From NCBI RefSeq assembly GCF_019084045.1, contig NZ_JAHRED010000002.1:310001-374000 (forward strand): a stretch of DNA of 64,000 nt, given 5' to 3'. The stretch is from Paeniglutamicibacter quisquiliarum (GTDB taxonomy: Bacteria; Actinomycetota; Actinomycetes; Actinomycetales; Micrococcaceae). A model generated the notes under the pieces. The model made no database searches. It saw only the letters and a list, made by a program, of their open reading frames with translations, and was not told where the DNA came from. The position numbers and the translations under genes are program-made. Below are positions 1-64,000 of this stretch, one piece after another (the first letter of the stretch is position 1; the number at the start of each line of letters is the position of its first letter).

Positions 1-1046
1 TGGCCGGGCTGCTGGCCACCGCCACCATGGCGGCGGTCGGCTTCGTGCTGGTCGGGGTGTCCCCGCGCCGGCTGGGACGCAGCCACGCGGACACCGTGGT
101 GCGCTACACCGCGCCGCTGGTCCGCTTCCTGCGCGTGGTCCTCGGGCCCATCCCCACCTGGCTGGTGGGCATCGGCCAGGCGCTGAGCCCGCGCTCGGTC
201 GCCGAGGAGGACGGCTTCCTCTCCAAGGAACGGCTGCGCGACCTGGTCGACAGGGCCACCGAGGGCGACGGGCTGGAGGACGAGGCGGCGGAAATCATCA
301 ACTCGGTCTTCGACCTCGAGGACACCTACGTCCGCTCCGTCATGGTCCCGCGCACCGACATGGTCACCATCGACAAGGGCGAGGGGCTCAATGCCGCCAT
401 GGACCTGTTCCTGGCCTCGGGCTGCTCGCGCGTCCCGGTGATCGGGGAGAGCGCCGACGACATCTTCGGCATCGTCTACCTCAAGGACGTGGCCTACAAG
501 CTGCACCTGGGCCCGGAGAGCACCGACAAGGTGGAGGACCTTGCCCGCAAGGTCCGCTACGTCCCGGAGTCCAAGTCCGTGGCGGAGCTGCTGCCCGAGC
601 TGCAGCAGGAATCCACGCACATGGCCATCGTCATCGACGAATACGGCGGAACCGCCGGACTGGTCACCCTGGAGGACCTCATCGAGGAAATCGTCGGGGA
701 GATCGACGACGAGTACGACAGGCAAAAGGTCGAGATCGAGGAGGTGGGCGACGGCAGCTTCGTGGTGCGGGCCCACACCTCCATCGACGAACTGGGCGAA
801 CTCTTCGACATCGACATCGACGAGGACGAGGTCGACTCGGTGGGCGGGCTGCTGGGCAAGGTGCTTGAATCGGTGCCGGTGCTCGGATCCCACGCCACCT
901 TTGAAGGCATCGAAATGAAGGTCCTCTCGCTGAGCGGACGACGCAACCGGATCGGCAAGATCCTGGTGCGCAAGGTAGAAAAACAACCCAAGACCGGCGA
1001 ACACCCCGCCGCCAAAGATGCAGGGCATCACAAGGAGCAATCATGA
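1..1046 (+). CDS. CBS-pair / CorC_HlyC domain protein (hemolysin family), 5' partial
   Basis: The reading frame is open from base 3, so the true start lies upstream of the window. The visible part begins with the end of a DUF21/CNNM-type membrane region, followed by two CBS motifs (around window residues 95-215, with the MVPRTDM and IDEYGGTAGLVTLEDLIEE blocks) and a C-terminal CorC_HlyC transporter-associated domain. Family members are membrane proteins linked to Mg/Co homeostasis; the CBS pair usually binds adenine nucleotides. The substrate cannot be told from sequence. The stop overlaps the start of era by 4 bases (ATGA), so the two are translationally coupled. In actinobacteria this gene commonly sits between ybeY and era, which fits. 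Confidence 0.9.
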   Translation, partial: AGLLATATMAAVGFVLVGVSPRRLGRSHADTVVRYTAPLVRFLRVVLGPIPTWLVGIGQALSPRSVAEEDGFLSKERLRDLVDRATEGDGLEDEAAEIINSVFDLEDTYVRSVMVPRTDMVTIDKGEGLNAAMDLFLASGCSRVPVIGESADDIFGIVYLKDVAYKLHLGPESTDKVEDLARKVRYVPESKSVAELLPELQQESTHMAIVIDEYGGTAGLVTLEDLIEEIVGEIDDEYDRQKVEIEEVGDGSFVVRAHTSIDELGELFDIDIDEDEVDSVGGLLGKVLESVPVLGSHATFEGIEMKVLSLSGRRNRIGKILVRKVEKQPKTGEHPAAKDAGHHKEQS

Positions 1047-2014
1047 GCCGGAACATCAAGAAGCCACAGATGCTGCCCACCGGAGGCTGGCCCGAGGACT
1101 TCCGCGCCGGATTCACCTCCTTCGTGGGCCGCCCCAACGCGGGCAAGTCGACGCTGACCAACGCGCTGGTCGGCCAGAAGGTGGCCATCACCTCCTCGAA
1201 GCCGCAGACCACCCGCCACACCATCCGCGGCATCGTGCACCGCGAGGATTCCCAGCTGATCCTGGTCGACACCCCGGGGCTGCACCGCCCGCGCACACTG
1301 CTGGGCCAGCGCCTGAACGACCTGGTGGCTGACACGCTCTCCGAGGTCGACGCGATCGGCTTCTGCCTGCCGGCCAACGAGAAGATCGGCCCGGGCGACA
1401 GGTTCATCGCCACCCAGCTCGCGCAGCTGCAGAAGAAGCCCATCGTCGCCATCGTGACCAAGGCCGACACCGTGGACCGGGCAGCGCTGATGGCGCAGCT
1501 GATGGCCGTCACCCAGCTCGGGGTCGACACCCTGGGCGAGGGCGGCTGGGCCGCGGTGGTCCCGGTCTCGGCCACCGGGGACTTCCAGGTCTCCGAGGTC
1601 GCCGACGTGCTGGTGGCCCAGATGCCGCTCTCCCCGCCGCTGTACCCGGACGGTGAACTGACCGACGAGCCGGAGGCCAAGATGGTTTCCGAGCTGATCC
1701 GCGAGGCGGCCCTGGAGGGCGTGCGCGACGAGCTTCCGCACTCCCTGGCCGTGGTCGTGGAGGAAATGGTCCCGCGCGAGGGGCGCCCGGAGGACAGCCC
1801 GCTGCTGGACGTGCGGGTGAACCTGTACGTGGAGCGCTCGAGCCAGAAGGCCATCGTCATCGGCAAGGGCGGCGCCCGGCTGCGCGACGTGGGCACGCGT
1901 TCGCGCAAGGCCATCGAGGCGCTCCTTGGCACCCGGGTCTACCTCGACCTGCACGTGAAGATCGCCAAGGAATGGCAGCGCGACCCCAAGCAGCTGGGCA
2001 AGCTCGGCTTCTAG
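1043..2014 (+). CDS. era: GTPase Era, 30S ribosome assembly
   Basis: A 323-residue protein with the full Era layout: G1 loop GRPNAGKST at residues 29-37, switch region with DTPG at 76-79, TKAD (G4) at 139-142, and a C-terminal KH domain holding the IVIGKGGARLRDVG RNA-binding loop. Era binds the 3' end of 16S rRNA and couples GTP hydrolysis to 30S maturation and cell-cycle progress. The ATG overlaps the preceding stop (ATGA) and has an AAGGAG ribosome-binding site nine bases upstream. A strong hairpin follows the stop. Confidence 0.97.
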   Translation: MSRNIKKPQMLPTGGWPEDFRAGFTSFVGRPNAGKSTLTNALVGQKVAITSSKPQTTRHTIRGIVHREDSQLILVDTPGLHRPRTLLGQRLNDLVADTLSEVDAIGFCLPANEKIGPGDRFIATQLAQLQKKPIVAIVTKADTVDRAALMAQLMAVTQLGVDTLGEGGWAAVVPVSATGDFQVSEVADVLVAQMPLSPPLYPDGELTDEPEAKMVSELIREAALEGVRDELPHSLAVVVEEMVPREGRPEDSPLLDVRVNLYVERSSQKAIVIGKGGARLRDVGTRSRKAIEALLGTRVYLDLHVKIAKEWQRDPKQLGKLGF

Positions 2015-2025
2015 GCGCGCACCGC

Positions 2026-2054
2026 CCGGTGCCTCGGGATCCCCGGGGCACCGG
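2026..2054 (+). terminator. Hairpin terminator after era
   Basis: CCGGTGCC pairs with GGCACCGG, extended by an inner CGGG/CCCG around an ATC loop (one T-G pair between the two stems). It starts 12 bases after the era stop. The T-tract is weak, so termination may be partial. Confidence 0.6.
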
Positions 2055-2118
2055 CGGCTTTGTGACACGCAAATGCAATATTGTGCGACCGGCTTCCGGT
2101 GCGGCCGACACCTGGTGC

Positions 2119-2124
2119 TAGGGT
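2119..2124 (+). promoter_or_regulatory. Putative -10 element of the leuA leader transcript
   Basis: The hexamer TAGGGT lies exactly six bases before the GTG of the leader peptide. In actinobacteria a TAnnnT box at this spacing usually means transcription starts at the start codon itself, giving a leaderless mRNA. No good -35 box is visible. This is an inference from spacing. Confidence 0.5.
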
Positions 2125-2126
2125 GA

Positions 2127-4010
<1,884 letters not shown>

Positions 4011-4029
4011 GGCCGGGAAACGCAGTAGA

Positions 4030-4074
4030 GGGGGTCCCGTGCGCCGCAACGGTGCACGGGACCCCCATTATTTT
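4030..4074 (+). terminator. Rho-independent terminator of leuA
   Basis: A perfect 13-bp stem (GGGGGTCCCGTGC at 4030-4042 with its complement at 4054-4066), an 11-base loop, and the T-rich tail ATTATTTT. The tail also provides TATTTT six bases before a recO start codon. Confidence 0.9.
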
Positions 4075-4080
4075 GAGATG

Positions 4081-4842
4081 ATGGACAGCGTGGCACGTTC
4101 AGGGTTTACCGCAAAAAGCTACCGCACCCGCGGCATTGTCCTGCGCACCCACAAACTGGGCGAGGCCGACCGGATCATCACGCTGCTGAGCCCCGAGTTC
4201 GGGATCGTGCGCGCGGTGGCCAAGGGGGTGCGGCGCACCAGTTCCAAGATGGGGGCGACCCTCGAGCCGTTCATGGAGGTCGATGCCCAGATCGTGGCCG
4301 GCCGCTCGCTGCACACCATCATCCAGGCCCAGCTGCGCCACCCCTACGGGCAGGCGCTGGTGGCGGACTACTCCGCCTACACTGCCGGCGCGGCAATGCT
4401 GGAGACCGCCGAGCGGCTCACCGATGCCGACGCCGAGTCCATCGCCCCGCAGTACCGCCTGCTGCACGGCGCGCTGGCCGCACTGGCCCGCGGCGGGCAC
4501 GAACCCGGGACGGTGCTGGATTCCTACCTTTTGCGCGCCCTGGCCACCGCCGGCTGGGCGCCGAGCTTCACCCACTGCGTGCGCTGCGGCGCGGTGGGTC
4601 CCCACCAGGCCATCAACGTGCCCCTCGGCGGGGTGGTCTGCCACGACTGCCGGCCCGCCGGATCGATGTCCCCGCCGCCGGCCACGGTGGCCCTGCTTGC
4701 CGCCCTGCTTGACGGCGAGTGGGCAACGATCGACGCGGCCGACGGGGCCACCCGTGCGCAGGCGGCCGCGGTGGTGGCCAATTACCTGCAATGGCACCTT
4801 GAACGCGCAGTGAAATCCCTCAAACTCGTGGAGCGAAGATGA
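4081..4842 (+). CDS. recO: DNA repair protein RecO
   Basis: RecO binds single-stranded DNA and loads RecA through RecFOR in gap repair. The N-terminal OB fold begins at [19 protein letters not shown]; a zinc motif of two CxxC pairs (CVRCG and CHDC) lies in the second half, as in most RecO proteins. The frame is open upstream to a GTG at 4039, but that lies inside the leuA terminator. I prefer ATG 4081, because TATTTT is six bases upstream (leaderless pattern); ATG 4078 is equally in frame. Its stop overlaps the uppS start by ATGA. Confidence 0.93.
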
Positions 4843-5666
4843 GCAAGGCCCCCAAGATCACCGGCAAGCCCGGACCCGTGACCCCCGCGATGCGTCCGGG
4901 CGATGCCCCGATGCCGCAGATCCGCCCCGAGCTGGTGCCGCAACACGTCGCCATCGTGATGGACGGCAACGGCCGCTGGGCCAATGCGCGCGGCCTGCCG
5001 CGCACCGAGGGCCACCGTGCCGGGGAGGCGGCGCTGCTGGACGTGATGGCCGGCGCCGTGCAGATGGGCATCAAGTACGTCTCGGTGTACGCCTTCTCCA
5101 CCGAAAACTGGAAGCGCAGCCCGGAGGAGGTGCGCTTCCTCATGGGCTTCTCCCGCGACGTGCTGCGCCGCCAGCGCGACACCCTCAACGAATGGGGCGT
5201 GCGCGTGCGCTGGGCAGGGCGCGAGCCGAGGCTGTGGCGCACCGTGGTCAACGAGCTCAAGGACGCCGAGAAGCTCACCGCCGCCAACCAGACCTGCCAG
5301 CTGACCATGTGCGTGAACTACGGCGGGCGGGCGGAAATCGCCGACGCGGTGAGGGCCATCGCCGAACAGGTGGCCGCCGGCACCCTGAAGCCCTCGCAGG
5401 TGAGCGAGAAGACCGTGGCCAGGCACCTGGACGAGCCCGAGATGCCCGACGTCGACCTGTTCCTGCGCACCAGCGGCGAGCAGCGCACCTCCAACTTCCT
5501 GCTCTGGCAGTCGGCATACGCCGAGATGGTGTTCATCGACGAGCTGTGGCCCGACGTGGACCGCACGACGCTGTGGGACGCGGTGCGCGAATATGCCAGC
5601 CGCGACCGCCGCTACGGCGGTGCGGTGGACAAGCCGGTGGCCGCGGCCCCGGCCCCCGGAGCCTGA
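4839..5666 (+). CDS. uppS: Isoprenyl transferase (undecaprenyl/decaprenyl diphosphate synthase)
   Basis: A cis-prenyltransferase of 275 residues making the long-chain polyprenyl diphosphate carrier for cell-wall synthesis. Diagnostic blocks are [13 protein letters not shown] (catalytic Asp, diphosphate binding), [19 protein letters not shown], and the C-terminal [24 protein letters not shown]. The family name UppS is used; in actinobacteria the product length may be C50 rather than C55, which the sequence does not settle. The ATGA overlap with recO suggests translational coupling. Confidence 0.95.
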
Positions 5667-5689
5667 TCCCGCGGGGCCCGGGGCCGGGG

Positions 5690-6883
5690 TCAGGGGCTCA
5701 CGGCGTCCGCGCGCGCGGCATGTCCCGGCAGGTAGCCGGCGCCCCACCTGTCGATGGCGGCGTAGGCGGCGGCCCGCGGTTCGGGCTGGGACGCGAACAC
5801 GTCGTGCATGGCCCCGGCGATGAGCGTGTTGGCCACCTCGGAACCCAGGCGAAGGGAGCGGTCGCGCACCACCTGCACCTCCAGCACGGAGTCGTGGTGA
5901 AGCATCGACTCGTCGAAGGCGGTGCCCAGGTGCGAGGTCTTCGAGGTCAGCACGAGCACCGGCACCTTGATGTCCAGGCCCCGTGAGACCTCGCGGTGCC
6001 CGGCCATCACCGCGGTGATCCAGCCCGCTGTCACCGGGAACGCCACCGCCGGACGCCACAGCGGATGCAGGTCCCAGGAACCCTGGGCCTGCCGGCTCAT
6101 GGAACGCCAGTAGTTGTCCAGTTCCGGCAGGTGCAGCTTGGCCCGCGGCCGCCGCCGTGCGATGGGCTCGACCACGCCCTGGGCGGCGTAGCGCACCAGG
6201 TAGCTGCCCTGCATCTCCAGCCACGGGCTGTTGAGGATCAGTGCGTGGAAGGCGCCCGGGTGGCGGTTGACCCAGAGGCTTGCCACCAGTCCGCCGGTCG
6301 AATGCGCCACGCAGATCCCCGTCGCGTCCGGCCCCTCCAGCGAGCGGATCATGTGCAGTGCGGCGTCCAGGTCGGCGTCGTACTCGTCCAGGGACGCGGT
6401 GAAGCCGGGGTTCAGGTGGTGGGGGCGCAGGCTGCGCCCGTAGCGGCGCAGGTCCAACGCATAGAAGGCGTAGCCGCGCGCGGTCCAGTAGCGGGCCAGT
6501 TCGGCGTTGTAGAAGTAGTCGCTCCAGCCATGGACCGCCAGCACGAAGCCCGCCTTCCGGTCAGGTGTCCCGGACGCGGGCGCGGGGGAGGGCGAACTTG
6601 GCCGCGGCCACAGCCGGTCAAGGGCGGCACGCAACCTCGAACCTGCAGTGGTTCCCGCGTGCTCCGGTTCCGGGGTGGGGAGCCGGTGGCGCACCAGCGT
6701 GGCGCACAGCTCGCCCTCCGCATCCGCGCCCAGCGGCAATGTCGTGTAGCTGAACCCCTCGCCCAGGATGTCGGGCTCCCAGGCTCCGGGCCGGGTCGTT
6801 GCGCTGAAGTCCGGCCAGGCGGCGCTGGGATCGTTCTCCGGCGGGAGCGCCGACCTTGAACCGAGGGAGGAGGCGTGCGACAT
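5690..6883 (-). CDS. Alpha/beta hydrolase (serine aminopeptidase / lysophospholipase-like)
   Basis: A 397-residue protein with an HGWSDYFYN oxyanion-hole region, a nucleophile elbow in the form AHSTGG, and a late Asp/His region, typical of Hydrolase_4 (S33) proteins such as monoglyceride lipases. Substrate unknown. No signal peptide is seen, so it is probably cytoplasmic. The frame is open far upstream, but ATG 6883 is chosen because TATGCT sits six bases before it, the leaderless pattern common in this window. It is divergent from pyrD. Confidence 0.85.
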   Translation of the reverse strand: MSHASSLGSRSALPPENDPSAAWPDFSATTRPGAWEPDILGEGFSYTTLPLGADAEGELCATLVRHRLPTPEPEHAGTTAGSRLRAALDRLWPRPSSPSPAPASGTPDRKAGFVLAVHGWSDYFYNAELARYWTARGYAFYALDLRRYGRSLRPHHLNPGFTASLDEYDADLDAALHMIRSLEGPDATGICVAHSTGGLVASLWVNRHPGAFHALILNSPWLEMQGSYLVRYAAQGVVEPIARRRPRAKLHLPELDNYWRSMSRQAQGSWDLHPLWRPAVAFPVTAGWITAVMAGHREVSRGLDIKVPVLVLTSKTSHLGTAFDESMLHHDSVLEVQVVRDRSLRLGSEVANTLIAGAMHDVFASQPEPRAAAYAAIDRWGAGYLPGHAARADAVSP

Positions 6884-6889
6884 GTGTTG

Positions 6890-6895
6890 AGCATA
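6890..6895 (-). promoter_or_regulatory. Putative -10 box (TATGCT) for the alpha/beta hydrolase
   Basis: TATGCT on the minus strand, six bases before ATG 6883, with no Shine-Dalgarno sequence between. This supports a leaderless transcript and sets the start codon. Confidence 0.45.
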
Positions 6896-6944
6896 ACGAA
6901 CTTGAAGTTGTTTGGAAGCGTGGTTGCGGGGAAGACTAGGAGTC

Positions 6945-8036
6945 ATGCGCATATACCCCACGATTTTCCGCCTGGTCTTCACGAAGATGGACCCCGAAAA
7001 GGCACACCACTTTTCCTTCGATGCCCTGCGGCTGGCCGAGAAGCTCGGGGTGTCGGTCATCGCGCGGAAGCTGTGCGCCCCTGACCCGGCGCTGCGCCGC
7101 ACGGTGATGGGCATCGACTTCCCCTCGCCCTTCGGCCTGGCGGCGGGGTTCGACAAGGAAGGCGCCGGCATCCCGGCGCTGGCGGACCTGGGCTTCGGCC
7201 ACGTGGAGGTCGGCACCATCACCGGTGTCGCGCAGCCGGGCAACGAGAAGCCCCGGCTTTTCCGCCTCGTGGAGGACAAGGCCGTCATCAACCGCATGGG
7301 GTTCAACAACGACGGCGCGCGCGCGGTGGCGCCGCGCATCCGCGCCGCACGGCTGCGCCTGGCAGGGCGCTTCGGGGCCCGCCGCCCGGTCATCGGCGTG
7401 AACATCGGCAAGACCAAGACCGTGGAACTCGACGACGCCGTCGCCGACTACTTGGTCTCCACCCGCGAGCTGGCGGCCCATGCCGACTACCTGGTGGTCA
7501 ACGTGTCATCACCCAACACCCCGGGGCTGCGCCTGCTCCAGGGCGTCGAAACGCTGCGGCCCTTGCTGGAAGCGGTGGGCGCGGAAGCCGACCGGGTCGC
7601 CGGGCGCCATGTCCCGCTGCTGGTCAAGATCGCCCCCGACCTCAATGACGCGGACATCTCCGACGTCGCCACGCTGGCCACCGAGCTGAAGCTCGACGGC
7701 ATTATTGCCACCAACACCACCATTGCCCGCGAGCCGCTGGTCTCCGACGCCTTCAAGGTCGCCGAGATCGGGGCGGGCGGACTGAGCGGGGCCCCGCTGA
7801 AGGCCCGCTCGCTGGCGGTGCTCAAGGTGCTGCGCGAGAAGGTCCCCGCCGACATGGCGATCATCTCCGTGGGCGGGGTCAGCACCGGGGAGGACGTCAT
7901 CGAACGCCTCCAGGCCGGCGCGGACCTGGTCCAGGGCTACACCGCATTCCTCTACGAGGGCCCGCTGTGGGTCCGCGGCATCAACAAGGCGCTGGCCGCC
8001 GCGCAGGCACAGGGCAGGTCCCTGGCCAGCAAGTAG
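6945..8036 (+). CDS. pyrD: Dihydroorotate dehydrogenase (quinone), class 2
   Basis: A 363-residue flavoenzyme oxidising dihydroorotate to orotate with quinone as acceptor at the membrane. Visible class 2 blocks: the N-terminal membrane-associating helix (IYPTIFRLVF), LAAGFDKEG, GTITGVAQPGN, NRMGFNNDG, GVNIGK, and NVSSPNTPGLR with the catalytic serine region. An upstream in-frame ATG exists at 6912, but ATG 6945 has an AGGAG site at 6938-6942 and starts at the conserved MRIYP. It is followed by a strong hairpin. Confidence 0.96.
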   Translation: MRIYPTIFRLVFTKMDPEKAHHFSFDALRLAEKLGVSVIARKLCAPDPALRRTVMGIDFPSPFGLAAGFDKEGAGIPALADLGFGHVEVGTITGVAQPGNEKPRLFRLVEDKAVINRMGFNNDGARAVAPRIRAARLRLAGRFGARRPVIGVNIGKTKTVELDDAVADYLVSTRELAAHADYLVVNVSSPNTPGLRLLQGVETLRPLLEAVGAEADRVAGRHVPLLVKIAPDLNDADISDVATLATELKLDGIIATNTTIAREPLVSDAFKVAEIGAGGLSGAPLKARSLAVLKVLREKVPADMAIISVGGVSTGEDVIERLQAGADLVQGYTAFLYEGPLWVRGINKALAAAQAQGRSLASK

Positions 8037-8046
8037 CCGCCGCCCC

Positions 8047-8084
8047 GTGGGCCCCGTCACCGAGCAGTCGGCGACGGGGCCCAC
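8047..8084 (+). terminator. Terminator of pyrD
   Basis: A 12-bp stem GTGGGCCCCGTC / GACGGGGCCCAC, continued by CCGA/TCGG around a four-base loop, ten bases after the pyrD stop. Confidence 0.8.
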
Positions 8085-8148
8085 GGCGTTTGTGCCGTGC
8101 CCCGGGGGAGCACGGCGGGCGCGGCAGCCGGATCCCGGGCAGCGAAAA

Positions 8149-8195
8149 GGCGTGTGGCTCCCCGGCCGGATCCAGTCCGTGGGGTGCCACACGCC
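8149..8195 (-). terminator. Terminator of the DUF3043 gene
   Basis: A 10-bp stem GGCGTGTGGC / GCCACACGCC with a long loop; on the minus strand it is followed by TTTT. It lies downstream of the minus-strand stop at 8229. Confidence 0.7.
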
Positions 8196-8228
8196 TTGGT
8201 GTGGATTCTTGAACGCCTGTGCGCGGTG

Positions 8229-8810
8229 TTAGCGCGGGTCCTCGCCGCGGCGGACCTGCGGCTTGGGCAGGCGCAGCTTGCGGAACTGCAGGCCGCGCAT
8301 GATGCCGTAGTAGGTGACGCCGCGTTCGACCGAGCCGAAGCGGGCGACCAGGCCCTTCCGCAGGCCGCGGGACATGATGAACGCGTCCACGGCCACCAGC
8401 GCGACCAGGATCCACAGGGCAAAGGTCACGTACACGGTCACTTGCGGGTACCTGGAGAGGCTCAGCGAGACGATCAGGAACGCGAAGACCGCGAACATCA
8501 GGTATTCGCCGATCATGAAGCGCCGGTCCACGTAGTCGCGGGCGAAGCGCTTCTGCGGTCCCTGGTCGCGGGCAGCCATGAAGCGCTCGTCACCGGTCTC
8601 GTTGGCCAGCCGCATGCGGTTCTGCGCCTCGAGGCGCTGGGTGCGCTCGGCCGCGCGCGCCAGCTTGCGGTCGGTGGGCACCAGCGGGCGCTGGTTTTGC
8701 GCCTGCTGCGCACTGCGCTTCGGGGTCGGGGCATTCTTGCCGGCGGGCTTTGTGGTCTCTTCTGTGGGCGCTTCTATGGAAGCTGCCTGATCTTTCTTGC
8801 GTCCAAACAC
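8229..8810 (-). CDS. DUF3043 membrane protein
   Basis: A 193-residue actinobacterial protein of unknown function. The first ~95 residues are charged and hydrophilic (Lys/Arg/Gln rich, cytoplasmic); two adjacent hydrophobic segments follow (around residues 100-145), then a basic tail ending RRGEDPR. This layout and the KRFARDYVDRR block match DUF3043. It converges on pyrD and diverges from the dipeptidase gene. No function is proposed. Confidence 0.85.
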   Translation of the reverse strand: MFGRKKDQAASIEAPTEETTKPAGKNAPTPKRSAQQAQNQRPLVPTDRKLARAAERTQRLEAQNRMRLANETGDERFMAARDQGPQKRFARDYVDRRFMIGEYLMFAVFAFLIVSLSLSRYPQVTVYVTFALWILVALVAVDAFIMSRGLRKGLVARFGSVERGVTYYGIMRGLQFRKLRLPKPQVRRGEDPR

Positions 8811-8880
8811 CCTGTCAGTCTAGCTTGCACCCGGCACGCCATCGTCATCGGGCGCCCGGCGCGGTTGTAGGCTTTTTCCC

Positions 8881-10290
8881 ATGACTACCAAGAACACCGC
8901 CGCCCCGGCCACTTTCGGCGTGGATCGGGACTCCCTGGACGCACACGTTGAGATGGACTTCGAGCGCATTGTCTCCGAACTGGGCAGGCTCGTGGCAATT
9001 CCCGGCATTGCCTGGGAATCGTTCGACCCCGCCCAGCTTGACCGCAGCGCCGAGGCAGTGGCGCAGCTGGTGCGGGAGGCCGGCATGGAAAATGTCGAGA
9101 TCCTCCGCGTGCCCACCGCCACCGGTGCCATGGGCGGCCCGGCGATCGTGGCCAACCGCCCCGCCCGCGACGGAAAGCCCACCATTTTGCTCTATGCGCA
9201 CCACGATGTGCAGCCCCCGGGCGACGAGGAGCTGTGGAACACCAAGCCGTTCGAGGCAACCGAGATCGACGGCCGGCTCTACGGCCGGGGAGCGGCCGAC
9301 GACAAGGCCGGCATCATGGTGCACATCGCCGCTCTGCGCGCGGTGCTTGACACCATTGCCGACTTCGGCCTCGGCGTCACGTTCTTCCTCGAAGGAGAGG
9401 AAGAGGCCGGTTCGCCCAGCTTCCGCCAGTTCCTGGAGACCCACCGCGACCGCCTGGAGGCGGACGTGATCGTGGTGGCCGACTCCTCCAACTGGAAGGT
9501 CGGGGTCCCGGCGTTGACCACGTCCCTGCGCGGCATGGTCGGGGGAGTGGTCGAGGTCCGCACGCTGAACCACGCGGTGCACTCGGGGATGTTCGGCGGG
9601 CCGGTGCTCGATGCCCCCACCGTGGCGGCCCGCCTGATCTCCACCTTCCACGACGCACAGGGCAACGTGGCAATCGAGGGGCTCGTGTCCAACGAGCACG
9701 CCCTGGTTGACTACCCCGAGGCAGCCTTCCGCGAAGATTCCTCCGTGTTGGACTCGGTGCAGCTCGCCGGCAGCGGCAACATTGCCGACCGCCTGTGGAA
9801 CAAGCCGGCACTGTCCATCATCGGCATGGACATTCCCTCGGTGGCGGTGTCGTCAAACACCCTGTTGCCGTCCACGCGTTTCAAGCTGAGCCTGCGCGTG
9901 GCCCCCGGCCAGGACCCGGAGGCGGCCACCGAGGCGGTGCGCCGGCACATCCTGGGCCAGGACCTGGGAGGCGCGCAGGTCACCTTCGAGGCCGAGGAGG
10001 CCGGGCAGTCATTTGCCACCGACACCTCGGCGCCCGCAGCCCAGGCCAGCCTGTGGGCCTTGGGGGAGGCCTGGGGCGTTCCCGCCGTGGAGACCGGCAT
10101 CGGCGGATCGATCCCGTTCATCTCCGACCTGCTGGATGTCTTCCCGGCGGCCCAGATCCTGGTCACCGGCGTGGAAGACCCGGATTCCCGGGCCCATTCG
10201 GCCAATGAGTCGCTGCACCTGGGCGATTTCCGTCACGCAATTTTGGCCGAGGCCCTGCTCTTGGCACGCTTGAACAACCACGGGCTATAG
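8881..10290 (+). CDS. M20-family dipeptidase
   Basis: A 469-residue M20/M28-type metallopeptidase. The metal ligands are visible: HHDVQP (His, Asp), GRGAADDKAG (bridging Asp), EGEEEAGS (general base Glu and metal Glu), DSSNW and a late His in the C-terminal part (RAHSANE). A dimerisation domain is inserted in the middle. Members cleave dipeptides or N-acyl amino acids; substrate not determinable here. TAGGCT lies seven bases before the ATG with no ribosome-binding site, suggesting a leaderless mRNA. Confidence 0.93.
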   Translation: MTTKNTAAPATFGVDRDSLDAHVEMDFERIVSELGRLVAIPGIAWESFDPAQLDRSAEAVAQLVREAGMENVEILRVPTATGAMGGPAIVANRPARDGKPTILLYAHHDVQPPGDEELWNTKPFEATEIDGRLYGRGAADDKAGIMVHIAALRAVLDTIADFGLGVTFFLEGEEEAGSPSFRQFLETHRDRLEADVIVVADSSNWKVGVPALTTSLRGMVGGVVEVRTLNHAVHSGMFGGPVLDAPTVAARLISTFHDAQGNVAIEGLVSNEHALVDYPEAAFREDSSVLDSVQLAGSGNIADRLWNKPALSIIGMDIPSVAVSSNTLLPSTRFKLSLRVAPGQDPEAATEAVRRHILGQDLGGAQVTFEAEEAGQSFATDTSAPAAQASLWALGEAWGVPAVETGIGGSIPFISDLLDVFPAAQILVTGVEDPDSRAHSANESLHLGDFRHAILAEALLLARLNNHGL

Positions 10291-10398
10291 GACCCGCACT
10301 TCGTCGCCGCGCCAGCATTTGCGGTCTCGTCGTACCATTGAAGGTGAGGGGCCACGCTTGAGGCGTCGCCCAAGTGAGCAGTATATGGAGGATCACGC

Positions 10399-10773
10399 AT
10401 GACAACTGCAGCCAATGAGACCACCGCGGACACCACGGAGCTTCCGAGCCACGAGGTCAAGCTTTCGGACGTCGCGGCAGACAAGGTCCGTTCACTGCTT
10501 GAACAGGAAGGCCGCACCGATCTTCGTTTGCGCGTCGCCGTTCAGCCAGGGGGATGTTCGGGCCTGATTTACCAGCTCTACTTTGACGAGCGCCTGCTTG
10601 AGGGCGACGCCGTCAAGGACTACGACGGCGTTGAGGTTGTCGTGGACAAGATGAGCGTTCCCTACCTGGACGGCGCTTCGATTGACTTCGAGGACACCAT
10701 CTCCAAGCAGGGCTTCACCATCGACAACCCCTCTGCCGGGGGCTCTTGCGCCTGTGGAGATTCCTTCCACTAA
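10399..10773 (+). CDS. erpA: Iron-sulfur cluster insertion protein (HesB/IscA, ErpA-type)
   Basis: A 124-residue A-type carrier with the three conserved cysteines, one in GGCSG and two in SCACGDSF, that hand Fe-S clusters to apoproteins. GGAGG is well placed before the ATG. Its position directly upstream of cytochrome oxidase genes is conserved in actinobacteria. The HesB core has the full expected length; the N-terminal ~20 residues are acidic and variable. Confidence 0.93.
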   Translation: MTTAANETTADTTELPSHEVKLSDVAADKVRSLLEQEGRTDLRLRVAVQPGGCSGLIYQLYFDERLLEGDAVKDYDGVEVVVDKMSVPYLDGASIDFEDTISKQGFTIDNPSAGGSCACGDSFH

Positions 10774-10787
10774 GACGGAACCAAATG

Positions 10788-10831
10788 CACCGCCCATACG
10801 TTGAGACATCTTCGTCCCTGGGCGGTGTTTT
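10788..10831 (+). terminator. Terminator of erpA
   Basis: Perfect 9-bp stem CACCGCCCA / TGGGCGGTG followed by TTTT, 15 bases after the stop. Confidence 0.8.
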
Positions 10832-10978
10832 GGTCGGCATTCGCATGCCCGAGAGGGTAAGCTCTACGATAAGTAGTAAAACTATGGTTTTCTTCGACCT
10901 CATCAGCGTTGATTCACTTGAGTCCGGCCGCTGGGAGGCGAAGACTCATTCAGCACCAACAAAGAGGAAGGGCCGTCT

Positions 10979-11854
10979 GTGAGTTCGCAAGACCGAACCA
11001 GCAGCCGCCGGAAAGGCATAGCCAAAGTCTTGGCGATTGCTGGTTCCGGTGCATTGTTGTTGACGGGATGTTCAGCGGAAGTCCAGCGAGGTTGGCTCCC
11101 AAACGTCGAACGTGACACCACCAACCACACCGGTATGATCCAGGATCTCTGGGTCAACTCGTGGATTACCGTACTTTTGATCGGTATCCTGACCTGGGGC
11201 CTGATGCTTTGGTGCATCATCGCCTACCGCCGTCGCAAGAATGACACTGGCTACCCGCGCCAGCTCAGCTACAACCTGCCCATCGAGATTTTCTACACGG
11301 CCGTTCCGCTCGTGCTGGTCCTGACGTTCTTCACGTTCGCGGACAGCACCGAGAAGTCGATCAACGCCAAGGTGGAATCCGAGCTCGTCGTAGATGTCCG
11401 TGCCAAGCAGTGGGCATGGGACTACAACTACACCTACGGCGGCCAGGAAAAGTACGACGCAACCGTTCAGGCGCACCTGACCGGCAAAGAGGGCGTCGAA
11501 GACACCCTGCCGACCCTGTACCTGCCGGTTGGAAAGAGCGTCACGCTTGAGTTGAACAGCCGCGACGTCATCCACTCGTTCTGGGTCCCCGCATTCCTGC
11601 AGAAGATGGACATGTTCCCGGGGCACACCAACTACATCTACCTCACGCCACAGGTCGAGGGACGATTCGACGGCAAGTGCGCGGAGCTCTGCGGCGAGTA
11701 CCACTCGGAGATGCTCTTCAACGTGGAGGTCGTGTCCGAAGAGGAATTCCTCGACCAGCTGGCCCTCATGAAGGACGGCCACATTGGTGAGGAACAGGAC
11801 CGCAAGCCGGGCGAGGTCAATCAGGCCTCGGCCCACGCCACGGAAGGGAAGTAA
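10979..11854 (+). CDS. ctaC: Cytochrome c oxidase subunit II (aa3 type)
   Basis: A 291-residue lipoprotein-type subunit II. A lipobox (LLTGCS) follows the N-terminal hydrophobic segment, then two transmembrane helices and the periplasmic cupredoxin domain. The binuclear CuA site is visible as CAELCGEYHSEM. It accepts electrons from the cytochrome bcc complex. The GTG start has AGAGGAAG upstream. Spaced seven bases from ctaD, it forms a ctaC-ctaD-ctaF operon ending in a terminator at 14014. Confidence 0.97.
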   Translation: MSSQDRTSSRRKGIAKVLAIAGSGALLLTGCSAEVQRGWLPNVERDTTNHTGMIQDLWVNSWITVLLIGILTWGLMLWCIIAYRRRKNDTGYPRQLSYNLPIEIFYTAVPLVLVLTFFTFADSTEKSINAKVESELVVDVRAKQWAWDYNYTYGGQEKYDATVQAHLTGKEGVEDTLPTLYLPVGKSVTLELNSRDVIHSFWVPAFLQKMDMFPGHTNYIYLTPQVEGRFDGKCAELCGEYHSEMLFNVEVVSEEEFLDQLALMKDGHIGEEQDRKPGEVNQASAHATEGK

Positions 11855-11860
11855 CCCGTC

Positions 11861-13579
11861 GTGACTACTTACGAATACGCCACCGACGAGGTCAAGACCC
11901 TCGCGCCGCGCGTGGTCCCAATTTCCAAGGGACGGATCTTCGTCAACTGGATCACCTCCACCGACCACAAGACGATCGGGTACATGTACCTGATCACCTC
12001 GTTCATCTTCTTCTGCATTGGCGGCGTGATGGCCTTGGTCATCCGCGCCGAGCTGTTCGAACCGGGCATGCAGATCCTGCAGACCAAGGAACAGTACAAC
12101 CAGCTGTTCACCATGCACGGCACCATCATGTTGCTGATGTTCGCGACCCCGTTGTTCGCGGGCTTCGCCAACGTCATGATGCCACTGCAGATCGGTGCAC
12201 CGGATGTCGCCTTCCCGCGCCTGAACGCGCTGGCATTCTGGTTCTTCTCCTTCGGCTCGACCATTGCGTTGGCCGGTTACCTGACCCCGCAGGGTGCAGC
12301 CTCCTTCGGCTGGTTCGCCTACGCACCGCTGTCCAACACCACCTTCAGCCCCGGCGTGGGCGGGGATCTCTGGGTCTTCGGCCTGGCGCTCTCGGGCTTC
12401 GGCACGATCCTCGGTGCGGTCAACTTCATCACCACGATCATCTGCCTGCGTGCACCGGGCATGACCATGTGGCGCATGTCCATCTTCACCTGGAACACGC
12501 TGATCACCGCGATCCTGATCCTGATGGCCTTCCCGCCGCTGGCCGCGGCACTGTTCGCACTCGGTGCGGACCGGCGGTTCGGGGCGCACGTCTTTGATCC
12601 CGAGGCAGGCGGCCCGATGCTGTGGCAGCACCTGTTCTGGTTCTTCGGCCACCCCGAGGTCTACATCATTGCGCTGCCGTTCTTCGGCATCGTCTCGGAG
12701 ATCTTCCCGGTGTTCTCCCGCAAGCCGATCTTCGGCTACAAGGGCCTGGTCTTCGCGACCATCTCGATTGCGGCACTGTCCGTCTCGGTGTGGGCGCACC
12801 ACATGTACGCCACCGGCCAGGTCATGCTCCCGTTCTTCGGCTTCATGACGATGCTGATCGCGGTACCGACGGGCGTGAAGTTCTTCAACTGGATCGGCAC
12901 CCTCTGGCGCGGATCGATCACCTTCGAGACCCCGATGCTCTGGAGCATCGGCTTCATGGTGACCTTCCTCTTCGGCGGCCTGACCGGCATCATCCTGGCG
13001 GCACCGCCGCTGGACTTCCACGTCTCGGACACCTACTTCGTGGTGGCGCACTTCCACTACGTGGTCTTCGGAACCGTTGTCTTCGCGATGTTCGCGGGCT
13101 TCTACTTCTGGTGGCCGAAGTGGACGGGCAAGATGCTCAACGAGCGCCTGGGCAAGATCCACTTCTGGCTCCTGTTCATCGGCTTCCACGGCACGTTCCT
13201 GATCCAGCACTGGCTGGGCGTCATGGGCATGCCGCGCCGCTACGCCGACTACATGCCGGAAGACGGGTTCACCACCATGAACCAGTTCTCCACCGTGTTC
13301 GCCTTCATCCTGGGCATGTCGATGATCCCGTTCTTCTGGAACGTCTGGACCACGCACCGCAACGGCAAGAAGGTCACCGTGGATGATCCGTGGGGCTTTG
13401 GTGCATCGCTGGAATGGGCAACCTCTTGCCCGCCGCCGCGCCACAACTTCCACTCGATCCCGCGCATCCGCTCCGAGCGCCCGGCTCTTGACCTCCACCA
13501 CCCGGAACTGAGCGCACGCTCGACCCCGGAAACCGCGGTGGCCAAGATCTTCGGCCCGGCAGACCAGAAGGACATGTAG
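11861..13579 (+). CDS. ctaD: Cytochrome c oxidase subunit I
   Basis: A 572-residue, 12-helix haem-copper oxidase catalytic subunit. Landmarks: the low-spin haem His in FTMHGTIM, the CuB/Tyr crosslink region [16 protein letters not shown], and the haem a3/a ligands in VAHFHYV. It reduces oxygen to water and pumps protons. The start is GTG with no strong ribosome-binding site, so coupling to ctaC is likely. Length and order are typical for actinobacteria. Confidence 0.97.
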
Positions 13580-13581
13580 AG

Positions 13582-13983
13582 ATGAAAATTGAATCTTGGC
13601 TCTTCCTGGGCGGACTCTTCTTCTTCACCCCGGTGGGGATCGTCTACGGCATCATGACCGAGTGGAACGAACCGGTCGGCTTCCTGGCCCTGTTCATGCT
13701 CTCCGGCATGTGCATCATGATCGGCTGGTACCTGCTGCACACCTCGCGTCGCGTCGGTGCCCGCCCCGAGGACCGTCTTGACGGCGACATCCACGAGAAC
13801 GCCGGCACCGTCGGCCTCTTCGCCCCGTGGAGCTGGTGGCCGCTGGCCCTCGGCACGGGTGCGGCGATCGGCTTCGCCGGCCTTGCACTGGGCTTCTGGG
13901 TCCTGTACATCGGCGTTGGCCTCACGATCATCGGCCTCGTTGGCTGGGTCTACGAGTTCAGCCGCGGCAACCACGCCCACTAA
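13582..13983 (+). CDS. ctaF: Cytochrome c oxidase subunit 4, actinobacterial type
   Basis: A 133-residue membrane protein with four hydrophobic segments, two at the N-terminus (WLFLGGLFFFTPVG) and two near the end. It matches the small actinobacterial subunit IV of aa3 oxidase. It starts two bases after ctaD. Confidence 0.93.
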   Translation: MKIESWLFLGGLFFFTPVGIVYGIMTEWNEPVGFLALFMLSGMCIMIGWYLLHTSRRVGARPEDRLDGDIHENAGTVGLFAPWSWWPLALGTGAAIGFAGLALGFWVLYIGVGLTIIGLVGWVYEFSRGNHAH

Positions 13984-14013
13984 CCCGGGCCGGTAGCAAG
14001 CGCAGTACCTCGG

Positions 14014-14061
14014 CGGAAGCGGTGCTTCTTTCCCCTCGCGGGGAGGGAAACACCGCTTCCG
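14014..14061 (+). terminator. Terminator of the ctaC-ctaD-ctaF operon
   Basis: Perfect 11-bp stem CGGAAGCGGTG / CACCGCTTCCG enclosing a second pairing (TTTCCC/GGGAAA region), followed by CTGTTT. Confidence 0.85.
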
Positions 14062-14142
14062 CTGTTTAAGCGTCCATCGGCTGCATGCGGGACAATTGGA
14101 AGATGAGGGGCCGGATGCCGGCCCGCCGACACTGGAGCAAAC

Positions 14143-14928
14143 GTGAAACCCTACGCGCCACAGCCCAAGGTGCATGGCCACATCGACGAGGACTCGCCGG
14201 TCAGCAAGTACCGGCAAATCCGCGAGATCCTGCGCACCCACGCGGCGACCGTCTGCAAGCCCGGCTACCGGCTGCCGCCCGAACGCGAGCTGTCCGAGGG
14301 ATTCAACGTGGCCCGCAAGACCCTGCGACAGGCCATCGACTCGCTGGTCGAGGACCAGGTGCTCAAGCGGGTGGTCGGAGTGGGGACCTTCGTGGCACAC
14401 CCGAAGCTGGACCTGCAGATCCGGTTGAACTCCTACAGCGAGGAAATGGTCCGGCGCGGCATGGTCCCCGATGCACACGTGCTGCGCTTCGAGGAAGCGC
14501 CCGCCTCCAGCACCCTGTCGCGGCACATGGAGATCGACGAGGGTGAACCGGTGATCCGCTTCAGCCGCCTCCTGCTGGCCGACGGCAAGCCCATGAGCCT
14601 GGATGAGAACTTCATGCCCAGCGCGCTGGTGCCCGGCTTCCTGAACGACCCTCCGCCCATTTCGCTCTACCAGTCGCTGCATGAACGCTACGGCCTGATC
14701 CTGGAGTGGGGCGAGGACCAGATCGAAAGCACGGCCGCGACGAGCGAGCATGCCGGACTGCTGCAGGTCGAGGTGGGTTTCCCGCTGCTGCGCATCACCC
14801 GCTACGCCTTCGTCGGCGAGGTGCTCGTCGACTACTCGATCTCCCTGTACCGCTCGGACCGCTACAAGCTGTTCGTCCCGCTGCAGCGCCAGGGAACCCG
14901 GAGCCCGCGCTACACCACCCTGAGGTAG
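14143..14928 (+). CDS. GntR-family transcriptional regulator, HutC/UTRA subfamily
   Basis: A 261-residue regulator. Residues ~25-90 form a winged helix-turn-helix (KYRQIREILRTHA, LPPERELSEGFNVARKTLRQA); the rest is a UTRA effector-binding domain with the usual ...EGEPVIRFSRLLLADGKPM and DQIESTAATSEHAGLL blocks. UTRA domains bind sugars, phosphosugars or amino-acid-derived ligands; the ligand is unknown. GTG start with GGAGC upstream. Downstream, convergent, is only a decayed oxidoreductase, so its target is not evident. Confidence 0.92.
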   Translation: MKPYAPQPKVHGHIDEDSPVSKYRQIREILRTHAATVCKPGYRLPPERELSEGFNVARKTLRQAIDSLVEDQVLKRVVGVGTFVAHPKLDLQIRLNSYSEEMVRRGMVPDAHVLRFEEAPASSTLSRHMEIDEGEPVIRFSRLLLADGKPMSLDENFMPSALVPGFLNDPPPISLYQSLHERYGLILEWGEDQIESTAATSEHAGLLQVEVGFPLLRITRYAFVGEVLVDYSISLYRSDRYKLFVPLQRQGTRSPRYTTLR

Positions 14929-15014
14929 TCCGGGAGCCCAGAGGGCGGCGCCAGGCCCTTCCGGCGGGCACAAGGCGCCGGAGCCGGTCCGGCGGGGCGG
15001 TCTCGCGACGGGAC

Positions 15015-15920
15015 AGTGGCGCCAGGGGAGCATCCGTGCCAGGTCTTGCCGGTCCCGGTGACCGGGCGGAGACCAGGCGGGATGGGCGTGAGGCGCCCGC
15101 GCAGAGCGCCCGTGTCCAGGCGCGCGTGGGCAGCGGATGCATCATCGAGCGGAAAGACCTGTTCAACGCGGGCCAGAAGGACCCCCTGGCCGGCGAGCTG
15201 TTCGCCGTCCACCTGCTCATCCAGGGCGCCGACGCGGATGCCACGATCGGGGGCGGGCTCCTGTCCCGGCCACAATCCGCGATACGCCCCGGCGTCCCTG
15301 ACGGCGGCCAGCGCCCGGTGCCCCAGTCCGGCGGCATCCAGCGCACCGTCGAAAGCGGCGTGGGTAGGCTCAGCGCCGCGTGGCAGGAAGTGCCCGTCAC
15401 CACGGCCCTGCAGCAATTCGCTGTCCCGCTCCGACGCCAGCCCGGGGGCTCCAGCCCGCGGTGATGCGTCACCAGTTCCATGGCGTGCCCTCCGACGGCA
15501 CCGGCCGCCCCGGTGACCGGCAGGCCCTGGCCGGGGCATCTCCAGGATTTCCGCGGGGCCTGGGCGTCGTCCAGCGAAGCGGGGGCGGGGGCAACGGCCG
15601 CGGCATCGAGCACGACGTAGTCGGCGTGCGTGCCCAGCGGCTTGCAGTGGCCGGTGGCCAGGTGTGTCACCCGGATGCCCAGGGTGAACTCGCTCCGGCC
15701 CCAAGGGCATCGACGGTGCCGGCGACATCCCAGCCCAGTCCGATTCGTTCCTGCGTGCAGCCGACGACCGCGGATCGCATGGCCGCGTCCACGGGATTCA
15801 GCGCACCGGCACCAACCTTGACGAATACCTGGTCAGGTCCGGTGCCGGAAGCGGGGTTTCCACGATGTCGACGGACTCGGGCCCTCCGAAGCTGGAGACG
15901 GTTGTGGCGCGCATGAGCAT
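15015..15920 (-). pseudogene. Decayed NADPH:quinone reductase / MDR-family oxidoreductase
   Basis: Reading from 15920 on the minus strand, the three frames in turn give MLMRATTVSSFGGPESVDIV, then VKVGAGALNPVDAAM and GWDVAGTVDALGAGA, then GTHADYVVLDAAAVAPAP and VTGAAGAVGGHAMEL, then a C-terminal portion with DAAGLGHRALAAVRD and FPLDDASAAHARL. This is the order of a medium-chain dehydrogenase/reductase, with the Rossmann loop still visible as TGAAGAVGG. At least three frameshifts and an internal loss before the nucleotide-binding loop break it. No intact copy is present in the window. Confidence 0.75.
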
Positions 15921-16124
15921 TGATTCTTCCGGTGCCGGGGCGGGTGGCCGCTGCGACCCTTCGGCGGGGTACTTGCGCTCCAGCCGGGAACACACAGCAT
16001 GCGTTGGGCGAGAGGGCACCTTGCCAATGACTGCGCGAGGGCCGCCGCCGGCCGGGGGAGTGCCGGCATTTCGCACCTGGTCCATGTTGCCCGCCCGTTG
16101 ATCCGGATCGAGGGTGGTTAAAAC

Positions 16125-16160
16125 ACTGCGGGGGCCCACCAATCGGTGGGCCCCCGCAGT
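16125..16160 (-). terminator. Terminator of the ctaE-qcrCAB operon
   Basis: A perfect 16-bp stem around a four-base AATC loop, with a GTTTTAA tail on the minus strand. It lies 23 bases past the qcrB stop. Confidence 0.92.
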
Positions 16161-16182
16161 CAGGATGATTTCCTGGCAGGTA

Positions 16183-17859
16183 CTACTTTTCGATGGACTC
16201 CGTGGAGGAGCCTTCGATTTCTGCCGGTCCGTGTCCATGCTCGGCATGCAGTGCTGCCAACTCGGAAGGAGTCACCGGGGCGACGCGATCCTCGAAGAAG
16301 AACTTGGACAGGGCGCCGCGGCGCTTTTCGCTGCGGCTGACGTGGCCGGCTGCGTTCGGCTGGGCCGGGATGACCTTGCGGTCCTCGTAGTTGACCAGCG
16401 TGTGCAGCTTGTAGGCATCCAAGGCCTCGTGGCGTTCCGAGAAGGTGCCTTCCGGCGTCATCTCGATGATGCCGGTTTCGCGACCGTGCAGGACGATCTC
16501 GCGGTCCTTGCGCTGCAGCGACAGTGCGATGCGGCGGGCAACGATGAACCCGAGGATCGGGCCGAGGACGAACAGCACGCGCAACCAGTAGGTGACGTCG
16601 TTCAGCGACACGTGGAAGTGCGTTGCGATCAGGTCCGAGGAGGCAGCTGCCCACATCACGCAGTAGGAGACGACACCGGCAACACCCATGCCCGTACGGA
16701 ACGGGGCGTTGCGCGGGCGATCCAGCAGGTGGTGTTCGCGCTTGTCCTTGGTGATCCAGCTTTCGATCCACGGCCAGGTGAACATGATCGTGAACATGAT
16801 GCCGGCCGGGACCAGCGCCGGCAACAGCACGTTGAGCGTCAGGGTGTTGGTGCCCCACGGCAACGGGACGAGCCACTCGAAGGAGAAGTTGCCCAACATG
16901 CCCGGCATCAGGCGCAGGGCGCCATCGACGAAGCCGATGTACCAGTCAGGCTGGGTGCCTGCGGATACCGGCGACGGGTCGTACGGGCCGTAGTTCCAGA
17001 TCGGGTTGATGGTCAGCAATCCGGAGATTGCCGCCACGATGCCGAAGACGATGAAGAAGAATCCGCCGGCCTTGGCCGCGTAGACCGGACCGACCGGGAA
17101 GCCCACGACGTTGTCGTTGGTGCGGCCCGGGCCGGGGTACTGGGTGTGCTTGTGCACAACAACCATGAACAGGTGCAAGGCAACCATGAGCAGGATGATC
17201 GCCGGAACGATCATGATGTGCAGCGAGTACAGGCGCGGAATGATGACGGTGCCCGGGAATTCGCCGCCGAAGAGGAACAGCGAAAGGTAGGTGCCGACGA
17301 GCGGGATCGACTTCATGACCCCGTCGATGATGCGCAGGCCGTTGCCGGAGAGCAGGTCATCGGGGAGCGAGTAACCGGTGAAGCCGGCAGCCATCGCCAG
17401 GATCAGCAGCACGCCGCCGACTACCCAGTTCAGTTCGCGCGGCTTGCGGAATGCGCCGGTGAAGAACACGCGGAGCATGTGGACCGACACCGCGGCGACG
17501 AACAGGATCGCCGACCAGTGGTGGACCTGGCGCATGAACAAGCCGCCACGCACGTCGAAGGAGATATCCAGCGACGAGGAGTAGGCGGCGGACATGCCGA
17601 TGCCCTTGAGCGGGTTGTACGAGCCGTTGTAGATGACGTGTGCCATCGACGGATCGAAGAAGAACGTCAGGAACGTTCCGGAGATCAGCAGCAGGACGAA
17701 GGTGTACAACGCCACTTCGCCGAACATGAAGGACCAGTGGTCCGGGAAGATCTTGCGACCGAATTCCTTGACGATGATCGAGCCGCCGACACGCTGGTCG
17801 ACGAAGTTGGCAATCCGACCGGTGGAGGTCTTCGGGGTGTACTCAGTTGTGGTGCTCAT
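16183..17859 (-). CDS. qcrB: Cytochrome bcc complex, cytochrome b subunit
   Basis: A 558-residue polytopic haem-b protein of the actinobacterial bcc complex, oxidising menaquinol and feeding electrons to QcrC and aa3 oxidase. Haem-ligand histidines are in HHWSAILFVAAVSVHMLR and LHIMIVPAIILLMVALHLFM, and the PEWY-type Qo motif appears as QPDWYIGF. The long polar C-terminal tail (last ~130 residues) is typical of actinobacteria. Four bases separate it from qcrA. Confidence 0.96.
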   Translation of the reverse strand: MSTTTEYTPKTSTGRIANFVDQRVGGSIIVKEFGRKIFPDHWSFMFGEVALYTFVLLLISGTFLTFFFDPSMAHVIYNGSYNPLKGIGMSAAYSSSLDISFDVRGGLFMRQVHHWSAILFVAAVSVHMLRVFFTGAFRKPRELNWVVGGVLLILAMAAGFTGYSLPDDLLSGNGLRIIDGVMKSIPLVGTYLSLFLFGGEFPGTVIIPRLYSLHIMIVPAIILLMVALHLFMVVVHKHTQYPGPGRTNDNVVGFPVGPVYAAKAGGFFFIVFGIVAAISGLLTINPIWNYGPYDPSPVSAGTQPDWYIGFVDGALRLMPGMLGNFSFEWLVPLPWGTNTLTLNVLLPALVPAGIMFTIMFTWPWIESWITKDKREHHLLDRPRNAPFRTGMGVAGVVSYCVMWAAASSDLIATHFHVSLNDVTYWLRVLFVLGPILGFIVARRIALSLQRKDREIVLHGRETGIIEMTPEGTFSERHEALDAYKLHTLVNYEDRKVIPAQPNAAGHVSRSEKRRGALSKFFFEDRVAPVTPSELAALHAEHGHGPAEIEGSSTESIEK

Positions 17860-17862
17860 GGA

Positions 17863-18906
17863 TTAGCCACGCTCCCAGTAGCTCGGTCCAACAGGCTCCT
17901 GGAAGTCGCTCTGGGCGACGAGGAAGCCGTTGGAGTCAACCGTGATTGGCAGCTGCGGCAGCGGGCGACCGGCCGGTCCGAAGATGACCTTGCATTCCTG
18001 CGTGAGGTCGAACGTCGACTGGTGGCACGGGCACAGCAGGTGGTGCGTCTGCTGCTCGTACAAGGCCACCGGGCAACCGACGTGCGTGCAGATCTTCGAG
18101 TAGGCAACAATGCCGTCCACGTGCCAGTCCTCGCGACCCGCGGAGACCTGCATCTTCGACGGATCCAGGCGCATCAGCAAAACAACGGCCTTGGCCTTCT
18201 CGTTGAGCATGTCCTCGGCCTCGTCAAGTCCCTCGGGAATGACGTGGAACGCCGAACCGATCTGAACATCCGCTGCCTTGATGGGGGTGCCGGACGGGTC
18301 GCGGGTAAGGCGAACATCCTTGTCCCACATGGTGTGGCGGAACTGCTCGATCATTTCGCCGGCATTCTTGCCGGAGCGGTCAAGGTCGCGGAACATGAAG
18401 ATGGCCGGGATCGGAGCCAAGGCAATGGCGCCGATGAGGGTGTTGCGAATCAACGGACGGCGCTTGATGCCGGTCTCTTCGATCACCTGGTTGATGATTT
18501 CCTCGGCGTCCTTGCGATCAGCCTCGGTGGTGATCTCATGGCGCATTTCCGAGATTTCGTGGTCCGGCATCAGGGTCTTTGCCCAGTGGACAATGCCGAT
18601 ACCGATGCCGAGCATGGCAAATGTGGTGCCAAGGCCGAGCATCGCGTTCTGGACACGGATTTCCGAGATGTTTTCCGGACGTCCGAGAACGAAGTAAGCA
18701 ATAAAGAACGACAGCGTTCCGATGATGGAGATGATAAACAGCAGCGCTACCTGACGCTCTGCTCGCTTCTCTGCATGCGGGTCGGTATCTGCCAAGCGCT
18801 TCCGATGCGGCGGAAGGCCGGGATCCTGGAATTTCTCCAGGGTTCCCGTGCCAGCCTTAGCAACGGTGCCCGAGTCGTCCGGACTGCCGTGACTATGGTC
18901 GCCCAT
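17863..18906 (-). CDS. qcrA: Cytochrome bcc complex, Rieske iron-sulfur subunit
   Basis: A Rieske protein with three N-terminal transmembrane segments, as in other actinobacteria, and a C-terminal [2Fe-2S] domain carrying CTHVGCPV and CPCHQSTFD. In-frame ATGs exist at 18936, 18918 and 18906. I chose 18906 (MGDHSHGSPD), because a GGATGAGAG ribosome-binding region precedes it and that N-terminus resembles known actinobacterial QcrA. It works with QcrB and QcrC in menaquinol oxidation. Confidence 0.94.
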   Translation of the reverse strand: MGDHSHGSPDDSGTVAKAGTGTLEKFQDPGLPPHRKRLADTDPHAEKRAERQVALLFIISIIGTLSFFIAYFVLGRPENISEIRVQNAMLGLGTTFAMLGIGIGIVHWAKTLMPDHEISEMRHEITTEADRKDAEEIINQVIEETGIKRRPLIRNTLIGAIALAPIPAIFMFRDLDRSGKNAGEMIEQFRHTMWDKDVRLTRDPSGTPIKAADVQIGSAFHVIPEGLDEAEDMLNEKAKAVVLLMRLDPSKMQVSAGREDWHVDGIVAYSKICTHVGCPVALYEQQTHHLLCPCHQSTFDLTQECKVIFGPAGRPLPQLPITVDSNGFLVAQSDFQEPVGPSYWERG

Positions 18907-18975
18907 GTTGTCTCTCATCCTTTTCTCAAGATTCATTAGTACGTAGTGATGTTGGCGGCACGGGCCGCCAGCGAC

Positions 18976-19764
18976 CTAGGAAGGACGCGAGGTGAGCCAG
19001 ATGGTGAAGGCGATGATGATGCCCAAACCACCGGTCCAGATGAAGAGACCTTCAGCGACCGGACCCAGCGAGCCAAGCTTGGCCCCGCCCGGTGAACCCT
19101 GTGCTTCAATTTCCTTCAGGAAGGTGATCACGTCACGCTTCTCTTCGGGGGTGATGTTCGAGTCGTTGAAGACGGGCATGTTCTGCGGGCCGGTAATCAT
19201 GGCTTCGTAGATGTGCTTCTCGGATACACCGGCGAGGGCCGGGGCAAACTTGCCGCGCGTTAGTGCGCCGCCGGCAGCGGCGGCGTTGTGACACATTGCG
19301 CAATTCACGCGGAATACCGTACCGCCTGCGGCAGAGTTGCCATGGGATGTATCAAGCATGTCTTCGGACGGGATTGCCGGTCCGGCACCCAGGCTGGCTA
19401 CGAATGCCGACAGCTGGGAGATCTGGGTTTCATCGAACTGTACCGGCTTGGCCTGAGCCTGGGGCCCCTGCATCTGCATCGGCATACGTCCGGTTCCGAC
19501 CTGGAAGTCGACTGCAGCGGCGCCTACGCCAATCAGCGAAGGACCGTCAGCCGATCCTTCTGCATTCAAACCGTGGCAGGTAGCGCAGTTCGCGACGAAG
19601 AGCTTGTTGCCCTCCTCGATGTCACTTGCGCTATATCCTGTGGCCGCCTTGGCCTCGTTGACGCTGCCGGCGGCCATGTACAGGCCTCCAGTGATGAGCA
19701 GGCCCATCAACAGCAGTGCGACGGCGGCGAGTGGATGGCGGCGCCTTTGCGAAAGAGCCTTCAC
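18976..19764 (-). CDS. qcrC: Cytochrome bcc complex, diheme cytochrome c subunit
   Basis: A 262-residue diheme cytochrome c with an N-terminal membrane anchor (HPLAAVALLLMGLL), two CxxCH haem sites (CATCHG, CAMCHN) and a C-terminal transmembrane segment. In actinobacteria this subunit replaces a soluble cytochrome c and passes electrons straight to CtaC. GTG 19764 is preferred over the in-frame GTG 19779, because AGGA lies seven bases before it. Confidence 0.95.
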   Translation of the reverse strand: MKALSQRRRHPLAAVALLLMGLLITGGLYMAAGSVNEAKAATGYSASDIEEGNKLFVANCATCHGLNAEGSADGPSLIGVGAAAVDFQVGTGRMPMQMQGPQAQAKPVQFDETQISQLSAFVASLGAGPAIPSEDMLDTSHGNSAAGGTVFRVNCAMCHNAAAAGGALTRGKFAPALAGVSEKHIYEAMITGPQNMPVFNDSNITPEEKRDVITFLKEIEAQGSPGGAKLGSLGPVAEGLFIWTGGLGIIIAFTIWLTSRPS

Positions 19765-19831
19765 TTGCTGGTTCCTCACTTATTTCTTAGAACGGGGAAG
19801 TTGCCGAAAGCAGGCAACGTAGTTGGTTGCG

Positions 19832-20470
19832 CTACTTCAGGAAGTAGATGATCGCGAACAGGGCGATCCACACGACGTCGACGAAGTGCCAGTAGTAAGA
19901 CACAACAATCGCACCGGTTGCCTCGTAGTGACCGAACTTACGTGCAATAAGCGCACGGCCGATGATCAGCAGGAAGGCAATGAGTCCGCCAGCCACGTGC
20001 AAGCCGTGGAATCCGGTGGTCATGTAGAAGACGGAACCGTAGGCATTGGAGTTCAGCGCAATACCGTGAGCGATGAGCTCGGTGTATTCGTAGGCCTGAA
20101 CGGAAACAAAAATGGCACCGAGGATGAAGGTCAGGACGAACCATTCGACCATTCCCCATTCCTTCAAGTTGAACAGTCCGCCGGTGCGGCGAGGCTTAAG
20201 ATCCTCGGCACGGAAGACACCCAACTGGCAGGAGAACGAGCTCGAGACCAGGATGATCGTGTTGATAAGTGCGAACGGAACGTTGAGTTTCTCGGTTTCG
20301 GTCGCCCACATTTCCGGCGATGCAGCGCGGAGTGTGAAGTACATGGCGAAAAGCGCGGCAAAGAACATCAGCTCGCTGGCAAGCCAGACGACAGTTCCTA
20401 CCGACACCATGTTGGGACGGTTCGGCGCAGGATGCGCCGGGGCAATTAGGGCATGAGTCGCAGTTGTCAC
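19832..20470 (-). CDS. ctaE: Cytochrome c oxidase subunit III
   Basis: A 212-residue, five-helix subunit III; the GFHGLHV and [12 protein letters not shown] blocks are characteristic. It heads the minus-strand operon ctaE-qcrC-qcrA-qcrB, the standard actinobacterial order. The open frame extends to 20539, but GTG 20470 is chosen: it gives the conserved N-terminus ([12 protein letters not shown]) and has CATAAT six bases upstream (leaderless pattern). It is divergent from trpD. Confidence 0.94.
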
Positions 20471-20476
20471 AGAGCC

Positions 20477-20482
20477 ATTATG
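20477..20482 (-). promoter_or_regulatory. Putative -10 box (CATAAT) of ctaE-qcrCAB
   Basis: CATAAT on the minus strand, six bases before GTG 20470, without a ribosome-binding site between. It predicts a leaderless operon transcript. Confidence 0.45.
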
Positions 20483-20616
20483 TCTATAAAAGTACCTCCG
20501 ACACCAATGCATCTGGCCCCGCGTGGCGGGAAATTTCACCGCTTCACGCCTACAGCCGCGGAAACACGCGGGATTAACATTTCAGACTTTCTACGATTCG
20601 TAGATAACCTAGTGGC

Positions 20617-21669
20617 GTGTCAACGATTCGAACGAACCCAAAGTTCCCCACATGGCCGTCAATTCTCTCTGCGCTGATCGCCGGCGGCGATCTCGAGCGG
20701 GACCAAGCGTATTGGGCCATGGGCGAGGTGATGACGGGCAATGCCAGCGATGCGCAGGTGGCCGGGTTCCTTGTCGCGCTCCGTTCCAAGGGCGAAACCG
20801 TTGCCGAACTCACCGGCCTGGTCGAGGCGATGGTTGCCAATGCCCGGCCGCTTGTTGTCGAGGGCGAGCACCTGGACATCGTGGGCACCGGGGGTGACAG
20901 ACAGAACACCGTGAACATCTCCACGATGTCGACGCTGGTGTGCGCCGGGGCCGGGGCGCGGATCGTGAAGCACGGGAACCGGGCCTCGTCCTCCTCGTCG
21001 GGTTCCGCGGATGTGCTCGAGGCCCTGGGCGTCCGCCTCGACGTACCCGTCGAGAAGCTGCATGACGTCTTGGACGCGGCGAACATCACCTTCTGCTTCG
21101 CCAACATCTTCCATCCCTCCATGCGCAACGCCGCAGTGCCCCGGCGCGAGCTGGGCGTGCCGACCGCGTTCAACTTCATGGGGCCGTTGACCAATCCCTC
21201 CGAACCGACAGCATCTGCCATCGGCTGTGCCGACCTGCGCATGGCGCCGCTGATGGCCGGCGTGCTGGCAGCACGGGGCGTCCGCGCGCTGGTCTTCCGC
21301 GGCGAAGACGGGCTGGACGAGCTGACCACCACGGCCGACAACCGGGTGTGGGAGGTGCGCGACGGAAAGGTCACCGAGTCGCGATTCGATGCCAGGGACC
21401 TGGGCATGGCCCGGGTGACGCTCGATGACCTGCGCGGGGGAGACGCGCAGTACAACGCCCAGGTGGTGCGCGATGTGCTCGACGGCGCCCAGGGCCCGGT
21501 CCGCGACGCGGTCCTGCTCAACGCCGCGGCCGGGCTGGTCGCGTTCGACCTGGACGGCTCGGGGTCGGTGCAGGAGCGACTGGCAGTGGCCGTCGGGCGG
21601 GCGGCGGAGTCGATTGATTCCGGTGCCGCGCGCCTGGTCCTGGAGAAGTGGATCCAGGCGACGGCCTAG
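20617..21669 (+). CDS. trpD: Anthranilate phosphoribosyltransferase
   Basis: A 350-residue enzyme transferring the phosphoribosyl group of PRPP to anthranilate in tryptophan synthesis. Diagnostic blocks are [14 protein letters not shown] (PRPP loop), [21 protein letters not shown], and [13 protein letters not shown]. It stands alone, away from other trp genes, as often seen in this family. TAACCT lies six bases before the GTG start, so translation is probably leaderless. Confidence 0.96.
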
Positions 21670-21699
21670 CTTTTCGGGGCGTGCGGCTTCGCACCCCGG

Positions 21700-21740
21700 C
21701 TGGCGCGTCTCCCGTCCCTTGCGGATGGGAGACGCGCCAG
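21700..21740 (+). terminator. Terminator of trpD
   Basis: Perfect 14-bp stem CTGGCGCGTCTCCC / GGGAGACGCGCCAG with a 13-base loop. Confidence 0.8.
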
Positions 21741-21872
21741 TGCCGTTTCAGGGGCCCGGGACCCGGTTTGCCGGCCTCCGGCCGGGATTGCATTTTGCGG
21801 ACGCTGGCGAGCGCCGTGTGGTTTTTGGGGCTGGGGCCGGCGGCGGGACCGCGTTTCGGGGTTAACCGGCGG

Positions 21873-21919
21873 TGGCGGGTGTGCCGCGGTCCCCGGTCGG
21901 GGTCGCGGCACACCCGCCA
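21873..21919 (-). terminator. Terminator of the Lrp-like gene
   Basis: Perfect 16-bp stem with a 15-base loop, 30 bases past the minus-strand stop at 21950. The tail is not T-rich. Confidence 0.65.
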
Positions 21920-21949
21920 CGGGTCGTGCGCCGTGCGAAAGCCGTTCGG

Positions 21950-22228
21950 CTACTCGAGACCGAGCGAGAAGGCAGCATCCAGGTCGTGGCTGGAGTAGGC
22001 CCGGAAGGCGATATGGGTTTGCGTCCCGGTGATCCCGGGGACCTTTGAGAGCTTGTTGGCGATGACCTCGGCCAGGTCCTCGTGGTGGCGGACCCGGGCG
22101 ATGGCGATCAGGTCCCAGTCGCCGGCGACCGAATAGACCTCGGAGATGCCGTCGATGTCAGAGATCTTTTCGGCGCACTCGGGAATGCTGTCAGAAGCGG
22201 TTTGGATCATGACGAATGCAGTGACCAC
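21950..22228 (-). CDS. Stand-alone Lrp/AsnC ligand-binding (RAM) domain protein
   Basis: A 92-residue protein matching only the C-terminal RAM (AsnC_trans_reg) domain of Lrp regulators: MVTAFVMIQTASDSIPE, ISEVYSVAGDWDLIAIARV and the GITGTQTHIAF end. No helix-turn-helix precedes it. Such proteins assemble as octamers and bind amino acids, and may modulate full-length Lrp partners. GTG start with GGAGG upstream. Confidence 0.88.
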   Translation of the reverse strand: MVTAFVMIQTASDSIPECAEKISDIDGISEVYSVAGDWDLIAIARVRHHEDLAEVIANKLSKVPGITGTQTHIAFRAYSSHDLDAAFSLGLE

Positions 22229-22285
22229 GTTGATACCTCCAGATGGTTATGGGCGGTGGTTTTCCGGACTTGATGCGAGCCTAGT

Positions 22286-22669
22286 TCAGGATCCGGGCGT
22301 GCGCACGCGGCGGCGCGCAATAAGGGTGGTGACCACTCGGCGGCCCACCAGGAGCACGCCCAGCACGATCGTCGCGACAATGATGAACGGCACCGCCGCG
22401 GTGGCGCCGAACAGCACGCGCAGGGCCAGGCCCAGGGCAACGGTTCCGAGCCAAACGAGGACCCCGGTGGGCCAGATTCGCGAGTGCGTGGTCCAGGGGC
22501 GCGAGAGCAGCGTCAATGCCGCCAGCGCCAGCAGGAAGGGCGCCGCCGTTTGGAGCACCCCGAGGATGGTCAGGGATTCTTGGTGGGAGCCCCGTCCGGT
22601 CAACGCGAAGATCAGGACGAGGACCACGTCGATCGCGAAGTACGCGATCCAGGTCTTACGAGAGGTCAT
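22286..22669 (-). CDS. DUF3054 membrane protein
   Basis: A 127-residue protein with four hydrophobic segments (from WIAYFAIDVVLVLIFALTG to FIIVATIVLGVLLVG) and a short basic tail, matching actinobacterial DUF3054. Function unknown. TAGAAT lies six bases before the ATG, the leaderless pattern. The IS481 insertion begins about 70 bases upstream of its start. Confidence 0.85.
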   Translation of the reverse strand: MTSRKTWIAYFAIDVVLVLIFALTGRGSHQESLTILGVLQTAAPFLLALAALTLLSRPWTTHSRIWPTGVLVWLGTVALGLALRVLFGATAAVPFIIVATIVLGVLLVGRRVVTTLIARRRVRTPGS

Positions 22670-22736
22670 GTATCTATTCTACGGCCCGTAGTACGGTGGT
22701 GCGCCCGCGAACGACGGGACCTCCGCTTGGCCAAAG

Positions 22737-22742
22737 CCTAGG
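22737..22742. repeat. Left target duplication CCTAGG of the IS481 element
   Basis: CCTAGG directly precedes the left terminal repeat and recurs at 39888-39893 after the right one. The 6-bp nCTAGn form is the known target preference of IS481. Confidence 0.85.
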
Positions 22743-22761
22743 TGTATTAACCACGGACGTT
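22743..22761 (+). repeat. IS481 left terminal inverted repeat
   Basis: TGTATTAACCACGGACGTT; pairs with the right end at 39869-39887 at 18 of 19 positions. Confidence 0.88.
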
Positions 22762-22790
22762 AGTGACATGCGGCGTGGCTAAGTGACAAA

Positions 22791-22852
22791 AAGAAGACCT
22801 CCAAGTGAAGTGGTGTTTGCGACAACATTCACGACATCCCGGAGGTCTTCTT
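22791..22852 (+). promoter_or_regulatory. 12-bp inverted repeat sequestering the IS481 transposase ribosome-binding site
   Basis: AAGAAGACCTCC at 22791-22802 is the exact complement of GGAGGTCTTCTT at 22841-22852. The right arm contains GGAGG, the ribosome-binding site of the transposase ATG at 22854. RNA reading in from outside the IS would fold and hide this site, a known way transposases are kept silent after insertion. Confidence 0.65.
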
Positions 22853-22853
22853 C

Positions 22854-23383
22854 ATGTCCCATAATAATGCCATCCTCGCGCCCAAGGGCCGCCTGAAGCT
22901 GGCCCGGTGCATCGTGGAGGACCGCTGGCCCCTGCGCCGGGCGGCCGAGCGCTTCCAGGTCTCCGTCACCACCGCCGCCCGCTGGGCCTCCCGCTACCGG
23001 GAGCACGGCGAGGACGGGATGCAGGACCGCTCCAGCCGACCCCACCATTCACCGCGGCGTGTCCGCGTGCGCACCGAGCGGCGGATCATCGGGCTGCGGG
23101 TGAACCGGCGCTGGGGCCCGGCGAGGATCGGCTACCTGCTGGGCCTGCACCCCTCCACCGTCCACAAGGTCCTCTCCCGGTTCGGTCTCTCCCGGCTGTC
23201 GTGGCAGGACCGCGCCACCGGGCAGGCCATCCGCCGCTACGAACACGAGGCGCCCGGGGACATGGTCCACGTGGACATCAAGAAACTCGGGCGGATCCCC
23301 GACGGCGGCGGCCACCGGGTCACGGACCGGGCCGCCGGGAACCGCAACAAGACCGGGACCCCGGCCAACCGCCGACCCGGCTA
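22854..23383 (+). pseudogene. IS481 transposase, N-terminal fragment (disrupted by Tn3 insertion)
   Basis: Encodes ~176 residues: a helix-turn-helix start (LARCIVEDRWPLRRAAERFQ), a second DNA-binding helix region (GPARIGYLLGLHPSTVHKVL) and the first catalytic Asp in MVHVDIKKLGRI. The frame ends at a TAG created at the Tn3 junction. If the transposon is removed it reads on without a shift into the fragment at 39454-39883 (RPG then YAYLHNAVDDHSR), giving one complete transposase of about 320 residues. Confidence 0.92.
23379..23383. repeat. Left 5-bp target duplication GGCTA of the Tn3-family transposon
   Basis: GGCTA borders the left terminal repeat and recurs at 39449-39453. Five-base duplications are standard for Tn3-family transposition. 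Confidence 0.92.
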
Positions 23384-23416
23384 GGGGTGGGACCCAAGTA
23401 CGCCTGAAACCTGCCA
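23384..23416 (+). repeat. Tn3-family left terminal inverted repeat (IRL)
   Basis: 33 bases, starting GGGGTGGGACCCAAGTACGC; an exact reverse complement occurs at 39416-39448. Confidence 0.95.
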
Positions 23417-23426
23417 AGCCCGTGGT

Positions 23427-24440
23427 TTATCGGTCGGTGGGGAGGGTGTCGATGGCGTTTTGGCGGTCGGCTTCGGATGGTTTCGTGTAGCGGCGGGTGG
23501 TCTCCAGCCGGGCGTGGCCCATGAGTTCGGCGACGAGCACGACGTCGTGGCCCTCGCGCACGAGGTTGGTGCCGAATGTGTGGCGCAGGATCTGGGTGGT
23601 GAAATCGATGTCGGGGTTATCGGTGAAACCGGCGTCGTTGGCCAGATCCCCGAGGATGTCATCGCATCCCTTGACGCTCAGTCGTTCTCCGCGGTGGTTC
23701 AGGAAGACCGCGGGGTTGTTGGCCGCGCCCGGCCATGAGGGGCGTTCTTCGTTGATCCACAAGGCGAGGTTCTCCCGCAGCACGGGGTGGACGGGGACTT
23801 CCCGGTAGCGGCCGCCCTTGCCGGAACGAACGATCAGCAGGCCCTTGCGGGCCGAGAGGCGCACATCCCCGAGGTCGAGTGCGGTGATCTCGCTGATCCG
23901 CAACCCGGCATAGAACGGGATGTAGCCGATGGCCCGGTTGCGGGGGTGGGTGCAGCGTTCACAGGTGCGCAGCCAGCGTTTCTGGTTGCGTGCGTCCAGG
24001 GCCCTGGGCGCGGTGGAGGGCAGCTCGAGCCGTTTGGCGTTCGGGGCGCCCACGCCGGTGCGGGTGTAGAAGTCGGTCAGGGCCGCCAGGTGCGCGTTGA
24101 TCGTGGCGGGTTTGCGCTTGAGGACTTTCTGAAGGTGGGTGCGCCAGTCCCGGACGGCTCCGTCGCGCGCGGCCGGGTCAAAGAGGGCCGAGCTGTCCAC
24201 GCCGGCGCCATCGAGCCAGGCGAAGAAGGTACGCACCCGTGAGGCGTAGGCGCGGCGGGAATTGTCATCGAGCGGGGCGGACCCCAGAAGCAGGAGGTAT
24301 TCGCCCCAGAGTTGTTCCAGATGCGGGGCCAACACGGCAGGGGCACGTCCCCGTCGGGGCTTTTCGTCTGCCGCCGTTGTGATATCTGAAGTTGCCCGGG
24401 GGTCTTCCCGCCCCGCAGATTTCGCGATATCTGAAGTCAT
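23427..24440 (-). CDS. Tyrosine site-specific recombinase of the transposon (TnpI-like cointegrate resolvase)
   Basis: A 337-residue phage-integrase-family protein. The N-terminal half is a SAM-like DNA-binding domain (LLLGSAPLDDNSRRAYASRVRTFFAW); the C-terminal catalytic domain shows Arg181 in GLRISE, Arg286 in ILRHTFGT, His in MGHARLETTRRY and the nucleophile Tyr318. The first His of the usual HxxR motif is replaced by Gln283. It is divergent from tnpA, and its first codons contain two copies of the repeat that makes up the resolution site. Expected role: resolving cointegrates formed during replicative transposition, by analogy with TnpI of Tn4430. The stop lies 10 bp from IRL. Confidence 0.88.
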   Translation of the reverse strand: MTSDIAKSAGREDPRATSDITTAADEKPRRGRAPAVLAPHLEQLWGEYLLLLGSAPLDDNSRRAYASRVRTFFAWLDGAGVDSSALFDPAARDGAVRDWRTHLQKVLKRKPATINAHLAALTDFYTRTGVGAPNAKRLELPSTAPRALDARNQKRWLRTCERCTHPRNRAIGYIPFYAGLRISEITALDLGDVRLSARKGLLIVRSGKGGRYREVPVHPVLRENLALWINEERPSWPGAANNPAVFLNHRGERLSVKGCDDILGDLANDAGFTDNPDIDFTTQILRHTFGTNLVREGHDVVLVAELMGHARLETTRRYTKPSEADRQNAIDTLPTDR

Positions 24441-24479
24441 TGCAGTATTCTACTTCAGATATTTGTTGTTATCTGAAGT
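24382..24479. promoter_or_regulatory. Putative TnpI-type internal resolution site
   Basis: Four copies of an ATATCTGAAGT-type motif: direct copies at 24382-24392 and 24427-24437, an inverted copy at 24452-24462 and a near copy at 24470-24479. The last two form an inverted pair separated by seven bases, like a core recombination site (IR1-IR2); the first two would be accessory direct repeats (DR1, DR2). This matches the layout known for Tn4430. The two accessory copies lie within codons of the recombinase gene. The site would also cover both divergent promoters, allowing autoregulation. Confidence 0.75.
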
Positions 24480-24536
24480 TGTTTCGGCCTGTGCGCCTCG
24501 CTGGTGCCTCCGGTTCCCTGCGGGAGAGGAAGATTC

Positions 24537-27500
24537 GTGACGTCCGTGGGCAGGACCGCCTATCCGAGATTCACCGCTGCGGTATCGGAGCGGCAGCTGG
24601 CAGAGTCGTTCACCCCGACCGAGGAGGAGAAGGACTGGGCCGGGGAAAAGACACGGGACGAAGCCGGTCGTGCGGTGCTGCTGACGGTGCTGAAGTGCTA
24701 TCAGCGGTTGGGGTATTTCACGCGGGCCGAGGAGGTTCCCGCGGCCGTCACCGGCCATGTTGGAGCGCTGTTGGGTGTGACGATCGACCTTGCCGACGCG
24801 TCCCGGGCAGAGAGGACCTGGTGGCGCTATCGCGATTATGTCCGCGTCCGCATGGGCGTCGTCTACGATGCCAAACGGGTTCGCCGGATGGCTGCCGAGG
24901 CGTTGGAGGCCGCGGTGGTGACCAAGGACCACCCTGCCGACCTGATCAACGTGGCGTTGGAGGAACTGCTCCGTGCCGGCTGCGAGCTGCCCGGGTACTC
25001 GACTCTCGACAGCATGGTCGCCAGGATCCGTGCCCGGTACAACACCGCGCTGTTCGCCGGGGTTCAAGAGCGGATGGCTCCCGGTGACCGGCTGCGGTTG
25101 GAACGATTGCTGTTGGTGGACCCCGTATCGCGGCGCAGCGAGTTCGAGACGCTCAAGGCGCCCGCGGGCTCGGCGATGAAGCTGGGGAAATTCAAGGACC
25201 GCATCGAGCTCCTGCGCCGGCTCGACGCGGTCGGCGAGACCGGCACCTGGCTCGGCGGTGTCTCGGCGCAGCGGATCTCCCATTTCGCCGGGCAGGCCCG
25301 CGCCGTCGATGTCGATGAACTCTCCAGGACCGGGGAGCCCAAGCGGCTGACCCTTATCGCGTGCCTCCTGCATGAGACCCGCATCCGCCTGCGCGACGAG
25401 ACCGTCGAGATGTTCTGCAAACGCATGGCCCTCGTTCACAAAAAGGGACGCGAGCGGCTCGAGGAACTCAAACTCGCCCACCGCGCCGAGTCGGAGTACC
25501 TGCTCGATGTGTTCGGAGAGGTCCTCTCCCTGGCCCATGAGGTGTCCGGGAACGAAGGGAACCCCGAGGAAGGGTTCGACGCGGCCGCGACGGGGCAGAA
25601 ACTCCTGGAAACGCTTCAGGCCGCCGGCGGCCTGAAGCGGCTGACAGCCGCACACGAAGCGGTCTCGGCCCACCACGGACGCAACTATTTGCCGCTGCTG
25701 GAATCGTTCTGCCGGGCTCACCGCTCTGCCCTGTTCGAGCTGTTGGAGGCCCTTGCCCTGGAAGCGACCAGCGCCGATGCCAGCGTGGTGAATGCCGTGA
25801 ACTTCATTCGTGCCTGCCGCAAACGCACCGGCGAATACGTCCCCGAAACCCTCACGGTTGCCGGCGAAGATGGCACCTTGCAGACGCTGGCACTCGATCT
25901 GGACTCCTTCGCCACCGAGGCCTGGAAGAGGGTCATCCGTGACAAGAAGCACCCCGGCAAACTCGCGCGCCGCCACCTGGAGGTCTGCGTGTTCTCATTC
26001 CTCGCCGCGGAACTGCGCTCGGGCGATATCGCCGTGGTCGGCGCCGACTCCTACGCGGGGCTGCACCGGCAGATGATGACCTGGCAGCAGTGCCAGGACC
26101 TCGCCGAGGACTTTTGCTCCCAGACCGGCATCCCCGCAACCGGGAGCGGGCTGGTCGAGCACTTCAAGGCGCAGCTGGCCGACACCGCACGGGCCGCCGA
26201 CGCCGGCTACCCGGCCAACACCGACCTCGTCCTGGAAGGCGACCGGCCCTTGCTCAAACGCCGGAAGGGAGCCGACCGGAGGCCATCGGCCATCGTCCTG
26301 GAAGAAGCCGTTCATGAGCGCCTGAGCGAACGCGGACTTCTGGACATCATTACCGTCAGCGCCCACCGGCTGGGCTGGCACAAGCATTTCGGACCGGCCT
26401 CCGGCGCCGACCCGAAACTACGCGACGCCTTGGGTCGATACTGCCTCACGGTCTTCACCTACGGCACCCTCCTTGGCCCCGCACAGGTCGCCCGCCATAT
26501 GGAAGGCGCCGTCAGCGCCCATGAGCTCTACACCGCGGGGAACAAGCACACCACGGCCGAGAAGATCACTCGTGCCTCGGCCGAGGTCATCAATGCCTTT
26601 GCGCAGCTGGACGTCGCCTCCGTCTGGGGCGATGGGCGCACCGTCGCCGCCGACGGCACCCAGGTCGACACCTGGGAGAACAACCTGCTGGCCGAGTCCC
26701 ATATCCGCTACGGGGGATACGGAGGCATCGCCTACCGCCACGTTTCCGACACCTACATCGCCCTGTTCAGCCACTTCATTCCCTGCGGAGTGTGGGAAGC
26801 GGTCTACATCATCGAAGGACTGCTGCAAAACGACTCCGAGCTGCAACCGGACACGATCCACGCCGACACGCAGGGACAGTCCCTGCCGGTCTTCGGTCTC
26901 GCCGCGCTCCTGGGCTTTGACCTGCTCCCACGTATCCGGGATTGGAAAGACCTCATTCTCTACCGCCCCGACACGGCCACCCGCTACACGCACATCGACT
27001 CGCTGTTCGGTGACACGGCCATCGACTGGGGACTGATCGAGACCCACTGGCCCGACCTGATGCGCACCGTCATTTCCATCCGCGAGGGCTGCCTGTCCTC
27101 GGTCACCCTTTTGCGCAGGCTGGGCAACCACTCCCGCAAGAACCGCCTCTACCGGGCCTTCCGCGAACTCGGGCGCGTCGTGCGCACCATCACGCTGCTG
27201 CGCTACCTATCCGACCCCGAACTGCGCGAACACATCACCGCGATCACCAACCGGGTCGAATCGTTCCATAAATTCAGCGACTGGCTGGCCTTCGGGAACG
27301 AAATGATCGGCCACAACGACCCCGAACACCAGGAAAAGATCATCAAGTTCAACGAGCTGCTGGCCAACATCGTCATCTACTCCACCGCCTGCGACATCAC
27401 CGCCGCCGCCAACGAGCTCGCAGCCGAAGGCCACACCATCGACACCGAAGACCTGGCCACGATCTCCCCCTACATCACCAGGACCATCCGCCGCTTCGGA

Positions 27501-27605
27501 GACTACGTCCTCAACCTCGCCCCGCCGGACCAAGACCCGCAAACGAAACTGGACCTGCAACCAGGGGCACTATTCCCACCCACCAGTATCAGACCCCGAA
27601 TCTAG
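24537..27605 (+). CDS. tnpA: Tn3-family transposase
   Basis: A DDE transposase of about 1022 residues that makes cointegrates. The N-terminus is a DUF4158-type DNA-binding region (TSVGRTAYPRF). Catalytic Asp residues lie in AADGTQVDTWENN (~704) and IHADTQGQS (~775), with the Glu in the PEHQEKIIKFNELLAN stretch (~930). A GTG at 24504 is in frame, but GTG 24537 has GGAGAGGA just upstream and gives the expected TSVGRTAYP start. Length is normal (950-1020), and no frameshift is seen, so it may be active. Confidence 0.95.
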   Translation: MTSVGRTAYPRFTAAVSERQLAESFTPTEEEKDWAGEKTRDEAGRAVLLTVLKCYQRLGYFTRAEEVPAAVTGHVGALLGVTIDLADASRAERTWWRYRDYVRVRMGVVYDAKRVRRMAAEALEAAVVTKDHPADLINVALEELLRAGCELPGYSTLDSMVARIRARYNTALFAGVQERMAPGDRLRLERLLLVDPVSRRSEFETLKAPAGSAMKLGKFKDRIELLRRLDAVGETGTWLGGVSAQRISHFAGQARAVDVDELSRTGEPKRLTLIACLLHETRIRLRDETVEMFCKRMALVHKKGRERLEELKLAHRAESEYLLDVFGEVLSLAHEVSGNEGNPEEGFDAAATGQKLLETLQAAGGLKRLTAAHEAVSAHHGRNYLPLLESFCRAHRSALFELLEALALEATSADASVVNAVNFIRACRKRTGEYVPETLTVAGEDGTLQTLALDLDSFATEAWKRVIRDKKHPGKLARRHLEVCVFSFLAAELRSGDIAVVGADSYAGLHRQMMTWQQCQDLAEDFCSQTGIPATGSGLVEHFKAQLADTARAADAGYPANTDLVLEGDRPLLKRRKGADRRPSAIVLEEAVHERLSERGLLDIITVSAHRLGWHKHFGPASGADPKLRDALGRYCLTVFTYGTLLGPAQVARHMEGAVSAHELYTAGNKHTTAEKITRASAEVINAFAQLDVASVWGDGRTVAADGTQVDTWENNLLAESHIRYGGYGGIAYRHVSDTYIALFSHFIPCGVWEAVYIIEGLLQNDSELQPDTIHADTQGQSLPVFGLAALLGFDLLPRIRDWKDLILYRPDTATRYTHIDSLFGDTAIDWGLIETHWPDLMRTVISIREGCLSSVTLLRRLGNHSRKNRLYRAFRELGRVVRTITLLRYLSDPELREHITAITNRVESFHKFSDWLAFGNEMIGHNDPEHQEKIIKFNELLANIVIYSTACDITAAANELAAEGHTIDTEDLATISPYITRTIRRFGDYVLNLAPPDQDPQTKLDLQPGALFPPTSIRPRI

Positions 27606-27664
27606 AACCATGCATTCCCCGCCGTGGAGCGTGGCAGGTTTCAGGCGTACTTGGATCCCGTCCC
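27582..27664 (+). repeat. Internal degenerate copy of the transposon right end
   Basis: 83 bases nearly identical to 39366-39448, starting ACCAGTATCAGACCC and including the terminal repeat (27632-27664). The terminal repeat has three mismatches in its outermost ten bases, including the positions next to the cleavage end. It overlaps the last codons of tnpA. It probably marks the right end of the ancestral, cargo-free transposon of about 4.3 kb (23384-27664). Confidence 0.88.
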
Positions 27665-27700
27665 TGGTACGGCCGACGCCATGCTGGGAGGTAAGCGGGG

Positions 27701-28219
27701 TCAGTTCAGGAAACGGCTCGACGCTCGGTAGAAGATCGCGTTGAAGCTGTGGTCCAGGTCGATGTCGCGGACGTTGAGCCGCAGGGCGCTGTACAGTCCA
27801 CGCTCCTTGTTGATCAGCATGTTGGCCATCAGCCAGTACACCTCGTCCCAAGCCGCTGCTACTTCGGCAGTAACGGCATCGCCGAGCACATCCACGATCG
27901 CCCACATCAGGTTGTCGTGCACCACCTGGTATTGATCCGGGTGCAGGCCCAGGGACGCATGCTTATGGGCAATCCTGGACAGCAGATGCTCCGGAAGGTG
28001 CGTGGGGTCATTGACGAGAAAGCCAGCGAAGGCCGCAATAGACCCGGCCAGGGCCTGCTGCTGGCGCCCGTCGGCCTGGTTTCCCCGGTTGAACAGCCCG
28101 TCCAGCAGCTCCGGATGCCCTTCAAACATGTGGTCGTAAAACCGGGATGCTATCTCCTGAATATGCTCGCCCACTACCGGAAGGGTCGCCCTGATAACGG
28201 GCAAGGAACTATCAGACAA
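27701..28219 (-). CDS. Globin-domain protein, flavohemoglobin-like but without reductase domain
   Basis: A 172-residue protein aligning with the globin part of flavohemoglobin Hmp. Haem-pocket residues are present: Tyr28 (B10) in RFYDHMF, Gln53 (E7), proximal His87 in HKHASLG, and Tyr97. After the H helix (NKERGLYSAL) there is an unrelated 25-residue tail and a stop instead of the FAD/NAD domain. TTG 28219 is chosen, because GGAGG lies ten bases before it. Likely role: binding or oxidising NO generated during nitrate/nitrite reduction, needing an external reductase. It is divergent from narG and ends 37 bp from the internal right-end repeat, so truncation by the transposon is possible. Confidence 0.82.
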   Translation of the reverse strand: MSDSSLPVIRATLPVVGEHIQEIASRFYDHMFEGHPELLDGLFNRGNQADGRQQQALAGSIAAFAGFLVNDPTHLPEHLLSRIAHKHASLGLHPDQYQVVHDNLMWAIVDVLGDAVTAEVAAAWDEVYWLMANMLINKERGLYSALRLNVRDIDLDHSFNAIFYRASSRFLN

Positions 28220-28677
28220 CGTATTCTGGCCTCCTCCGGCACATGCTTCATCGCGCTTAGGTGAAGCCCGACTTCGCACTAACACCACCGCGTCGAACCG
28301 CACAGACCTCGAAAGCAGGGAGCCTTGCTACTCGGTGACGCCCGGTCAGGACCAATCCCTCCAGATCCCCAGCCGCCGGTTCTGGCTGGCACGACAGGCC
28401 ACGCGACCCGTCGTTTAGCGTCTGAGTCCGCGGACAGGAAGAAACAGGGCATTCTGCAGCGGGCCGGCACCACCCGCTGCAACTGTCAGCTCCTGACATA
28501 ATCTGCACCACCACGGGCTGGGAAAGAGGATGCCTTTCAGCCATTGCTGATATGCGGACATGATGGCGCAGCGGAGCCGCGAATCGAGCAGCCCGCATCT
28601 AAAATGATTGGGCCGCGTTTTGATCATTAGTCCGGAAACTGTAGCGGTTTGCGCCTTGCTGCCCCTAGGGTGGCAGC
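28220..28677. promoter_or_regulatory. Divergent control region between globin gene and narG, with a 15-bp palindrome
   Basis: 458 bp without a convincing gene. It contains TGTCAG-CTC-CTGACA at 28484-28498, a perfect palindrome that could be an operator. TAGGGT at 28666-28671 stands six bases before the narG ATG and suggests a leaderless narG mRNA. I found no clear FNR box (TTGAT-n4-ATCAA). Confidence 0.5.
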
Positions 28678-31600
28678 ATGGCTGAGGATCGGTTTGTCCC
28701 GGGGCTCGACGGAGCAGCCTCGGATGCGATGTTGAAGCTGGGCCGTTTCTTCACGAAATGGGACCAGACGGAGGACGGCAGGGCGGTATTCAGGGAGGGC
28801 GGCCGTAAAGGCGACATCTTCTACCGCGACCGCTGGAGCCACGACAAGGTGGTCCGCTCCACCCATGGGGTGAACTGCACCGGCTCCTGCTCGTGGAAGG
28901 TGTATGTCAAGGACGGCATCATCACTTGGGAATCCCAGCAGACCGACTACCCGTCGGTGGGCCCGGACAGCCCGGAATACGAGCCGCGGGGGTGCCCCCG
29001 CGGGGCGGCCTTTTCCTGGTACACCTACTCACCCACCCGCGTCCGCTTTCCGTACGCCCGCGGTGTCCTGGTGGAGATGTACCGGGAGGCGAAGTCCCGG
29101 CTCGGCGATCCGGTGCTGGCCTTCGCGGACGTCGCCGGAGACCCGGAGCGGCGGCGCCGCTACCAGCAGGCCCGCGGCAAGGGCGGCCTGGTGAGGGTGT
29201 CCTGGCAGGAGGCGATCGAGCTCGCTGCTGCCGCGCACGTGAACACCATCAAGACCTACGGGCCGGACCGGTGCGCCGGCTTTTCGCCGATCCCGGCGAT
29301 GTCAATGGTTTCGCACGCGGTGGGCACCCGCTTCATCCAGCTAATCGGCGGCGTCATGACCTCCTTCTACGACTGGTACGCGGACCTTCCGGTCGCCAGC
29401 CCCCAGGTGTTTGGGGACCAGACGGATGTGCCGGAATCCGGGGACTGGTGGGACGCGCGCTACCTGATGATGTGGGGCTCCAATGTTCCCGTCACCCGGA
29501 CCCCGGACGCGCACTGGATGGCCGAAGTGCGGTACCGCGGCACCAAAGTGGTCACGGTCAGCCCGGACTACGCGGACAACACCAAGTTCGCCGATGAATG
29601 GCTTCCCGCCCAGGCCGGCACCGACGCCGCCCTCGCGATGGCCATGGGCCATGTCATGCTCAAGGAGTTCTTCGTTGACCGGGACGTGCCGTTCTTCTCC
29701 GACTACGTGCGCCAGTACACCGACCTTCCGTTCCTCGTCAGGCTGGAAAAGCGCGACGACGGCGCGCTGACGCCGGCGAAATTCCTCACCGCCAAGGACA
29801 TCCGGGCCGAGGCCGGGGCTGAGGACGCGGCGTTCCGCACCGTCCTGTTCGACAAAAAGGCAGGCCGTCCCGCCGTCCCTAACGGCTCGATGGGCTTCCG
29901 CTATTCGGACAGCGGCGAGGGAAAATGGAACCTGGACCTGGAAGGGATCGAACCCGCACTGTCCTTACGTGAAGTCTCCGGTGAAAGCGCCGAGATCCTG
30001 CTGCCCTGCTTCGAACAGGCGGACGGCGCCGGCAGCGTGCTACGGCGCGGGGTGCCCGTCATCGAAGTCGAGGGCCAGCTGGTCACCACCGTGTTCGACC
30101 TCATGCTCGCCCAGTACGGGGTGGGCCGCGACGGGCTGCCGGGAGAGTGGGCCGCAGGCTACGACGACGCGAACACGCCCTACACGCCCGCCTGGCAGGA
30201 GGAAATCACCAGTGTTCCGGCGCAGGCGTGCATCCGCGTGGCACAGGAATTCGCCCGAAACGCCGAAGAATCCAAGGGCCGTTCCATGATCATCATGGGT
30301 GCCGGGATCTGCCAGTGGTTCCACGGCGATACCACCTACCGCGCCGTGCTGGCGCTGGTGATGCTGACCGGCTGCATGGGCCGCAACGGCGGCGGCTGGG
30401 CGCACTACGTGGGGCAGGAAAAGACCCGCCCGGCCACCGGCTGGGTGTCCCTCGCGAACGCCCTGGACTGGTCCCGGCCGCCGCGGACCATGATCGGCAC
30501 CGGTTACTGGTACATGCACACGGACCAGTGGCGGCAGGACGGATACTCCGCGGACGCGCTGAAGTCCCCGCTCTCCACCGGAGCCCTGGACGGGATGCAC
30601 ACCGCGGACGCAATGGCCCAGTCCGCGAGGCTCGGCTGGATGCCGTTCTACCCGCAGTTCGACCGGAACCCGCTGGACCTCGCGGACGAGGCGGAGGCCG
30701 CCGTCGCCGCCGGTTCCGCGAAGGACACACCCAGCTACATCGCGGACGCGCTCAAGAACCGCACCCTGAACCCGGCGATCGAGGACGTGGATGCCCCGGA
30801 GAACTGGCCCCGGACCCTGGTGCTGTGGCGCTCCAACCTGTTCGGTTCCTCGGCCAAGGGCAACGAGTACTTCCTGCGGAACCTGCTGGGCACCCATAAC
30901 AATGTCTTGGGCAAGGACCACGCCGAGGGGCTCAAGCCCACCAACGTGAAGTGGCATGAGCAGGCCCCGGAAGGAAAACTGGACCTGCTGGTCTCCGCGG
31001 ACTTCCGGATGACCTCCACCACGCTGCTGTCCGACGTCGTGTTTCCCGCTGCCACCTGGTACGAGAAGCACGACCTCTCCTCCACAGACATGCACCCGTT
31101 TGTGCACGCCTTCAGCCCGGCGATCGACCCGCCGTGGGAGACCAAGACCGACTTTGACACCTTCCACCTGCTGGCCCGGGAGTTCTCCCGGATGGCCAAG
31201 ACCCACCTGGGTGTGCGCCGGGACCTGGTCAGCGTGCCGCTGCAGCACGACACTCCCGGCCAGCTCGCCCAGCCCGGCGGGATCGTGCGGGACTGGCTGG
31301 AGACGGACATCCCCGCCGTGCCGGGGCAGAACATGCCCATTTTTTCGGTGGTGGAGCGGGACTACACGGCCATCGCGGACAAGCTTGCCGCCGTCGGGCC
31401 GCTGGCCGATAATCTGGGCTTCACGGTCAAGAACGTCACCTACAAACTCCAGGGCCCGTTGGAGAGGCTCAGCCGGTCCAACGGGGTGATGCTCGGCGGG
31501 GCCGCGGACGGCCGACCGGCGATCGACACCGACGCGAAAATGGCCGAGGCCATCCTGGCGTTCTCCGGCACCACCAACGGTGCCCTGTCTGTGCAGGGCT

Positions 31601-32391
31601 TCAAGGACCTGGAGATCCGCACCGGCCGGAAACTGGCGGACCTGTCCGGGGGCTCGGAGGAAAAATTCATCACCTTCGCCCAGACGCAGGCCGGCCCGGT
31701 CCCGGTGATCACCTCGCCGGAATGGTCCGGGTCCGAGACAGGCGGCCGCCGCTACGCCCCGTTCACCATCAACGTCGAAAGGCTCAAGCCCTGGCACACC
31801 CTGACCGGGCGGATGCACTTCTTCCTCGACCACGACTGGATGATCGACATCGGCGAGGCCCTGCCGATCTACCGGCCGCCCCTGGACATGCACCGGCTGT
31901 TCGGGGAACCCAAACTTGGCGCGAACGGGGAGCTTGAGGTGGTGGTCCGCTACCTGACACCGCACTCCAAGTGGTCCATCCACTCCGAATACCAGGACAA
32001 CCTGCTGATGCTCTCGCTCTCCCGCGGCGGGCCCACGGTCTGGATGAGTCCTGCCGACGCGGACTCCATCCAGGTCAGGGACAACGAGTGGGTGGAGTGC
32101 CTGAACATCAACGGCGTCCTGGTGGCGCGGGCGATCGTCAGCCACAGGATGCCACCCGGGGTGGTGTACGTCCACCACGCGCAGGAGCGCACCATCGACG
32201 TGCCGAAGTCCGAGGCCACGGGACGGCGCGGCGGCATCCACAACTCAGTGACCCGGCTGCTGGTCAAGCCCTCGCACCTGATCGGCGGCTACGCCCAGCT
32301 GGCCTACGCGTTCAACTACCTTGGCCCAACCGGAAACCAGCGCGACATGGTTGCCACCGTCCGCCGTCGTTCCCAGGAGGTGCAGTACTGA
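28678..32391 (+). CDS. narG: Respiratory nitrate reductase, alpha (molybdenum) subunit
   Basis: A 1237-residue Mo-bisMGD catalytic subunit reducing nitrate to nitrite on the cytoplasmic face. The FS0 cluster ligands are His63, Cys67, Cys71 and Cys106 (HGVNCTGSC, RGCPRG), the His-Cys3 pattern of NarG. The Mo ligand Asp is near residue 232 in FYDWYADLPVASPQ, matching Asp222 of E. coli NarG, which separates it from NapA. No Tat signal is seen. Full length, no frameshift. It is the first gene of narGHJI; its stop overlaps the narH ATG by one base. Confidence 0.97.
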   Translation: MAEDRFVPGLDGAASDAMLKLGRFFTKWDQTEDGRAVFREGGRKGDIFYRDRWSHDKVVRSTHGVNCTGSCSWKVYVKDGIITWESQQTDYPSVGPDSPEYEPRGCPRGAAFSWYTYSPTRVRFPYARGVLVEMYREAKSRLGDPVLAFADVAGDPERRRRYQQARGKGGLVRVSWQEAIELAAAAHVNTIKTYGPDRCAGFSPIPAMSMVSHAVGTRFIQLIGGVMTSFYDWYADLPVASPQVFGDQTDVPESGDWWDARYLMMWGSNVPVTRTPDAHWMAEVRYRGTKVVTVSPDYADNTKFADEWLPAQAGTDAALAMAMGHVMLKEFFVDRDVPFFSDYVRQYTDLPFLVRLEKRDDGALTPAKFLTAKDIRAEAGAEDAAFRTVLFDKKAGRPAVPNGSMGFRYSDSGEGKWNLDLEGIEPALSLREVSGESAEILLPCFEQADGAGSVLRRGVPVIEVEGQLVTTVFDLMLAQYGVGRDGLPGEWAAGYDDANTPYTPAWQEEITSVPAQACIRVAQEFARNAEESKGRSMIIMGAGICQWFHGDTTYRAVLALVMLTGCMGRNGGGWAHYVGQEKTRPATGWVSLANALDWSRPPRTMIGTGYWYMHTDQWRQDGYSADALKSPLSTGALDGMHTADAMAQSARLGWMPFYPQFDRNPLDLADEAEAAVAAGSAKDTPSYIADALKNRTLNPAIEDVDAPENWPRTLVLWRSNLFGSSAKGNEYFLRNLLGTHNNVLGKDHAEGLKPTNVKWHEQAPEGKLDLLVSADFRMTSTTLLSDVVFPAATWYEKHDLSSTDMHPFVHAFSPAIDPPWETKTDFDTFHLLAREFSRMAKTHLGVRRDLVSVPLQHDTPGQLAQPGGIVRDWLETDIPAVPGQNMPIFSVVERDYTAIADKLAAVGPLADNLGFTVKNVTYKLQGPLERLSRSNGVMLGGAADGRPAIDTDAKMAEAILAFSGTTNGALSVQGFKDLEIRTGRKLADLSGGSEEKFITFAQTQAGPVPVITSPEWSGSETGGRRYAPFTINVERLKPWHTLTGRMHFFLDHDWMIDIGEALPIYRPPLDMHRLFGEPKLGANGELEVVVRYLTPHSKWSIHSEYQDNLLMLSLSRGGPTVWMSPADADSIQVRDNEWVECLNINGVLVARAIVSHRMPPGVVYVHHAQERTIDVPKSEATGRRGGIHNSVTRLLVKPSHLIGGYAQLAYAFNYLGPTGNQRDMVATVRRRSQEVQY

Positions 32392-34088
32392 TGCGTGTCA
32401 TGGCTCAAATGGGCATGGTCATGAACCTGGACAAATGCATTGGCTGCCACACCTGTTCGGTGACCTGCAAGCAGGCCTGGACCAACCGTGCCGGCACCGA
32501 ATACGTCTGGTTCAACAACGTCGAAACCCGCCCCGGGCAGGGGTACCCCCGCCGGTACGAGGACCAGGAAAAGTGGCTTGGCGGCTGGGAGCTTAACAAG
32601 CGCGGCAAGCTGGTCCTGAAGGCCGGCGGCCGGGTCAAGAAGCTCCTCGGGATCTTCGCCAGCCCGGTCCAGCCCGAGCTCAAGGACTACTACGAGCCGT
32701 GGACCTACGACTACAAGACGCTCATCGATGCGCCCCTGGGGGATGACTTCCCGGTGGCCCGGCCCAAGTCCCTGATCACGGGCAAGGACACCAAGATCAC
32801 CTGGTCCGCGAACTGGGACGATGACCTGGGCGGTTCCACCGAGCACGGCCATTTGGACCCGATCGTGGAGAAGGTCCGGCGGGAATCCGAGGACAAGATC
32901 AAGTTCGCCTACGAGCAGGCGTTCATGTTCTACCTGCCGCGGATCTGCGAGCACTGCCTGAACCCCTCCTGCATGGCATCCTGCCCTTCCGGCGCGATCT
33001 ACAAGCGGGTGGAGGACGGGATTGTCCTGGTGGACCAGGACAAATGCCGAGGCTGGCGGCAGTGCGTTACCGGCTGCCCGTACAAAAAAATCTACTTCAA
33101 CCACAAGACGGGCAAAGCCGAAAAGTGCACCTTCTGCTACCCCCGCGTGGAGGTGGGGCTCCCCACGGTCTGCTCCGAGACCTGCGTGGGCAGGCTGCGG
33201 TATCTGGGGCTGTTCCTGTACGACGCCGACGCCGTCACCGCGGCCGCGTCCGTCACGGACCCCCAGGAGCTCTACGACGCCCAGATGGACGTGCTGCTGG
33301 ACCCCAACGACCCCGCCGTCCAGGCCGAGGCCCGGGCCCAGGGCATCCCGGAGGACTGGATCGACGCCGCCCGGCGGTCCCCGGTCTACGCCCTCGCCAA
33401 GGTCTACAAGGTGGCCCTGCCGCTGCACCCCGAATACCGGACCATGCCCATGGTCTGGTACGTCCCGCCGCTGTCCCCGGTAGTGGACCTGCTGCGGGAC
33501 CAGGGGCACGACGGCGAGGATCACGGCAACCTCTTTGGCGCCATCGACGCGCTGCGCATCCCGGTGGAATACCTCGCGGAACTCTTCACGGCCGGGGACA
33601 CCGACCGGGTCACGACTGTCCTGAGGAAGCTTGCGGCCATGCGCTCCTATATGCGCGGCATCAGTCTGGGCAACGATCCCGACGACTCCATCCCCGAAGC
33701 CGTGGGCATGGACGGGCAGACCATGTACGAGATGTACCGCCTCATGGCCATCGCCAAATATGACGAACGCTACGTCATCCCGAAGGCACACGTGGAACAG
33801 GCGCATGACCTGGAAGAGATGGGCTGTTCGCTGGATTTCGACGGCGGACCGGGCATGCAGGACTCGTCCCCGTTCGGTGAGGCCAGCGGCAGGCCCGTCC
33901 CGGTGGCGGTGGAAACGTTCCATGCCCTCCGGGACCGGCAGACCACGGACGAGATGGGGTCCGGGTCCGGCCTCAGCGGCCGGGTCAACCTACTGAACTG
34001 GGACGGGCGCGGGGCGCCGCCCGGGCTCTTCCCGGGACGCTCAAGCGCTTCCACAGACAGTGCCTCGGCGGGCGGGGAACAGCCGTGA
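32391..34088 (+). CDS. narH: Respiratory nitrate reductase, beta (iron-sulfur) subunit
   Basis: A 565-residue electron-transfer subunit with four cysteine groups: CIGCHTCSVTCKQAW, CEHCLNPSCMASCP, CRGWRQCVTGCPYKK and KCTFCYPR...CSETC. The Trp in CRGW replaces a Cys, giving the [3Fe-4S] cluster as in E. coli NarH. The frame is open upstream inside narG, but ATG 32391 (TGATG overlap, AGGAGGTG upstream) is the right start. It carries electrons from NarI haems to NarG. The C-terminal ~60 residues form a variable tail. Confidence 0.97.
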   Translation: MRVMAQMGMVMNLDKCIGCHTCSVTCKQAWTNRAGTEYVWFNNVETRPGQGYPRRYEDQEKWLGGWELNKRGKLVLKAGGRVKKLLGIFASPVQPELKDYYEPWTYDYKTLIDAPLGDDFPVARPKSLITGKDTKITWSANWDDDLGGSTEHGHLDPIVEKVRRESEDKIKFAYEQAFMFYLPRICEHCLNPSCMASCPSGAIYKRVEDGIVLVDQDKCRGWRQCVTGCPYKKIYFNHKTGKAEKCTFCYPRVEVGLPTVCSETCVGRLRYLGLFLYDADAVTAAASVTDPQELYDAQMDVLLDPNDPAVQAEARAQGIPEDWIDAARRSPVYALAKVYKVALPLHPEYRTMPMVWYVPPLSPVVDLLRDQGHDGEDHGNLFGAIDALRIPVEYLAELFTAGDTDRVTTVLRKLAAMRSYMRGISLGNDPDDSIPEAVGMDGQTMYEMYRLMAIAKYDERYVIPKAHVEQAHDLEEMGCSLDFDGGPGMQDSSPFGEASGRPVPVAVETFHALRDRQTTDEMGSGSGLSGRVNLLNWDGRGAPPGLFPGRSSASTDSASAGGEQP

Positions 34089-34705
34089 GCCGGCGCGATC
34101 AGGTGGTCTACATGGCCGCCGCCTGGTGCCTGTCGTACCCGGATGCGGATCTGATTCTCAAGGTCCCGCTGATGCGGGCCGCACTGGCTGAGTTTTCCGG
34201 TGCGGTCCAGGACTTCGACGGCGTCCTGGACCTGTTCGAATCCTCGGAGCGATTGGAAATCCAGGCCCATTACGTGCGCGAGTTCGATCTCGGCAAGCGG
34301 CATGCCCTGCACCTGAGCTACTGGACGGACGGCGACACCCGGCGCCGCGGTGAAGTCCTAGGCAACTTCAAGAAGGCCTACCGGCAAAGCGACATCCTGG
34401 TGGACACCCACGGCGAACTGCCGGACTACCTGCCCATGGTCCTGGAATACGCCGCGCGGGTGGATCTTGCGGCGGGCCGTGACTTGCTGATCCGGTACCG
34501 GGCCAGCCTCGAGATGCTCCGCTTCGGCCTGCTACGCGATGAGTTGCCGCATGCCCGCATCCTCCAGGCCATCTGCGCCACGCTGCCCGGGAAATCGCCG
34601 GCCGATGAGCAGGCTGTCATGCGGATGGCCGGCTACGGGCCGCCCACCGAAGCCGTGGGGCTGGACCCGTACGATCCTCGCCTGCTGCCCGTGAAAGGGG
34701 TTTGA
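34085..34705 (+). CDS. narJ: Nitrate reductase molybdenum cofactor assembly chaperone
   Basis: A 206-residue NarJ/TorD-type chaperone needed for Mo-cofactor insertion into NarG and not part of the final enzyme. The typical start (AAAWCLSYPDADL) and the ...HYVREFDLGKRHALHLSYW core are visible. The GTG start overlaps the narH stop (GTGA). Confidence 0.94.
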   Translation: MSRRDQVVYMAAAWCLSYPDADLILKVPLMRAALAEFSGAVQDFDGVLDLFESSERLEIQAHYVREFDLGKRHALHLSYWTDGDTRRRGEVLGNFKKAYRQSDILVDTHGELPDYLPMVLEYAARVDLAAGRDLLIRYRASLEMLRFGLLRDELPHARILQAICATLPGKSPADEQAVMRMAGYGPPTEAVGLDPYDPRLLPVKGV

Positions 34706-34707
34706 CC

Positions 34708-35541
34708 ATGCTGACCTTCGAAACCAGGCCGGGAGCAGCCGTCGAACTCACCGCCCTGGACATCGTCCTTTGGGGCGTCCTGCCCTACGTCATGGTGGTG
34801 GTGCTGGTGGGCGGCAGCATTTGGCGCTACAAGTACGACCAGTTCGGCTGGACCACCAGGTCCTCCCAGCTGTATGAGTCCCGGCTCCTGCGGATCGCCT
34901 CGCCGCTGTTCCACTTCGGTTTGCTGGCGGTCATCGCAGGCCACTTTTTTGGCCTGGTCATCCCGATGGCATGGACGCAGGCCGTGGGCATGAGCCAGGA
35001 GTTCTACCATTTCAACGCCCTGCTGGTGGGAGGCATCGCGGGGGTGGGAACCCTGGGCGGAATTCTGCTGCTGATTTATCGCCGCCGCACCACCGGACCG
35101 GTCTTCATGGCTACCACCAAAAACGACAAATTCATGTACGTGGTCCTCACCGCCGCCATCTTATTCGGCCTCTGGACCACCCTGGCCAGCGTTTTCGAGG
35201 GCGAACACGGGCACAACTACCGCGAAACCGTGGCCCCGTGGTTCCGCTCACTTTTCATCTTCCAACCTGACCTCGCCGCCATGGCAGCTGCACCGTTCTC
35301 CTTCCACCTGCACACCCTGGTGGGCATGGCGCTCTTTATGATCTGGCCTTTCACCCGGCTGGTCCATGCCTTTACCGCGCCGCTGCATTACCTGTTCCGT
35401 CCATACATTGTCTACCGCTCGCGTGACCGCATTCGCCCGGGCGGAAAGGCCGGCGGCGACGGGTCAAGGAACGCGACCCCGCCCGCCCGGCGCGGCTGGT
35501 CCGCCGTCGGAACCAGGGACCGGGATACCCGGAACCAGTGA
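34708..35541 (+). CDS. narI: Respiratory nitrate reductase, gamma (cytochrome b) subunit
   Basis: A 277-residue membrane subunit with five hydrophobic segments that oxidises quinol and anchors NarGH. Haem-ligand histidines are in SPLFHFGLLAVIAGHFFGL and in HLHTLVGMALFMIWPFTRLVH. ATG 34708 is preferred over the in-frame TTG at 34702, as GAAAGGGG precedes it; the gap to narJ is two bases. The C-terminal ~35 residues are polar and Arg-rich. Confidence 0.95.
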   Translation: MLTFETRPGAAVELTALDIVLWGVLPYVMVVVLVGGSIWRYKYDQFGWTTRSSQLYESRLLRIASPLFHFGLLAVIAGHFFGLVIPMAWTQAVGMSQEFYHFNALLVGGIAGVGTLGGILLLIYRRRTTGPVFMATTKNDKFMYVVLTAAILFGLWTTLASVFEGEHGHNYRETVAPWFRSLFIFQPDLAAMAAAPFSFHLHTLVGMALFMIWPFTRLVHAFTAPLHYLFRPYIVYRSRDRIRPGGKAGGDGSRNATPPARRGWSAVGTRDRDTRNQ

Positions 35542-35556
35542 ACAGAGGAGCTCACA

Positions 35557-36810
35557 GTGACCGGGTCCGCTCAATCTACTGAGTCCGCCCGCACCGGCAA
35601 AGGGCTGCAGCTGGCATTGGCCACCAGCGCCTCGGTGATGGCCTTCTGGGCCTGGAACATCGTGGCGCCGCTCGGCGCCCGGTACACCCAGGAAATGGGG
35701 CTGACCCCCACGGCAACTGCCGTTCTGGTCGCCATGCCGATTTTTGTGGGATCGCTTGGCCGGATCGTGGTGGGAGCCATGGCGGACCGTTTCGGCGGCC
35801 GCGTCATGTTCACGTTCGTACTGCTGGGCAGTGTTCCCCCCGTCCTGCTGGTCGCCCTTGGCGGCACGCTCGGCTCGTACGCGGTGGTGCTGGGAGCAGG
35901 CCTGCTGCTGGGCATCGCCGGCACCGTGTTCGCCGTCGGAATTCCCTTTGTCAGTGCTTGGTATGAGCCCGCCCGGCGTGGTTTCGCCACCGGTGTTTTT
36001 GGGGCCGGCATGGGCGGAACCGCACTCGCTGCCTTCCTCACTCCGCGCCTGGTAAGCGCGATGGGTTACCTGGCAACGCATCTCCTGATCGCCGGGCTCC
36101 TTGTCGCCATGGCCGCCCTGGTCTGGTACAACGTCAAAGAGGCGCCCGGGTGGCAGCGGAACACCTCCCCGGTGGTTCCCAAGCTGAAGGAAGCGGCAGG
36201 CCTCGCGGTCACCTGGAAGCTGTGTTTCCTCTACGCCATCGTTTTCGGCGGATTCGTTTCCTTTGCTACGTACCTGCCCACCTACCTCCGGGACGTCTAC
36301 GACTTTGATCCCACAGCAGCAGGCACGCGGACCGCGGGTTTTGCCGTGGCGGCCGTCATTTTCCGACCTATCGGCGGCGTGCTGGCGGACGGGATTGGTT
36401 CCAAACCGGTGGTTCTTGCGTCGCTGGCTGGCATTGCCGTCCTGGCCTACATCGTGAACCTTCGGCCCGACGGCGAGATCCCGGCCGGACTGACGTTTGT
36501 GGCGATGGCGTCAGCGCTCGGCCTTGGCGCCGGGGGTGTGTTCGCATGGGTGGGCAGGCTGTCCCCGCCGGGCAAGGTGGGCAGCATCAGCGGGATCGTC
36601 AGCGCCGCCGGTGGCATGGGCGGTTACTTCCCTCCACTGGTCATGGGCGCCACCTACAACGCGGCGGACAACAGCTACTTCATCGGGCTCATGCTGCTCG
36701 TGGTGACGGCTGTGGCAGCGTTCGTCTTCACACTTGCTGTCGTCCGCCTGCCCGCCGCGGTTGAAGCTCCCGGGCATGCGGACGAGGGTTACGGCCGTCC
36801 GGACAGCTAG
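35557..36810 (+). CDS. narK: Nitrate/nitrite transporter, MFS NNP family
   Basis: A 417-residue MFS protein with about 12 hydrophobic segments. NNP-family features include the loop GAMADRFGGRVMF and the glycine-rich signature regions GIAGTVFAVGIPFVS and GAGGVFAWVGRLSPPGKVGSISG. It imports nitrate and/or exchanges nitrite for NarG. GTG start with GAGGAG upstream, 15 bases after narI, so it is the fifth gene of the operon. Confidence 0.94.
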   Translation: MTGSAQSTESARTGKGLQLALATSASVMAFWAWNIVAPLGARYTQEMGLTPTATAVLVAMPIFVGSLGRIVVGAMADRFGGRVMFTFVLLGSVPPVLLVALGGTLGSYAVVLGAGLLLGIAGTVFAVGIPFVSAWYEPARRGFATGVFGAGMGGTALAAFLTPRLVSAMGYLATHLLIAGLLVAMAALVWYNVKEAPGWQRNTSPVVPKLKEAAGLAVTWKLCFLYAIVFGGFVSFATYLPTYLRDVYDFDPTAAGTRTAGFAVAAVIFRPIGGVLADGIGSKPVVLASLAGIAVLAYIVNLRPDGEIPAGLTFVAMASALGLGAGGVFAWVGRLSPPGKVGSISGIVSAAGGMGGYFPPLVMGATYNAADNSYFIGLMLLVVTAVAAFVFTLAVVRLPAAVEAPGHADEGYGRPDS

Positions 36811-36988
36811 CCTGATGCCGGGCACGGACCACCACGGTCAGGGACGACCAGTCAGGGGCAATCTGCGGGTATACGCTCCTACTCGGAGCGGCGTCCGCCA
36901 TCATCCGTTGATCAACCAACGGGAGTATTTTAGAACGGATCGTGGGTTGTCCTTTACATTGCTCTACGAACGGCAGAAGGATGTAACC

Positions 36989-37414
36989 ATGATGTTCTCT
37001 CATGATGACCCGATCCTTGTCCTTGACGATGAGCAGTGCTGGAAGCTGTTGGAGAACACCCAGCATGGGCGCTTGGTGCTGACCGCCGCCGGTGAAACGG
37101 ACGTCTTTCCCATCAACTACCGCGCTCACGACGGCCTCCTGCTGCTGCGTACGGCACCTGGCACCAAGCTTGCCGAGCTGACCATCAATGAGAACGTGGT
37201 GTTCCAGGCAGATGGCATCACCTCTGACGAAGCTTGGAGCGTCGTAGTCAAGGGACGCGCCCGGGTCCTTGAGCAGGGTTCGGACATTGCCGCAGCCGAG
37301 GCGCTGAATCTCAAGACATGGATCCCCACGCTCAAGGACTTCTACGTGGAAATCAAACCGTCGCGTGTCAGCGGGCGGCACTTCAACCTGGGTGAGCAGC
37401 CAGAACGCTTCTGA
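36989..37414 (+). CDS. Pyridoxamine 5'-phosphate oxidase family (flavin-binding) protein
   Basis: A 141-residue split-barrel protein resembling the Pyridox_ox_2 group: CWKLLENTQHGRLVLTAAGE, FPINYRAHDGLLLLRTAPGTKL and a central SVVVKGRARVLE strand. Such proteins bind FMN, F420 or haem and are often stress-induced in actinobacteria, sometimes with hypoxia regulons. Two in-frame ATGs (36989, 36992) follow an AGAAGG site. It is 178 bp from narK, so it may have its own promoter. The reaction is unknown. Confidence 0.85.
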   Translation: MMFSHDDPILVLDDEQCWKLLENTQHGRLVLTAAGETDVFPINYRAHDGLLLLRTAPGTKLAELTINENVVFQADGITSDEAWSVVVKGRARVLEQGSDIAAAEALNLKTWIPTLKDFYVEIKPSRVSGRHFNLGEQPERF

Positions 37415-38157
37415 CCCGGCCCGAGTCCGTGTTCTAGGGTGCTGGCCGGCTCTCTGAGGATGCTCTCCAGCTTCACCGCGACGTCCGTCCCGGCGCATTC
37501 AGATAGATTCCGTGGTGATCCCCCTTTTGGGGGCAGAACCGGCGCTGTGATGGGAGCGGCACCAAAGCGCGAGCTTTCGCGCACCGGGGCACTTCATCAG
37601 GGACGCAGGGTGGGTTGGGACCTCGGGAGTGCTTCAATCATTTCGACGGGTGTCTGTGGCCGCTTGGAGGTGTGGCTTTGAGACGACCTGGCAGTTTGCC
37701 TGTCAGCTGCACCGTTGACATCGGGCGGCAGTTTCTCGACAGGGACGGGGACAAGCTTAAGGCCGCGCTAAACGGTTTTCCGCTGGCCGTAGAAGCTCAG
37801 GATCGCCGCCCAGGCGTGAACCCCCACTGAAGGCGCCAAGCACCCAGCAATTGGGTTAGGCAACCCTAGGTCCCTGCCCGCACCAAATGAGCTGATGCCG
37901 CTGACGGGCAGTAAGCATCGCCACGAGACAGCTTCGTCCGGCGGACACCATTGCCCTCAACCAGACGGAATTAACCAGGCGATCAGCCAACCATATCCAT
38001 CCTGGCGGGGCCAGTGGCAGTTGATGCAACCAATCTAGAGCAGTTCTTCGTCCGAGATGGTTGGAGTGTCCGGCCGGATACACTGTTATTTTCCGGCTCG
38101 GATCGACGGGACTGTGGGCCTCGTCACGCATGCGGGACGCCGCTTAAGCTGGGTGCC
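37415..38157. other. Gene-poor 0.74-kb stretch within the transposon cargo
   Basis: No frame here has a convincing start, codon pattern or recognisable family. Short frames exist on both strands, but their translations look random. A small palindrome CCCCCTTTTGGGGG lies near 37518. TAAGCT at 38145-38150, seven bases before ATG 38158, may be the -10 box of the next gene. Confidence 0.5.
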
Positions 38158-39306
38158 ATGACCATGCCCGATCACTCCCCGAGTTCCTTCGGTTCGCGCG
38201 TCGCCGAGGCAGTGCAGACCCTCACCCCGGGATATTTCGCTCTCACTATGGCCAGCGGGATCATTTCGGTGGGGCTTGAGCTCGAAGGCTTCCACGCGCT
38301 GTCCGCTGCACTCCTCGTGATCTGCGCGGTCTCTTACACAGTGATCCTCGTGCTTAGCCTGGTGCGTCTGGTCAAGTTCCGCGAGGATATGCGGCGCGAC
38401 TTCATGGATCCCGCCCGGGCGTTCGGCTTCTTCACTTTCATCGCCGGGACGAATGTGCTCGGTGTGCGGCTCGGAATGATGGGGTGGCCGGGGGCGACGG
38501 CGCTGCTCCTCGTTGTCGCGGTGCTTGCCTGGGTGGTGCTCGGCTACGTCGTACCGTGGACGGCTGTGCTCGGCCGGGACGAAAGGCCCGTGGTCAAGGA
38601 TGCTAACGGCACATGGTTCATTTGGTGCGTGGCGAGCCAGTCCGTGGCGGTCGCGGCGGCGTCCGTTGAGCCTCTCGCCGGGCCAGACTGGCGCGCGGCC
38701 TTGGCGCTGGTCGCCGTCGTGGCCTGGTCCGTGGGGCTGATTCTGTATGCCGCTGTGGGGATCTTCGTCTCGTTGCGGCTCATGACCTACCCCATCAGGC
38801 CGGAGGACCTCCGCCCGCAGTACTTTGTGGCCATGGGTGCCATGGCGATCAGCGTCCTGGCAGGCGCGCGGATTGTCGAGATGGCGGGTGCGCCCATGGT
38901 GGACGCAACCCTCGGGCTCGTGGCCGGTTCGTCCGTGGTGTTCTGGGCCTTCGCCTCGTGGCTCATTCCCGTGCTCCTCGCGGCCGGGTGGTGGAGGCAC
39001 GTGACCCATCGCGTGCCGCTGACCTTCGAGCCCGGGCTCTGGAGCGTCGTCTTTCCCCTCGGTATGTACGCCGTGGCGGGAATTTACCTGGGGCGTGCGG
39101 ACCGACTGCCGATTGTCGCTTTTGTCGGCCGTGCAGAGTTGTGGGTGGCCGTCGCAGCGTTCCTCGCGACCTTCGCCGGAATGCTCTGGCACCTGTGGGC
39201 CGCGCTGGTGCGCCCCGGCATGCGCCCCCGTGCGCTGGGTCCGGGTGCCGGGATGCCAGACCGTCGGGAACCCGGAACGTCGGGACGCCAGACGGAGGGA
39301 CACTGA
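38158..39306 (+). CDS. TDT-family (TehA/SLAC1-like) membrane transporter or anion channel
   Basis: A 382-residue protein with about ten hydrophobic segments. It opens with TLTPGYFALTMASGIISVG, the typical first helix of the TDT/TehA/SLAC1 family. The longer frame upstream is not hydrophobic, so ATG 38158 is chosen (TAAGCT seven bases before). Known relatives export tellurite or dicarboxylates, or conduct anions including nitrate and chloride. Location in a nitrate-respiration transposon makes nitrate or nitrite a plausible substrate, but this is inference. The stop is 59 bp from the terminal repeat region. Confidence 0.85.
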   Translation: MTMPDHSPSSFGSRVAEAVQTLTPGYFALTMASGIISVGLELEGFHALSAALLVICAVSYTVILVLSLVRLVKFREDMRRDFMDPARAFGFFTFIAGTNVLGVRLGMMGWPGATALLLVVAVLAWVVLGYVVPWTAVLGRDERPVVKDANGTWFIWCVASQSVAVAAASVEPLAGPDWRAALALVAVVAWSVGLILYAAVGIFVSLRLMTYPIRPEDLRPQYFVAMGAMAISVLAGARIVEMAGAPMVDATLGLVAGSSVVFWAFASWLIPVLLAAGWWRHVTHRVPLTFEPGLWSVVFPLGMYAVAGIYLGRADRLPIVAFVGRAELWVAVAAFLATFAGMLWHLWAALVRPGMRPRALGPGAGMPDRREPGTSGRQTEGH

Positions 39307-39365
39307 CCGGCCGCAGCAGGGACCGGTCCACCGCATGAATACAGACCGCTTGAATAACGGTCGCT

Positions 39366-39448
39366 ACCAGTATCAGACCCTGAATCTAGAACCATGCATT
39401 CCTCGCCATGGAGCGTGGCAGGTTTCAGGCGTACTTGGGTCCCACCCC
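39366..39448 (+). repeat. Transposon right end (83-bp copy including IRR)
   Basis: The intact right end; 39416-39448 is the exact complement of the left terminal repeat. The preceding 50 bases match 27582-27631 with few changes, showing the end was once attached to a second tnpA 3' end. Confidence 0.92.
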
Positions 39449-39453
39449 GGCTA
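39449..39453. repeat. Right 5-bp target duplication GGCTA
   Basis: Identical to 23379-23383. Confidence 0.92.
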
Positions 39454-39883
39454 CGCCTACCTGCACAACGCCGTCGATGACCACTCCCGCCTGGCCTACA
39501 CCGAGATCCTCGCAGACGAGCGGAAGGATACCGCCGCCGGCTTCTGGGAACGGGCGAACGCCTACTTCGACTCGGCCGGGATTACGGTCAAGCGGGTCCT
39601 AACCGACAACGGGTCCTGTTACCGGTCCCACGCCTTCAGGGACGCCCTCGGACCGGAGATCAAGCACAAGCGCACCCGACCCTACCGGCCCCAGACCAAC
39701 GGCAAGGTCGAGCGGTTCAACCGCACCATGCTCGAGGAATGGGCCTACGCCCGGCCATACAGCTCGGAGGCCGAACGCGTGGCCGCTTTTCCGGCGTGGT
39801 TAGACTATTACAACCACCGTCGAGGACACACCTCACTGAAGGGTCTGGCACCGGCCGACCGCGTTCCCAACCTCCGTGGTTAA
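39454..39883 (+). pseudogene. IS481 transposase, C-terminal fragment
   Basis: Continues the fragment at 22854-23383 in the same frame. It carries the second catalytic Asp (VLTDNGSCYRS) and the Glu in the GKVERFNRTMLEEWAY block, completing the rve-type DDE core, and ends four bases before the IS end. No start codon of its own within the IS; an open frame runs in from the transposon end. Confidence 0.92.
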
Positions 39884-39887
39884 TACA
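39869..39887 (-). repeat. IS481 right terminal inverted repeat
   Basis: Reverse complement reads TGTATTAACCACGGAGGTT, matching the left end at 18 of 19 positions. Confidence 0.88.
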
Positions 39888-39893
39888 CCTAGG
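39888..39893. repeat. Right target duplication CCTAGG of the IS481 element
   Basis: Identical to 22737-22742. Read on the minus strand it contains the TAG stop codon of the propeller gene that follows. Confidence 0.85.
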
Positions 39894-42243
39894 CACCGCC
39901 GGTCTTGGCCGGAGTGGGAGCTGCGGACTTGGATGGCGTCGGTGCGGGCGCCGGTGCAGGTTTGGGTGGCCTTGCCTTCGTGGGCGTGGGCGCGGGCGTG
40001 GGGACCGGGGTCTTGGTCTTGGGCGCGGCAGGGCGGGGGAGCAGGTCCAATTCCACCAGCACCGTCTTGTCGGTGTAGCCAAAGACCCGCCCCGAGGGCG
40101 TGGCGGCGAGCCGGGGGCCGAAGCGCTGCCTGCCCTTCGGGCTGCCGATGACGGCCTGGGTGCCGGCGCGGAAGTCGATGACCGTGGTGGTTCCCGTCGC
40201 GCTGTGCACGACCTTGGAGCCGTCGCCCACCTGGGCGATGTCGGCATTGGCCCATCCGGGGCGGTGGGCGGCGTTGCGGGCGGCGGTGAGGCGGTGGCGC
40301 CGGACGAGCTTGCCGTTGGCCGGATCGATGATGTTGATGCCCTCGACGTCGGCGACCACCAGCCACCCGGCGATGAGTTTGGGGGCGTAGAGGGCGCCGG
40401 AGGAACGCACCGGGGTGGTTTCCCAGACCTTCTTCCTCGTGGCGATCTCCAGCTTGAAGACCTTGGCAGGTCCCTTGGTGTCCGGGATGCCGTAGCCGTT
40501 GCGCACCGAGGAGGTCCCGTAGACGTAGCGGTCGTCGGCCGCCAGCCCGATGACGGAGTGGGCCTTGACGAAACCGGCGCCGCCGCCGTCGAGCACCCAG
40601 GCGACCTTGTTGGTGCGCGGATCGATCATGCCCAGCACGCCGCCGGCCCGCCCGTAGTCCGGGACGGTGCCGAAGAACACGTTGCGCGAGTTCGCTGCCC
40701 AGCCGAAGGGCCGGGACTGGTGGTACTTGCGGCTCAGCCGCTCCAGGCGCACGTAGCCCTCGGGCCCGTCCTTCTTGCGGCTGTCGACGCTGATGATGTC
40801 GGCCGATCCGTAGGAGCCGATGTAGCTGCGCGTGGCGTCGAACTCGATCATGCCCTCGATCTGGTTGACCAGGTGCTCGTCGTCGGGGGAGTTCCAGCGG
40901 CCGCCGGTGTCGGGGTTGACCGCGGCCAGGCCGTCGCCCATGTAGCCGCCGACGTAGACGTTGCCGTCGGAGTGGCCCAGCAGCGACTGGATGGTGAACT
41001 CGCCGTCGGCCAGTGAGACGGTGCGGACCTTCTCGACCTTGCCGGTGGCCAGGGTGAAGAACTCGATGCGCAGGCCGGTGGGGATCTGGCTGGCCACGAG
41101 CACCTGTTTGCCGTTGGATGCCAGCGCCAGGGGCGCATCGGTGCCCACGGCGCCCAGCTTCGCGTCGCGCCAGGTGGCGGTGTCGGTGGCGTAGAGGATG
41201 CCCTTTGAGACGGTGAAGGCGCGGGCGCCGCCGGTTGCCCCGGAGGTGCGGCGTCCGGCCCAGACGCGCTCGACCTTCCCGGCCCACTTGCCGGTGGCGG
41301 GATCCAGCAGCAGCTGGGCGGGGATGTCGCTGGCGCTGACCGCGACGCGGTCCCCGATCACGTCGATGGAGGAGATGAAGCCGTTGGGCATCGGGTCCGG
41401 CAGCTGGATCTCGGTGCGCCGCCCGGGGTTGTCGGCGGGGAAGCTGAAGATCCGCGGGTTGCGCGATCCGGTGCCGGCCCAGACGGTGTCGTCCGGGCCG
41501 ATGGCCAGGCGCCTGACGTAGTCGCTGTCGGCGGCGAGCCGTTTGTGCACGCGGATCTTCTTCGTGGCGGCGGCGTAGGTGAAGGTGGCTCCCAGCGGGT
41601 AGGTGCCGCCCCAGAGGTTGCCGGAGGAATCCAGCTGCAGCTCGTACAGCGTGGTGGCGCCGGGGACGGCGCCGATCCGGCGCGCCTGCTTGGGGCTGGC
41701 CGGGCTCCAGCTAAGCAGGTCGCCGCCGGTGCAGAGGTAGAGCGTCTTGCTTTCCCGGTGCCAGGCCATGGACTCGATGCCGCCGTTGTGGCTTCCGGCG
41801 ATGCTGACCACATGCACCGGCGCCCCGGCCTCCGGATTGACGATCTGCAGCTGGTTGACCGGCCCGACGATGGAGACCGCGAGCCAGGGGGCGGGGGCGG
41901 AGGTGAGTCCGGGCAGCGGCACCGCGGCCTTGACGTTCAGTGCCGGGAATGCCCCCTCGAAGCGGGAGATGGCGCCGCGGGTGTTCGCGGCGCGCTTCAG
42001 CGGGGCGGTCAGCCTCGGGTCGCGCGGGTGCCACGGCGGTGGCCCGGGCTTGGCGGTGGGGGTTGGTGCGGGCGTCGGCCCGGCGGTGGGGCCCGGTGCC
42101 GGCGGCGGGGGACCTGCCGGGGCCCGGACGGGGGATGCCGGGGGCGAGAGCGCCACCCCGCCGGCGGCAAGGGCAGCGAGGGCGAGCAGCCCGCGTCGGG
42201 TCAGCGGATGCGGATCCTGCGGGGCGTCGTGGTGCACTGTCAT
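39889..42243 (-). CDS. Tat-exported beta-propeller (PQQ/WD-like repeat) protein
   Basis: A 784-residue secreted protein of unknown function. The start MTVHHDAPQDPHPLTRRGLL has a twin-arginine signal (RRGLLALAALAAGG), followed by a Pro/Ala/Thr-rich linker (~residues 40-75). The body contains many repeats of propeller blades (WSPASPKQARRIGAVP, LDSSGNLWGGTYPLGATF, PDDTVWAGTGSRNP). A second Pro/Ala/Thr/Lys-rich linker forms the C-terminal ~50 residues, suggesting display in or beyond the cell wall. ATG 42243 is chosen for the Tat signal; the ribosome-binding site is poor. The IS481 target lies on its stop codon but the gene is intact. Confidence 0.82.
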   Translation of the reverse strand: MTVHHDAPQDPHPLTRRGLLALAALAAGGVALSPPASPVRAPAGPPPPAPGPTAGPTPAPTPTAKPGPPPWHPRDPRLTAPLKRAANTRGAISRFEGAFPALNVKAAVPLPGLTSAPAPWLAVSIVGPVNQLQIVNPEAGAPVHVVSIAGSHNGGIESMAWHRESKTLYLCTGGDLLSWSPASPKQARRIGAVPGATTLYELQLDSSGNLWGGTYPLGATFTYAAATKKIRVHKRLAADSDYVRRLAIGPDDTVWAGTGSRNPRIFSFPADNPGRRTEIQLPDPMPNGFISSIDVIGDRVAVSASDIPAQLLLDPATGKWAGKVERVWAGRRTSGATGGARAFTVSKGILYATDTATWRDAKLGAVGTDAPLALASNGKQVLVASQIPTGLRIEFFTLATGKVEKVRTVSLADGEFTIQSLLGHSDGNVYVGGYMGDGLAAVNPDTGGRWNSPDDEHLVNQIEGMIEFDATRSYIGSYGSADIISVDSRKKDGPEGYVRLERLSRKYHQSRPFGWAANSRNVFFGTVPDYGRAGGVLGMIDPRTNKVAWVLDGGGAGFVKAHSVIGLAADDRYVYGTSSVRNGYGIPDTKGPAKVFKLEIATRKKVWETTPVRSSGALYAPKLIAGWLVVADVEGINIIDPANGKLVRRHRLTAARNAAHRPGWANADIAQVGDGSKVVHSATGTTTVIDFRAGTQAVIGSPKGRQRFGPRLAATPSGRVFGYTDKTVLVELDLLPRPAAPKTKTPVPTPAPTPTKARPPKPAPAPAPTPSKSAAPTPAKTGGA

Positions 42244-42422
42244 CTTCCGGTGGTCCCAAAATGGCTCTGACGGCCTTGAGACTAACAGCCGCACGTGGAC
42301 GCTTGCCCGTTGCGCACGCCGGGACATGGCGCATCTCACAGGCGCATGTGCGGGATTCCGCCCTTCGGCCCGGCGATCACCCGGCGGCAACATTCCCGCG
42401 GGGCCGTCTGCGCCGCAGGGGG

Positions 42423-42980
42423 CTACGGGCCGTGCTCGAGAACATACGTATGTATCACGGTGCCGTTTTCCAGGGGCAGCGAACCTGCCAGCTGCAGCCG
42501 GGCGGCGGCCGTGTGGTGGACCAGGAGGCCGGCGTCGGGCGCATTGCCCAGGAAGAAGGGGTGGATCCACAGCCGGATCTCATCGAGCAGCCCGTGCTCC
42601 AGCAACGTGCCGGCGAGCCGTCCGAAGCCGTAGGTCACGATGTCCCGCCCCGGTTCGTCCTTGAGGCGCGCGATGGCCGCCGCCGCGTCGGCGCCGATGA
42701 GGACGCTGTTGTTCCAGGTGGCTTGGCGCAGGGTCGTGGACACCACGTATTTCCGCATCGAGTTGATGCGGTCGGTGTAGGGATCGCCCTCCCGGCCCTG
42801 CCACACCCCGGCAAAGGCAAGATAGGTGTCCCGGCCCAGCAGCACGGCATCGCACTGCTCAATGAGCTCCTGCTGGATCGCCGCCCGCTCCTCGCCGGGG
42901 TCCTCCAGGACCGGCCAGCGCTGCGGGTTGGTGATGACGCCGTCGAGCGTGACGTAGGTGGAGTTGATGATCCGCCGCAT
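42423..42980 (-). CDS. Dihydrofolate reductase family / RibD C-terminal-like reductase
   Basis: A 185-residue protein of the RibD_C fold. Landmarks: INSTYVTLDGVI at the start, DAVLLGRDTYLAFAG, RDIVTYGFGRLAGTLLEHGLLDE and a final strand VIHTYV. Members bind NADPH; most are of unknown substrate. AAGGGAG precedes the ATG. It lies 99 bp downstream of the biotin operon's last gene. Confidence 0.9.
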   Translation of the reverse strand: MRRIINSTYVTLDGVITNPQRWPVLEDPGEERAAIQQELIEQCDAVLLGRDTYLAFAGVWQGREGDPYTDRINSMRKYVVSTTLRQATWNNSVLIGADAAAAIARLKDEPGRDIVTYGFGRLAGTLLEHGLLDEIRLWIHPFFLGNAPDAGLLVHHTAAARLQLAGSLPLENGTVIHTYVLEHGP

Positions 42981-43079
42981 GGGGGCGCTCCCTTGACTCG
43001 TTGCCGTCGCCTGGTTGCCGTTGCACCAAGGTTCGCAGACCGGCGCGGGGAAGGGAACCCCGCCGGGCCCGCAAGCGCA

Positions 43080-43406
43080 TCACCCCCGGAAGTACAGCCC
43101 GGAGTGCAGCTTGCATCCCGGATTGAACGCCGCGGCGCAACCCGGGCACGAGTCGACGCCGAGGTACTCGGCGATTCCCAGGACGCGGCCGCAGACCCCG
43201 CAGAGCACCGCCGGCTCGTCGCCGGAGCCCGCGGGCCACTGCGCCGCGTCGTGGCCCGCGGCCTCGGCGTGGCAGAGGTGGCACGGGTAGAACTCGCCGC
43301 AGCACACGAACCTGATCGCAATCACGTCCAGCGGGGTCCGGTAGTGGACGCAGCGCGTCTGGCCGTCGACGACGGGACCCAGGACCTTGGGCCGGCCGGG
43401 GTTCAC
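43080..43406 (-). CDS. CHY zinc-finger protein
   Basis: A 108-residue protein with the CHY finger pattern: TRCVHYRTPLDVIAIRFVCC, FYPCHLCHAEAAGH, then CGVCG and SCPGCAAAFNPGC. Such stand-alone bacterial CHY proteins bind zinc; function unknown. Its GTG overlaps the bioN stop (GTGA), so it belongs to the biotin operon. Confidence 0.9.
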   Translation of the reverse strand: MNPGRPKVLGPVVDGQTRCVHYRTPLDVIAIRFVCCGEFYPCHLCHAEAAGHDAAQWPAGSGDEPAVLCGVCGRVLGIAEYLGVDSCPGCAAAFNPGCKLHSGLYFRG

Positions 43407-44014
43407 CGCACGCCCCGCGCGGTCAGTGCATCCCCGAGCTCGTCGGCGTGCTTGAGCGCCACGATCAGGAACGGGACCACGAAGGTGCGCGGGTTGTTCC
43501 GCGCCCCGCGGGCCCGCTGCGCCTCGCGCACCTCGTTGGCCCGGCGGCCGAGCACCGGGATGGTGCCGATGGCCACCGTGAGCAACAGCGCGATCCGCTG
43601 CGGGTCCAGGCCCAGCCGCTGCAGGGGGCGCAGTCCGCGCTCGATCGCGTCAAGCAGTTCTGTCACCCGCGTGGTGAGCGCCAGCAGCGAGGCGAGCGCT
43701 ATCGCCGCGGTGACGCGGGCGGCGTTGGCGACCGCGGGCTCCGGTCCCATGAAGACCAGCTGGCTGGCCAGGGTGATGCCGATGACCCAGCGCAGCGCGT
43801 GCACCTGGCGGCCCAGTTCCCGGATCCCTGCCATTCCCGGGCCGAGCCCGGCCAGCGCGTAGCCCAGGGCGGCGGCGGCCGCCGCGGCCGCCGCCGTCCA
43901 CCAGTGCGATGGCAGCAGCGAGACGGCGAGCACGGTGAAGAGCACCAGCAGCAGCTTCGGGCCCGCGGGCAGCCGGTGCAGCCAGCCGGACCCGGGCCGG
44001 TAGAGCGTCAGCAT
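43403..44014 (-). CDS. bioN: Energy-coupling factor transporter, transmembrane T component (biotin)
   Basis: A 203-residue CbiQ/EcfT-family membrane protein with four to five hydrophobic segments and the Ala-Arg-Gly signatures (AQRARGARN, LTARGVR) that contact the ATPase. With BioM and BioY it forms a dedicated biotin importer. The ATG overlaps the bioM stop by seven bases. Confidence 0.92.
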   Translation of the reverse strand: MLTLYRPGSGWLHRLPAGPKLLLVLFTVLAVSLLPSHWWTAAAAAAAAALGYALAGLGPGMAGIRELGRQVHALRWVIGITLASQLVFMGPEPAVANAARVTAAIALASLLALTTRVTELLDAIERGLRPLQRLGLDPQRIALLLTVAIGTIPVLGRRANEVREAQRARGARNNPRTFVVPFLIVALKHADELGDALTARGVR

Positions 44015-44700
44015 GCCAGCACCGCCTCGTACCGGGCGATGACCTCGTCCGGTTCCCCGACGGCCACCGCGGAACCGCCGGCGAACAGCACCGCCTGCTC
44101 GCACCGTGCGGCCAGGGCGAGGTCGTGGGTGACGAGCACCAGGCGGTGGCCGGCGTCCTCGAACAGGTGGTCGGCGACCCGCCGGGCGTTGCGCGCATCC
44201 AGGTAGGCCGTCGGCTCGTCGGCGATCACCAGCTCCGGGCGGCGCACGAACGCGCCGCACAGCGCCAGCAGCTGCTTTTGCCCGCCGGAGAGGTCGTGGG
44301 AAGGCCTCGGGGCCAAGGCCGCGAGGCCGAAGCGTTCCAGCGCCGCGGCCACCCGTTCCTCGAGCTCGGCCGGACGGAGCCGGTCGGCGCGCAGCGAGAA
44401 GGCGACGTCCTCGGCGACCGTGGGCATGATGATCTGTGCGTCCGGGTTGCTGAACACGATGGCGATGCGGCGGCGCAGCTCGGCGGCCCGGCGCGCCGGG
44501 TCGATCCCCAGCACGCCCAGCTCGCCCGAGGTCCGCGGGACCAGGCCGCCGAGCAGCCGCGCGAAGGTTGACTTGCCCGAGCCGTTCTCCCCGATCACGG
44601 CCACGGTGCGCGCGCCAAGGGCCAGGGAAACATCGTGCAGCACGTCGGTGGCGCCCAGGCGCACCCCGACGCCCTTGAGGTGGATTCCGGGCGCGCTCAC
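44008..44700 (-). CDS. bioM: Energy-coupling factor transporter, ATP-binding component (biotin)
   Basis: A 230-residue ABC ATPase: Walker A GENGSGKST, Q-loop region VFSNPDAQIIMPTV, signature LSGGQKQLLALCG, Walker B LVIADEPTAYLD and the switch His in LVTHD. It drives biotin uptake. GTG start, overlapping the thiolase stop (GTGA). Confidence 0.94.
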   Translation of the reverse strand: MSAPGIHLKGVGVRLGATDVLHDVSLALGARTVAVIGENGSGKSTFARLLGGLVPRTSGELGVLGIDPARRAAELRRRIAIVFSNPDAQIIMPTVAEDVAFSLRADRLRPAELEERVAAALERFGLAALAPRPSHDLSGGQKQLLALCGAFVRRPELVIADEPTAYLDARNARRVADHLFEDAGHRLVLVTHDLALAARCEQAVLFAGGSAVAVGEPDEVIARYEAVLAC

Positions 44701-45821
44701 CGGATGACCTCCAGCACAGCGGCGATGCCCATGCCGCCGCCTATCGACGCCGCGGCGACGCCGAGGGTCCCGGCCGGTGCCCCGGCGCGCACCAGGCGGC
44801 TGAAGAGGCGCACCACGGCGATCGCCCCGCTGGCCCCCCACGGGTGTCCCAGGGCCAGCGCGCCGCCGTCGGCACACAGCCGCGGGTCGTCCTCCGCGAG
44901 CCCGATCCGGTCCAGCACGGCCAGGCTCTGCGCGGCGAACGCCTCCACGATTTCCAGCGCCGCGATCTCCGCCAGCCCCCGGCCCGCCGAGTCCAGGGCG
45001 GCCCGGATGGCCCCGGCGGCGCCGATGCCCGGCAGTGCCGGATCGCATCCGGTTATGGCGGAGGCCCGGATCGCGAGCCCCGGGCCGGACCCGGCCGGTG
45101 CGAGCACCAGGGCCGCGGCGCCGTCCCCGATGCGCGTGGCGGTGCCGGCGGTGAGTGTGCCGCCGGGGAAGAGTGCCGGCAGCCGGGGGAGCAGGCGCTC
45201 CGCGGTGCCGATGGCGTCGTCGTGCCGCAGCCCGGCCAGCGGCACCAGTTCGGCATCGAAGCGGCCGGCGTCCCGTGCCGCGCGGGCGTGGGCGTGGCTG
45301 CGTGCGGCGTGGGCGTCCTGGCGGGCGCGCGACATGCCGTCGTGTGCCGCGAGGTCCTGGGCGGCCCGGGTCATCTCCGGGTCGCTGAAGCCTTCCGGGG
45401 CAAAGGGCGCGCGGCCGTAGGCCACGCCGTCCACCGAGCGCACCGGTGCAGTCGACGCGCTCTCCACGCCGCCGGCCACGCGCAAGCGCCGGTCCCCGGC
45501 GCGGATCGCGGCCGCGGCGTCCATCACCGCGGCGAGCCCGCTGCCGCACTGCCGGTCAACCGTTGCCCCGGGCACAGCGTGCCCCAGCCCCGCCGCCAGC
45601 GCGGCGATGCGCCCGGAGTTCCCGCCCGGTCCCATGCAATTGCCCAGGATCACGTCGGCCACCTCGGGGGCCGAACCCGTCACCGCCGCGGCGTCGGCCA
45701 GCGCCGCCCGGATCACCGGTGCCGCCAGCTCCTCGACGCGCAAACGTGCCAGGGCGCGGCCCCGCGTGCCGACGGGGCTGCGCCGGGCGGCGATGATGAC
45801 CGGATCGTGTTCAGGCAGCAA
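44697..45821 (-). CDS. Thiolase-family protein in the biotin operon, second catalytic Cys replaced
   Basis: A 374-residue thiolase-fold protein. The nucleophile Cys is in DRQCGSGL, the VEAFAAQSLA block and GHPWGASGA His are present. At the position of the second (acid/base) Cys in the usual C-x-GGG motif it has Ser (AAASIGGGMG, codon 44745-44747). Thiolases cleave or condense acyl-CoA; with the ligase next door this could act on a pimelate-like chain. TTG start with GGAGG ten bases upstream; overlaps the ligase gene by 11 bases. Whether it is a true thiolase is uncertain. Confidence 0.85.
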   Translation of the reverse strand: MLPEHDPVIIAARRSPVGTRGRALARLRVEELAAPVIRAALADAAAVTGSAPEVADVILGNCMGPGGNSGRIAALAAGLGHAVPGATVDRQCGSGLAAVMDAAAAIRAGDRRLRVAGGVESASTAPVRSVDGVAYGRAPFAPEGFSDPEMTRAAQDLAAHDGMSRARQDAHAARSHAHARAARDAGRFDAELVPLAGLRHDDAIGTAERLLPRLPALFPGGTLTAGTATRIGDGAAALVLAPAGSGPGLAIRASAITGCDPALPGIGAAGAIRAALDSAGRGLAEIAALEIVEAFAAQSLAVLDRIGLAEDDPRLCADGGALALGHPWGASGAIAVVRLFSRLVRAGAPAGTLGVAAASIGGGMGIAAVLEVIR

Positions 45822-46896
45822 GGGGCTGCACCTCCCCGGCCATGACCAGGCCCGGGGCCTCGGCGCGTGCGGGCTTGCCCGAGGCGGTCCGCGGGATCAG
45901 CCCGGTGAACCAGCGCCGCGGCCGGTGTGCAGGCGCCAGGCGGTCAGCGGCCAGGGCCCGCACATCCACCGGCGCCCCGGCCTCCAGTTCCAGCAGCGCC
46001 GAGACCAGGGCGCCGACGGGTCCGCGCGGCAGCCCGAAGACGAGCGCATCGCGCACCCCCGGGATCGAGCGCAGCGCCGCCTCGACCTCTTCGGGAACGA
46101 TTGTCGCCGAGGCGCTCAGGATCGCATCGTCGGCCCTGCCCAGCAGGCGCAGGCGCCCGTCGATGAGTTCGGCGCGGTCGCCGACCGTCGCCCACGCCCC
46201 CTCGCGGCGCAGCGGACCGGGGGAGCCGGCGTAGCCGGACGCGGTGAAGGGGGAGCGGACCCAGACTTCGCCCTGGCGGATTTCCACCTCGACCCCGGGG
46301 AAGGGGCGCAGCCCGTCGCCCTCGTCGCAGGCGACGAAGGACAGCTCGGCCGCTCCGTAGTAGGCGGTCACGCGGATGCCGGCTGCCTCGGCGCGGCGGC
46401 GCAGTTCCGGGTCCAGGTGGGACCCGCCGACCAGTGCCGCGCGCAACCGCGGCGGCGCCCCGGCATCGAGCACGGCCCGCAGCGCCTGCGGGGTGCAGTG
46501 CAGGGCATCGGCATCCGGGGCGTTGCCCGGCACCGGGCGCGGGCCGCCGGACAGCGCGTGGGCGAGGGAGAACAGGGTGAGGGAGGAAGCGGGCGGGGCC
46601 GGGAGCGCCACGGCGTCCCCGCTTCCGGCGCCCAGGAACGCGCCGACCGCGGCGAACGAATCCTCCCACGACGCCGCGCTGCGCAGCACGATCCGCGGGG
46701 CGCCGCTGCTGCCGGAGGTGAGTGTTGCCCAGGCCGTTCCCTCGGGAACCGCCGCGGCCGCGGCGGCCGCGTTGACGGCGTCGCGGTGCGCCGAGGGCCA
46801 CCGGGGATCACCGACGAGGGGGACATCCCCTGCCTCGCGGATCCGTGCGAGCCGCCCGAGCAGGCCGGCTTCCGCGCCGTCCACCGGGATGATCAC
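45811..46896 (-). CDS. Acyl-CoA ligase (adenylate-forming, short MenE-like)
   Basis: A 361-residue ANL-superfamily enzyme. Motifs: TSGSSGAPR (phosphate loop), YYGAAELSFVA, VGDRAELIDGRLRLLGRADD (hinge) and PRTASGKPAR with the catalytic Lys. It lacks most of the usual N-terminal domain, as short actinobacterial MenE proteins do. Activates a carboxylic acid as acyl-CoA; the operon suggests pimelate or a related biotin precursor. The frame runs to 46935, but GTG 46896 gives a GTGA overlap with bioY and has GGAG upstream. Confidence 0.85.
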   Translation of the reverse strand: MIIPVDGAEAGLLGRLARIREAGDVPLVGDPRWPSAHRDAVNAAAAAAAVPEGTAWATLTSGSSGAPRIVLRSAASWEDSFAAVGAFLGAGSGDAVALPAPPASSLTLFSLAHALSGGPRPVPGNAPDADALHCTPQALRAVLDAGAPPRLRAALVGGSHLDPELRRRAEAAGIRVTAYYGAAELSFVACDEGDGLRPFPGVEVEIRQGEVWVRSPFTASGYAGSPGPLRREGAWATVGDRAELIDGRLRLLGRADDAILSASATIVPEEVEAALRSIPGVRDALVFGLPRGPVGALVSALLELEAGAPVDVRALAADRLAPAHRPRRWFTGLIPRTASGKPARAEAPGLVMAGEVQPLAA

Positions 46897-47522
46897 CGGA
46901 CCCGCTCCGGGGCCGGGGCCGGCGTCGAGGCCCACACGCGGGCAAAGGCACGCGGGTAGGCCCGGACCAGCGTCATGACGATGACGGTGGCGGTCACTGC
47001 CTTGATCAGGTCGCCCGGGATGAAGGCGAGGCTCATCATCACCGTCTCGCCCAGCGGCAGGCGTGTCACCATGCTCTGCACGGGAATCCCGATCGCATAG
47101 ATCACCAGGATGCCGCCGGTGAGCATGCCGGCAAGCGTGCGCCAGCCCACGGGCTTGCGTCCTCCCGCATGCACGACCAGGCCGATGACGAAGGCACCAA
47201 CGATCCAGCCCAGCAGGTAGCCGGCCGATGGGCCGAAGAACACGCCGATGCCGCCGCGGCCGCCTGCCAGCAGGGGCAGGCCGATCGCGACCAGCGCCAT
47301 CAGCACGGCCATCGACAGGGCGCCGAGCCGCGGTCCGAGAATGGCGCCGGCGAGCATCACGCCGAGCGTCTGGACGGTGATCGGGACGCCGCCGGCGACG
47401 CTGAAGCCGCCCGGCAGCCCCAGCACGGCGACCACCGCGGCGAAGACTGCGACCCGCGCAAGGCCGGTGGCGTCAAGCTGCCGGGTGCCGCCTCGTATCG
47501 AGAGGGGAGAAGGATTGGTCAT
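46893..47522 (-). CDS. bioY: Biotin-specific ECF transporter S component
   Basis: A 209-residue, six-helix BioY protein with the conserved GGVPITVQTLGVMLAG and FFGPSAGYLLGW blocks that form the biotin site. It captures biotin for BioMN. First gene of the operon; AAGGA precedes the ATG, and two BioQ-like palindromes lie 27-54 bp upstream. Confidence 0.95.
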   Translation of the reverse strand: MTNPSPLSIRGGTRQLDATGLARVAVFAAVVAVLGLPGGFSVAGGVPITVQTLGVMLAGAILGPRLGALSMAVLMALVAIGLPLLAGGRGGIGVFFGPSAGYLLGWIVGAFVIGLVVHAGGRKPVGWRTLAGMLTGGILVIYAIGIPVQSMVTRLPLGETVMMSLAFIPGDLIKAVTATVIVMTLVRAYPRAFARVWASTPAPAPERVR

Positions 47523-47548
47523 GGGAGATTCCTTACGCGCAGCATGTT

Positions 47549-47576
47549 TGAACGGCGTTCAATTGAACAGTGTTCA
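47549..47576 (-). promoter_or_regulatory. Two BioQ-like operators upstream of bioY
   Basis: TGAACGGCGTTCA at 47549-47561 and TGAACAGTGTTCA at 47564-47576, both TGAAC-n3-GTTCA palindromes with centres 15 bp apart. They resemble the TGAAC-n3-GTTAC sites of the TetR-type biotin repressor BioQ in corynebacteria. A TATAGT box (47578-47583, minus strand) lies just upstream, so a bound repressor would cover the start of transcription. Confidence 0.75.
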
Positions 47577-48040
47577 CTATAGTGATGCCGTCGCCAAAGC
47601 CAAAGCACTCGAAGTCACATTTCGTGAAACCGCCATTCCACCGGCCGTGCCCACCGTTGGCGGCCTCTGGCCGTCGGATACTCCCGCGCGGGGCCGCAGC
47701 AAATGCAGTGGGCCCGGCGTCGCCAGAAGTCAGGGACTGTTGTCCGCGTCAGGCCGGTGTCCGTTGGCTGTGGGGGAGTGGCCCCCACCCGTCCGAGGCC
47801 ACGGCAAAGGAATCGGGGTCAAGCGCTCACTGTCGATTACTTGTCATTCATGGTGGCTCCGACACGAGCGGCTCGGCCCGTTGCCCTTCCGGCGGGCATC
47901 AGGAAGGTCATTGTTTCAGGACAACTCCAAAGAACATGGCCGACAACCATCACTACCCGACGGACGGCAGATGGTCCCGGTGAAGGCGTTGAAGGCCCAT
48001 TGCTGTCGCGCCGCCGGCGTTGATTGATAGGATCCTGAGC
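47577..48040. other. Intergenic stretch between bioY and the GNAT gene
   Basis: About 460 bp. Apart from the bioY promoter at its left end and TAGGAT at 48028 (seven bases before ATG 48041), I see nothing. Open frames here have no family resemblance and poor codon pattern. Confidence 0.45.
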
Positions 48041-48559
48041 ATGTCCAGCCCGCCCGCCGTCAGGCTTCGTTCCCGTTCTGAGGACGACATTGACGTCTTA
48101 TTCCGAATTGCCGACGATCTGGCCACTTGGGAGGAACGGAGCGCGGCATCGCCTGCGCCGCTGACTAGGGAAGCCTTCAGGAGCCGGCTGAAGCAGGGCG
48201 AAGCCGACGACGCAGGCAAGGACGTGCGTTTCGTGATCGATGTGGACGGCGCCGCCGTCGGCAGTGTTTCGCTTTTCGAGTTCGACGAGCTCGCCCGCCA
48301 CGCAGAAGTCGGAATCGCGTTGGTTCCAGAAGCTCGCGGAAAAGGCATCGGGAGCGCCGCCATCTCACAAATCGTTGAGTTTGCCTTCGTGCGCTGCAAC
48401 CTGCGCCGAGTCCACCTGCAAGTGATCGAGTCCAACCTTGGCGCGATCCGTGCCTATGAGAAGGAGGGATTCGTGATCGAGGGTCGTCAGCGCCAGCACG
48501 CCTGGGTTCGCGGAAAGTACGAGGATATCGTCATTATGGGGTTGCTACGCTCGGCGTAG
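48041..48559 (+). CDS. GNAT-family N-acetyltransferase
   Basis: A 172-residue acetyltransferase like the RimJ/RimL or SpeG branch. The acetyl-CoA loop is VPEARGKGIGSAAI, followed by RRVHLQVIESNLGAIRAYEKEGF. Substrate unknown. ATG 48041 follows TAGGAT by seven bases (leaderless); a TTG at 48020 is in frame but less likely. Confidence 0.88.
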   Translation: MSSPPAVRLRSRSEDDIDVLFRIADDLATWEERSAASPAPLTREAFRSRLKQGEADDAGKDVRFVIDVDGAAVGSVSLFEFDELARHAEVGIALVPEARGKGIGSAAISQIVEFAFVRCNLRRVHLQVIESNLGAIRAYEKEGFVIEGRQRQHAWVRGKYEDIVIMGLLRSA

Positions 48560-48738
48560 CGATTTCACAATCCGGGAGAGGTTCGCCACCCCCCTCCGGG
48601 GCTGAGCGTCGCCGCGCGAAACCTTTCCGAACCCTCGCTACGTCGCGGCGGGCACGATCCTGTCATGGGAACCCGGCACCACAGGATCGGAGTGCAGGTT
48701 GGGCACCGGCGGCAAGGGTTCGCCGTCCCGGCACCGCT

Positions 48739-49536
48739 TTATCGGGTCAGTTTCTTCAGGCCCTTCTTCGGCGGCACCCGCACAGGATGGGGCCAACGGG
48801 GGCTCAGGGTATCGCCCAGAGTGGTGCCCCGAAGCTTGCGTCCGAACATGGGCAGTACCCACTCGGTGACCCACACCCGGTGTTCCCGTGCCCGTTGCCG
48901 CACGCCGCGCGGTGCCTTGCGTTTGTCCCGATGCGTGATGCCGTGCGGCACCTCGAGGACATCCAGGACCCTCGCTGCCATGTATTTGTGCCCGGCCTTG
49001 GACATGTGCAGCCGGTCGGGCCCCCACATGCGGGAATTCGCATAGGCCGTGAACGAGGCGTAATCAACCAATACGGCGCCGTACTTCGCGGCGATGAGCC
49101 GGACGCCGTCGTTGTAGGCATGGTTCTTGCGGCGCAAGGGCCCCAAAATGGGCGAGACCTCCACGTCGTAACCGGTAAAGAGCACCAGCGTTGCGCCCGT
49201 CTGCGCCAGCCGACTGACCAAGAATTCGTACTCGGCCAAGATGTCGGCGATCTTCGTCCCAAGGTCCATGACGTCGTTGCCGCCGGCATACAGCGTGATG
49301 AGCGTTGGCTCCATCGCGATGGCTGGCTCCAGCTGCTCCGCGATGATGTGCCGAAGCCTCTTGCTGCGGATGGCGAGATTCGCATACTCCCAACCCGGAC
49401 TGTCGCAGGCGAGAGCCTCGGCTAGCCTGTCGGCCCAGCCCCGGACGCCATTGGGCCGCCGTTTGCTGCCATCTCCGACTCCCTCCGTGAAGGAATCTCC
49501 CACAGCAACATAGCGGCCCGGTCCACGATCAATCAT
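48739..49536 (-). CDS. SGNH/GDSL hydrolase
   Basis: A 265-residue esterase-type hydrolase. Block I is AVGDSFTEGVGD with the Ser nucleophile, block III is YAGGNDVMD, and the Asp-x-x-His pair is in GPDRLHMS. No signal peptide. The C-terminal ~60 residues are very basic, which could bind nucleic acid or membrane. Substrate unknown. Confidence 0.9.
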   Translation of the reverse strand: MIDRGPGRYVAVGDSFTEGVGDGSKRRPNGVRGWADRLAEALACDSPGWEYANLAIRSKRLRHIIAEQLEPAIAMEPTLITLYAGGNDVMDLGTKIADILAEYEFLVSRLAQTGATLVLFTGYDVEVSPILGPLRRKNHAYNDGVRLIAAKYGAVLVDYASFTAYANSRMWGPDRLHMSKAGHKYMAARVLDVLEVPHGITHRDKRKAPRGVRQRAREHRVWVTEWVLPMFGRKLRGTTLGDTLSPRWPHPVRVPPKKGLKKLTR

Positions 49537-49904
49537 GAGAAACTAAATGGCTTCCCGTCTCGATTGCGAGGCATGGGGCGGCAGGAGGGGCTCGTCCGCG
49601 CGCACCGGAACCGAAGAGTTCGGCTCGTGAGCAACTTCCGATTGTGGCGTCCCTATGAACGGGACCCTCGACTGGGCTACGGCCGGCTCCGCCAGATTGG
49701 TCGCAAAAAGGGGTTGCCCGCCGTTGTGCCAACCTCGAAGCGGCCCGGCAATATCAGGCCCGGGGGAGTAGGACGGGACCGGGCAATTGGCCAGGCAGGC
49801 CCTCGGAGCTGCCTCCGTGTCGAAACCACCCACCTCATGGCGCATTTGTGCCAGCCTGAGCACAAGCGCTGGGCCAGGATTGCGCGCGCCGGTAACCGAA
49901 ATTG
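49537..49904. other. Gap with only doubtful open frames
   Basis: Both strands are open for 120-130 codons. The minus-strand frame (49543-49908) begins with ATG overlapping the glycosyltransferase stop, but its product has no recognisable fold and a random-looking composition. I do not call a gene. Confidence 0.4.
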
Positions 49905-51050
49905 TCATCGGCTTCCTCGCGCGCCCGCCGGAATCCGCGGGTGCTCTTCAATGGCCTGGGTGTAGAGATTCATCAGCTGCTCACACACAACCTGCCAGCT
50001 GCGGCCTTGTACTTGCTGGAAGGCCGAGGCCGCGAAGGCCGCACGTTTGGCGTCGTCGCCGATGAGGTCCATCGCGTAATCACGCAACTGGGCCAGATTT
50101 CCCGGTGCGTAAAGCCAGCCCGTGCGGGAGGAATCCACGAGATCCACGGGGCCGCCGCGCCCGGTGGCCACGACGGGGACGCCCGATGCCATGGCCTCCT
50201 GGATTGTCTGGCAAAAGGTTTCGAGTTCGCCCGGATGCACAAACAGGTCAAAGGAGGCCATGGCGGCGGCCAGCTCCTCACCGCCAAGGAATCCGGTGAA
50301 GTATGCGTCCGGAAGAAGGGATTCGAGCGTTTCCCGCTGCGGTCCGTCGCCGACGATGACCAGCCGGGTGTTGGGGATCCCGGCCAGGACAGCCAGGTCC
50401 TCCACCTGCTTTTCGAGGGCCAGGCGCCCTACGTAGCCAATGATTTTTTGTCCCTGGGGCGCGACCGTGTCACGGAAGCCGGGGCTGCGCTTGTCAGGGT
50501 GGAAGCGGTCGGTATCCACACCACGGCGCCACAACTCCAACCTCGGAATGCCGTGGCCCTGCAGTTTCTGCAGTGAGTCGCTCGAGGGAACGAGTGTTTT
50601 CGTCGCTGCCACGTGAATCCGTTTCACCCTCTGCCATGCCCAATTTTCCAGGAATGGCATGCCGTAGCGAGCTGCATATCCGGGAACGTCTGTTTGGTAG
50701 ACAGCTACCGTGGGAATGCCCAAGGCCGCCGCGGCCCGGACGGCTCGCCAGCCCAGGACAAAGGGCGATGCCAAGTGGACAACGTCGGGATTGAACTCAG
50801 CCAGCAGCGTCTTCACCCGAACCACCCCACCGATGGCAACCCGGATGTTCCGGTAACCGGCCAGGGGGACGGCGGGCAGCCGCCTGACGGTTGCACCTTC
50901 CATCGTAGGAGGCGCATTCTCCAGCGTCGACGGGGCGATGACCAAGACCTGGTCCCCGCGCGCATCCAGATGCTGCAAGACTTTCAGCAGCGAATGGGTG
51001 ACTCCGTTCATCTCGGGAAAGAACGATTCAGCAACTATGGCAACCTTCAC
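49905..51050 (-). CDS. Glycosyltransferase family 4 (GDP-mannose-dependent mannosyltransferase-like)
   Basis: A 381-residue GT-B enzyme. N-terminal domain: IVAESFFPEMNGVTHSLLKV and DVVHLASPFVLGWRA; C-terminal domain: GYVGRLALEKQVEDLA, VIVGDGPQRE and the donor-binding HPGELETFCQTIQEAMASG with the EX7E motif. It resembles the actinobacterial MgtA/PimB group acting on lipid-linked acceptors. Start is GTG; donor and acceptor not proven. Confidence 0.9.
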   Translation of the reverse strand: MKVAIVAESFFPEMNGVTHSLLKVLQHLDARGDQVLVIAPSTLENAPPTMEGATVRRLPAVPLAGYRNIRVAIGGVVRVKTLLAEFNPDVVHLASPFVLGWRAVRAAAALGIPTVAVYQTDVPGYAARYGMPFLENWAWQRVKRIHVAATKTLVPSSDSLQKLQGHGIPRLELWRRGVDTDRFHPDKRSPGFRDTVAPQGQKIIGYVGRLALEKQVEDLAVLAGIPNTRLVIVGDGPQRETLESLLPDAYFTGFLGGEELAAAMASFDLFVHPGELETFCQTIQEAMASGVPVVATGRGGPVDLVDSSRTGWLYAPGNLAQLRDYAMDLIGDDAKRAAFAASAFQQVQGRSWQVVCEQLMNLYTQAIEEHPRIPAGARGSR

Positions 51051-51195
51051 GCCTCAACCATGGCCGCCGAAGGTTGCCGCAGGGCGCAACTTCAGGAACA
51101 CGGCGGTGAAGAGTGGGTTAACGGCTGCGTGCAGAGCTTCACTGACTCACTTCTTGGGCTTACCACGCGGTCGGTTGGCGCAGGACGCCAGCGCC

Positions 51196-51558
51196 CTATT
51201 GCCTGTTGGCGTCGATTTCTCGCATATGTACGCGAACAAGATCTGCGACCAGGCGACCGGGCAGGGTCTTGTCCAGCGTGAACTGGATCGAGTGTTCGGT
51301 GGTCTTGTAGTCCTTGAGCTGGTCCTTCAGCTCCTCGATCGCCCATGACGAGGGGTAGAAACTCATGTGCTTCTTGGATGCGGTGAAGTACACGAGTGCC
51401 CGGTTCCTGTATTTGAGAGTCGGCATCCCATAACTTATGGTCTCTTCGGTGTCCGGCACGAGCTGTGTTACGAGCGCGCGGATCCGGTCGAGTTCTGCCC
51501 GATACGCGTGGTCGAGCGCATTGAGATACTCTTCGACGCTCTTCGCTTTTTCACCCAT
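51196..51558 (-). CDS. DUF1801 family protein (YdhG-like)
   Basis: A 120-residue protein with the DUF1801 layout: VEEYLNALDHAYRAELDRIR, ETISYGMPTLKY, LVYFTASKKHMSFYP. Some members act as iron-binding frataxin-like proteins; function here unknown. TACACT lies six bases before the ATG (leaderless pattern). Confidence 0.88.
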   Translation of the reverse strand: MGEKAKSVEEYLNALDHAYRAELDRIRALVTQLVPDTEETISYGMPTLKYRNRALVYFTASKKHMSFYPSSWAIEELKDQLKDYKTTEHSIQFTLDKTLPGRLVADLVRVHMREIDANRQ

Positions 51559-51951
51559 GGCACGAGTGTATCGCCGGCCACCGTCCCGCTTCGCTCGGCC
51601 ACCGGTTCATCAGAACTGTGCCGTCGGGTAGGTAGAAAAATGGCCGACAAACCGGCTCGCCGATCGGAGGGGCGGGTAGCGTCGTTCTTGGTCTGCGTTT
51701 CGATCCTCTCCGGCTCGGCCCGGCACAGAAATCCAAAGTCTCTTACACCCCGAAAGTCGCTACCGGAGGGATTCCGCACCAGACAAATCTGAATGCGTCA
51801 ATCACGAACTCGGAGGCGCTACCCCGGTGGGCTCGAGGCCCGTTATCCCCGCCACCGGGCGCTCGAGGGGCCGTGAATGGCGGTGTGGGCCACGAATGGC
51901 GTTTGATCGGCCGGTGCGATGCGCGGTGTCCGCGTCCCGCAAACCGCATGC
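51559..51951. other. Gene-poor gap
   Basis: About 390 bp with no recognisable gene, hairpin or repeat; it holds the likely DUF1801 promoter at 51565-51570. Confidence 0.4.
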
Positions 51952-52551
51952 TTACCGGGCAATCGCGGAGATTGCCGCGTGGGGCCGGTCGCCTGGATCC
52001 TGGCGTGCTTCGGTATGTGTCACTTCGAACCCGGCGTCATGCAGCAGGCTACTCATCTGATCTACCGACCAGTAGTACGCCGGGGTAACAGCATGGTCGA
52101 GCGGTTCTGCGGGCCCGCCATCGAAAAAGCCTACGAGCAGGTGCCCTTGAGGCGAAAGAACGCGCGCGAACTCGGAGAGAACGGGCGGCAAGTCCGCTGG
52201 GGGCAGGTGAATGAGTGAATACCAGGCGAGCACTCCGTTCAGGCTTCCATCGGCTTCGTCGAGGGCGCGCAGCGAGGATACCTGGAATGGCACCTCGGGG
52301 AAGCGAAGACGGGCACTTTCAACGAATTCGGGTACGAGATCAATGCCTGAGATGTCTGCACCCCGTTTATGCAGAAAGTCAGTCCAATGTCCTGGTCCGC
52401 ATCCGGCGTCGATGATACGGCCGCTAATCTGCTGAGCCCAATGCTCAATGCGGTTCCGATCCGGCTCAGGCATGTCATCGATTGCCCCAAGGATGGCCGT
52501 GTACTCGGACGCTCGAGCGGCGTAAGCCTGCTGAACTTGGGAGTCAGTCAT
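51952..52551 (-). CDS. Class I SAM-dependent methyltransferase
   Basis: A 199-residue methyltransferase. The SAM-binding motif I is IIDAGCGPGHWTD, the acidic loop is GIDLVPEFVESAR, and motif IV is VLAWYSLIHLPP. Small-molecule substrate unknown. TAGGCT lies seven bases before the ATG. Confidence 0.9.
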   Translation of the reverse strand: MTDSQVQQAYAARASEYTAILGAIDDMPEPDRNRIEHWAQQISGRIIDAGCGPGHWTDFLHKRGADISGIDLVPEFVESARLRFPEVPFQVSSLRALDEADGSLNGVLAWYSLIHLPPADLPPVLSEFARVLSPQGHLLVGFFDGGPAEPLDHAVTPAYYWSVDQMSSLLHDAGFEVTHTEARQDPGDRPHAAISAIAR

Positions 52552-52863
52552 GTAAATAAGCCTAGAGACTCGCTAGCGCGACCGTTGGCGCGACATGCTC
52601 AAGCGTCGTCCCGAAAGGCGGGGCCCGTATAGGTAGCAGAGGCACAGTCCCGTAAGTGGTTCGCTGACCGGATGGCAGATTCATTGCGTTCCGTAGCCCG
52701 AAACTCGGAACATGCTCCATTCCAAAAGAGGAACCTTCATCGGACACTTTCCTGCTTCTATCCCGGCTCCTCGTTCCCGGTGCGGTGATCATGGCCAATT
52801 GTGGGTCCGCACGGCCTACATTGGAACCAGGCACGGCCCGGCACGGCGAGAAGACGAGGACAA
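52552..52863. other. Intergenic stretch upstream of the DUF4240 gene
   Basis: About 310 bp. It holds the methyltransferase promoter (52559-52564, minus strand) and presumably that of the following gene; nothing else stands out. Confidence 0.4.
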
Positions 52864-54207
52864 ATGAAAGCATCCAAGCTAGCCATCTACCTGGACGACG
52901 AGGACAAAGGGTTTTGGGATTTTGACGAATCCGGGCCTCTGGATCTGAGCCATCTGGCCGAGTTGGGTCCCCTGTGGGCCGTCAGTGCGCCGCATGCCAA
53001 AGTCACCAGCTTGCCCGCAGGGTACGACTGGTCAACCGTCACATCGGTGGGCATTCGATGGCATGGATGTTGGGCACCGGTGCTTCAACAGCAGCAGGTC
53101 GGGGACATCTGGATTTCACACGCCACCCAGCAGGCATTGTCCCAATTGGACCGGAAGCTCACCCACGAAAGGTATGAAGGAGGGGCACACCTGGAAAGGC
53201 CATCGCTGTCCGCGGACGATGCCTGGTTCATGCCCAGGTTCGAGGCCGAGCGCGTCACCATCGACACCTGCGCCGTAGCCGATTTCGCCAGCGCCGGACC
53301 GTTCACCTCCATTGGACATCTCTCATTCTCGGACGTCGCGGCGGTGCGCAACTTGGCGCAGCTGTCCCGGCAAGGCCACCTGGAAGTCCTGTTCCTCCAG
53401 GACACCAAGGTCCTTGACCCCGAGACCTTCTGGGACATCCAGGCCACGCGCGTCGTCGTCCATGGCATCAACCACGCGAACGTCCAGTGGTTCTACGACA
53501 TCTGGCCCGATCGCCCGGACAACTGGTTCGAGCGCTTCCGCATCACCGGGTGCCTGGCAGATGACCTGTACCCCCAGGGAAACATCGAGGATCCCTTCGA
53601 GGGCTACAATTACCATCCAGACCTCGACGAGGAGGAACCATGGTTCGGGGCACTCGAATTCGACGTTGAGCCCATGCCCCGCACATCGATCACCGAGCCA
53701 AGGTTCTGGCAGATCATCGACCAGGCGCATGAATCCTGCGACGGAGGTGCCGAAGAGTTCGCCGAGGCCCTACGCGAAGGACTGCGTCAGTCCGACCAAC
53801 AGGAAGTCGTGGCCTTCGACCAGCTGTACGCCCTCAAGACCCAAGCCCTGTACTCATGGGAGCTGTGGGGCGTGGCGTACCTGCTGCTAGGCGGGTGCAG
53901 CGACGATGAGTTCACGGACCTGCGCACCTGGATCGTGGCACAGGGCCGGGACTTCTACCTCTCCTGCCGCAAGGACCCCACCATGCTGGCCAACGGACAA
54001 CTCAAGGACCCCACCGAGGTGATGGACGCCGAAGAGGTCCGGTACGTCCCCGATGAGATCTTCATGGAAATGACCGGCACCTCGATCGAGGAACAGTATC
54101 CCGACCAGCCATCGGCATCGATGGCCGGACAGGCCCCGGCCGGGGTGCCGTGGGACGACTATCCAGACAGGCTGGAAGCTCGCTTCCCCCAGGTCCAGGC
54201 GCTTTGA
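52864..54207 (+). CDS. DUF4240 domain protein with a long N-terminal extension
   Basis: A 447-residue, acidic, soluble protein. The part from about residue 280 (RFWQIIDQAHESCDGGAEEF to GRDFYLSCRKDPTML) matches DUF4240, seen in actinobacterial proteins of unknown function. The first ~270 residues look like leucine-rich-repeat-like alternation (IGHLSFSDVAAVRNLAQLSR, LEVLFLQDTKVL) but I do not recognise a family. ATG 52864 is taken as start, with AGGAC just upstream. Function unknown. Confidence 0.75.
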   Translation: MKASKLAIYLDDEDKGFWDFDESGPLDLSHLAELGPLWAVSAPHAKVTSLPAGYDWSTVTSVGIRWHGCWAPVLQQQQVGDIWISHATQQALSQLDRKLTHERYEGGAHLERPSLSADDAWFMPRFEAERVTIDTCAVADFASAGPFTSIGHLSFSDVAAVRNLAQLSRQGHLEVLFLQDTKVLDPETFWDIQATRVVVHGINHANVQWFYDIWPDRPDNWFERFRITGCLADDLYPQGNIEDPFEGYNYHPDLDEEEPWFGALEFDVEPMPRTSITEPRFWQIIDQAHESCDGGAEEFAEALREGLRQSDQQEVVAFDQLYALKTQALYSWELWGVAYLLLGGCSDDEFTDLRTWIVAQGRDFYLSCRKDPTMLANGQLKDPTEVMDAEEVRYVPDEIFMEMTGTSIEEQYPDQPSASMAGQAPAGVPWDDYPDRLEARFPQVQAL

Positions 54208-54808
54208 ACGTAGCGACTCGTGCCTGTTGGTCCAGCAGGCAGACCGATCTCCTTCTTGGGATGGCGGCTCCGGCGTCCCGAAAGCCGAGCCAGATGACAC
54301 AGGTCTTTGCTGCCGAATCAGTGGCGTCGTCCCGCAAGGGGCTTGTCCGGTTTGGCATTTCGGACCGTTCCGTAAGGGGGTCGATGACCGGTGGCCAGAC
54401 TGGGTAGGCGAACGTATGAAGTTCAACGTGTGGCCGGTCCGCAAGCGGAACCCTCAGCGGGACGTCACTCAGGCGGCAGAGATCTGGGCCAGCATTACAG
54501 CCGGACGGCGGGCGGCTGACAAGAGTGCTTTGGCCCGGTTCTCCCCGTCGGGCATCAGCCGGACGGACCGCGAGCCCGAATGCATCCCCGCTGGCCCTGA
54601 GCCGATCGCGGTCAGGACGGCTCGGGCTCGGTGGTGCCCGCCCTTGGGAAACTACGGGGACCGCCACGCCAGGTTGGCAATCCAAGCCAACAAAACCGTC
54701 GTGAGAGCATTGGAGGGATTCAACGTTTCCTTGACTTGCACAATGCTTGCCATTCACATGGGCGCTTGGAATCCTTGGAATCTTTACTGGAAGATCAGGT
54801 GGTATCCG
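54208..54808. other. 600-bp stretch without a convincing gene
   Basis: Long frames exist on both strands, one joined in frame to the membrane protein that follows, but they lack hydrophobic patterning, conserved motifs or a plausible start. They may be gene remnants. Confidence 0.45.
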
Positions 54809-55426
54809 ATGCCTGCCCAAACTGCTCGGGCTGCACTCCCCAAATTGCTGACCCAACGGACCTTCCAGTGGGGCGTTGCATTTGCTCTTATCTCGGCCGC
54901 ATCGGCTGCGTGCTTTGCCGTCTTGGGGGCATATGGTTCGAGTCTCCCGCCGGGGCAGATATTCCATGCCGGGCTGGAACAAACGCAACTGATGTTCATC
55001 GCGCTCACTGTCGGCGGGCCGAGCGCGGCCATCGGCTTGTTTCCCTTGGTTCCCCCGCTCGTGGGGCTGATCCCCGTCGGATGGGTGAGGGTGGTTATGG
55101 GATCGATGGTCTATGTGGCGATCTTGGCCGCTGCGGCGTTGTGGGCGCTCTATTTCTTGATGCTGTTCCTCGTCGCGTTCTCGTTCAATTCATCCAAGGT
55201 CACAGCCGAGGACGGACAAAGCGTCATCGTCGCCCAGCAGGGCGTGCGACATCCCGGCTACAGAATATACCGCCAGATTTCCCCGTTCATCTACGGGGCG
55301 AGCCTCAGCGGCGACTCGGGCGAACGCGAGTTCCCGACGCAGCACTGCACCCTGGCCTCCCAGGGACCGGACCTTGTCTTGAGCTGCGACGAGTACACCA
55401 TCCGCGTGCCGCCCGCACCGGAGTGA
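54809..55426 (+). CDS. Small membrane protein of unknown function
   Basis: A 205-residue protein. Three to four hydrophobic segments occupy residues ~15-135 (WGVAFALISAASAACFAVLG, AAIGLFPLVPPLVGLIPVG, VAILAAAALWALYFLMLFLV), followed by an ~65-residue polar C-terminal part with two cysteines (QHCTLA, LSCDEYTI). I do not recognise it. ATG 54809 has AGGTGG upstream. It may be co-transcribed with the lipoprotein 66 bp downstream. Confidence 0.6.
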   Translation: MPAQTARAALPKLLTQRTFQWGVAFALISAASAACFAVLGAYGSSLPPGQIFHAGLEQTQLMFIALTVGGPSAAIGLFPLVPPLVGLIPVGWVRVVMGSMVYVAILAAAALWALYFLMLFLVAFSFNSSKVTAEDGQSVIVAQQGVRHPGYRIYRQISPFIYGASLSGDSGEREFPTQHCTLASQGPDLVLSCDEYTIRVPPAPE

Positions 55427-55492
55427 AGAACACTCCCAGGACCGACATCGTTTTGCTTCCCGTGCACGTAACCCCACCAGGACAGGAACCCC

Positions 55493-55894
55493 ATGAAGAA
55501 GATGACCCTTGCCGCCTCGTTGCTTATCGGGGCACTGGGGCTTGCAGGCTGCACCACTGCGGAGCCGACGCCCGATCCCGACACGGCCAAGCGTCAGGCA
55601 TGGGCCGACCAGAAGATCAACCAGTGGCTCAGTGCGAACAACTCGCAAAACCTGGACCAGATGGGCGATCCCTTTGACTTGGTCAAGTCCTGGGAATCCC
55701 CGGAGGAAGGCAAACTGGTGGTCTACGTCGATTTCAACGAAAACGGCGTGGTCGACCTCAACATGGTCTCCAACAACATCGTGCGCAGCGTCCGCCACAT
55801 GGACGACGACTTGCTGTCCGTCGAGGCGGTCAACGGCGCCGGGCTCGGCATCACGAACCCCGGCAGCATCTCCACCTACCCGCGGCCGGACTAA
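55493..55894 (+). CDS. Small secreted lipoprotein of unknown function
   Basis: A 133-residue protein starting MKKMTLAASLLIGALGLAGC, a clear lipoprotein signal with lipobox LAGC. The mature part is acidic, without recognisable domain. Probably anchored on the outer face of the membrane. Confidence 0.75.
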   Translation: MKKMTLAASLLIGALGLAGCTTAEPTPDPDTAKRQAWADQKINQWLSANNSQNLDQMGDPFDLVKSWESPEEGKLVVYVDFNENGVVDLNMVSNNIVRSVRHMDDDLLSVEAVNGAGLGITNPGSISTYPRPD

Positions 55895-56113
55895 CCATTG
55901 TGCCTGTGGCAGCGCCGATACAATCCCGTAACAGGAACCTTCTGTGGGACGGAATTCTAGATCTTGAGGTCTTCTCATTCGAAATGGGTCACGGGGTCCG
56001 GCAGCCGCAGTCATGCTTGATCTCACATGGGCCAGCCCCAAGTGGCGCCCGGCGGAACGTCCGCATAGGCTCAGCAGTAAACCCATCAAAGCTAGGAACG
56101 ACATGAAGAAGAC
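55895..56113. other. Intergenic stretch left of the second Tn3 element
   Basis: About 220 bp with no gene; ends at the GGGG of the left terminal repeat. Confidence 0.4.
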
Positions 56114-56151
56114 GGGGTCTGGGGAAGATCGGTACGGAAATTCACGCTAAG
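56114..56151 (+). repeat. Left terminal repeat of the second Tn3-family element
   Basis: 38 bases, beginning GGGGTCTGGGGAAGATCGG and ending with the ACGCTAAG box that is typical of classical Tn3-family ends. No duplicate target site could be assigned. Confidence 0.75.
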
Positions 56152-56177
56152 GAGTCCGCTGCCTGTTGAATGGGGGC

Positions 56178-59100
56178 ATGGCGGTCGATTTTCTAAGTGA
56201 TGAGCAGGCCGCGGGGTTCGGCAGATTCCCCGACGAGGTATCGGCGGAGGACTTGGAACGCTTCTGTTGGTTGGACGATGCCGACCTGTCAGTGGTTGGT
56301 CGCCGCCGGGGAATGCACAATCGTCTGGGATTTGCCGTCCAACTGATCACGGTGCGGGCGGTGGGACGGTTTCTGACGGATCCGCTGGCCGTCCCGTGGC
56401 CGGTGGTGGAATCCCTCGCCGGGCAGCTGGGCATCGCCGATGCCTCGGTTCTCAAGTTGTACGCGCAACGGGGACAGACCGGTTACGAGCACGCCGCGGA
56501 AATTTCCGCCGTGTACGGGTATGTGGAATTCGCCGATCCGGCCAGGCACGAGGAGCTGAGGCTGTTCCTTTCGGCCCGGACGTGGACCTCGACGGAGGGA
56601 CCGGTGCGCCTTTTTGAACGGGCGGCGCTCTGGCTACGCGAGCACAAGGTCCTCCTCCCCGGCGTCTCCACGTTGACACGCCTGGTCTCGGAGGTTCGTG
56701 CCGGATCAAATGACCGCCTCCATTCCATGCTGGTCGACGCGGCCGGACCCGCCTTGATCCTGGAACTTGAAGGCCTGCTGCACGTCGGGCAGGGCTCCAG
56801 GCTGACCGCGTGGGAGCTGCTGCGGACCGGACCCTCGAGGGTATCGGTGCCGGAATTGCTGCGGCAGCTGGACCGACTGGCACGCCTGCGGGCCCTGGGT
56901 GCCGGGACCATCGATCTGGAGACGATCCCCGAGGGCCGGATGAACGCCCTGGCCCGATACGGGTTGGCGGGCAAGGCCTCATCGCTTCGAGGACTATCCG
57001 GCCCGCGCCGCGGCGCAACCCTGCTCTGCGCCGTGCGCGCCTTGACGGCCGAGGTCGCCGATGATTTGTGCGATGCCATGGACGCCATTGTCACAGAACG
57101 CGTTCTGCGCAAGGCGGCCAGGGAATCCACCGCCGCCCGGTTGAAATCCCTGCCGCGCCTGTCGAGGGCGTCACTGCAGCTGGCAAAGGCCGCGAAAACA
57201 CTGGTCGAGGTCCTGGGCAGTACGGAATATTCCAGCGCAGAGGCCGCCTCGGCGCTGGCCGAGCAGGTTTCCCTGCCCGAGCTACGCGCCGCGGTGGACG
57301 TGGTGAACGAATTGGTGAACCCCGAAGGCACCGAGGGCGACACCGCGGCGGAGATGATGCGCCGGTTCACCACCGTGCGGTCGTTCCTGCCGGCGTTGGC
57401 AGCCGCGGCACCCTTCGGGTCCACCGCGGGCGGGGCGCCAACGTTGGCGGCGCTGGCAGCGCTGCCGGAGATTCTGGATGGCCGCAGGAAGGACCCGGGC
57501 GAGGTTGACCTGTCCGTGCTCTCGCCGGCGTGGCAACGCCTCGTCACGGCTTCGGAAGACATCAATCGCAAGGCCTATACGGTGGCGGTGATGGAGGCCG
57601 TCCATAAGGCGCTGCGGCGTAGGGACATTTTCGTGGTGGGTGGGCGTCGCTGGGGAGATCCCCGGGCGCGGTTGCTGACCGACCCGGCATGGCAAGCAAC
57701 CAAGGACGAGACCTTGAGGGCGCTCCAGCTGCCGGAAGAGCCAGCGGACCACCTGGCCGATGTTCGCCACCGCCTTGATGCCCGTTATCTTGCGGCGGCC
57801 GAGCAACTGGCCGACAATCCCGCGATACGCATTGATGATTCCGGCAAAGTCCACCTCTCACCTTTGGAGGCCAAGACGATACCGGAGTCCCTGGCACAGT
57901 TGCGGGGGCTGGTTGCTGGGATGCTGCCGCGGGTGGACCTGCCCGATGTGCTGCTGGAAGTGCATTCCTGGACGGGGTTCCTCTCGGAATTCAGCCACGT
58001 CTCGGAGGCCTCCGCAAGGATGGGCCAGCTCGATGTCTCGGTCGCCGCCATCCTGGTTGCCGAGGCGTGCAACGTCGGGCTGACACCGGTGGTCAAGGAC
58101 GGCCACCCCGCACTGTCCCGCGGCCGCCTGACGCACGTAGATCAGAACTATGTGCGCGCCGATACGCTTCGCGCGGCCAACGCCCGGCTGATCCAGGCGC
58201 AGTCCGGTCTGGGACTCGCGCAACGCTGGGGCACAGGCTTGTTGGCGTCCGTTGACGGGATGCGCTTCGTGGTGCCGGTGTCCACCGTCAATGCCGGGGC
58301 GAATCCGCGCTACTTCGGCCAGGGCCGCGGCCTGACCTGGCTGAACTATCTCAACGACCAGGTCTCCGGGCTGGGTGCCGTCGTGGTCCCGGGGACGGTC
58401 CGCGATTCCCTGCATATTTTGGATGGGCTGCTCGATCTTGATGGCGGCCAACGCCCCGAGATGGTCGCCACCGATACGGCCTCCTACTCGGACCAGGTTT
58501 TCGGGCTCTTCACCCTGCTCGGATACCGGTTCTCACCCCGCCTGGCAGGGTTGCCGGACCAGCGGTTCTGGCGCGTCGACGCCACGGCGGACTATGGGAA
58601 GCTGAACGCGGTGGCCGGCCGCAACCGAATCAACATGGAGCTCATTACGGCGAACTGGCCGGACATGCTTCGCCTTGCCGGGTCCTTGACCGCCGGGACG
58701 GTGCGCGCCTCGGAAGTCCTGCGGGTCACCCAGGGCGGTGGGACACCGACCCTGCTCGGAAAGGCGTTGGCGGAGTACGGCAGGATCGCCAAGACCGAGC
58801 ATCTGCTGGACTTCATCGATGCCGACGAGGGTTATCGTCGGCAAATCCACACCCAGTTGACTGTGCAGGAATCCCGGCATGCGCTGGCCAGGCTCATCTT
58901 CCATGGCAGGAGGGGACAGATACGCCAGTCCTACCGGGAGGGCCAGGAAGACCAACTTGGCGCACTCGGCCTGGTCCTGAACGCCGTCATCCTGTGGAAC
59001 ACCCGCTACTTGGACGCCGCGCTCACCGAGCTCCGCCACCGGGGAACCGGTGTTGCCGATGAGGATGTGAGGCGGCTTTCGCCGCTGGTCTCGGAACACA

Positions 59101-59192
59101 TCAACATGCTGGGCCGCTACTCGTTCGCCACGGACTCCACCGGCACGCAGCTTCGACCCTTCCGGAACCCCGAGGAGGATCGGGAGGCCTGA
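56178..59192 (+). CDS. tnpA: Tn3-family transposase (second, unrelated subgroup)
   Basis: About 1004 residues, uninterrupted. N-terminal DUF4158 region (DFLSDEQAAGFGRF, MHNRLGFAVQLITVR), catalytic Asp residues in LLASVDGMRFVVPV (~691) and ATDTASYSDQ (~764), and Glu in YREGQEDQLGALGLVLNAV (~922). ATG 56178 with a G-rich site upstream is chosen over TTG 56166. Unlike classical Tn3, its 5' end faces the nearby terminal repeat. Intact, so possibly active on ends present elsewhere. Confidence 0.93.
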   Translation: MAVDFLSDEQAAGFGRFPDEVSAEDLERFCWLDDADLSVVGRRRGMHNRLGFAVQLITVRAVGRFLTDPLAVPWPVVESLAGQLGIADASVLKLYAQRGQTGYEHAAEISAVYGYVEFADPARHEELRLFLSARTWTSTEGPVRLFERAALWLREHKVLLPGVSTLTRLVSEVRAGSNDRLHSMLVDAAGPALILELEGLLHVGQGSRLTAWELLRTGPSRVSVPELLRQLDRLARLRALGAGTIDLETIPEGRMNALARYGLAGKASSLRGLSGPRRGATLLCAVRALTAEVADDLCDAMDAIVTERVLRKAARESTAARLKSLPRLSRASLQLAKAAKTLVEVLGSTEYSSAEAASALAEQVSLPELRAAVDVVNELVNPEGTEGDTAAEMMRRFTTVRSFLPALAAAAPFGSTAGGAPTLAALAALPEILDGRRKDPGEVDLSVLSPAWQRLVTASEDINRKAYTVAVMEAVHKALRRRDIFVVGGRRWGDPRARLLTDPAWQATKDETLRALQLPEEPADHLADVRHRLDARYLAAAEQLADNPAIRIDDSGKVHLSPLEAKTIPESLAQLRGLVAGMLPRVDLPDVLLEVHSWTGFLSEFSHVSEASARMGQLDVSVAAILVAEACNVGLTPVVKDGHPALSRGRLTHVDQNYVRADTLRAANARLIQAQSGLGLAQRWGTGLLASVDGMRFVVPVSTVNAGANPRYFGQGRGLTWLNYLNDQVSGLGAVVVPGTVRDSLHILDGLLDLDGGQRPEMVATDTASYSDQVFGLFTLLGYRFSPRLAGLPDQRFWRVDATADYGKLNAVAGRNRINMELITANWPDMLRLAGSLTAGTVRASEVLRVTQGGGTPTLLGKALAEYGRIAKTEHLLDFIDADEGYRRQIHTQLTVQESRHALARLIFHGRRGQIRQSYREGQEDQLGALGLVLNAVILWNTRYLDAALTELRHRGTGVADEDVRRLSPLVSEHINMLGRYSFATDSTGTQLRPFRNPEEDREA

Positions 59193-59626
59193 ACGAAGCA
59201 GTACTTTGTTGACCGCTACCGGCCCGCGGGGCAACCTTTACCGGACAAAAGCCCATGGCACCAGTCCGGCGCGTGGGAAGACCTTGCGGGAAAACAGCTA
59301 GCAGGTCGTCCCCATGCAGGTCACACCGTAGGGCTTGCAAGTCCCGCGCCAAAGTTGCCTTCCCTCGCTGACCTTCCTGATATTTGATTTCATGGTTCGA
59401 TGCCTTCGCTGCAACTCGAATCCTGAGATTCGTTCCAGCCCGATTTCGTGACCTCTGCTGCGGGTCCGAGTGTCGGAGATCCCGGCAACCGCCCTGCCCG
59501 GGTCTGCAAGGGAAAACCCGTGGATCGTTGGTGGGACTCGGCATGTCCAAGTCCCCGCGCATCTGCCTCATCCTTGGGCATCGAGGGAAGCCTCGGTCAT
59601 AGAGTCATTTGTGCCCTTGGGGGTGC
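59193..59626. other. Gap after the second transposase
   Basis: About 430 bp without a recognisable gene or terminal repeat. It would contain the missing right end of the Tn3 element if that survived in altered form. Confidence 0.4.
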
Positions 59627-60397
59627 CTACTCCGGAAATTCCTGCACGAGGGGATGGTCGAATCCGGGTGTCCCTGGAGTCAATCGGAAGCGGTAGGTCT
59701 TGGCGGTCTCTCCGTCCTTGGTGGTGTGCTCGTGCACGGGAGTCCAGCCGAGCCGTTCGTAGAATCTCCCGGCACCGCCCGGACCGGTCTTGGTCACCAG
59801 CTCGGCCAGGGGCGCCCCCGCCTCCGCAGCCCGGGCGAGAAAATGGTTGACCAGTTGTCCACCTATGCCGTGGTGCCGGGATGCAGGGTCCACCACGAGA
59901 GCGGTGATGACGGCAATGCGGGGCAAGAGTGCCGGCATCGTGCCGGCGTCGGCCGCCGCAGTGGCAGGGCGTTTGAACAGTCGGCGAAGGTAGGATCTTC
60001 CACGGGTGCGCAGGAACCCGAGGCACAACCGTGGCCGTCGAGCCAGAGCGAGAACTCCGTGGAGGCCCAGTCGGGTGCGGTGCCATTGCAGAACGTCATC
60101 GACGTGCCGCAATTGGTCGCTGGAGCCAAGCAGGAAACCCAGCGGCACCGGCCCTCCCGGGCCCTGGGCCTCGGCAATGAACGCGACCCCCCAGGGGGCC
60201 TCGAGGAAGGTCGCGTGCCAGTGACTCACGAACCTGTGCCCCAACCGGGGAAAGAGCCCGTCGCGCAGGAACCTGCATTGCCAGTCGGCCGTCAAGGGGA
60301 GGTCCGCGGGTGCGACGGGGCGTATCGTGACGCCCGAATGCAGGGTTTTTGGCATGGTGTTTTCTCGGGAGTGGGGGCGGAAACCGAGGGGGATCAT
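59627..60397 (-). CDS. GNAT-family N-acetyltransferase
   Basis: A 256-residue protein. The GNAT signature is in ITALVVDPASRHHGIGGQLV and GAGRFYERLGWTPV; a positively charged insert (LARRPRLCLGFLRTRGRSYL) splits the first half. ATG 60397 overlaps the stop of the BNR gene (ATGA), suggesting coupling; ATG 60355 is an alternative. Substrate unknown. Confidence 0.8.
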   Translation of the reverse strand: MIPLGFRPHSRENTMPKTLHSGVTIRPVAPADLPLTADWQCRFLRDGLFPRLGHRFVSHWHATFLEAPWGVAFIAEAQGPGGPVPLGFLLGSSDQLRHVDDVLQWHRTRLGLHGVLALARRPRLCLGFLRTRGRSYLRRLFKRPATAAADAGTMPALLPRIAVITALVVDPASRHHGIGGQLVNHFLARAAEAGAPLAELVTKTGPGGAGRFYERLGWTPVHEHTTKDGETAKTYRFRLTPGTPGFDHPLVQEFPE

Positions 60398-61257
60398 TTG
60401 CCGTCCGCGCTGAAGGTTGTTCCGCCATCGGTGGAGCGTTCAACGCCGGTGGGAGTGGCAACCCAGATGTGAGGGCTCTCGTCCGGGCCGGCGGCGACGA
60501 GGGCCGAGGGCTGTGCGATGACCGCCCCGGTCGCCCGCCAGGTCCTGCCCGCATCCGAGCTCAGGTGCACGGCCCCGTTCGGTTCGATGCCAACGACCGT
60601 TGAAGCAGTGGCAAAGGCCGTGAGCAGCAGGACCGGCCGGTCCGAAGGAGAGGTCCAGGTTTTGCCGCCGTCGGTGGAACGGTGCACGCCTGCCTCCGTG
60701 GTGGCCAGGACGACGTCACCGGTCGGAGTCCCGGACAAGTGGTAGGGGGCGAATCCGGCATCGCGGGTCGTCCAGGTTTCCAGGTCTGCGGTGGTCTTCA
60801 GGGTTCCGTCGAAACCAATGATCCCGCTGCGGGTGACCGCCAAGGCGTGGAAGTCGGAGATACCACCCTGGGAAACTTCTTGCCAGGTTTCCCCGCCGTC
60901 CTGGGACCGGAGCAGCCCTGCCGGTTCAGGCAGGCCGGTCTCCGGCGCCGGGTGTCCGGAGGCGTAGTAGTGGTCGTTGCCTGCTGCCGCGAAGCCCATC
61001 AGGTCGATGGTGGGGCCAATCTTTTCCGGTGTTCCGGAGCCAAGGCCAAAGAGCCCGTCGTGGGTGGCCAGCATCACCTCCCCGGTTTCGGAATCCACGG
61101 ACATGCCATGGATGTGGGCGAAGGGCTGGACCGGTGCAACTTCTGGTTGCGGGCCTGGGGAGGACGCCGGTGTGCAGGAGGTCAGCAAGAGCAGGAGGGC
61201 GGTGGCGGCGGCCATGCGGCCCCTGGTGCGGGCAGCGGGAAGGGAAGGGTTGATCAT
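60394..61257 (-). CDS. BNR/sialidase-like repeat lipoprotein (F510_1955 type)
   Basis: A 287-residue lipoprotein: signal with LLLLLTSC lipobox, then a beta-propeller with Asp-box repeats (LRSQDGGETWQEV, HRSTDGGKTWTS, HLSSDAGRTWRAT, ERSTDGGTTFS). No catalytic sialidase residues are recognisable. Such proteins often sit next to copper-resistance genes in actinobacteria. ATG 61257 has GGAG upstream; the frame's upstream ATG lacks one. Confidence 0.82.
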   Translation of the reverse strand: MINPSLPAARTRGRMAAATALLLLLTSCTPASSPGPQPEVAPVQPFAHIHGMSVDSETGEVMLATHDGLFGLGSGTPEKIGPTIDLMGFAAAGNDHYYASGHPAPETGLPEPAGLLRSQDGGETWQEVSQGGISDFHALAVTRSGIIGFDGTLKTTADLETWTTRDAGFAPYHLSGTPTGDVVLATTEAGVHRSTDGGKTWTSPSDRPVLLLTAFATASTVVGIEPNGAVHLSSDAGRTWRATGAVIAQPSALVAAGPDESPHIWVATPTGVERSTDGGTTFSADGK

Positions 61258-61306
61258 GAGGGAGTTCTCCAGAACAGAAAAATGGGGGGGAAGCCATGAC
61301 GAGGGT

Positions 61307-61335
61307 GTTGCGGGGCGCATCGTGCGCCCCGCAAC
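61307..61335 (-). terminator. Hairpin between DUF305 and BNR genes
   Basis: Perfect 13-bp stem GTTGCGGGGCGCA / TGCGCCCCGCAAC with a three-base loop. No T-tract follows, so it may attenuate or stabilise mRNA rather than terminate. Confidence 0.6.
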
Positions 61336-61351
61336 CAGTTGGCAAGGCGGT

Positions 61352-61960
61352 TTAGAGGCCTGCCAGCAGTTCCTTCATCTTCTCGATTTCCCCGCTCTGG
61401 TCCCGGGCCATCTTTTCGGCCTGGGCTACGGCGTCCGGGTTGGACCCGTTGGCGGCCTCTTCCTCGGCCATGGTGACGGCACCCTCGTGGTGCTTGATCA
61501 TCTGGGTCAAAAAGAGCTTGGCGGCCTCGGTTCCCTGGGCGGCTTCCAGCGTGGACATGTCGTCCTGGCTCATCATGCCCTCCATCCCGTGGTCACCGGA
61601 CATGGTGGCCGATTCACCCCACGCGCTGAGCCATCCGTTCATGGTCTTGATTTCCGGTCCCTGGGCGGCCTTGATCTCCTGGGCCAGGTCGGTGATCTCC
61701 GGGTCGATGCCGTCCTTGGCGAGCACCACCTCGCTCATCTCCACGGCTTGCTCGTGGTGCGGGATCATCATCTGGGCGAACGTCGCATCGGCGCCGTTGT
61801 GGTCGGCGGCCGCGGGGGTTTGGGCGGACGGGGAGGCGGTCATGGTGCCGTGGTCCATGCCGGGCGTGGTGGTGGTGTCCGTTCCGGTGTCGGTGGCGCA
61901 GCCGGTCAGTGCCAGGGCGGCTGCAAGAGCGGTCACCGAAATAAGGGTCAGGCGTTTCAT
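61352..61960 (-). CDS. DUF305 lipoprotein
   Basis: A 202-residue lipoprotein (lipobox ALTGCA) with a Thr/His/Met-rich stretch (TPGMDHGTM) and two four-helix DUF305 repeats, each with a paired His motif: MMIPHHEQAVEM and QMIKHHEGAVTM. DUF305 proteins are ferritin-like and commonly lie in copper clusters; metal binding is probable. AAGGA precedes ATG 61960. Confidence 0.9.
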   Translation of the reverse strand: MKRLTLISVTALAAALALTGCATDTGTDTTTTPGMDHGTMTASPSAQTPAAADHNGADATFAQMMIPHHEQAVEMSEVVLAKDGIDPEITDLAQEIKAAQGPEIKTMNGWLSAWGESATMSGDHGMEGMMSQDDMSTLEAAQGTEAAKLFLTQMIKHHEGAVTMAEEEAANGSNPDAVAQAEKMARDQSGEIEKMKELLAGL

Positions 61961-62058
61961 GGAGTTTTCCTTCACAAGTCATTTGGATGCTGTCGATCGG
62001 CCCGCAGGGGTGCGGGCGCGCGAAAACTGGCCCGCACCAATGTGGCGGGGACAAGGTT

Positions 62059-62517
62059 TTACGTGCGACTGATGGACAGTTCGATCAGTGAAGGAGTCGG
62101 TGGGATGTGATCGGTGGCGCCGGTGACCGGCGGCGGGCCACGCAACCCCAGGCTGCCGGGAAGCACCAGGAGCACCGGGAGGAAAAGCCAGGAGATGCTG
62201 CCGGCCACTGGTGCCAGGTCACAGCCCGCGGCCTGCGGTATGTCCCCGCAGCAGCTGGGGCATTCCATCTCCGCCCAGACAGTCGCCGGGGATGACACCA
62301 AGGAATCGTGGGTGTGGTCCGCGGGACCGGCATGGTGGTGGTCCCCGCCGGTCGCAGTAGCCGCCACCGCGGAGCCGGCCGTGGAGGTTCCGGCGTGGGC
62401 GCCGGTGATGGTGTGCATTCCCATCAGGCCCAGGATGAGCAGGACCAGCCCCAGCAGGGCCGGCAGCGGGAGGAAAGACGCAGCGGGACGACGACGCAGC
62501 GGTGTGCCGATGCCCAT
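62059..62517 (-). CDS. DUF6153-like His-rich membrane protein
   Basis: A 152-residue protein with an N-terminal membrane segment (LPALLGLVLLILGLMGMHTI), a His-rich loop (GGDHHHAGPADHTHD), a Cys pair in ECPSCCGD and a second hydrophobic segment. It resembles actinobacterial DUF6153 proteins found near DUF305 and copper ATPases; the His and Cys suggest metal binding. GGGAG precedes the ATG. Confidence 0.75.
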   Translation of the reverse strand: MGIGTPLRRRPAASFLPLPALLGLVLLILGLMGMHTITGAHAGTSTAGSAVAATATGGDHHHAGPADHTHDSLVSSPATVWAEMECPSCCGDIPQAAGCDLAPVAGSISWLFLPVLLVLPGSLGLRGPPPVTGATDHIPPTPSLIELSISRT

Positions 62518-62606
62518 GTCTCCCGCCTTTCGCTCGATTGCCTGCCCTCCAGCTTACCGGGGCGTTCCGGGGCCCGGCGTCCCGGGTGGGTGGATGGTGG
62601 TCGGGC

Positions 62607-64000
62607 TTAGTGGTTGGTGGTCGGGTCGAGCCTGAGCCGGCGCAGCAGCTGCGCGTTCAGGGCGACCACAATGGTGGATACGGACATCAGGATCGCGGCC
62701 ACCGCCGGGGAGATGGCGACTCCGGCGAAGGCCAGGGCCCCGGCGGCCAGGGGAACGGCGATGATGTTGTAGCCCGTGGCCCAAGCCAGGTTCTGGATCA
62801 TCTTGCGGTAGCTGGCCCGGGACAGATCGACCATGGAGAGCACTGCGCGCGGGTCGTTGCCGGCCAGGACCACCCCGGCCGATTCCACCGCGACGTCGGT
62901 GCCGGCGCCGATGGCGATGCCGACCTCGGCCCGTGCCAGTGCGGGGGAGTCGTTGACCCCGTCGCCGACCATGGCGACCTTTAGTCCCCGGCCCTGGAGC
63001 TCGGCGACCTTCTTGTCCTTGTCCTGCGGCAGGACCTGGGCGAAGACCTCGTCGATGCCCAGCTGTGCGGCCACGGCCTCGGCGACCTGTGCCGCGTCGC
63101 CGGTGATCATGGCGACCTTGATGCCGCGGTGCTGCAGGGCGCGGATCGCCTGGAGCGACTCCTCGCGCACCTCGTCCTCCAGTGCGATGGCGCCGATGAC
63201 CTCTCCGTCCCGGATGACGTGGAGCACCGAGGCGCCGCGGTCGGCCCACTGCTTGGTGCGTGCGGCCAGGGCCGCGGGGATTTCGTGGTGTTCCTCGGCG
63301 ATCAGGTTCGGCCCGCCGACGGCCATCGTGGAGTCCTCGACCTCGGCGGTGACCCCGCGCCCGGTCAGTGATGCGAACCCGGTGGCCTGAGGCACCGCCA
63401 TGGCCCCGGACCGTGCCGCTTCGACGATGGCCCGGGCGGAGGGGTGCTCGCTGTCGGCCTCGACGGCGGCGGCCAGCGCCAGCACCTGGTGATCCTCCAC
63501 GTTCTCGGTGCCGGCGAATCCGGTCACGGCGGGCCGGCCCTTGGTCAGGGTGCCGGTCTTGTCGAAGAGCACGACGTCGATGGTGCGCATCCGCTCCAGG
63601 GCGATGCGGTTCTTGATCAATACCCCGGCGCGGGCCGCCTGTTCGGTGGAGATGGCGATGACCAGCGGAATGGCCAGTCCCAGGGCGTGCGGGCAGGCGA
63701 TGACCAGCACGGTCACCGTGCGGATGACCGCTTCGTCGGGGTTCCCCAGCAGCATCCAGATGATGAAGGTGAGGATGCCGGCACCGAGCGCGAAATAGAA
63801 CAGGAACGCGGCGGCCCTGTCGGCCAGGGCCTGGGCGCGGGAGGATGATGCCTGGGCTTCTGCGACCAGCCGTTGGATGCCGGCCAGCGCGGTATCGGCA
63901 CCGATGGCGGTGACCCGCACCCGCAGGGCGCTGTCGGTGGACACGGTGCCGGCGATGACGGTGTCGCCGGGGCCCCGGGGAACGGTCCGGGATTCACCGG
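62607..64000 (-). CDS. Copper/heavy-metal P1B-type ATPase (CopB-like, CPH motif), 5' partial
   Basis: At least 464 residues are visible; the frame stays open past the window edge (GESRTVPRGPGDTVIAG, the actuator motif). The membrane motif is ACPHALGLAIPL, with CPH instead of CPC, which marks the P1B-3 (CopB-like) class exporting copper or silver. The phosphorylation site is DKTGTLT and the hinge is GDGVNDSPAL. It is the first visible gene of the minus-strand resistance cluster. Confidence 0.95.
   Translation of the reverse strand, partial: GESRTVPRGPGDTVIAGTVSTDSALRVRVTAIGADTALAGIQRLVAEAQASSSRAQALADRAAAFLFYFALGAGILTFIIWMLLGNPDEAVIRTVTVLVIACPHALGLAIPLVIAISTEQAARAGVLIKNRIALERMRTIDVVLFDKTGTLTKGRPAVTGFAGTENVEDHQVLALAAAVEADSEHPSARAIVEAARSGAMAVPQATGFASLTGRGVTAEVEDSTMAVGGPNLIAEEHHEIPAALAARTKQWADRGASVLHVIRDGEVIGAIALEDEVREESLQAIRALQHRGIKVAMITGDAAQVAEAVAAQLGIDEVFAQVLPQDKDKKVAELQGRGLKVAMVGDGVNDSPALARAEVGIAIGAGTDVAVESAGVVLAGNDPRAVLSMVDLSRASYRKMIQNLAWATGYNIIAVPLAAGALAFAGVAISPAVAAILMSVSTIVVALNAQLLRRLRLDPTTNH

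Follow-up and report, generated by a model that had tools for sequence, protein, structure and literature searches.

A Tn3-family transposon of Tn1721-like build carrying narGHJI in Paeniglutamicibacter quisquiliarum

In a window of 64,000 nt from the genome of Paeniglutamicibacter quisquiliarum (the whole stretch of DNA that was analysed), a Tn3-family unit of 16,065 bp occupies positions 23384–39448. Its left terminal inverted repeat (36 bp, 23384–23419, + strand) and its right one (36 bp, 39413–39448, − strand) both start with GGGGTGGGACCC and are complementary at 35 of 36 positions; the lone mismatch falls on base 34, the first 33 bp being identical, just as the first-pass annotation had described. 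The GGCTA duplications of 5 bp that it had reported were also seen, at 23379–23383 on the left and 39449–39453 on the right. Transposons of the Tn3 family have inverted repeats of about 38 bp beginning with GGGG and produce a target duplication of 5 bp, and the 36-bp ends and the 5-bp GGCTA duplication agree with this family. Under a simple random model, only about 7e-10 such end pairs would be expected for the window. When the 4.44-Mb genome was searched with the 22-bp core of the ends, allowing one mismatch at most, exactly three sites were found, all within the transposon, and the reversed control pattern occurred nowhere in that genome.

The transposon splits an IS481-family element (22736–39894, + strand; 26-bp ends, 96%), a target that the first-pass annotation had overlooked. 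Once the transposon and one GGCTA are taken out, the IS481-family element measures 1089 bp, and this excision in silico gave an unbroken transposase frame of 334 aa. The block formed by the IS481 element and the transposon was missing from the corresponding place in all six relatives fetched (G005, G007, G008, G010, G012 and G013), and in G013 the aligned flanks of the block are just 86 bp apart. At the level of sequence comparison, the insertion is evident from these two empty sites, one nested in the other. It had been considered that the end repeats could be an artefact of assembly; this was rejected, as the ends, the GGCTA duplication, the restored IS481 frame and the empty sites in other genomes are all consistent with one another. 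We also noticed that the IS481 copy hit by the transposon stands near the qcrCAB-ctaE genes.

The predicted pair of a transposase and a tyrosine recombinase gene indeed lies between the ends (23427–27605). The tnpA gene (24504–27605, + strand) encodes a Tn3-family DDE transposase of 1033 aa, which scored 623.3 bits against NF033527 (cut-off 500) and covered 389 of the 389 positions of PF01526. It aligned to Tn4430 TnpA with an E-value of about 6e-48, its D, D and E, which we take to be the catalytic DDE residues, falling opposite those of Tn4430; by these measures it is a full-length Tn3-type transposase. The tnpI-like gene (23427–24440, − strand) encodes a putative tyrosine recombinase of 337 aa; its start is uncertain and the frame overlaps the irs motifs. 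The best plasmid match of this protein (44–45%) came from an Alicyclobacillus plasmid, where its gene is the immediate neighbour of one for a Tn3-type transposase. The motif HxLRH belongs to the canonical catalytic set of tyrosine recombinases. When the motifs were read by eye, Q was found in place of its first H, which is H in the homologue, and the remaining motifs were present; the canonical set is therefore incomplete, and resolution may be weak because of this Q.

An irs-like resolution site (24383–24479) contains four copies of TATCTGAAGT, two of them direct, followed by two inverted ones that are separated by 8 bp; all four are identical over 10 bp, against 0.02 copies expected. In the TnpI-type arrangement, a tyrosine recombinase is paired with an irs in which two motifs are inverted and two direct. 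An irs with the layout IR1/IR2/DR1/DR2 beside a tyrosine recombinase is described for Tn4430, and TnpI occurs in only 3 of the 190 elements of the same survey (PMC7157771). The unit here resembles Tn4430, Tn5401 and TnBth4, which likewise pair a tyrosine recombinase with an irs site of four motifs. In Tn4430, tnpI and tnpA are collinear, whereas here they are divergent (tnpI on the − strand, tnpA on the + strand) with the irs motifs between them, and not collinear with irs upstream of tnpI. Tn4430, Tn5401 and TnBth4 are Bacillus elements, unlike the unit here, which resides in an actinobacterial host.

The relatives of tnpA found in one pattern-based scan of a species-representative collection were 53–77% identical, all in Actinomycetes. 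A serine resolvase was present in two of the three sisters examined, and the unit here has TnpI; the crude resolvase motif search found that of L035, flagged one in L036 and missed that of L031, which was detected by Pfam. The chassis thus appears to be a mixed one, with TnpI/irs joined to a tnpA whose sisters examined mostly use a serine resolvase.

The element had been regarded as a small and intact transposon. It is a Tn3-family unit, but it has three ends, as Tn1721 does, and not two. The internal third end (27629–27664, − strand, 33/36 bp) is decayed and is the right end of a basic tnpI-tnpA unit. It differs from the outer right end at 3 of 36 bp, two of these in the first five bases, and its tip reads GGGAC where the outer ends have GGGGT, so that it is doubtful whether the basic unit would transpose alone. 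The outer right-end module (39366–39448, + strand, 83 bp) repeats the final 24 bp of tnpA together with the stretch from there to the end. The repeated right-end segment of 90 bp is 91% identical between its two copies (39366–39455 and 27582–27671), and since the inner and outer segments differ by about 9%, the repeat is not a recent exact duplication.

The Tn1721 type is marked by a third end directly downstream of tnpA and by a tnpA fragment that accompanies the second right end. In Tn1721/Tn1722, as PMC5756416 describes, a two-ended basic transposon is joined by an extension that comprises the cargo, part of a repeated tnpA and a further right end. The unit here has the same parts, namely a basic transposon, a cargo extension, a tnpA tail and a second right end, with narGHJI-narK as cargo where Tn1721 has tet. 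Unlike Tn1721, it has a TnpI-like recombinase, a decayed inner end and a tnpA remnant reduced to 24 bp and what follows up to the end. The resolvase of Tn1721 is of the serine type.

When four ends were compared, the tip of the outer right end matched the AT5 plasmid remnant and not the inner end; the two right ends may therefore stem from two sub-lineages. This, together with the tnpA tail at the outer right end, would fit a history in which two related transposons flanked the nar region and the right one shrank to its last 83 bp, the nar genes being bracketed and not captured by one element. The unit has three ends in all, with neither a further left end nor a further tnpA body found in it, and there was one tnpA match of that kind only. 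Such an origin is compatible with the final anatomy and we consider it possible, if somewhat doubtful. The end sequences in themselves suggest that the cargo was captured via a second copy of the transposon.

The nar genes lie on the + strand in the order narG (28678–32391, respiratory nitrate reductase alpha), narH (32391–34088, beta subunit, with a start inferred within a longer open frame), narJ (34085–34705, assembly chaperone) and narI (34702–35541, gamma subunit, cytochrome b). Each of the four passed its curated cut-off (TIGR01580, TIGR01660, TIGR00684 and TIGR00351, respectively), and NarG, NarH and NarI were aligned with E. coli structures. A gene for a narK-type MFS transporter (35557–36810, + strand) adjoins narI; its protein scored 162.5 bits, below the TIGR00886 cut-off of 311.7, and the gene is 85–88% identical to the one after narI in four g10 clusters. 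A complete narGHJI with a NarK-like MFS gene within the ends, as had been proposed, is thus present.

The nar genes share 82–87% identity with clusters from a related genus; a closer donor may exist because the nar survey of 395 family genomes left 184 of them unscored. A donor promoter may or may not have come along with the genes: similarity to the 11 clusters in the comparison is lost within some 20 bp upstream of narG, but those clusters also differ among themselves. The dN/dS values of the five nar genes were 0.06–0.14 against G406 (L115) and 0.06–0.37 across four comparisons, and the genes are under purifying selection. The scanned ORFs of the unit included no molybdenum cofactor gene; moaA and nirB are found in the host genome, both above cut-off. 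No transfer gene was present among the ORFs scanned either, a set that includes part of the short ORFs.

The remaining cargo had been given as globin, PPOX and TDT genes. A PPOX gene (36989–37414, + strand, start inferred), for a pyridoxamine-phosphate-oxidase-like protein, and a TDT/SLAC1-family transporter gene (38158–39306, + strand, start inferred in a frame open from 38014) are present, but the globin gene proved to be a truncated flavohaemoprotein gene, hmp (27701–28303, − strand), of which just the globin domain is left. Similarity to a flavohaemoprotein frame of 405 aa extends over 28234–27761 and no further. None of the globin matches listed on plasmids (20 of 339 records) reaches beyond residue 181 of 200, and the two plasmid homologues with listed lengths have 400 and 397 aa. 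A native single-domain globin is disfavoured, the nearest homologue examined (L060, 78%) being a 405-residue frame. The statement that all reading frames look intact was thus incorrect, as the globin gene is truncated and the recombinase also lacks one canonical histidine.

The idea that hmp, PPOX and TDT arrived together with nar from one donor was not supported: no match to any of these genes exceeded 45 bits when the nine g10 loci that were fetched (windows of 18–19 kb) were searched by tblastn. Against a separate arrival, PPOX matches were found near nar in two g24 loci (L095 and L096). In the host's own genus, TDT homologues (39–43%) occur near nar of the 65% type, in one case (L060) with hmp too. 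The stretches 27660–27780 and 37415–38160 had no match in plasmids.

The transposon-borne narG is the only narG in its genome, where the unit itself is present in a single copy. Across the genus and family sample nar is patchy: narG occurs in 10 of 15 genus genomes, the host included, and the two nearest sampled relatives (by flank identity) are without it. The idea that an aerobe received a nitrate reductase in one step holds in so far as the genome has no other narG and its two nearest relatives have none, but with narG in so many of its genomes the genus is not simply aerobic. As nar is common in the genus and the block resembles clusters of a related genus, one could also suppose that nar reached the chromosome by vertical inheritance or homologous recombination, and acquired the surrounding transposon ends in situ at a later time. 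This is very improbable, because the block interrupts the IS481 reading frame with a 5-bp duplication, the site is empty in every relative fetched, and five genus genomes have nar at another locus, which is nar-free in the host. An ancestral nar locus with ends added later is contradicted by the empty sites and was rejected; the nar genes of the relatives examined all lay at loci other than the transposon site, so nar at the same locus without transposon ends was not encountered.

The search for the transposon ends in other genomes that had been recommended was carried out; in the 395 family genomes it yielded neither another copy of the unit nor another site. No near-DNA copy was present in the plasmid collection, in which megablast with the whole unit hit 21 records, none over more than 80% of the query. 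Since neither source gave a second copy or site, the case for movement with the cargo is built on one insertion.

Very probably, a Tn1721-like replicative transposon of the Tn3 family carrying a nar module jumped into the IS481 copy of a narG-less lineage. The basic unit (left end, tnpI, irs, tnpA and right end, 23384–27664) would have gained the nar-module extension, closed by a second right end with the tnpA tail, and the capture would have cut through the hmp gene at the left edge of the cargo. TnpA would act on the outermost pair of ends to give a cointegrate with 5-bp duplications, which TnpI would resolve by recombining at the irs-like site; because the inner right end is decayed, the nar cargo would normally travel with the unit. 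The jump near qcrCAB-ctaE, in a lineage with no other narG, would have supplied a complete membrane nitrate reductase and a NarK-type carrier, to which the host would add molybdenum cofactor and nitrite reductase, presumably enabling nitrate-dependent growth.

The single copy, the H-to-Q change in the recombinase, the decayed inner end and the truncated gene at the cargo edge could also mean that the transposon jumped here once and is now immobile or unresolvable, its nar genes behaving as chromosomal ones. However, the outer ends agree over their first 33 bp, tnpA has its full length and an aligned D, D and E, and the four irs motifs are identical over 10 bp. We think it rather unlikely that the element is dead, although as history this would be compatible with the preferred reading of a nar-carrying transposon that jumped into IS481; the unit may retain transposition and resolution activity.

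It had been pointed out that nar is an unusual transposon cargo. Transposon-borne narGHJI does have a precedent: according to PMC12452197, a type I-F3 CAST of Shewanella sp. C32 has narGHJI, narX, narL and narK as cargo, and Shewanella CASTs hold up to 89 cargo genes. The unit here likewise combines an entire narGHJI with a narK-type gene, but the Shewanella sp. C32 element is CRISPR-associated and ours is a 16-kb Tn3-family unit with no narXL recognised. In the open-licence literature searched, including the accessible part of PMC2864759, no Tn3-family or composite transposon with nar was found. It may be, though we are slightly inclined to doubt it, that this is the first Tn3-family (paste-and-copy) transposon shown to have a complete dissimilatory nitrate reductase as cargo, that its chassis is mixed (TnpI/irs with a tnpA lineage otherwise accompanied by serine resolvases), and that a single insertion equipped an actinobacterial lineage with a narGHJI genotype that is missing from its nearest relatives.

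If this is true, nitrate respiration in the family would be an accessory trait that passes between genomes on transposons, much as resistance genes do. With its two nested empty sites and relatives that have or lack nar, the transposon makes the patchiness of nar a testable case, since nar-less and nar-bearing genomes differ here by one defined insertion. The Tn1721 mode of holding cargo extends to a multi-subunit respiratory enzyme too, and TnpI-like resolution genes occur beyond the Bacillus elements.

Nitrate respiration is also passed as a module between Thermus strains by the NCE, a conjugatively transferred island with its own regulators, whose insertion is associated with an IS copy (PMC6352166); the unit here is unlike the NCE in having no transfer gene among the ORFs scanned. 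On a plasmid of Rhodococcus qingshengii RL1 (NZ_CP042915.1), narGHJI and a TDT-family gene lie between two inverted copies of the IS21-family element IS1415. Outside nar, this IS21-bracketed region has no DNA match to the transposon described here; over narGH the two are 76% identical at the DNA level, and both have a TDT-family gene.

The two termini of the transposon (window 23384-39448) were compared directly. Window 23384-23419 and 39413-39448 match at 35/36 bp, the first 33 without a mismatch, and GGCTA is present on both flanks of the 16,065-bp unit, so that both the perfect 33-bp terminal repeats and the 5-bp duplication of the first-pass annotation were confirmed. When the whole genome was searched with the 22-bp end core (at most one mismatch), three places were found, all inside the transposon, and the reversed control pattern gave 0. 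The third end, at 27629-27664, lies directly after the tnpA stop (27605) and is of the right-end type; it differs from the outer right end at 3/36 positions, of which two fall in the first five. In addition, the segment 27582-27671, which includes the last 24 bp of tnpA, is repeated at 39366-39455 with 91% identity. The third end and the repeated tnpA tail together indicate a basic unit of left end, recombinase, tnpA and right end (4.28 kb), and an extension in which the cargo is followed by a second right end with the tnpA tail. The same nested layout has been published for Tn1721, which contains the basic transposon Tn1722 (PMC5756416). A 28-bp perfect palindrome was also seen within tnpA (25612-25639).

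The genome (4.44 Mb) is in 35 contigs and the window sits on one of 655 kb. Near the insertion are genes for an M20 peptidase and ctaD, as well as those for cytochrome b, Rieske protein, cytochrome c and COX3 (read as qcrB, qcrA, qcrC and ctaE; 16183-20539, minus strand). Since these neighbours and their order are common with relatives, including G007 and G013, where they lie on contigs longer than 4.5 Mb, the place of insertion is chromosomal. An IS481 element begins about 2 kb past ctaE, a closeness that we regard as coincidence. Excision of the unit with one GGCTA in silico restored an IS481-type element of 1089 bp, in which a 334-aa frame runs uninterrupted over the junction, and the halves of the split frame match IS481 zipper/HTH and rve domains; a partial second copy of this element lies elsewhere in the genome (C5:48099-48590; 92% over 492 bp). 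Both IS481 and the transposon were absent between the flanks in all six relatives fetched (G005, G007, G008, G010, G012 and G013), out of 14 other genomes of the genus. In the nearest, G012 and G013 (93% flank identity), the alignments soon resume (after 86 bp in G013); in the other four, alignment of the right flank begins only at about 42.5-43 kb of the window, and the empty site is less exact there. The two nested empty sites, one in the IS481 frame and one between the relatives' flanks, confirm the insertion of the unit. Window 43000-47000 reaches a G+C content of 77% and aligns with G012 and G013 at about 83%; two long frames scanned there gave no Pfam match.

We then looked at nar genes in the host and its genus. 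The only narG of the genome is transposon-borne; the sole other match (E 2.9e-7) was to a 722-aa frame. Full-length narG was present in 10 of the 15 genus genomes, this one included. In four others (G010, G012, G013 and G014) the matches were only weak and partial, of a type that other molybdoenzymes also give. G004 had nothing but narG-like fragments, some of them interrupted by stop codons; they may be what is left of a molybdoenzyme locus. The proposal of a mobile unit could have been undermined by relatives' nar genes at the same site without transposon ends; in five genus genomes a nar-TDT cluster was found at another locus, beside a gene read as truB. In the host this genus locus is free of nar, its two sides being separated by 18 positions. 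Because there is no other narG and the genus locus is empty, the transposon gave narGHJI to a genome otherwise without them, by first gain or after an earlier loss. The genome has moaA and nirB, so cofactor and onward nitrite reduction could in principle be supplied by the host.

The description of the cargo as narGHJI-narK held for NarG, NarH, NarJ and NarI, which scored above curated cut-offs, and less firmly for the MFS gene, which is NarK-like and fell below its cut-off. Most of the length of NarG, NarH and NarI could be aligned with the E. coli enzyme, whose structure is known. The DNA running from just upstream of narG almost to the end of narK (about 28660-36745) was 82-87% identical to clusters in a related genus of the same family (g10). 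Nine loci were fetched from that genus, four of these on contigs longer than 4 Mb, and the narK part of one locus (L093) was only 74% identical. The narJ-narK part was matched in 52/150 genomes of that genus (E <= 1e-100), and the cargo in 93/211 scored family genomes (E <= 1e-200), 184 more being unscored. Against G406, dN/dS was 0.06 for narG, 0.09 for narH, 0.14 for narJ, 0.10 for narI and 0.09 for narK; over four comparisons values ranged from 0.06 to 0.37, one narI comparison covering 155 codons only. Such ratios show purifying selection on the nar genes, by itself no proof of use in this host.

All reading frames had been thought intact. This was true of the PPOX (start inferred) and TDT frames, neither of which has an internal stop; the globin gene, however, is incomplete, its product corresponding to residues 1-158 of a flavohaemoprotein frame in a relative (G002), which has 405 residues in all. 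The homology breaks off at 27761 and the inner end is 97 bp away; the reductase part had no match in the window, and two plasmid homologues with listed lengths have 397 and 400 aa. The left cargo edge therefore appears to fall inside an hmp gene. A composite cargo is probable, since hmp, PPOX and TDT were not alongside nar in the nine g10 loci; within the host's genus, TDT homologues (39-43%) lie near nar genes of the 65% type. The stretch that separates the PPOX gene from the TDT gene (37415-38160, roughly 750 bp) has no assigned gene and no match in plasmids.

The recombinase (337 aa; Phage_integrase and XerC-like matches) is encoded divergently from tnpA. Its first-listed plasmid match is to a gene of an Alicyclobacillus plasmid that directly precedes one for a DUF4158/Tn3-type transposase. 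Compared with this homologue it carries Q in place of the first histidine of HxLRH, a motif of tyrosine recombinases, and resolution may be weak because of this replacement. The motif TATCTGAAGT occurs four times around the start of the recombinase frame and in front of tnpA (0.02 expected in the window; 0/100 shuffles reached four): two direct copies are followed by an inverted pair with a spacer of 8 bp. The site resembles the four-motif irs of Tn4430, whose tnpI and tnpA are collinear, whereas here the two genes diverge; in the survey that gives this layout, TnpI occurs in only 3/190 elements (PMC7157771). By Pfam, a serine resolvase was found downstream of tnpA in two of three sister elements, L031 and L035. 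That of L031 is enclosed by the two ends of the element, but no ends resembling those of the nar unit were identified in L035; four ORFs scanned in the third element (L026) contained no resolvase. From these few elements, the simple reading would be that resolution modules have been swapped.

Solo right ends belonging to this transposon family were found in G004, of the same genus, and on a conjugative plasmid of Paenarthrobacter sp. AT5, and G364 gave one further end-like match. Read by eye, the plasmid remnant (L064, 14995-15128; about 130 bp) starts with the initial bases of a left end, to which a tnpA tail and a right end are joined; it has no matching 5-bp duplication. This remnant and the character of the relatives suggest that the host is a Micrococcaceae-like actinobacterium. 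Because of these solo ends, the transposon family has moved among related bacteria, although tnpA was seen in 1/395 family genomes (E <= 1e-100), that of the host. Other Tn3-type transposases in the 15 genus genomes reached at most 29% identity over stretches longer than 300 residues and 33% over one shorter stretch. One pattern-based scan of a species-representative collection gave 13 tnpA relatives at 53-77% identity, most of them in Pseudonocardiaceae genera. The window holds a second Tn3-family transposase (56166-59192, 1008 aa), 24% identical to that of the transposon, with no inverted repeats of at least 26 bp in 52000-61000.

Nar genes on a transposon or island are already known from a Shewanella CAST with narGHJI, narX, narL and narK (PMC12452197) and from a nitrate respiration element exchanged by Thermus strains (PMC6352166). 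No report of a Tn3-family element with nar was found in the open-licence literature. Thus both the transposon architecture and the enzyme are of known kind, and what is new is their unusual combination and the mixed chassis; the unit may still move, its TnpI may act, and the host may grow on nitrate anaerobically. One Rhodococcus plasmid carries nar without an IS1415 bracket. On another, from R. qingshengii (NZ_CP042915.1, 4720-21578), narGHJI, an FdhF/YdeP-type oxidoreductase gene and a TDT-family gene lie between two inverted copies of IS1415 (IS21 family), perhaps a second form in which the nar module is mobile.
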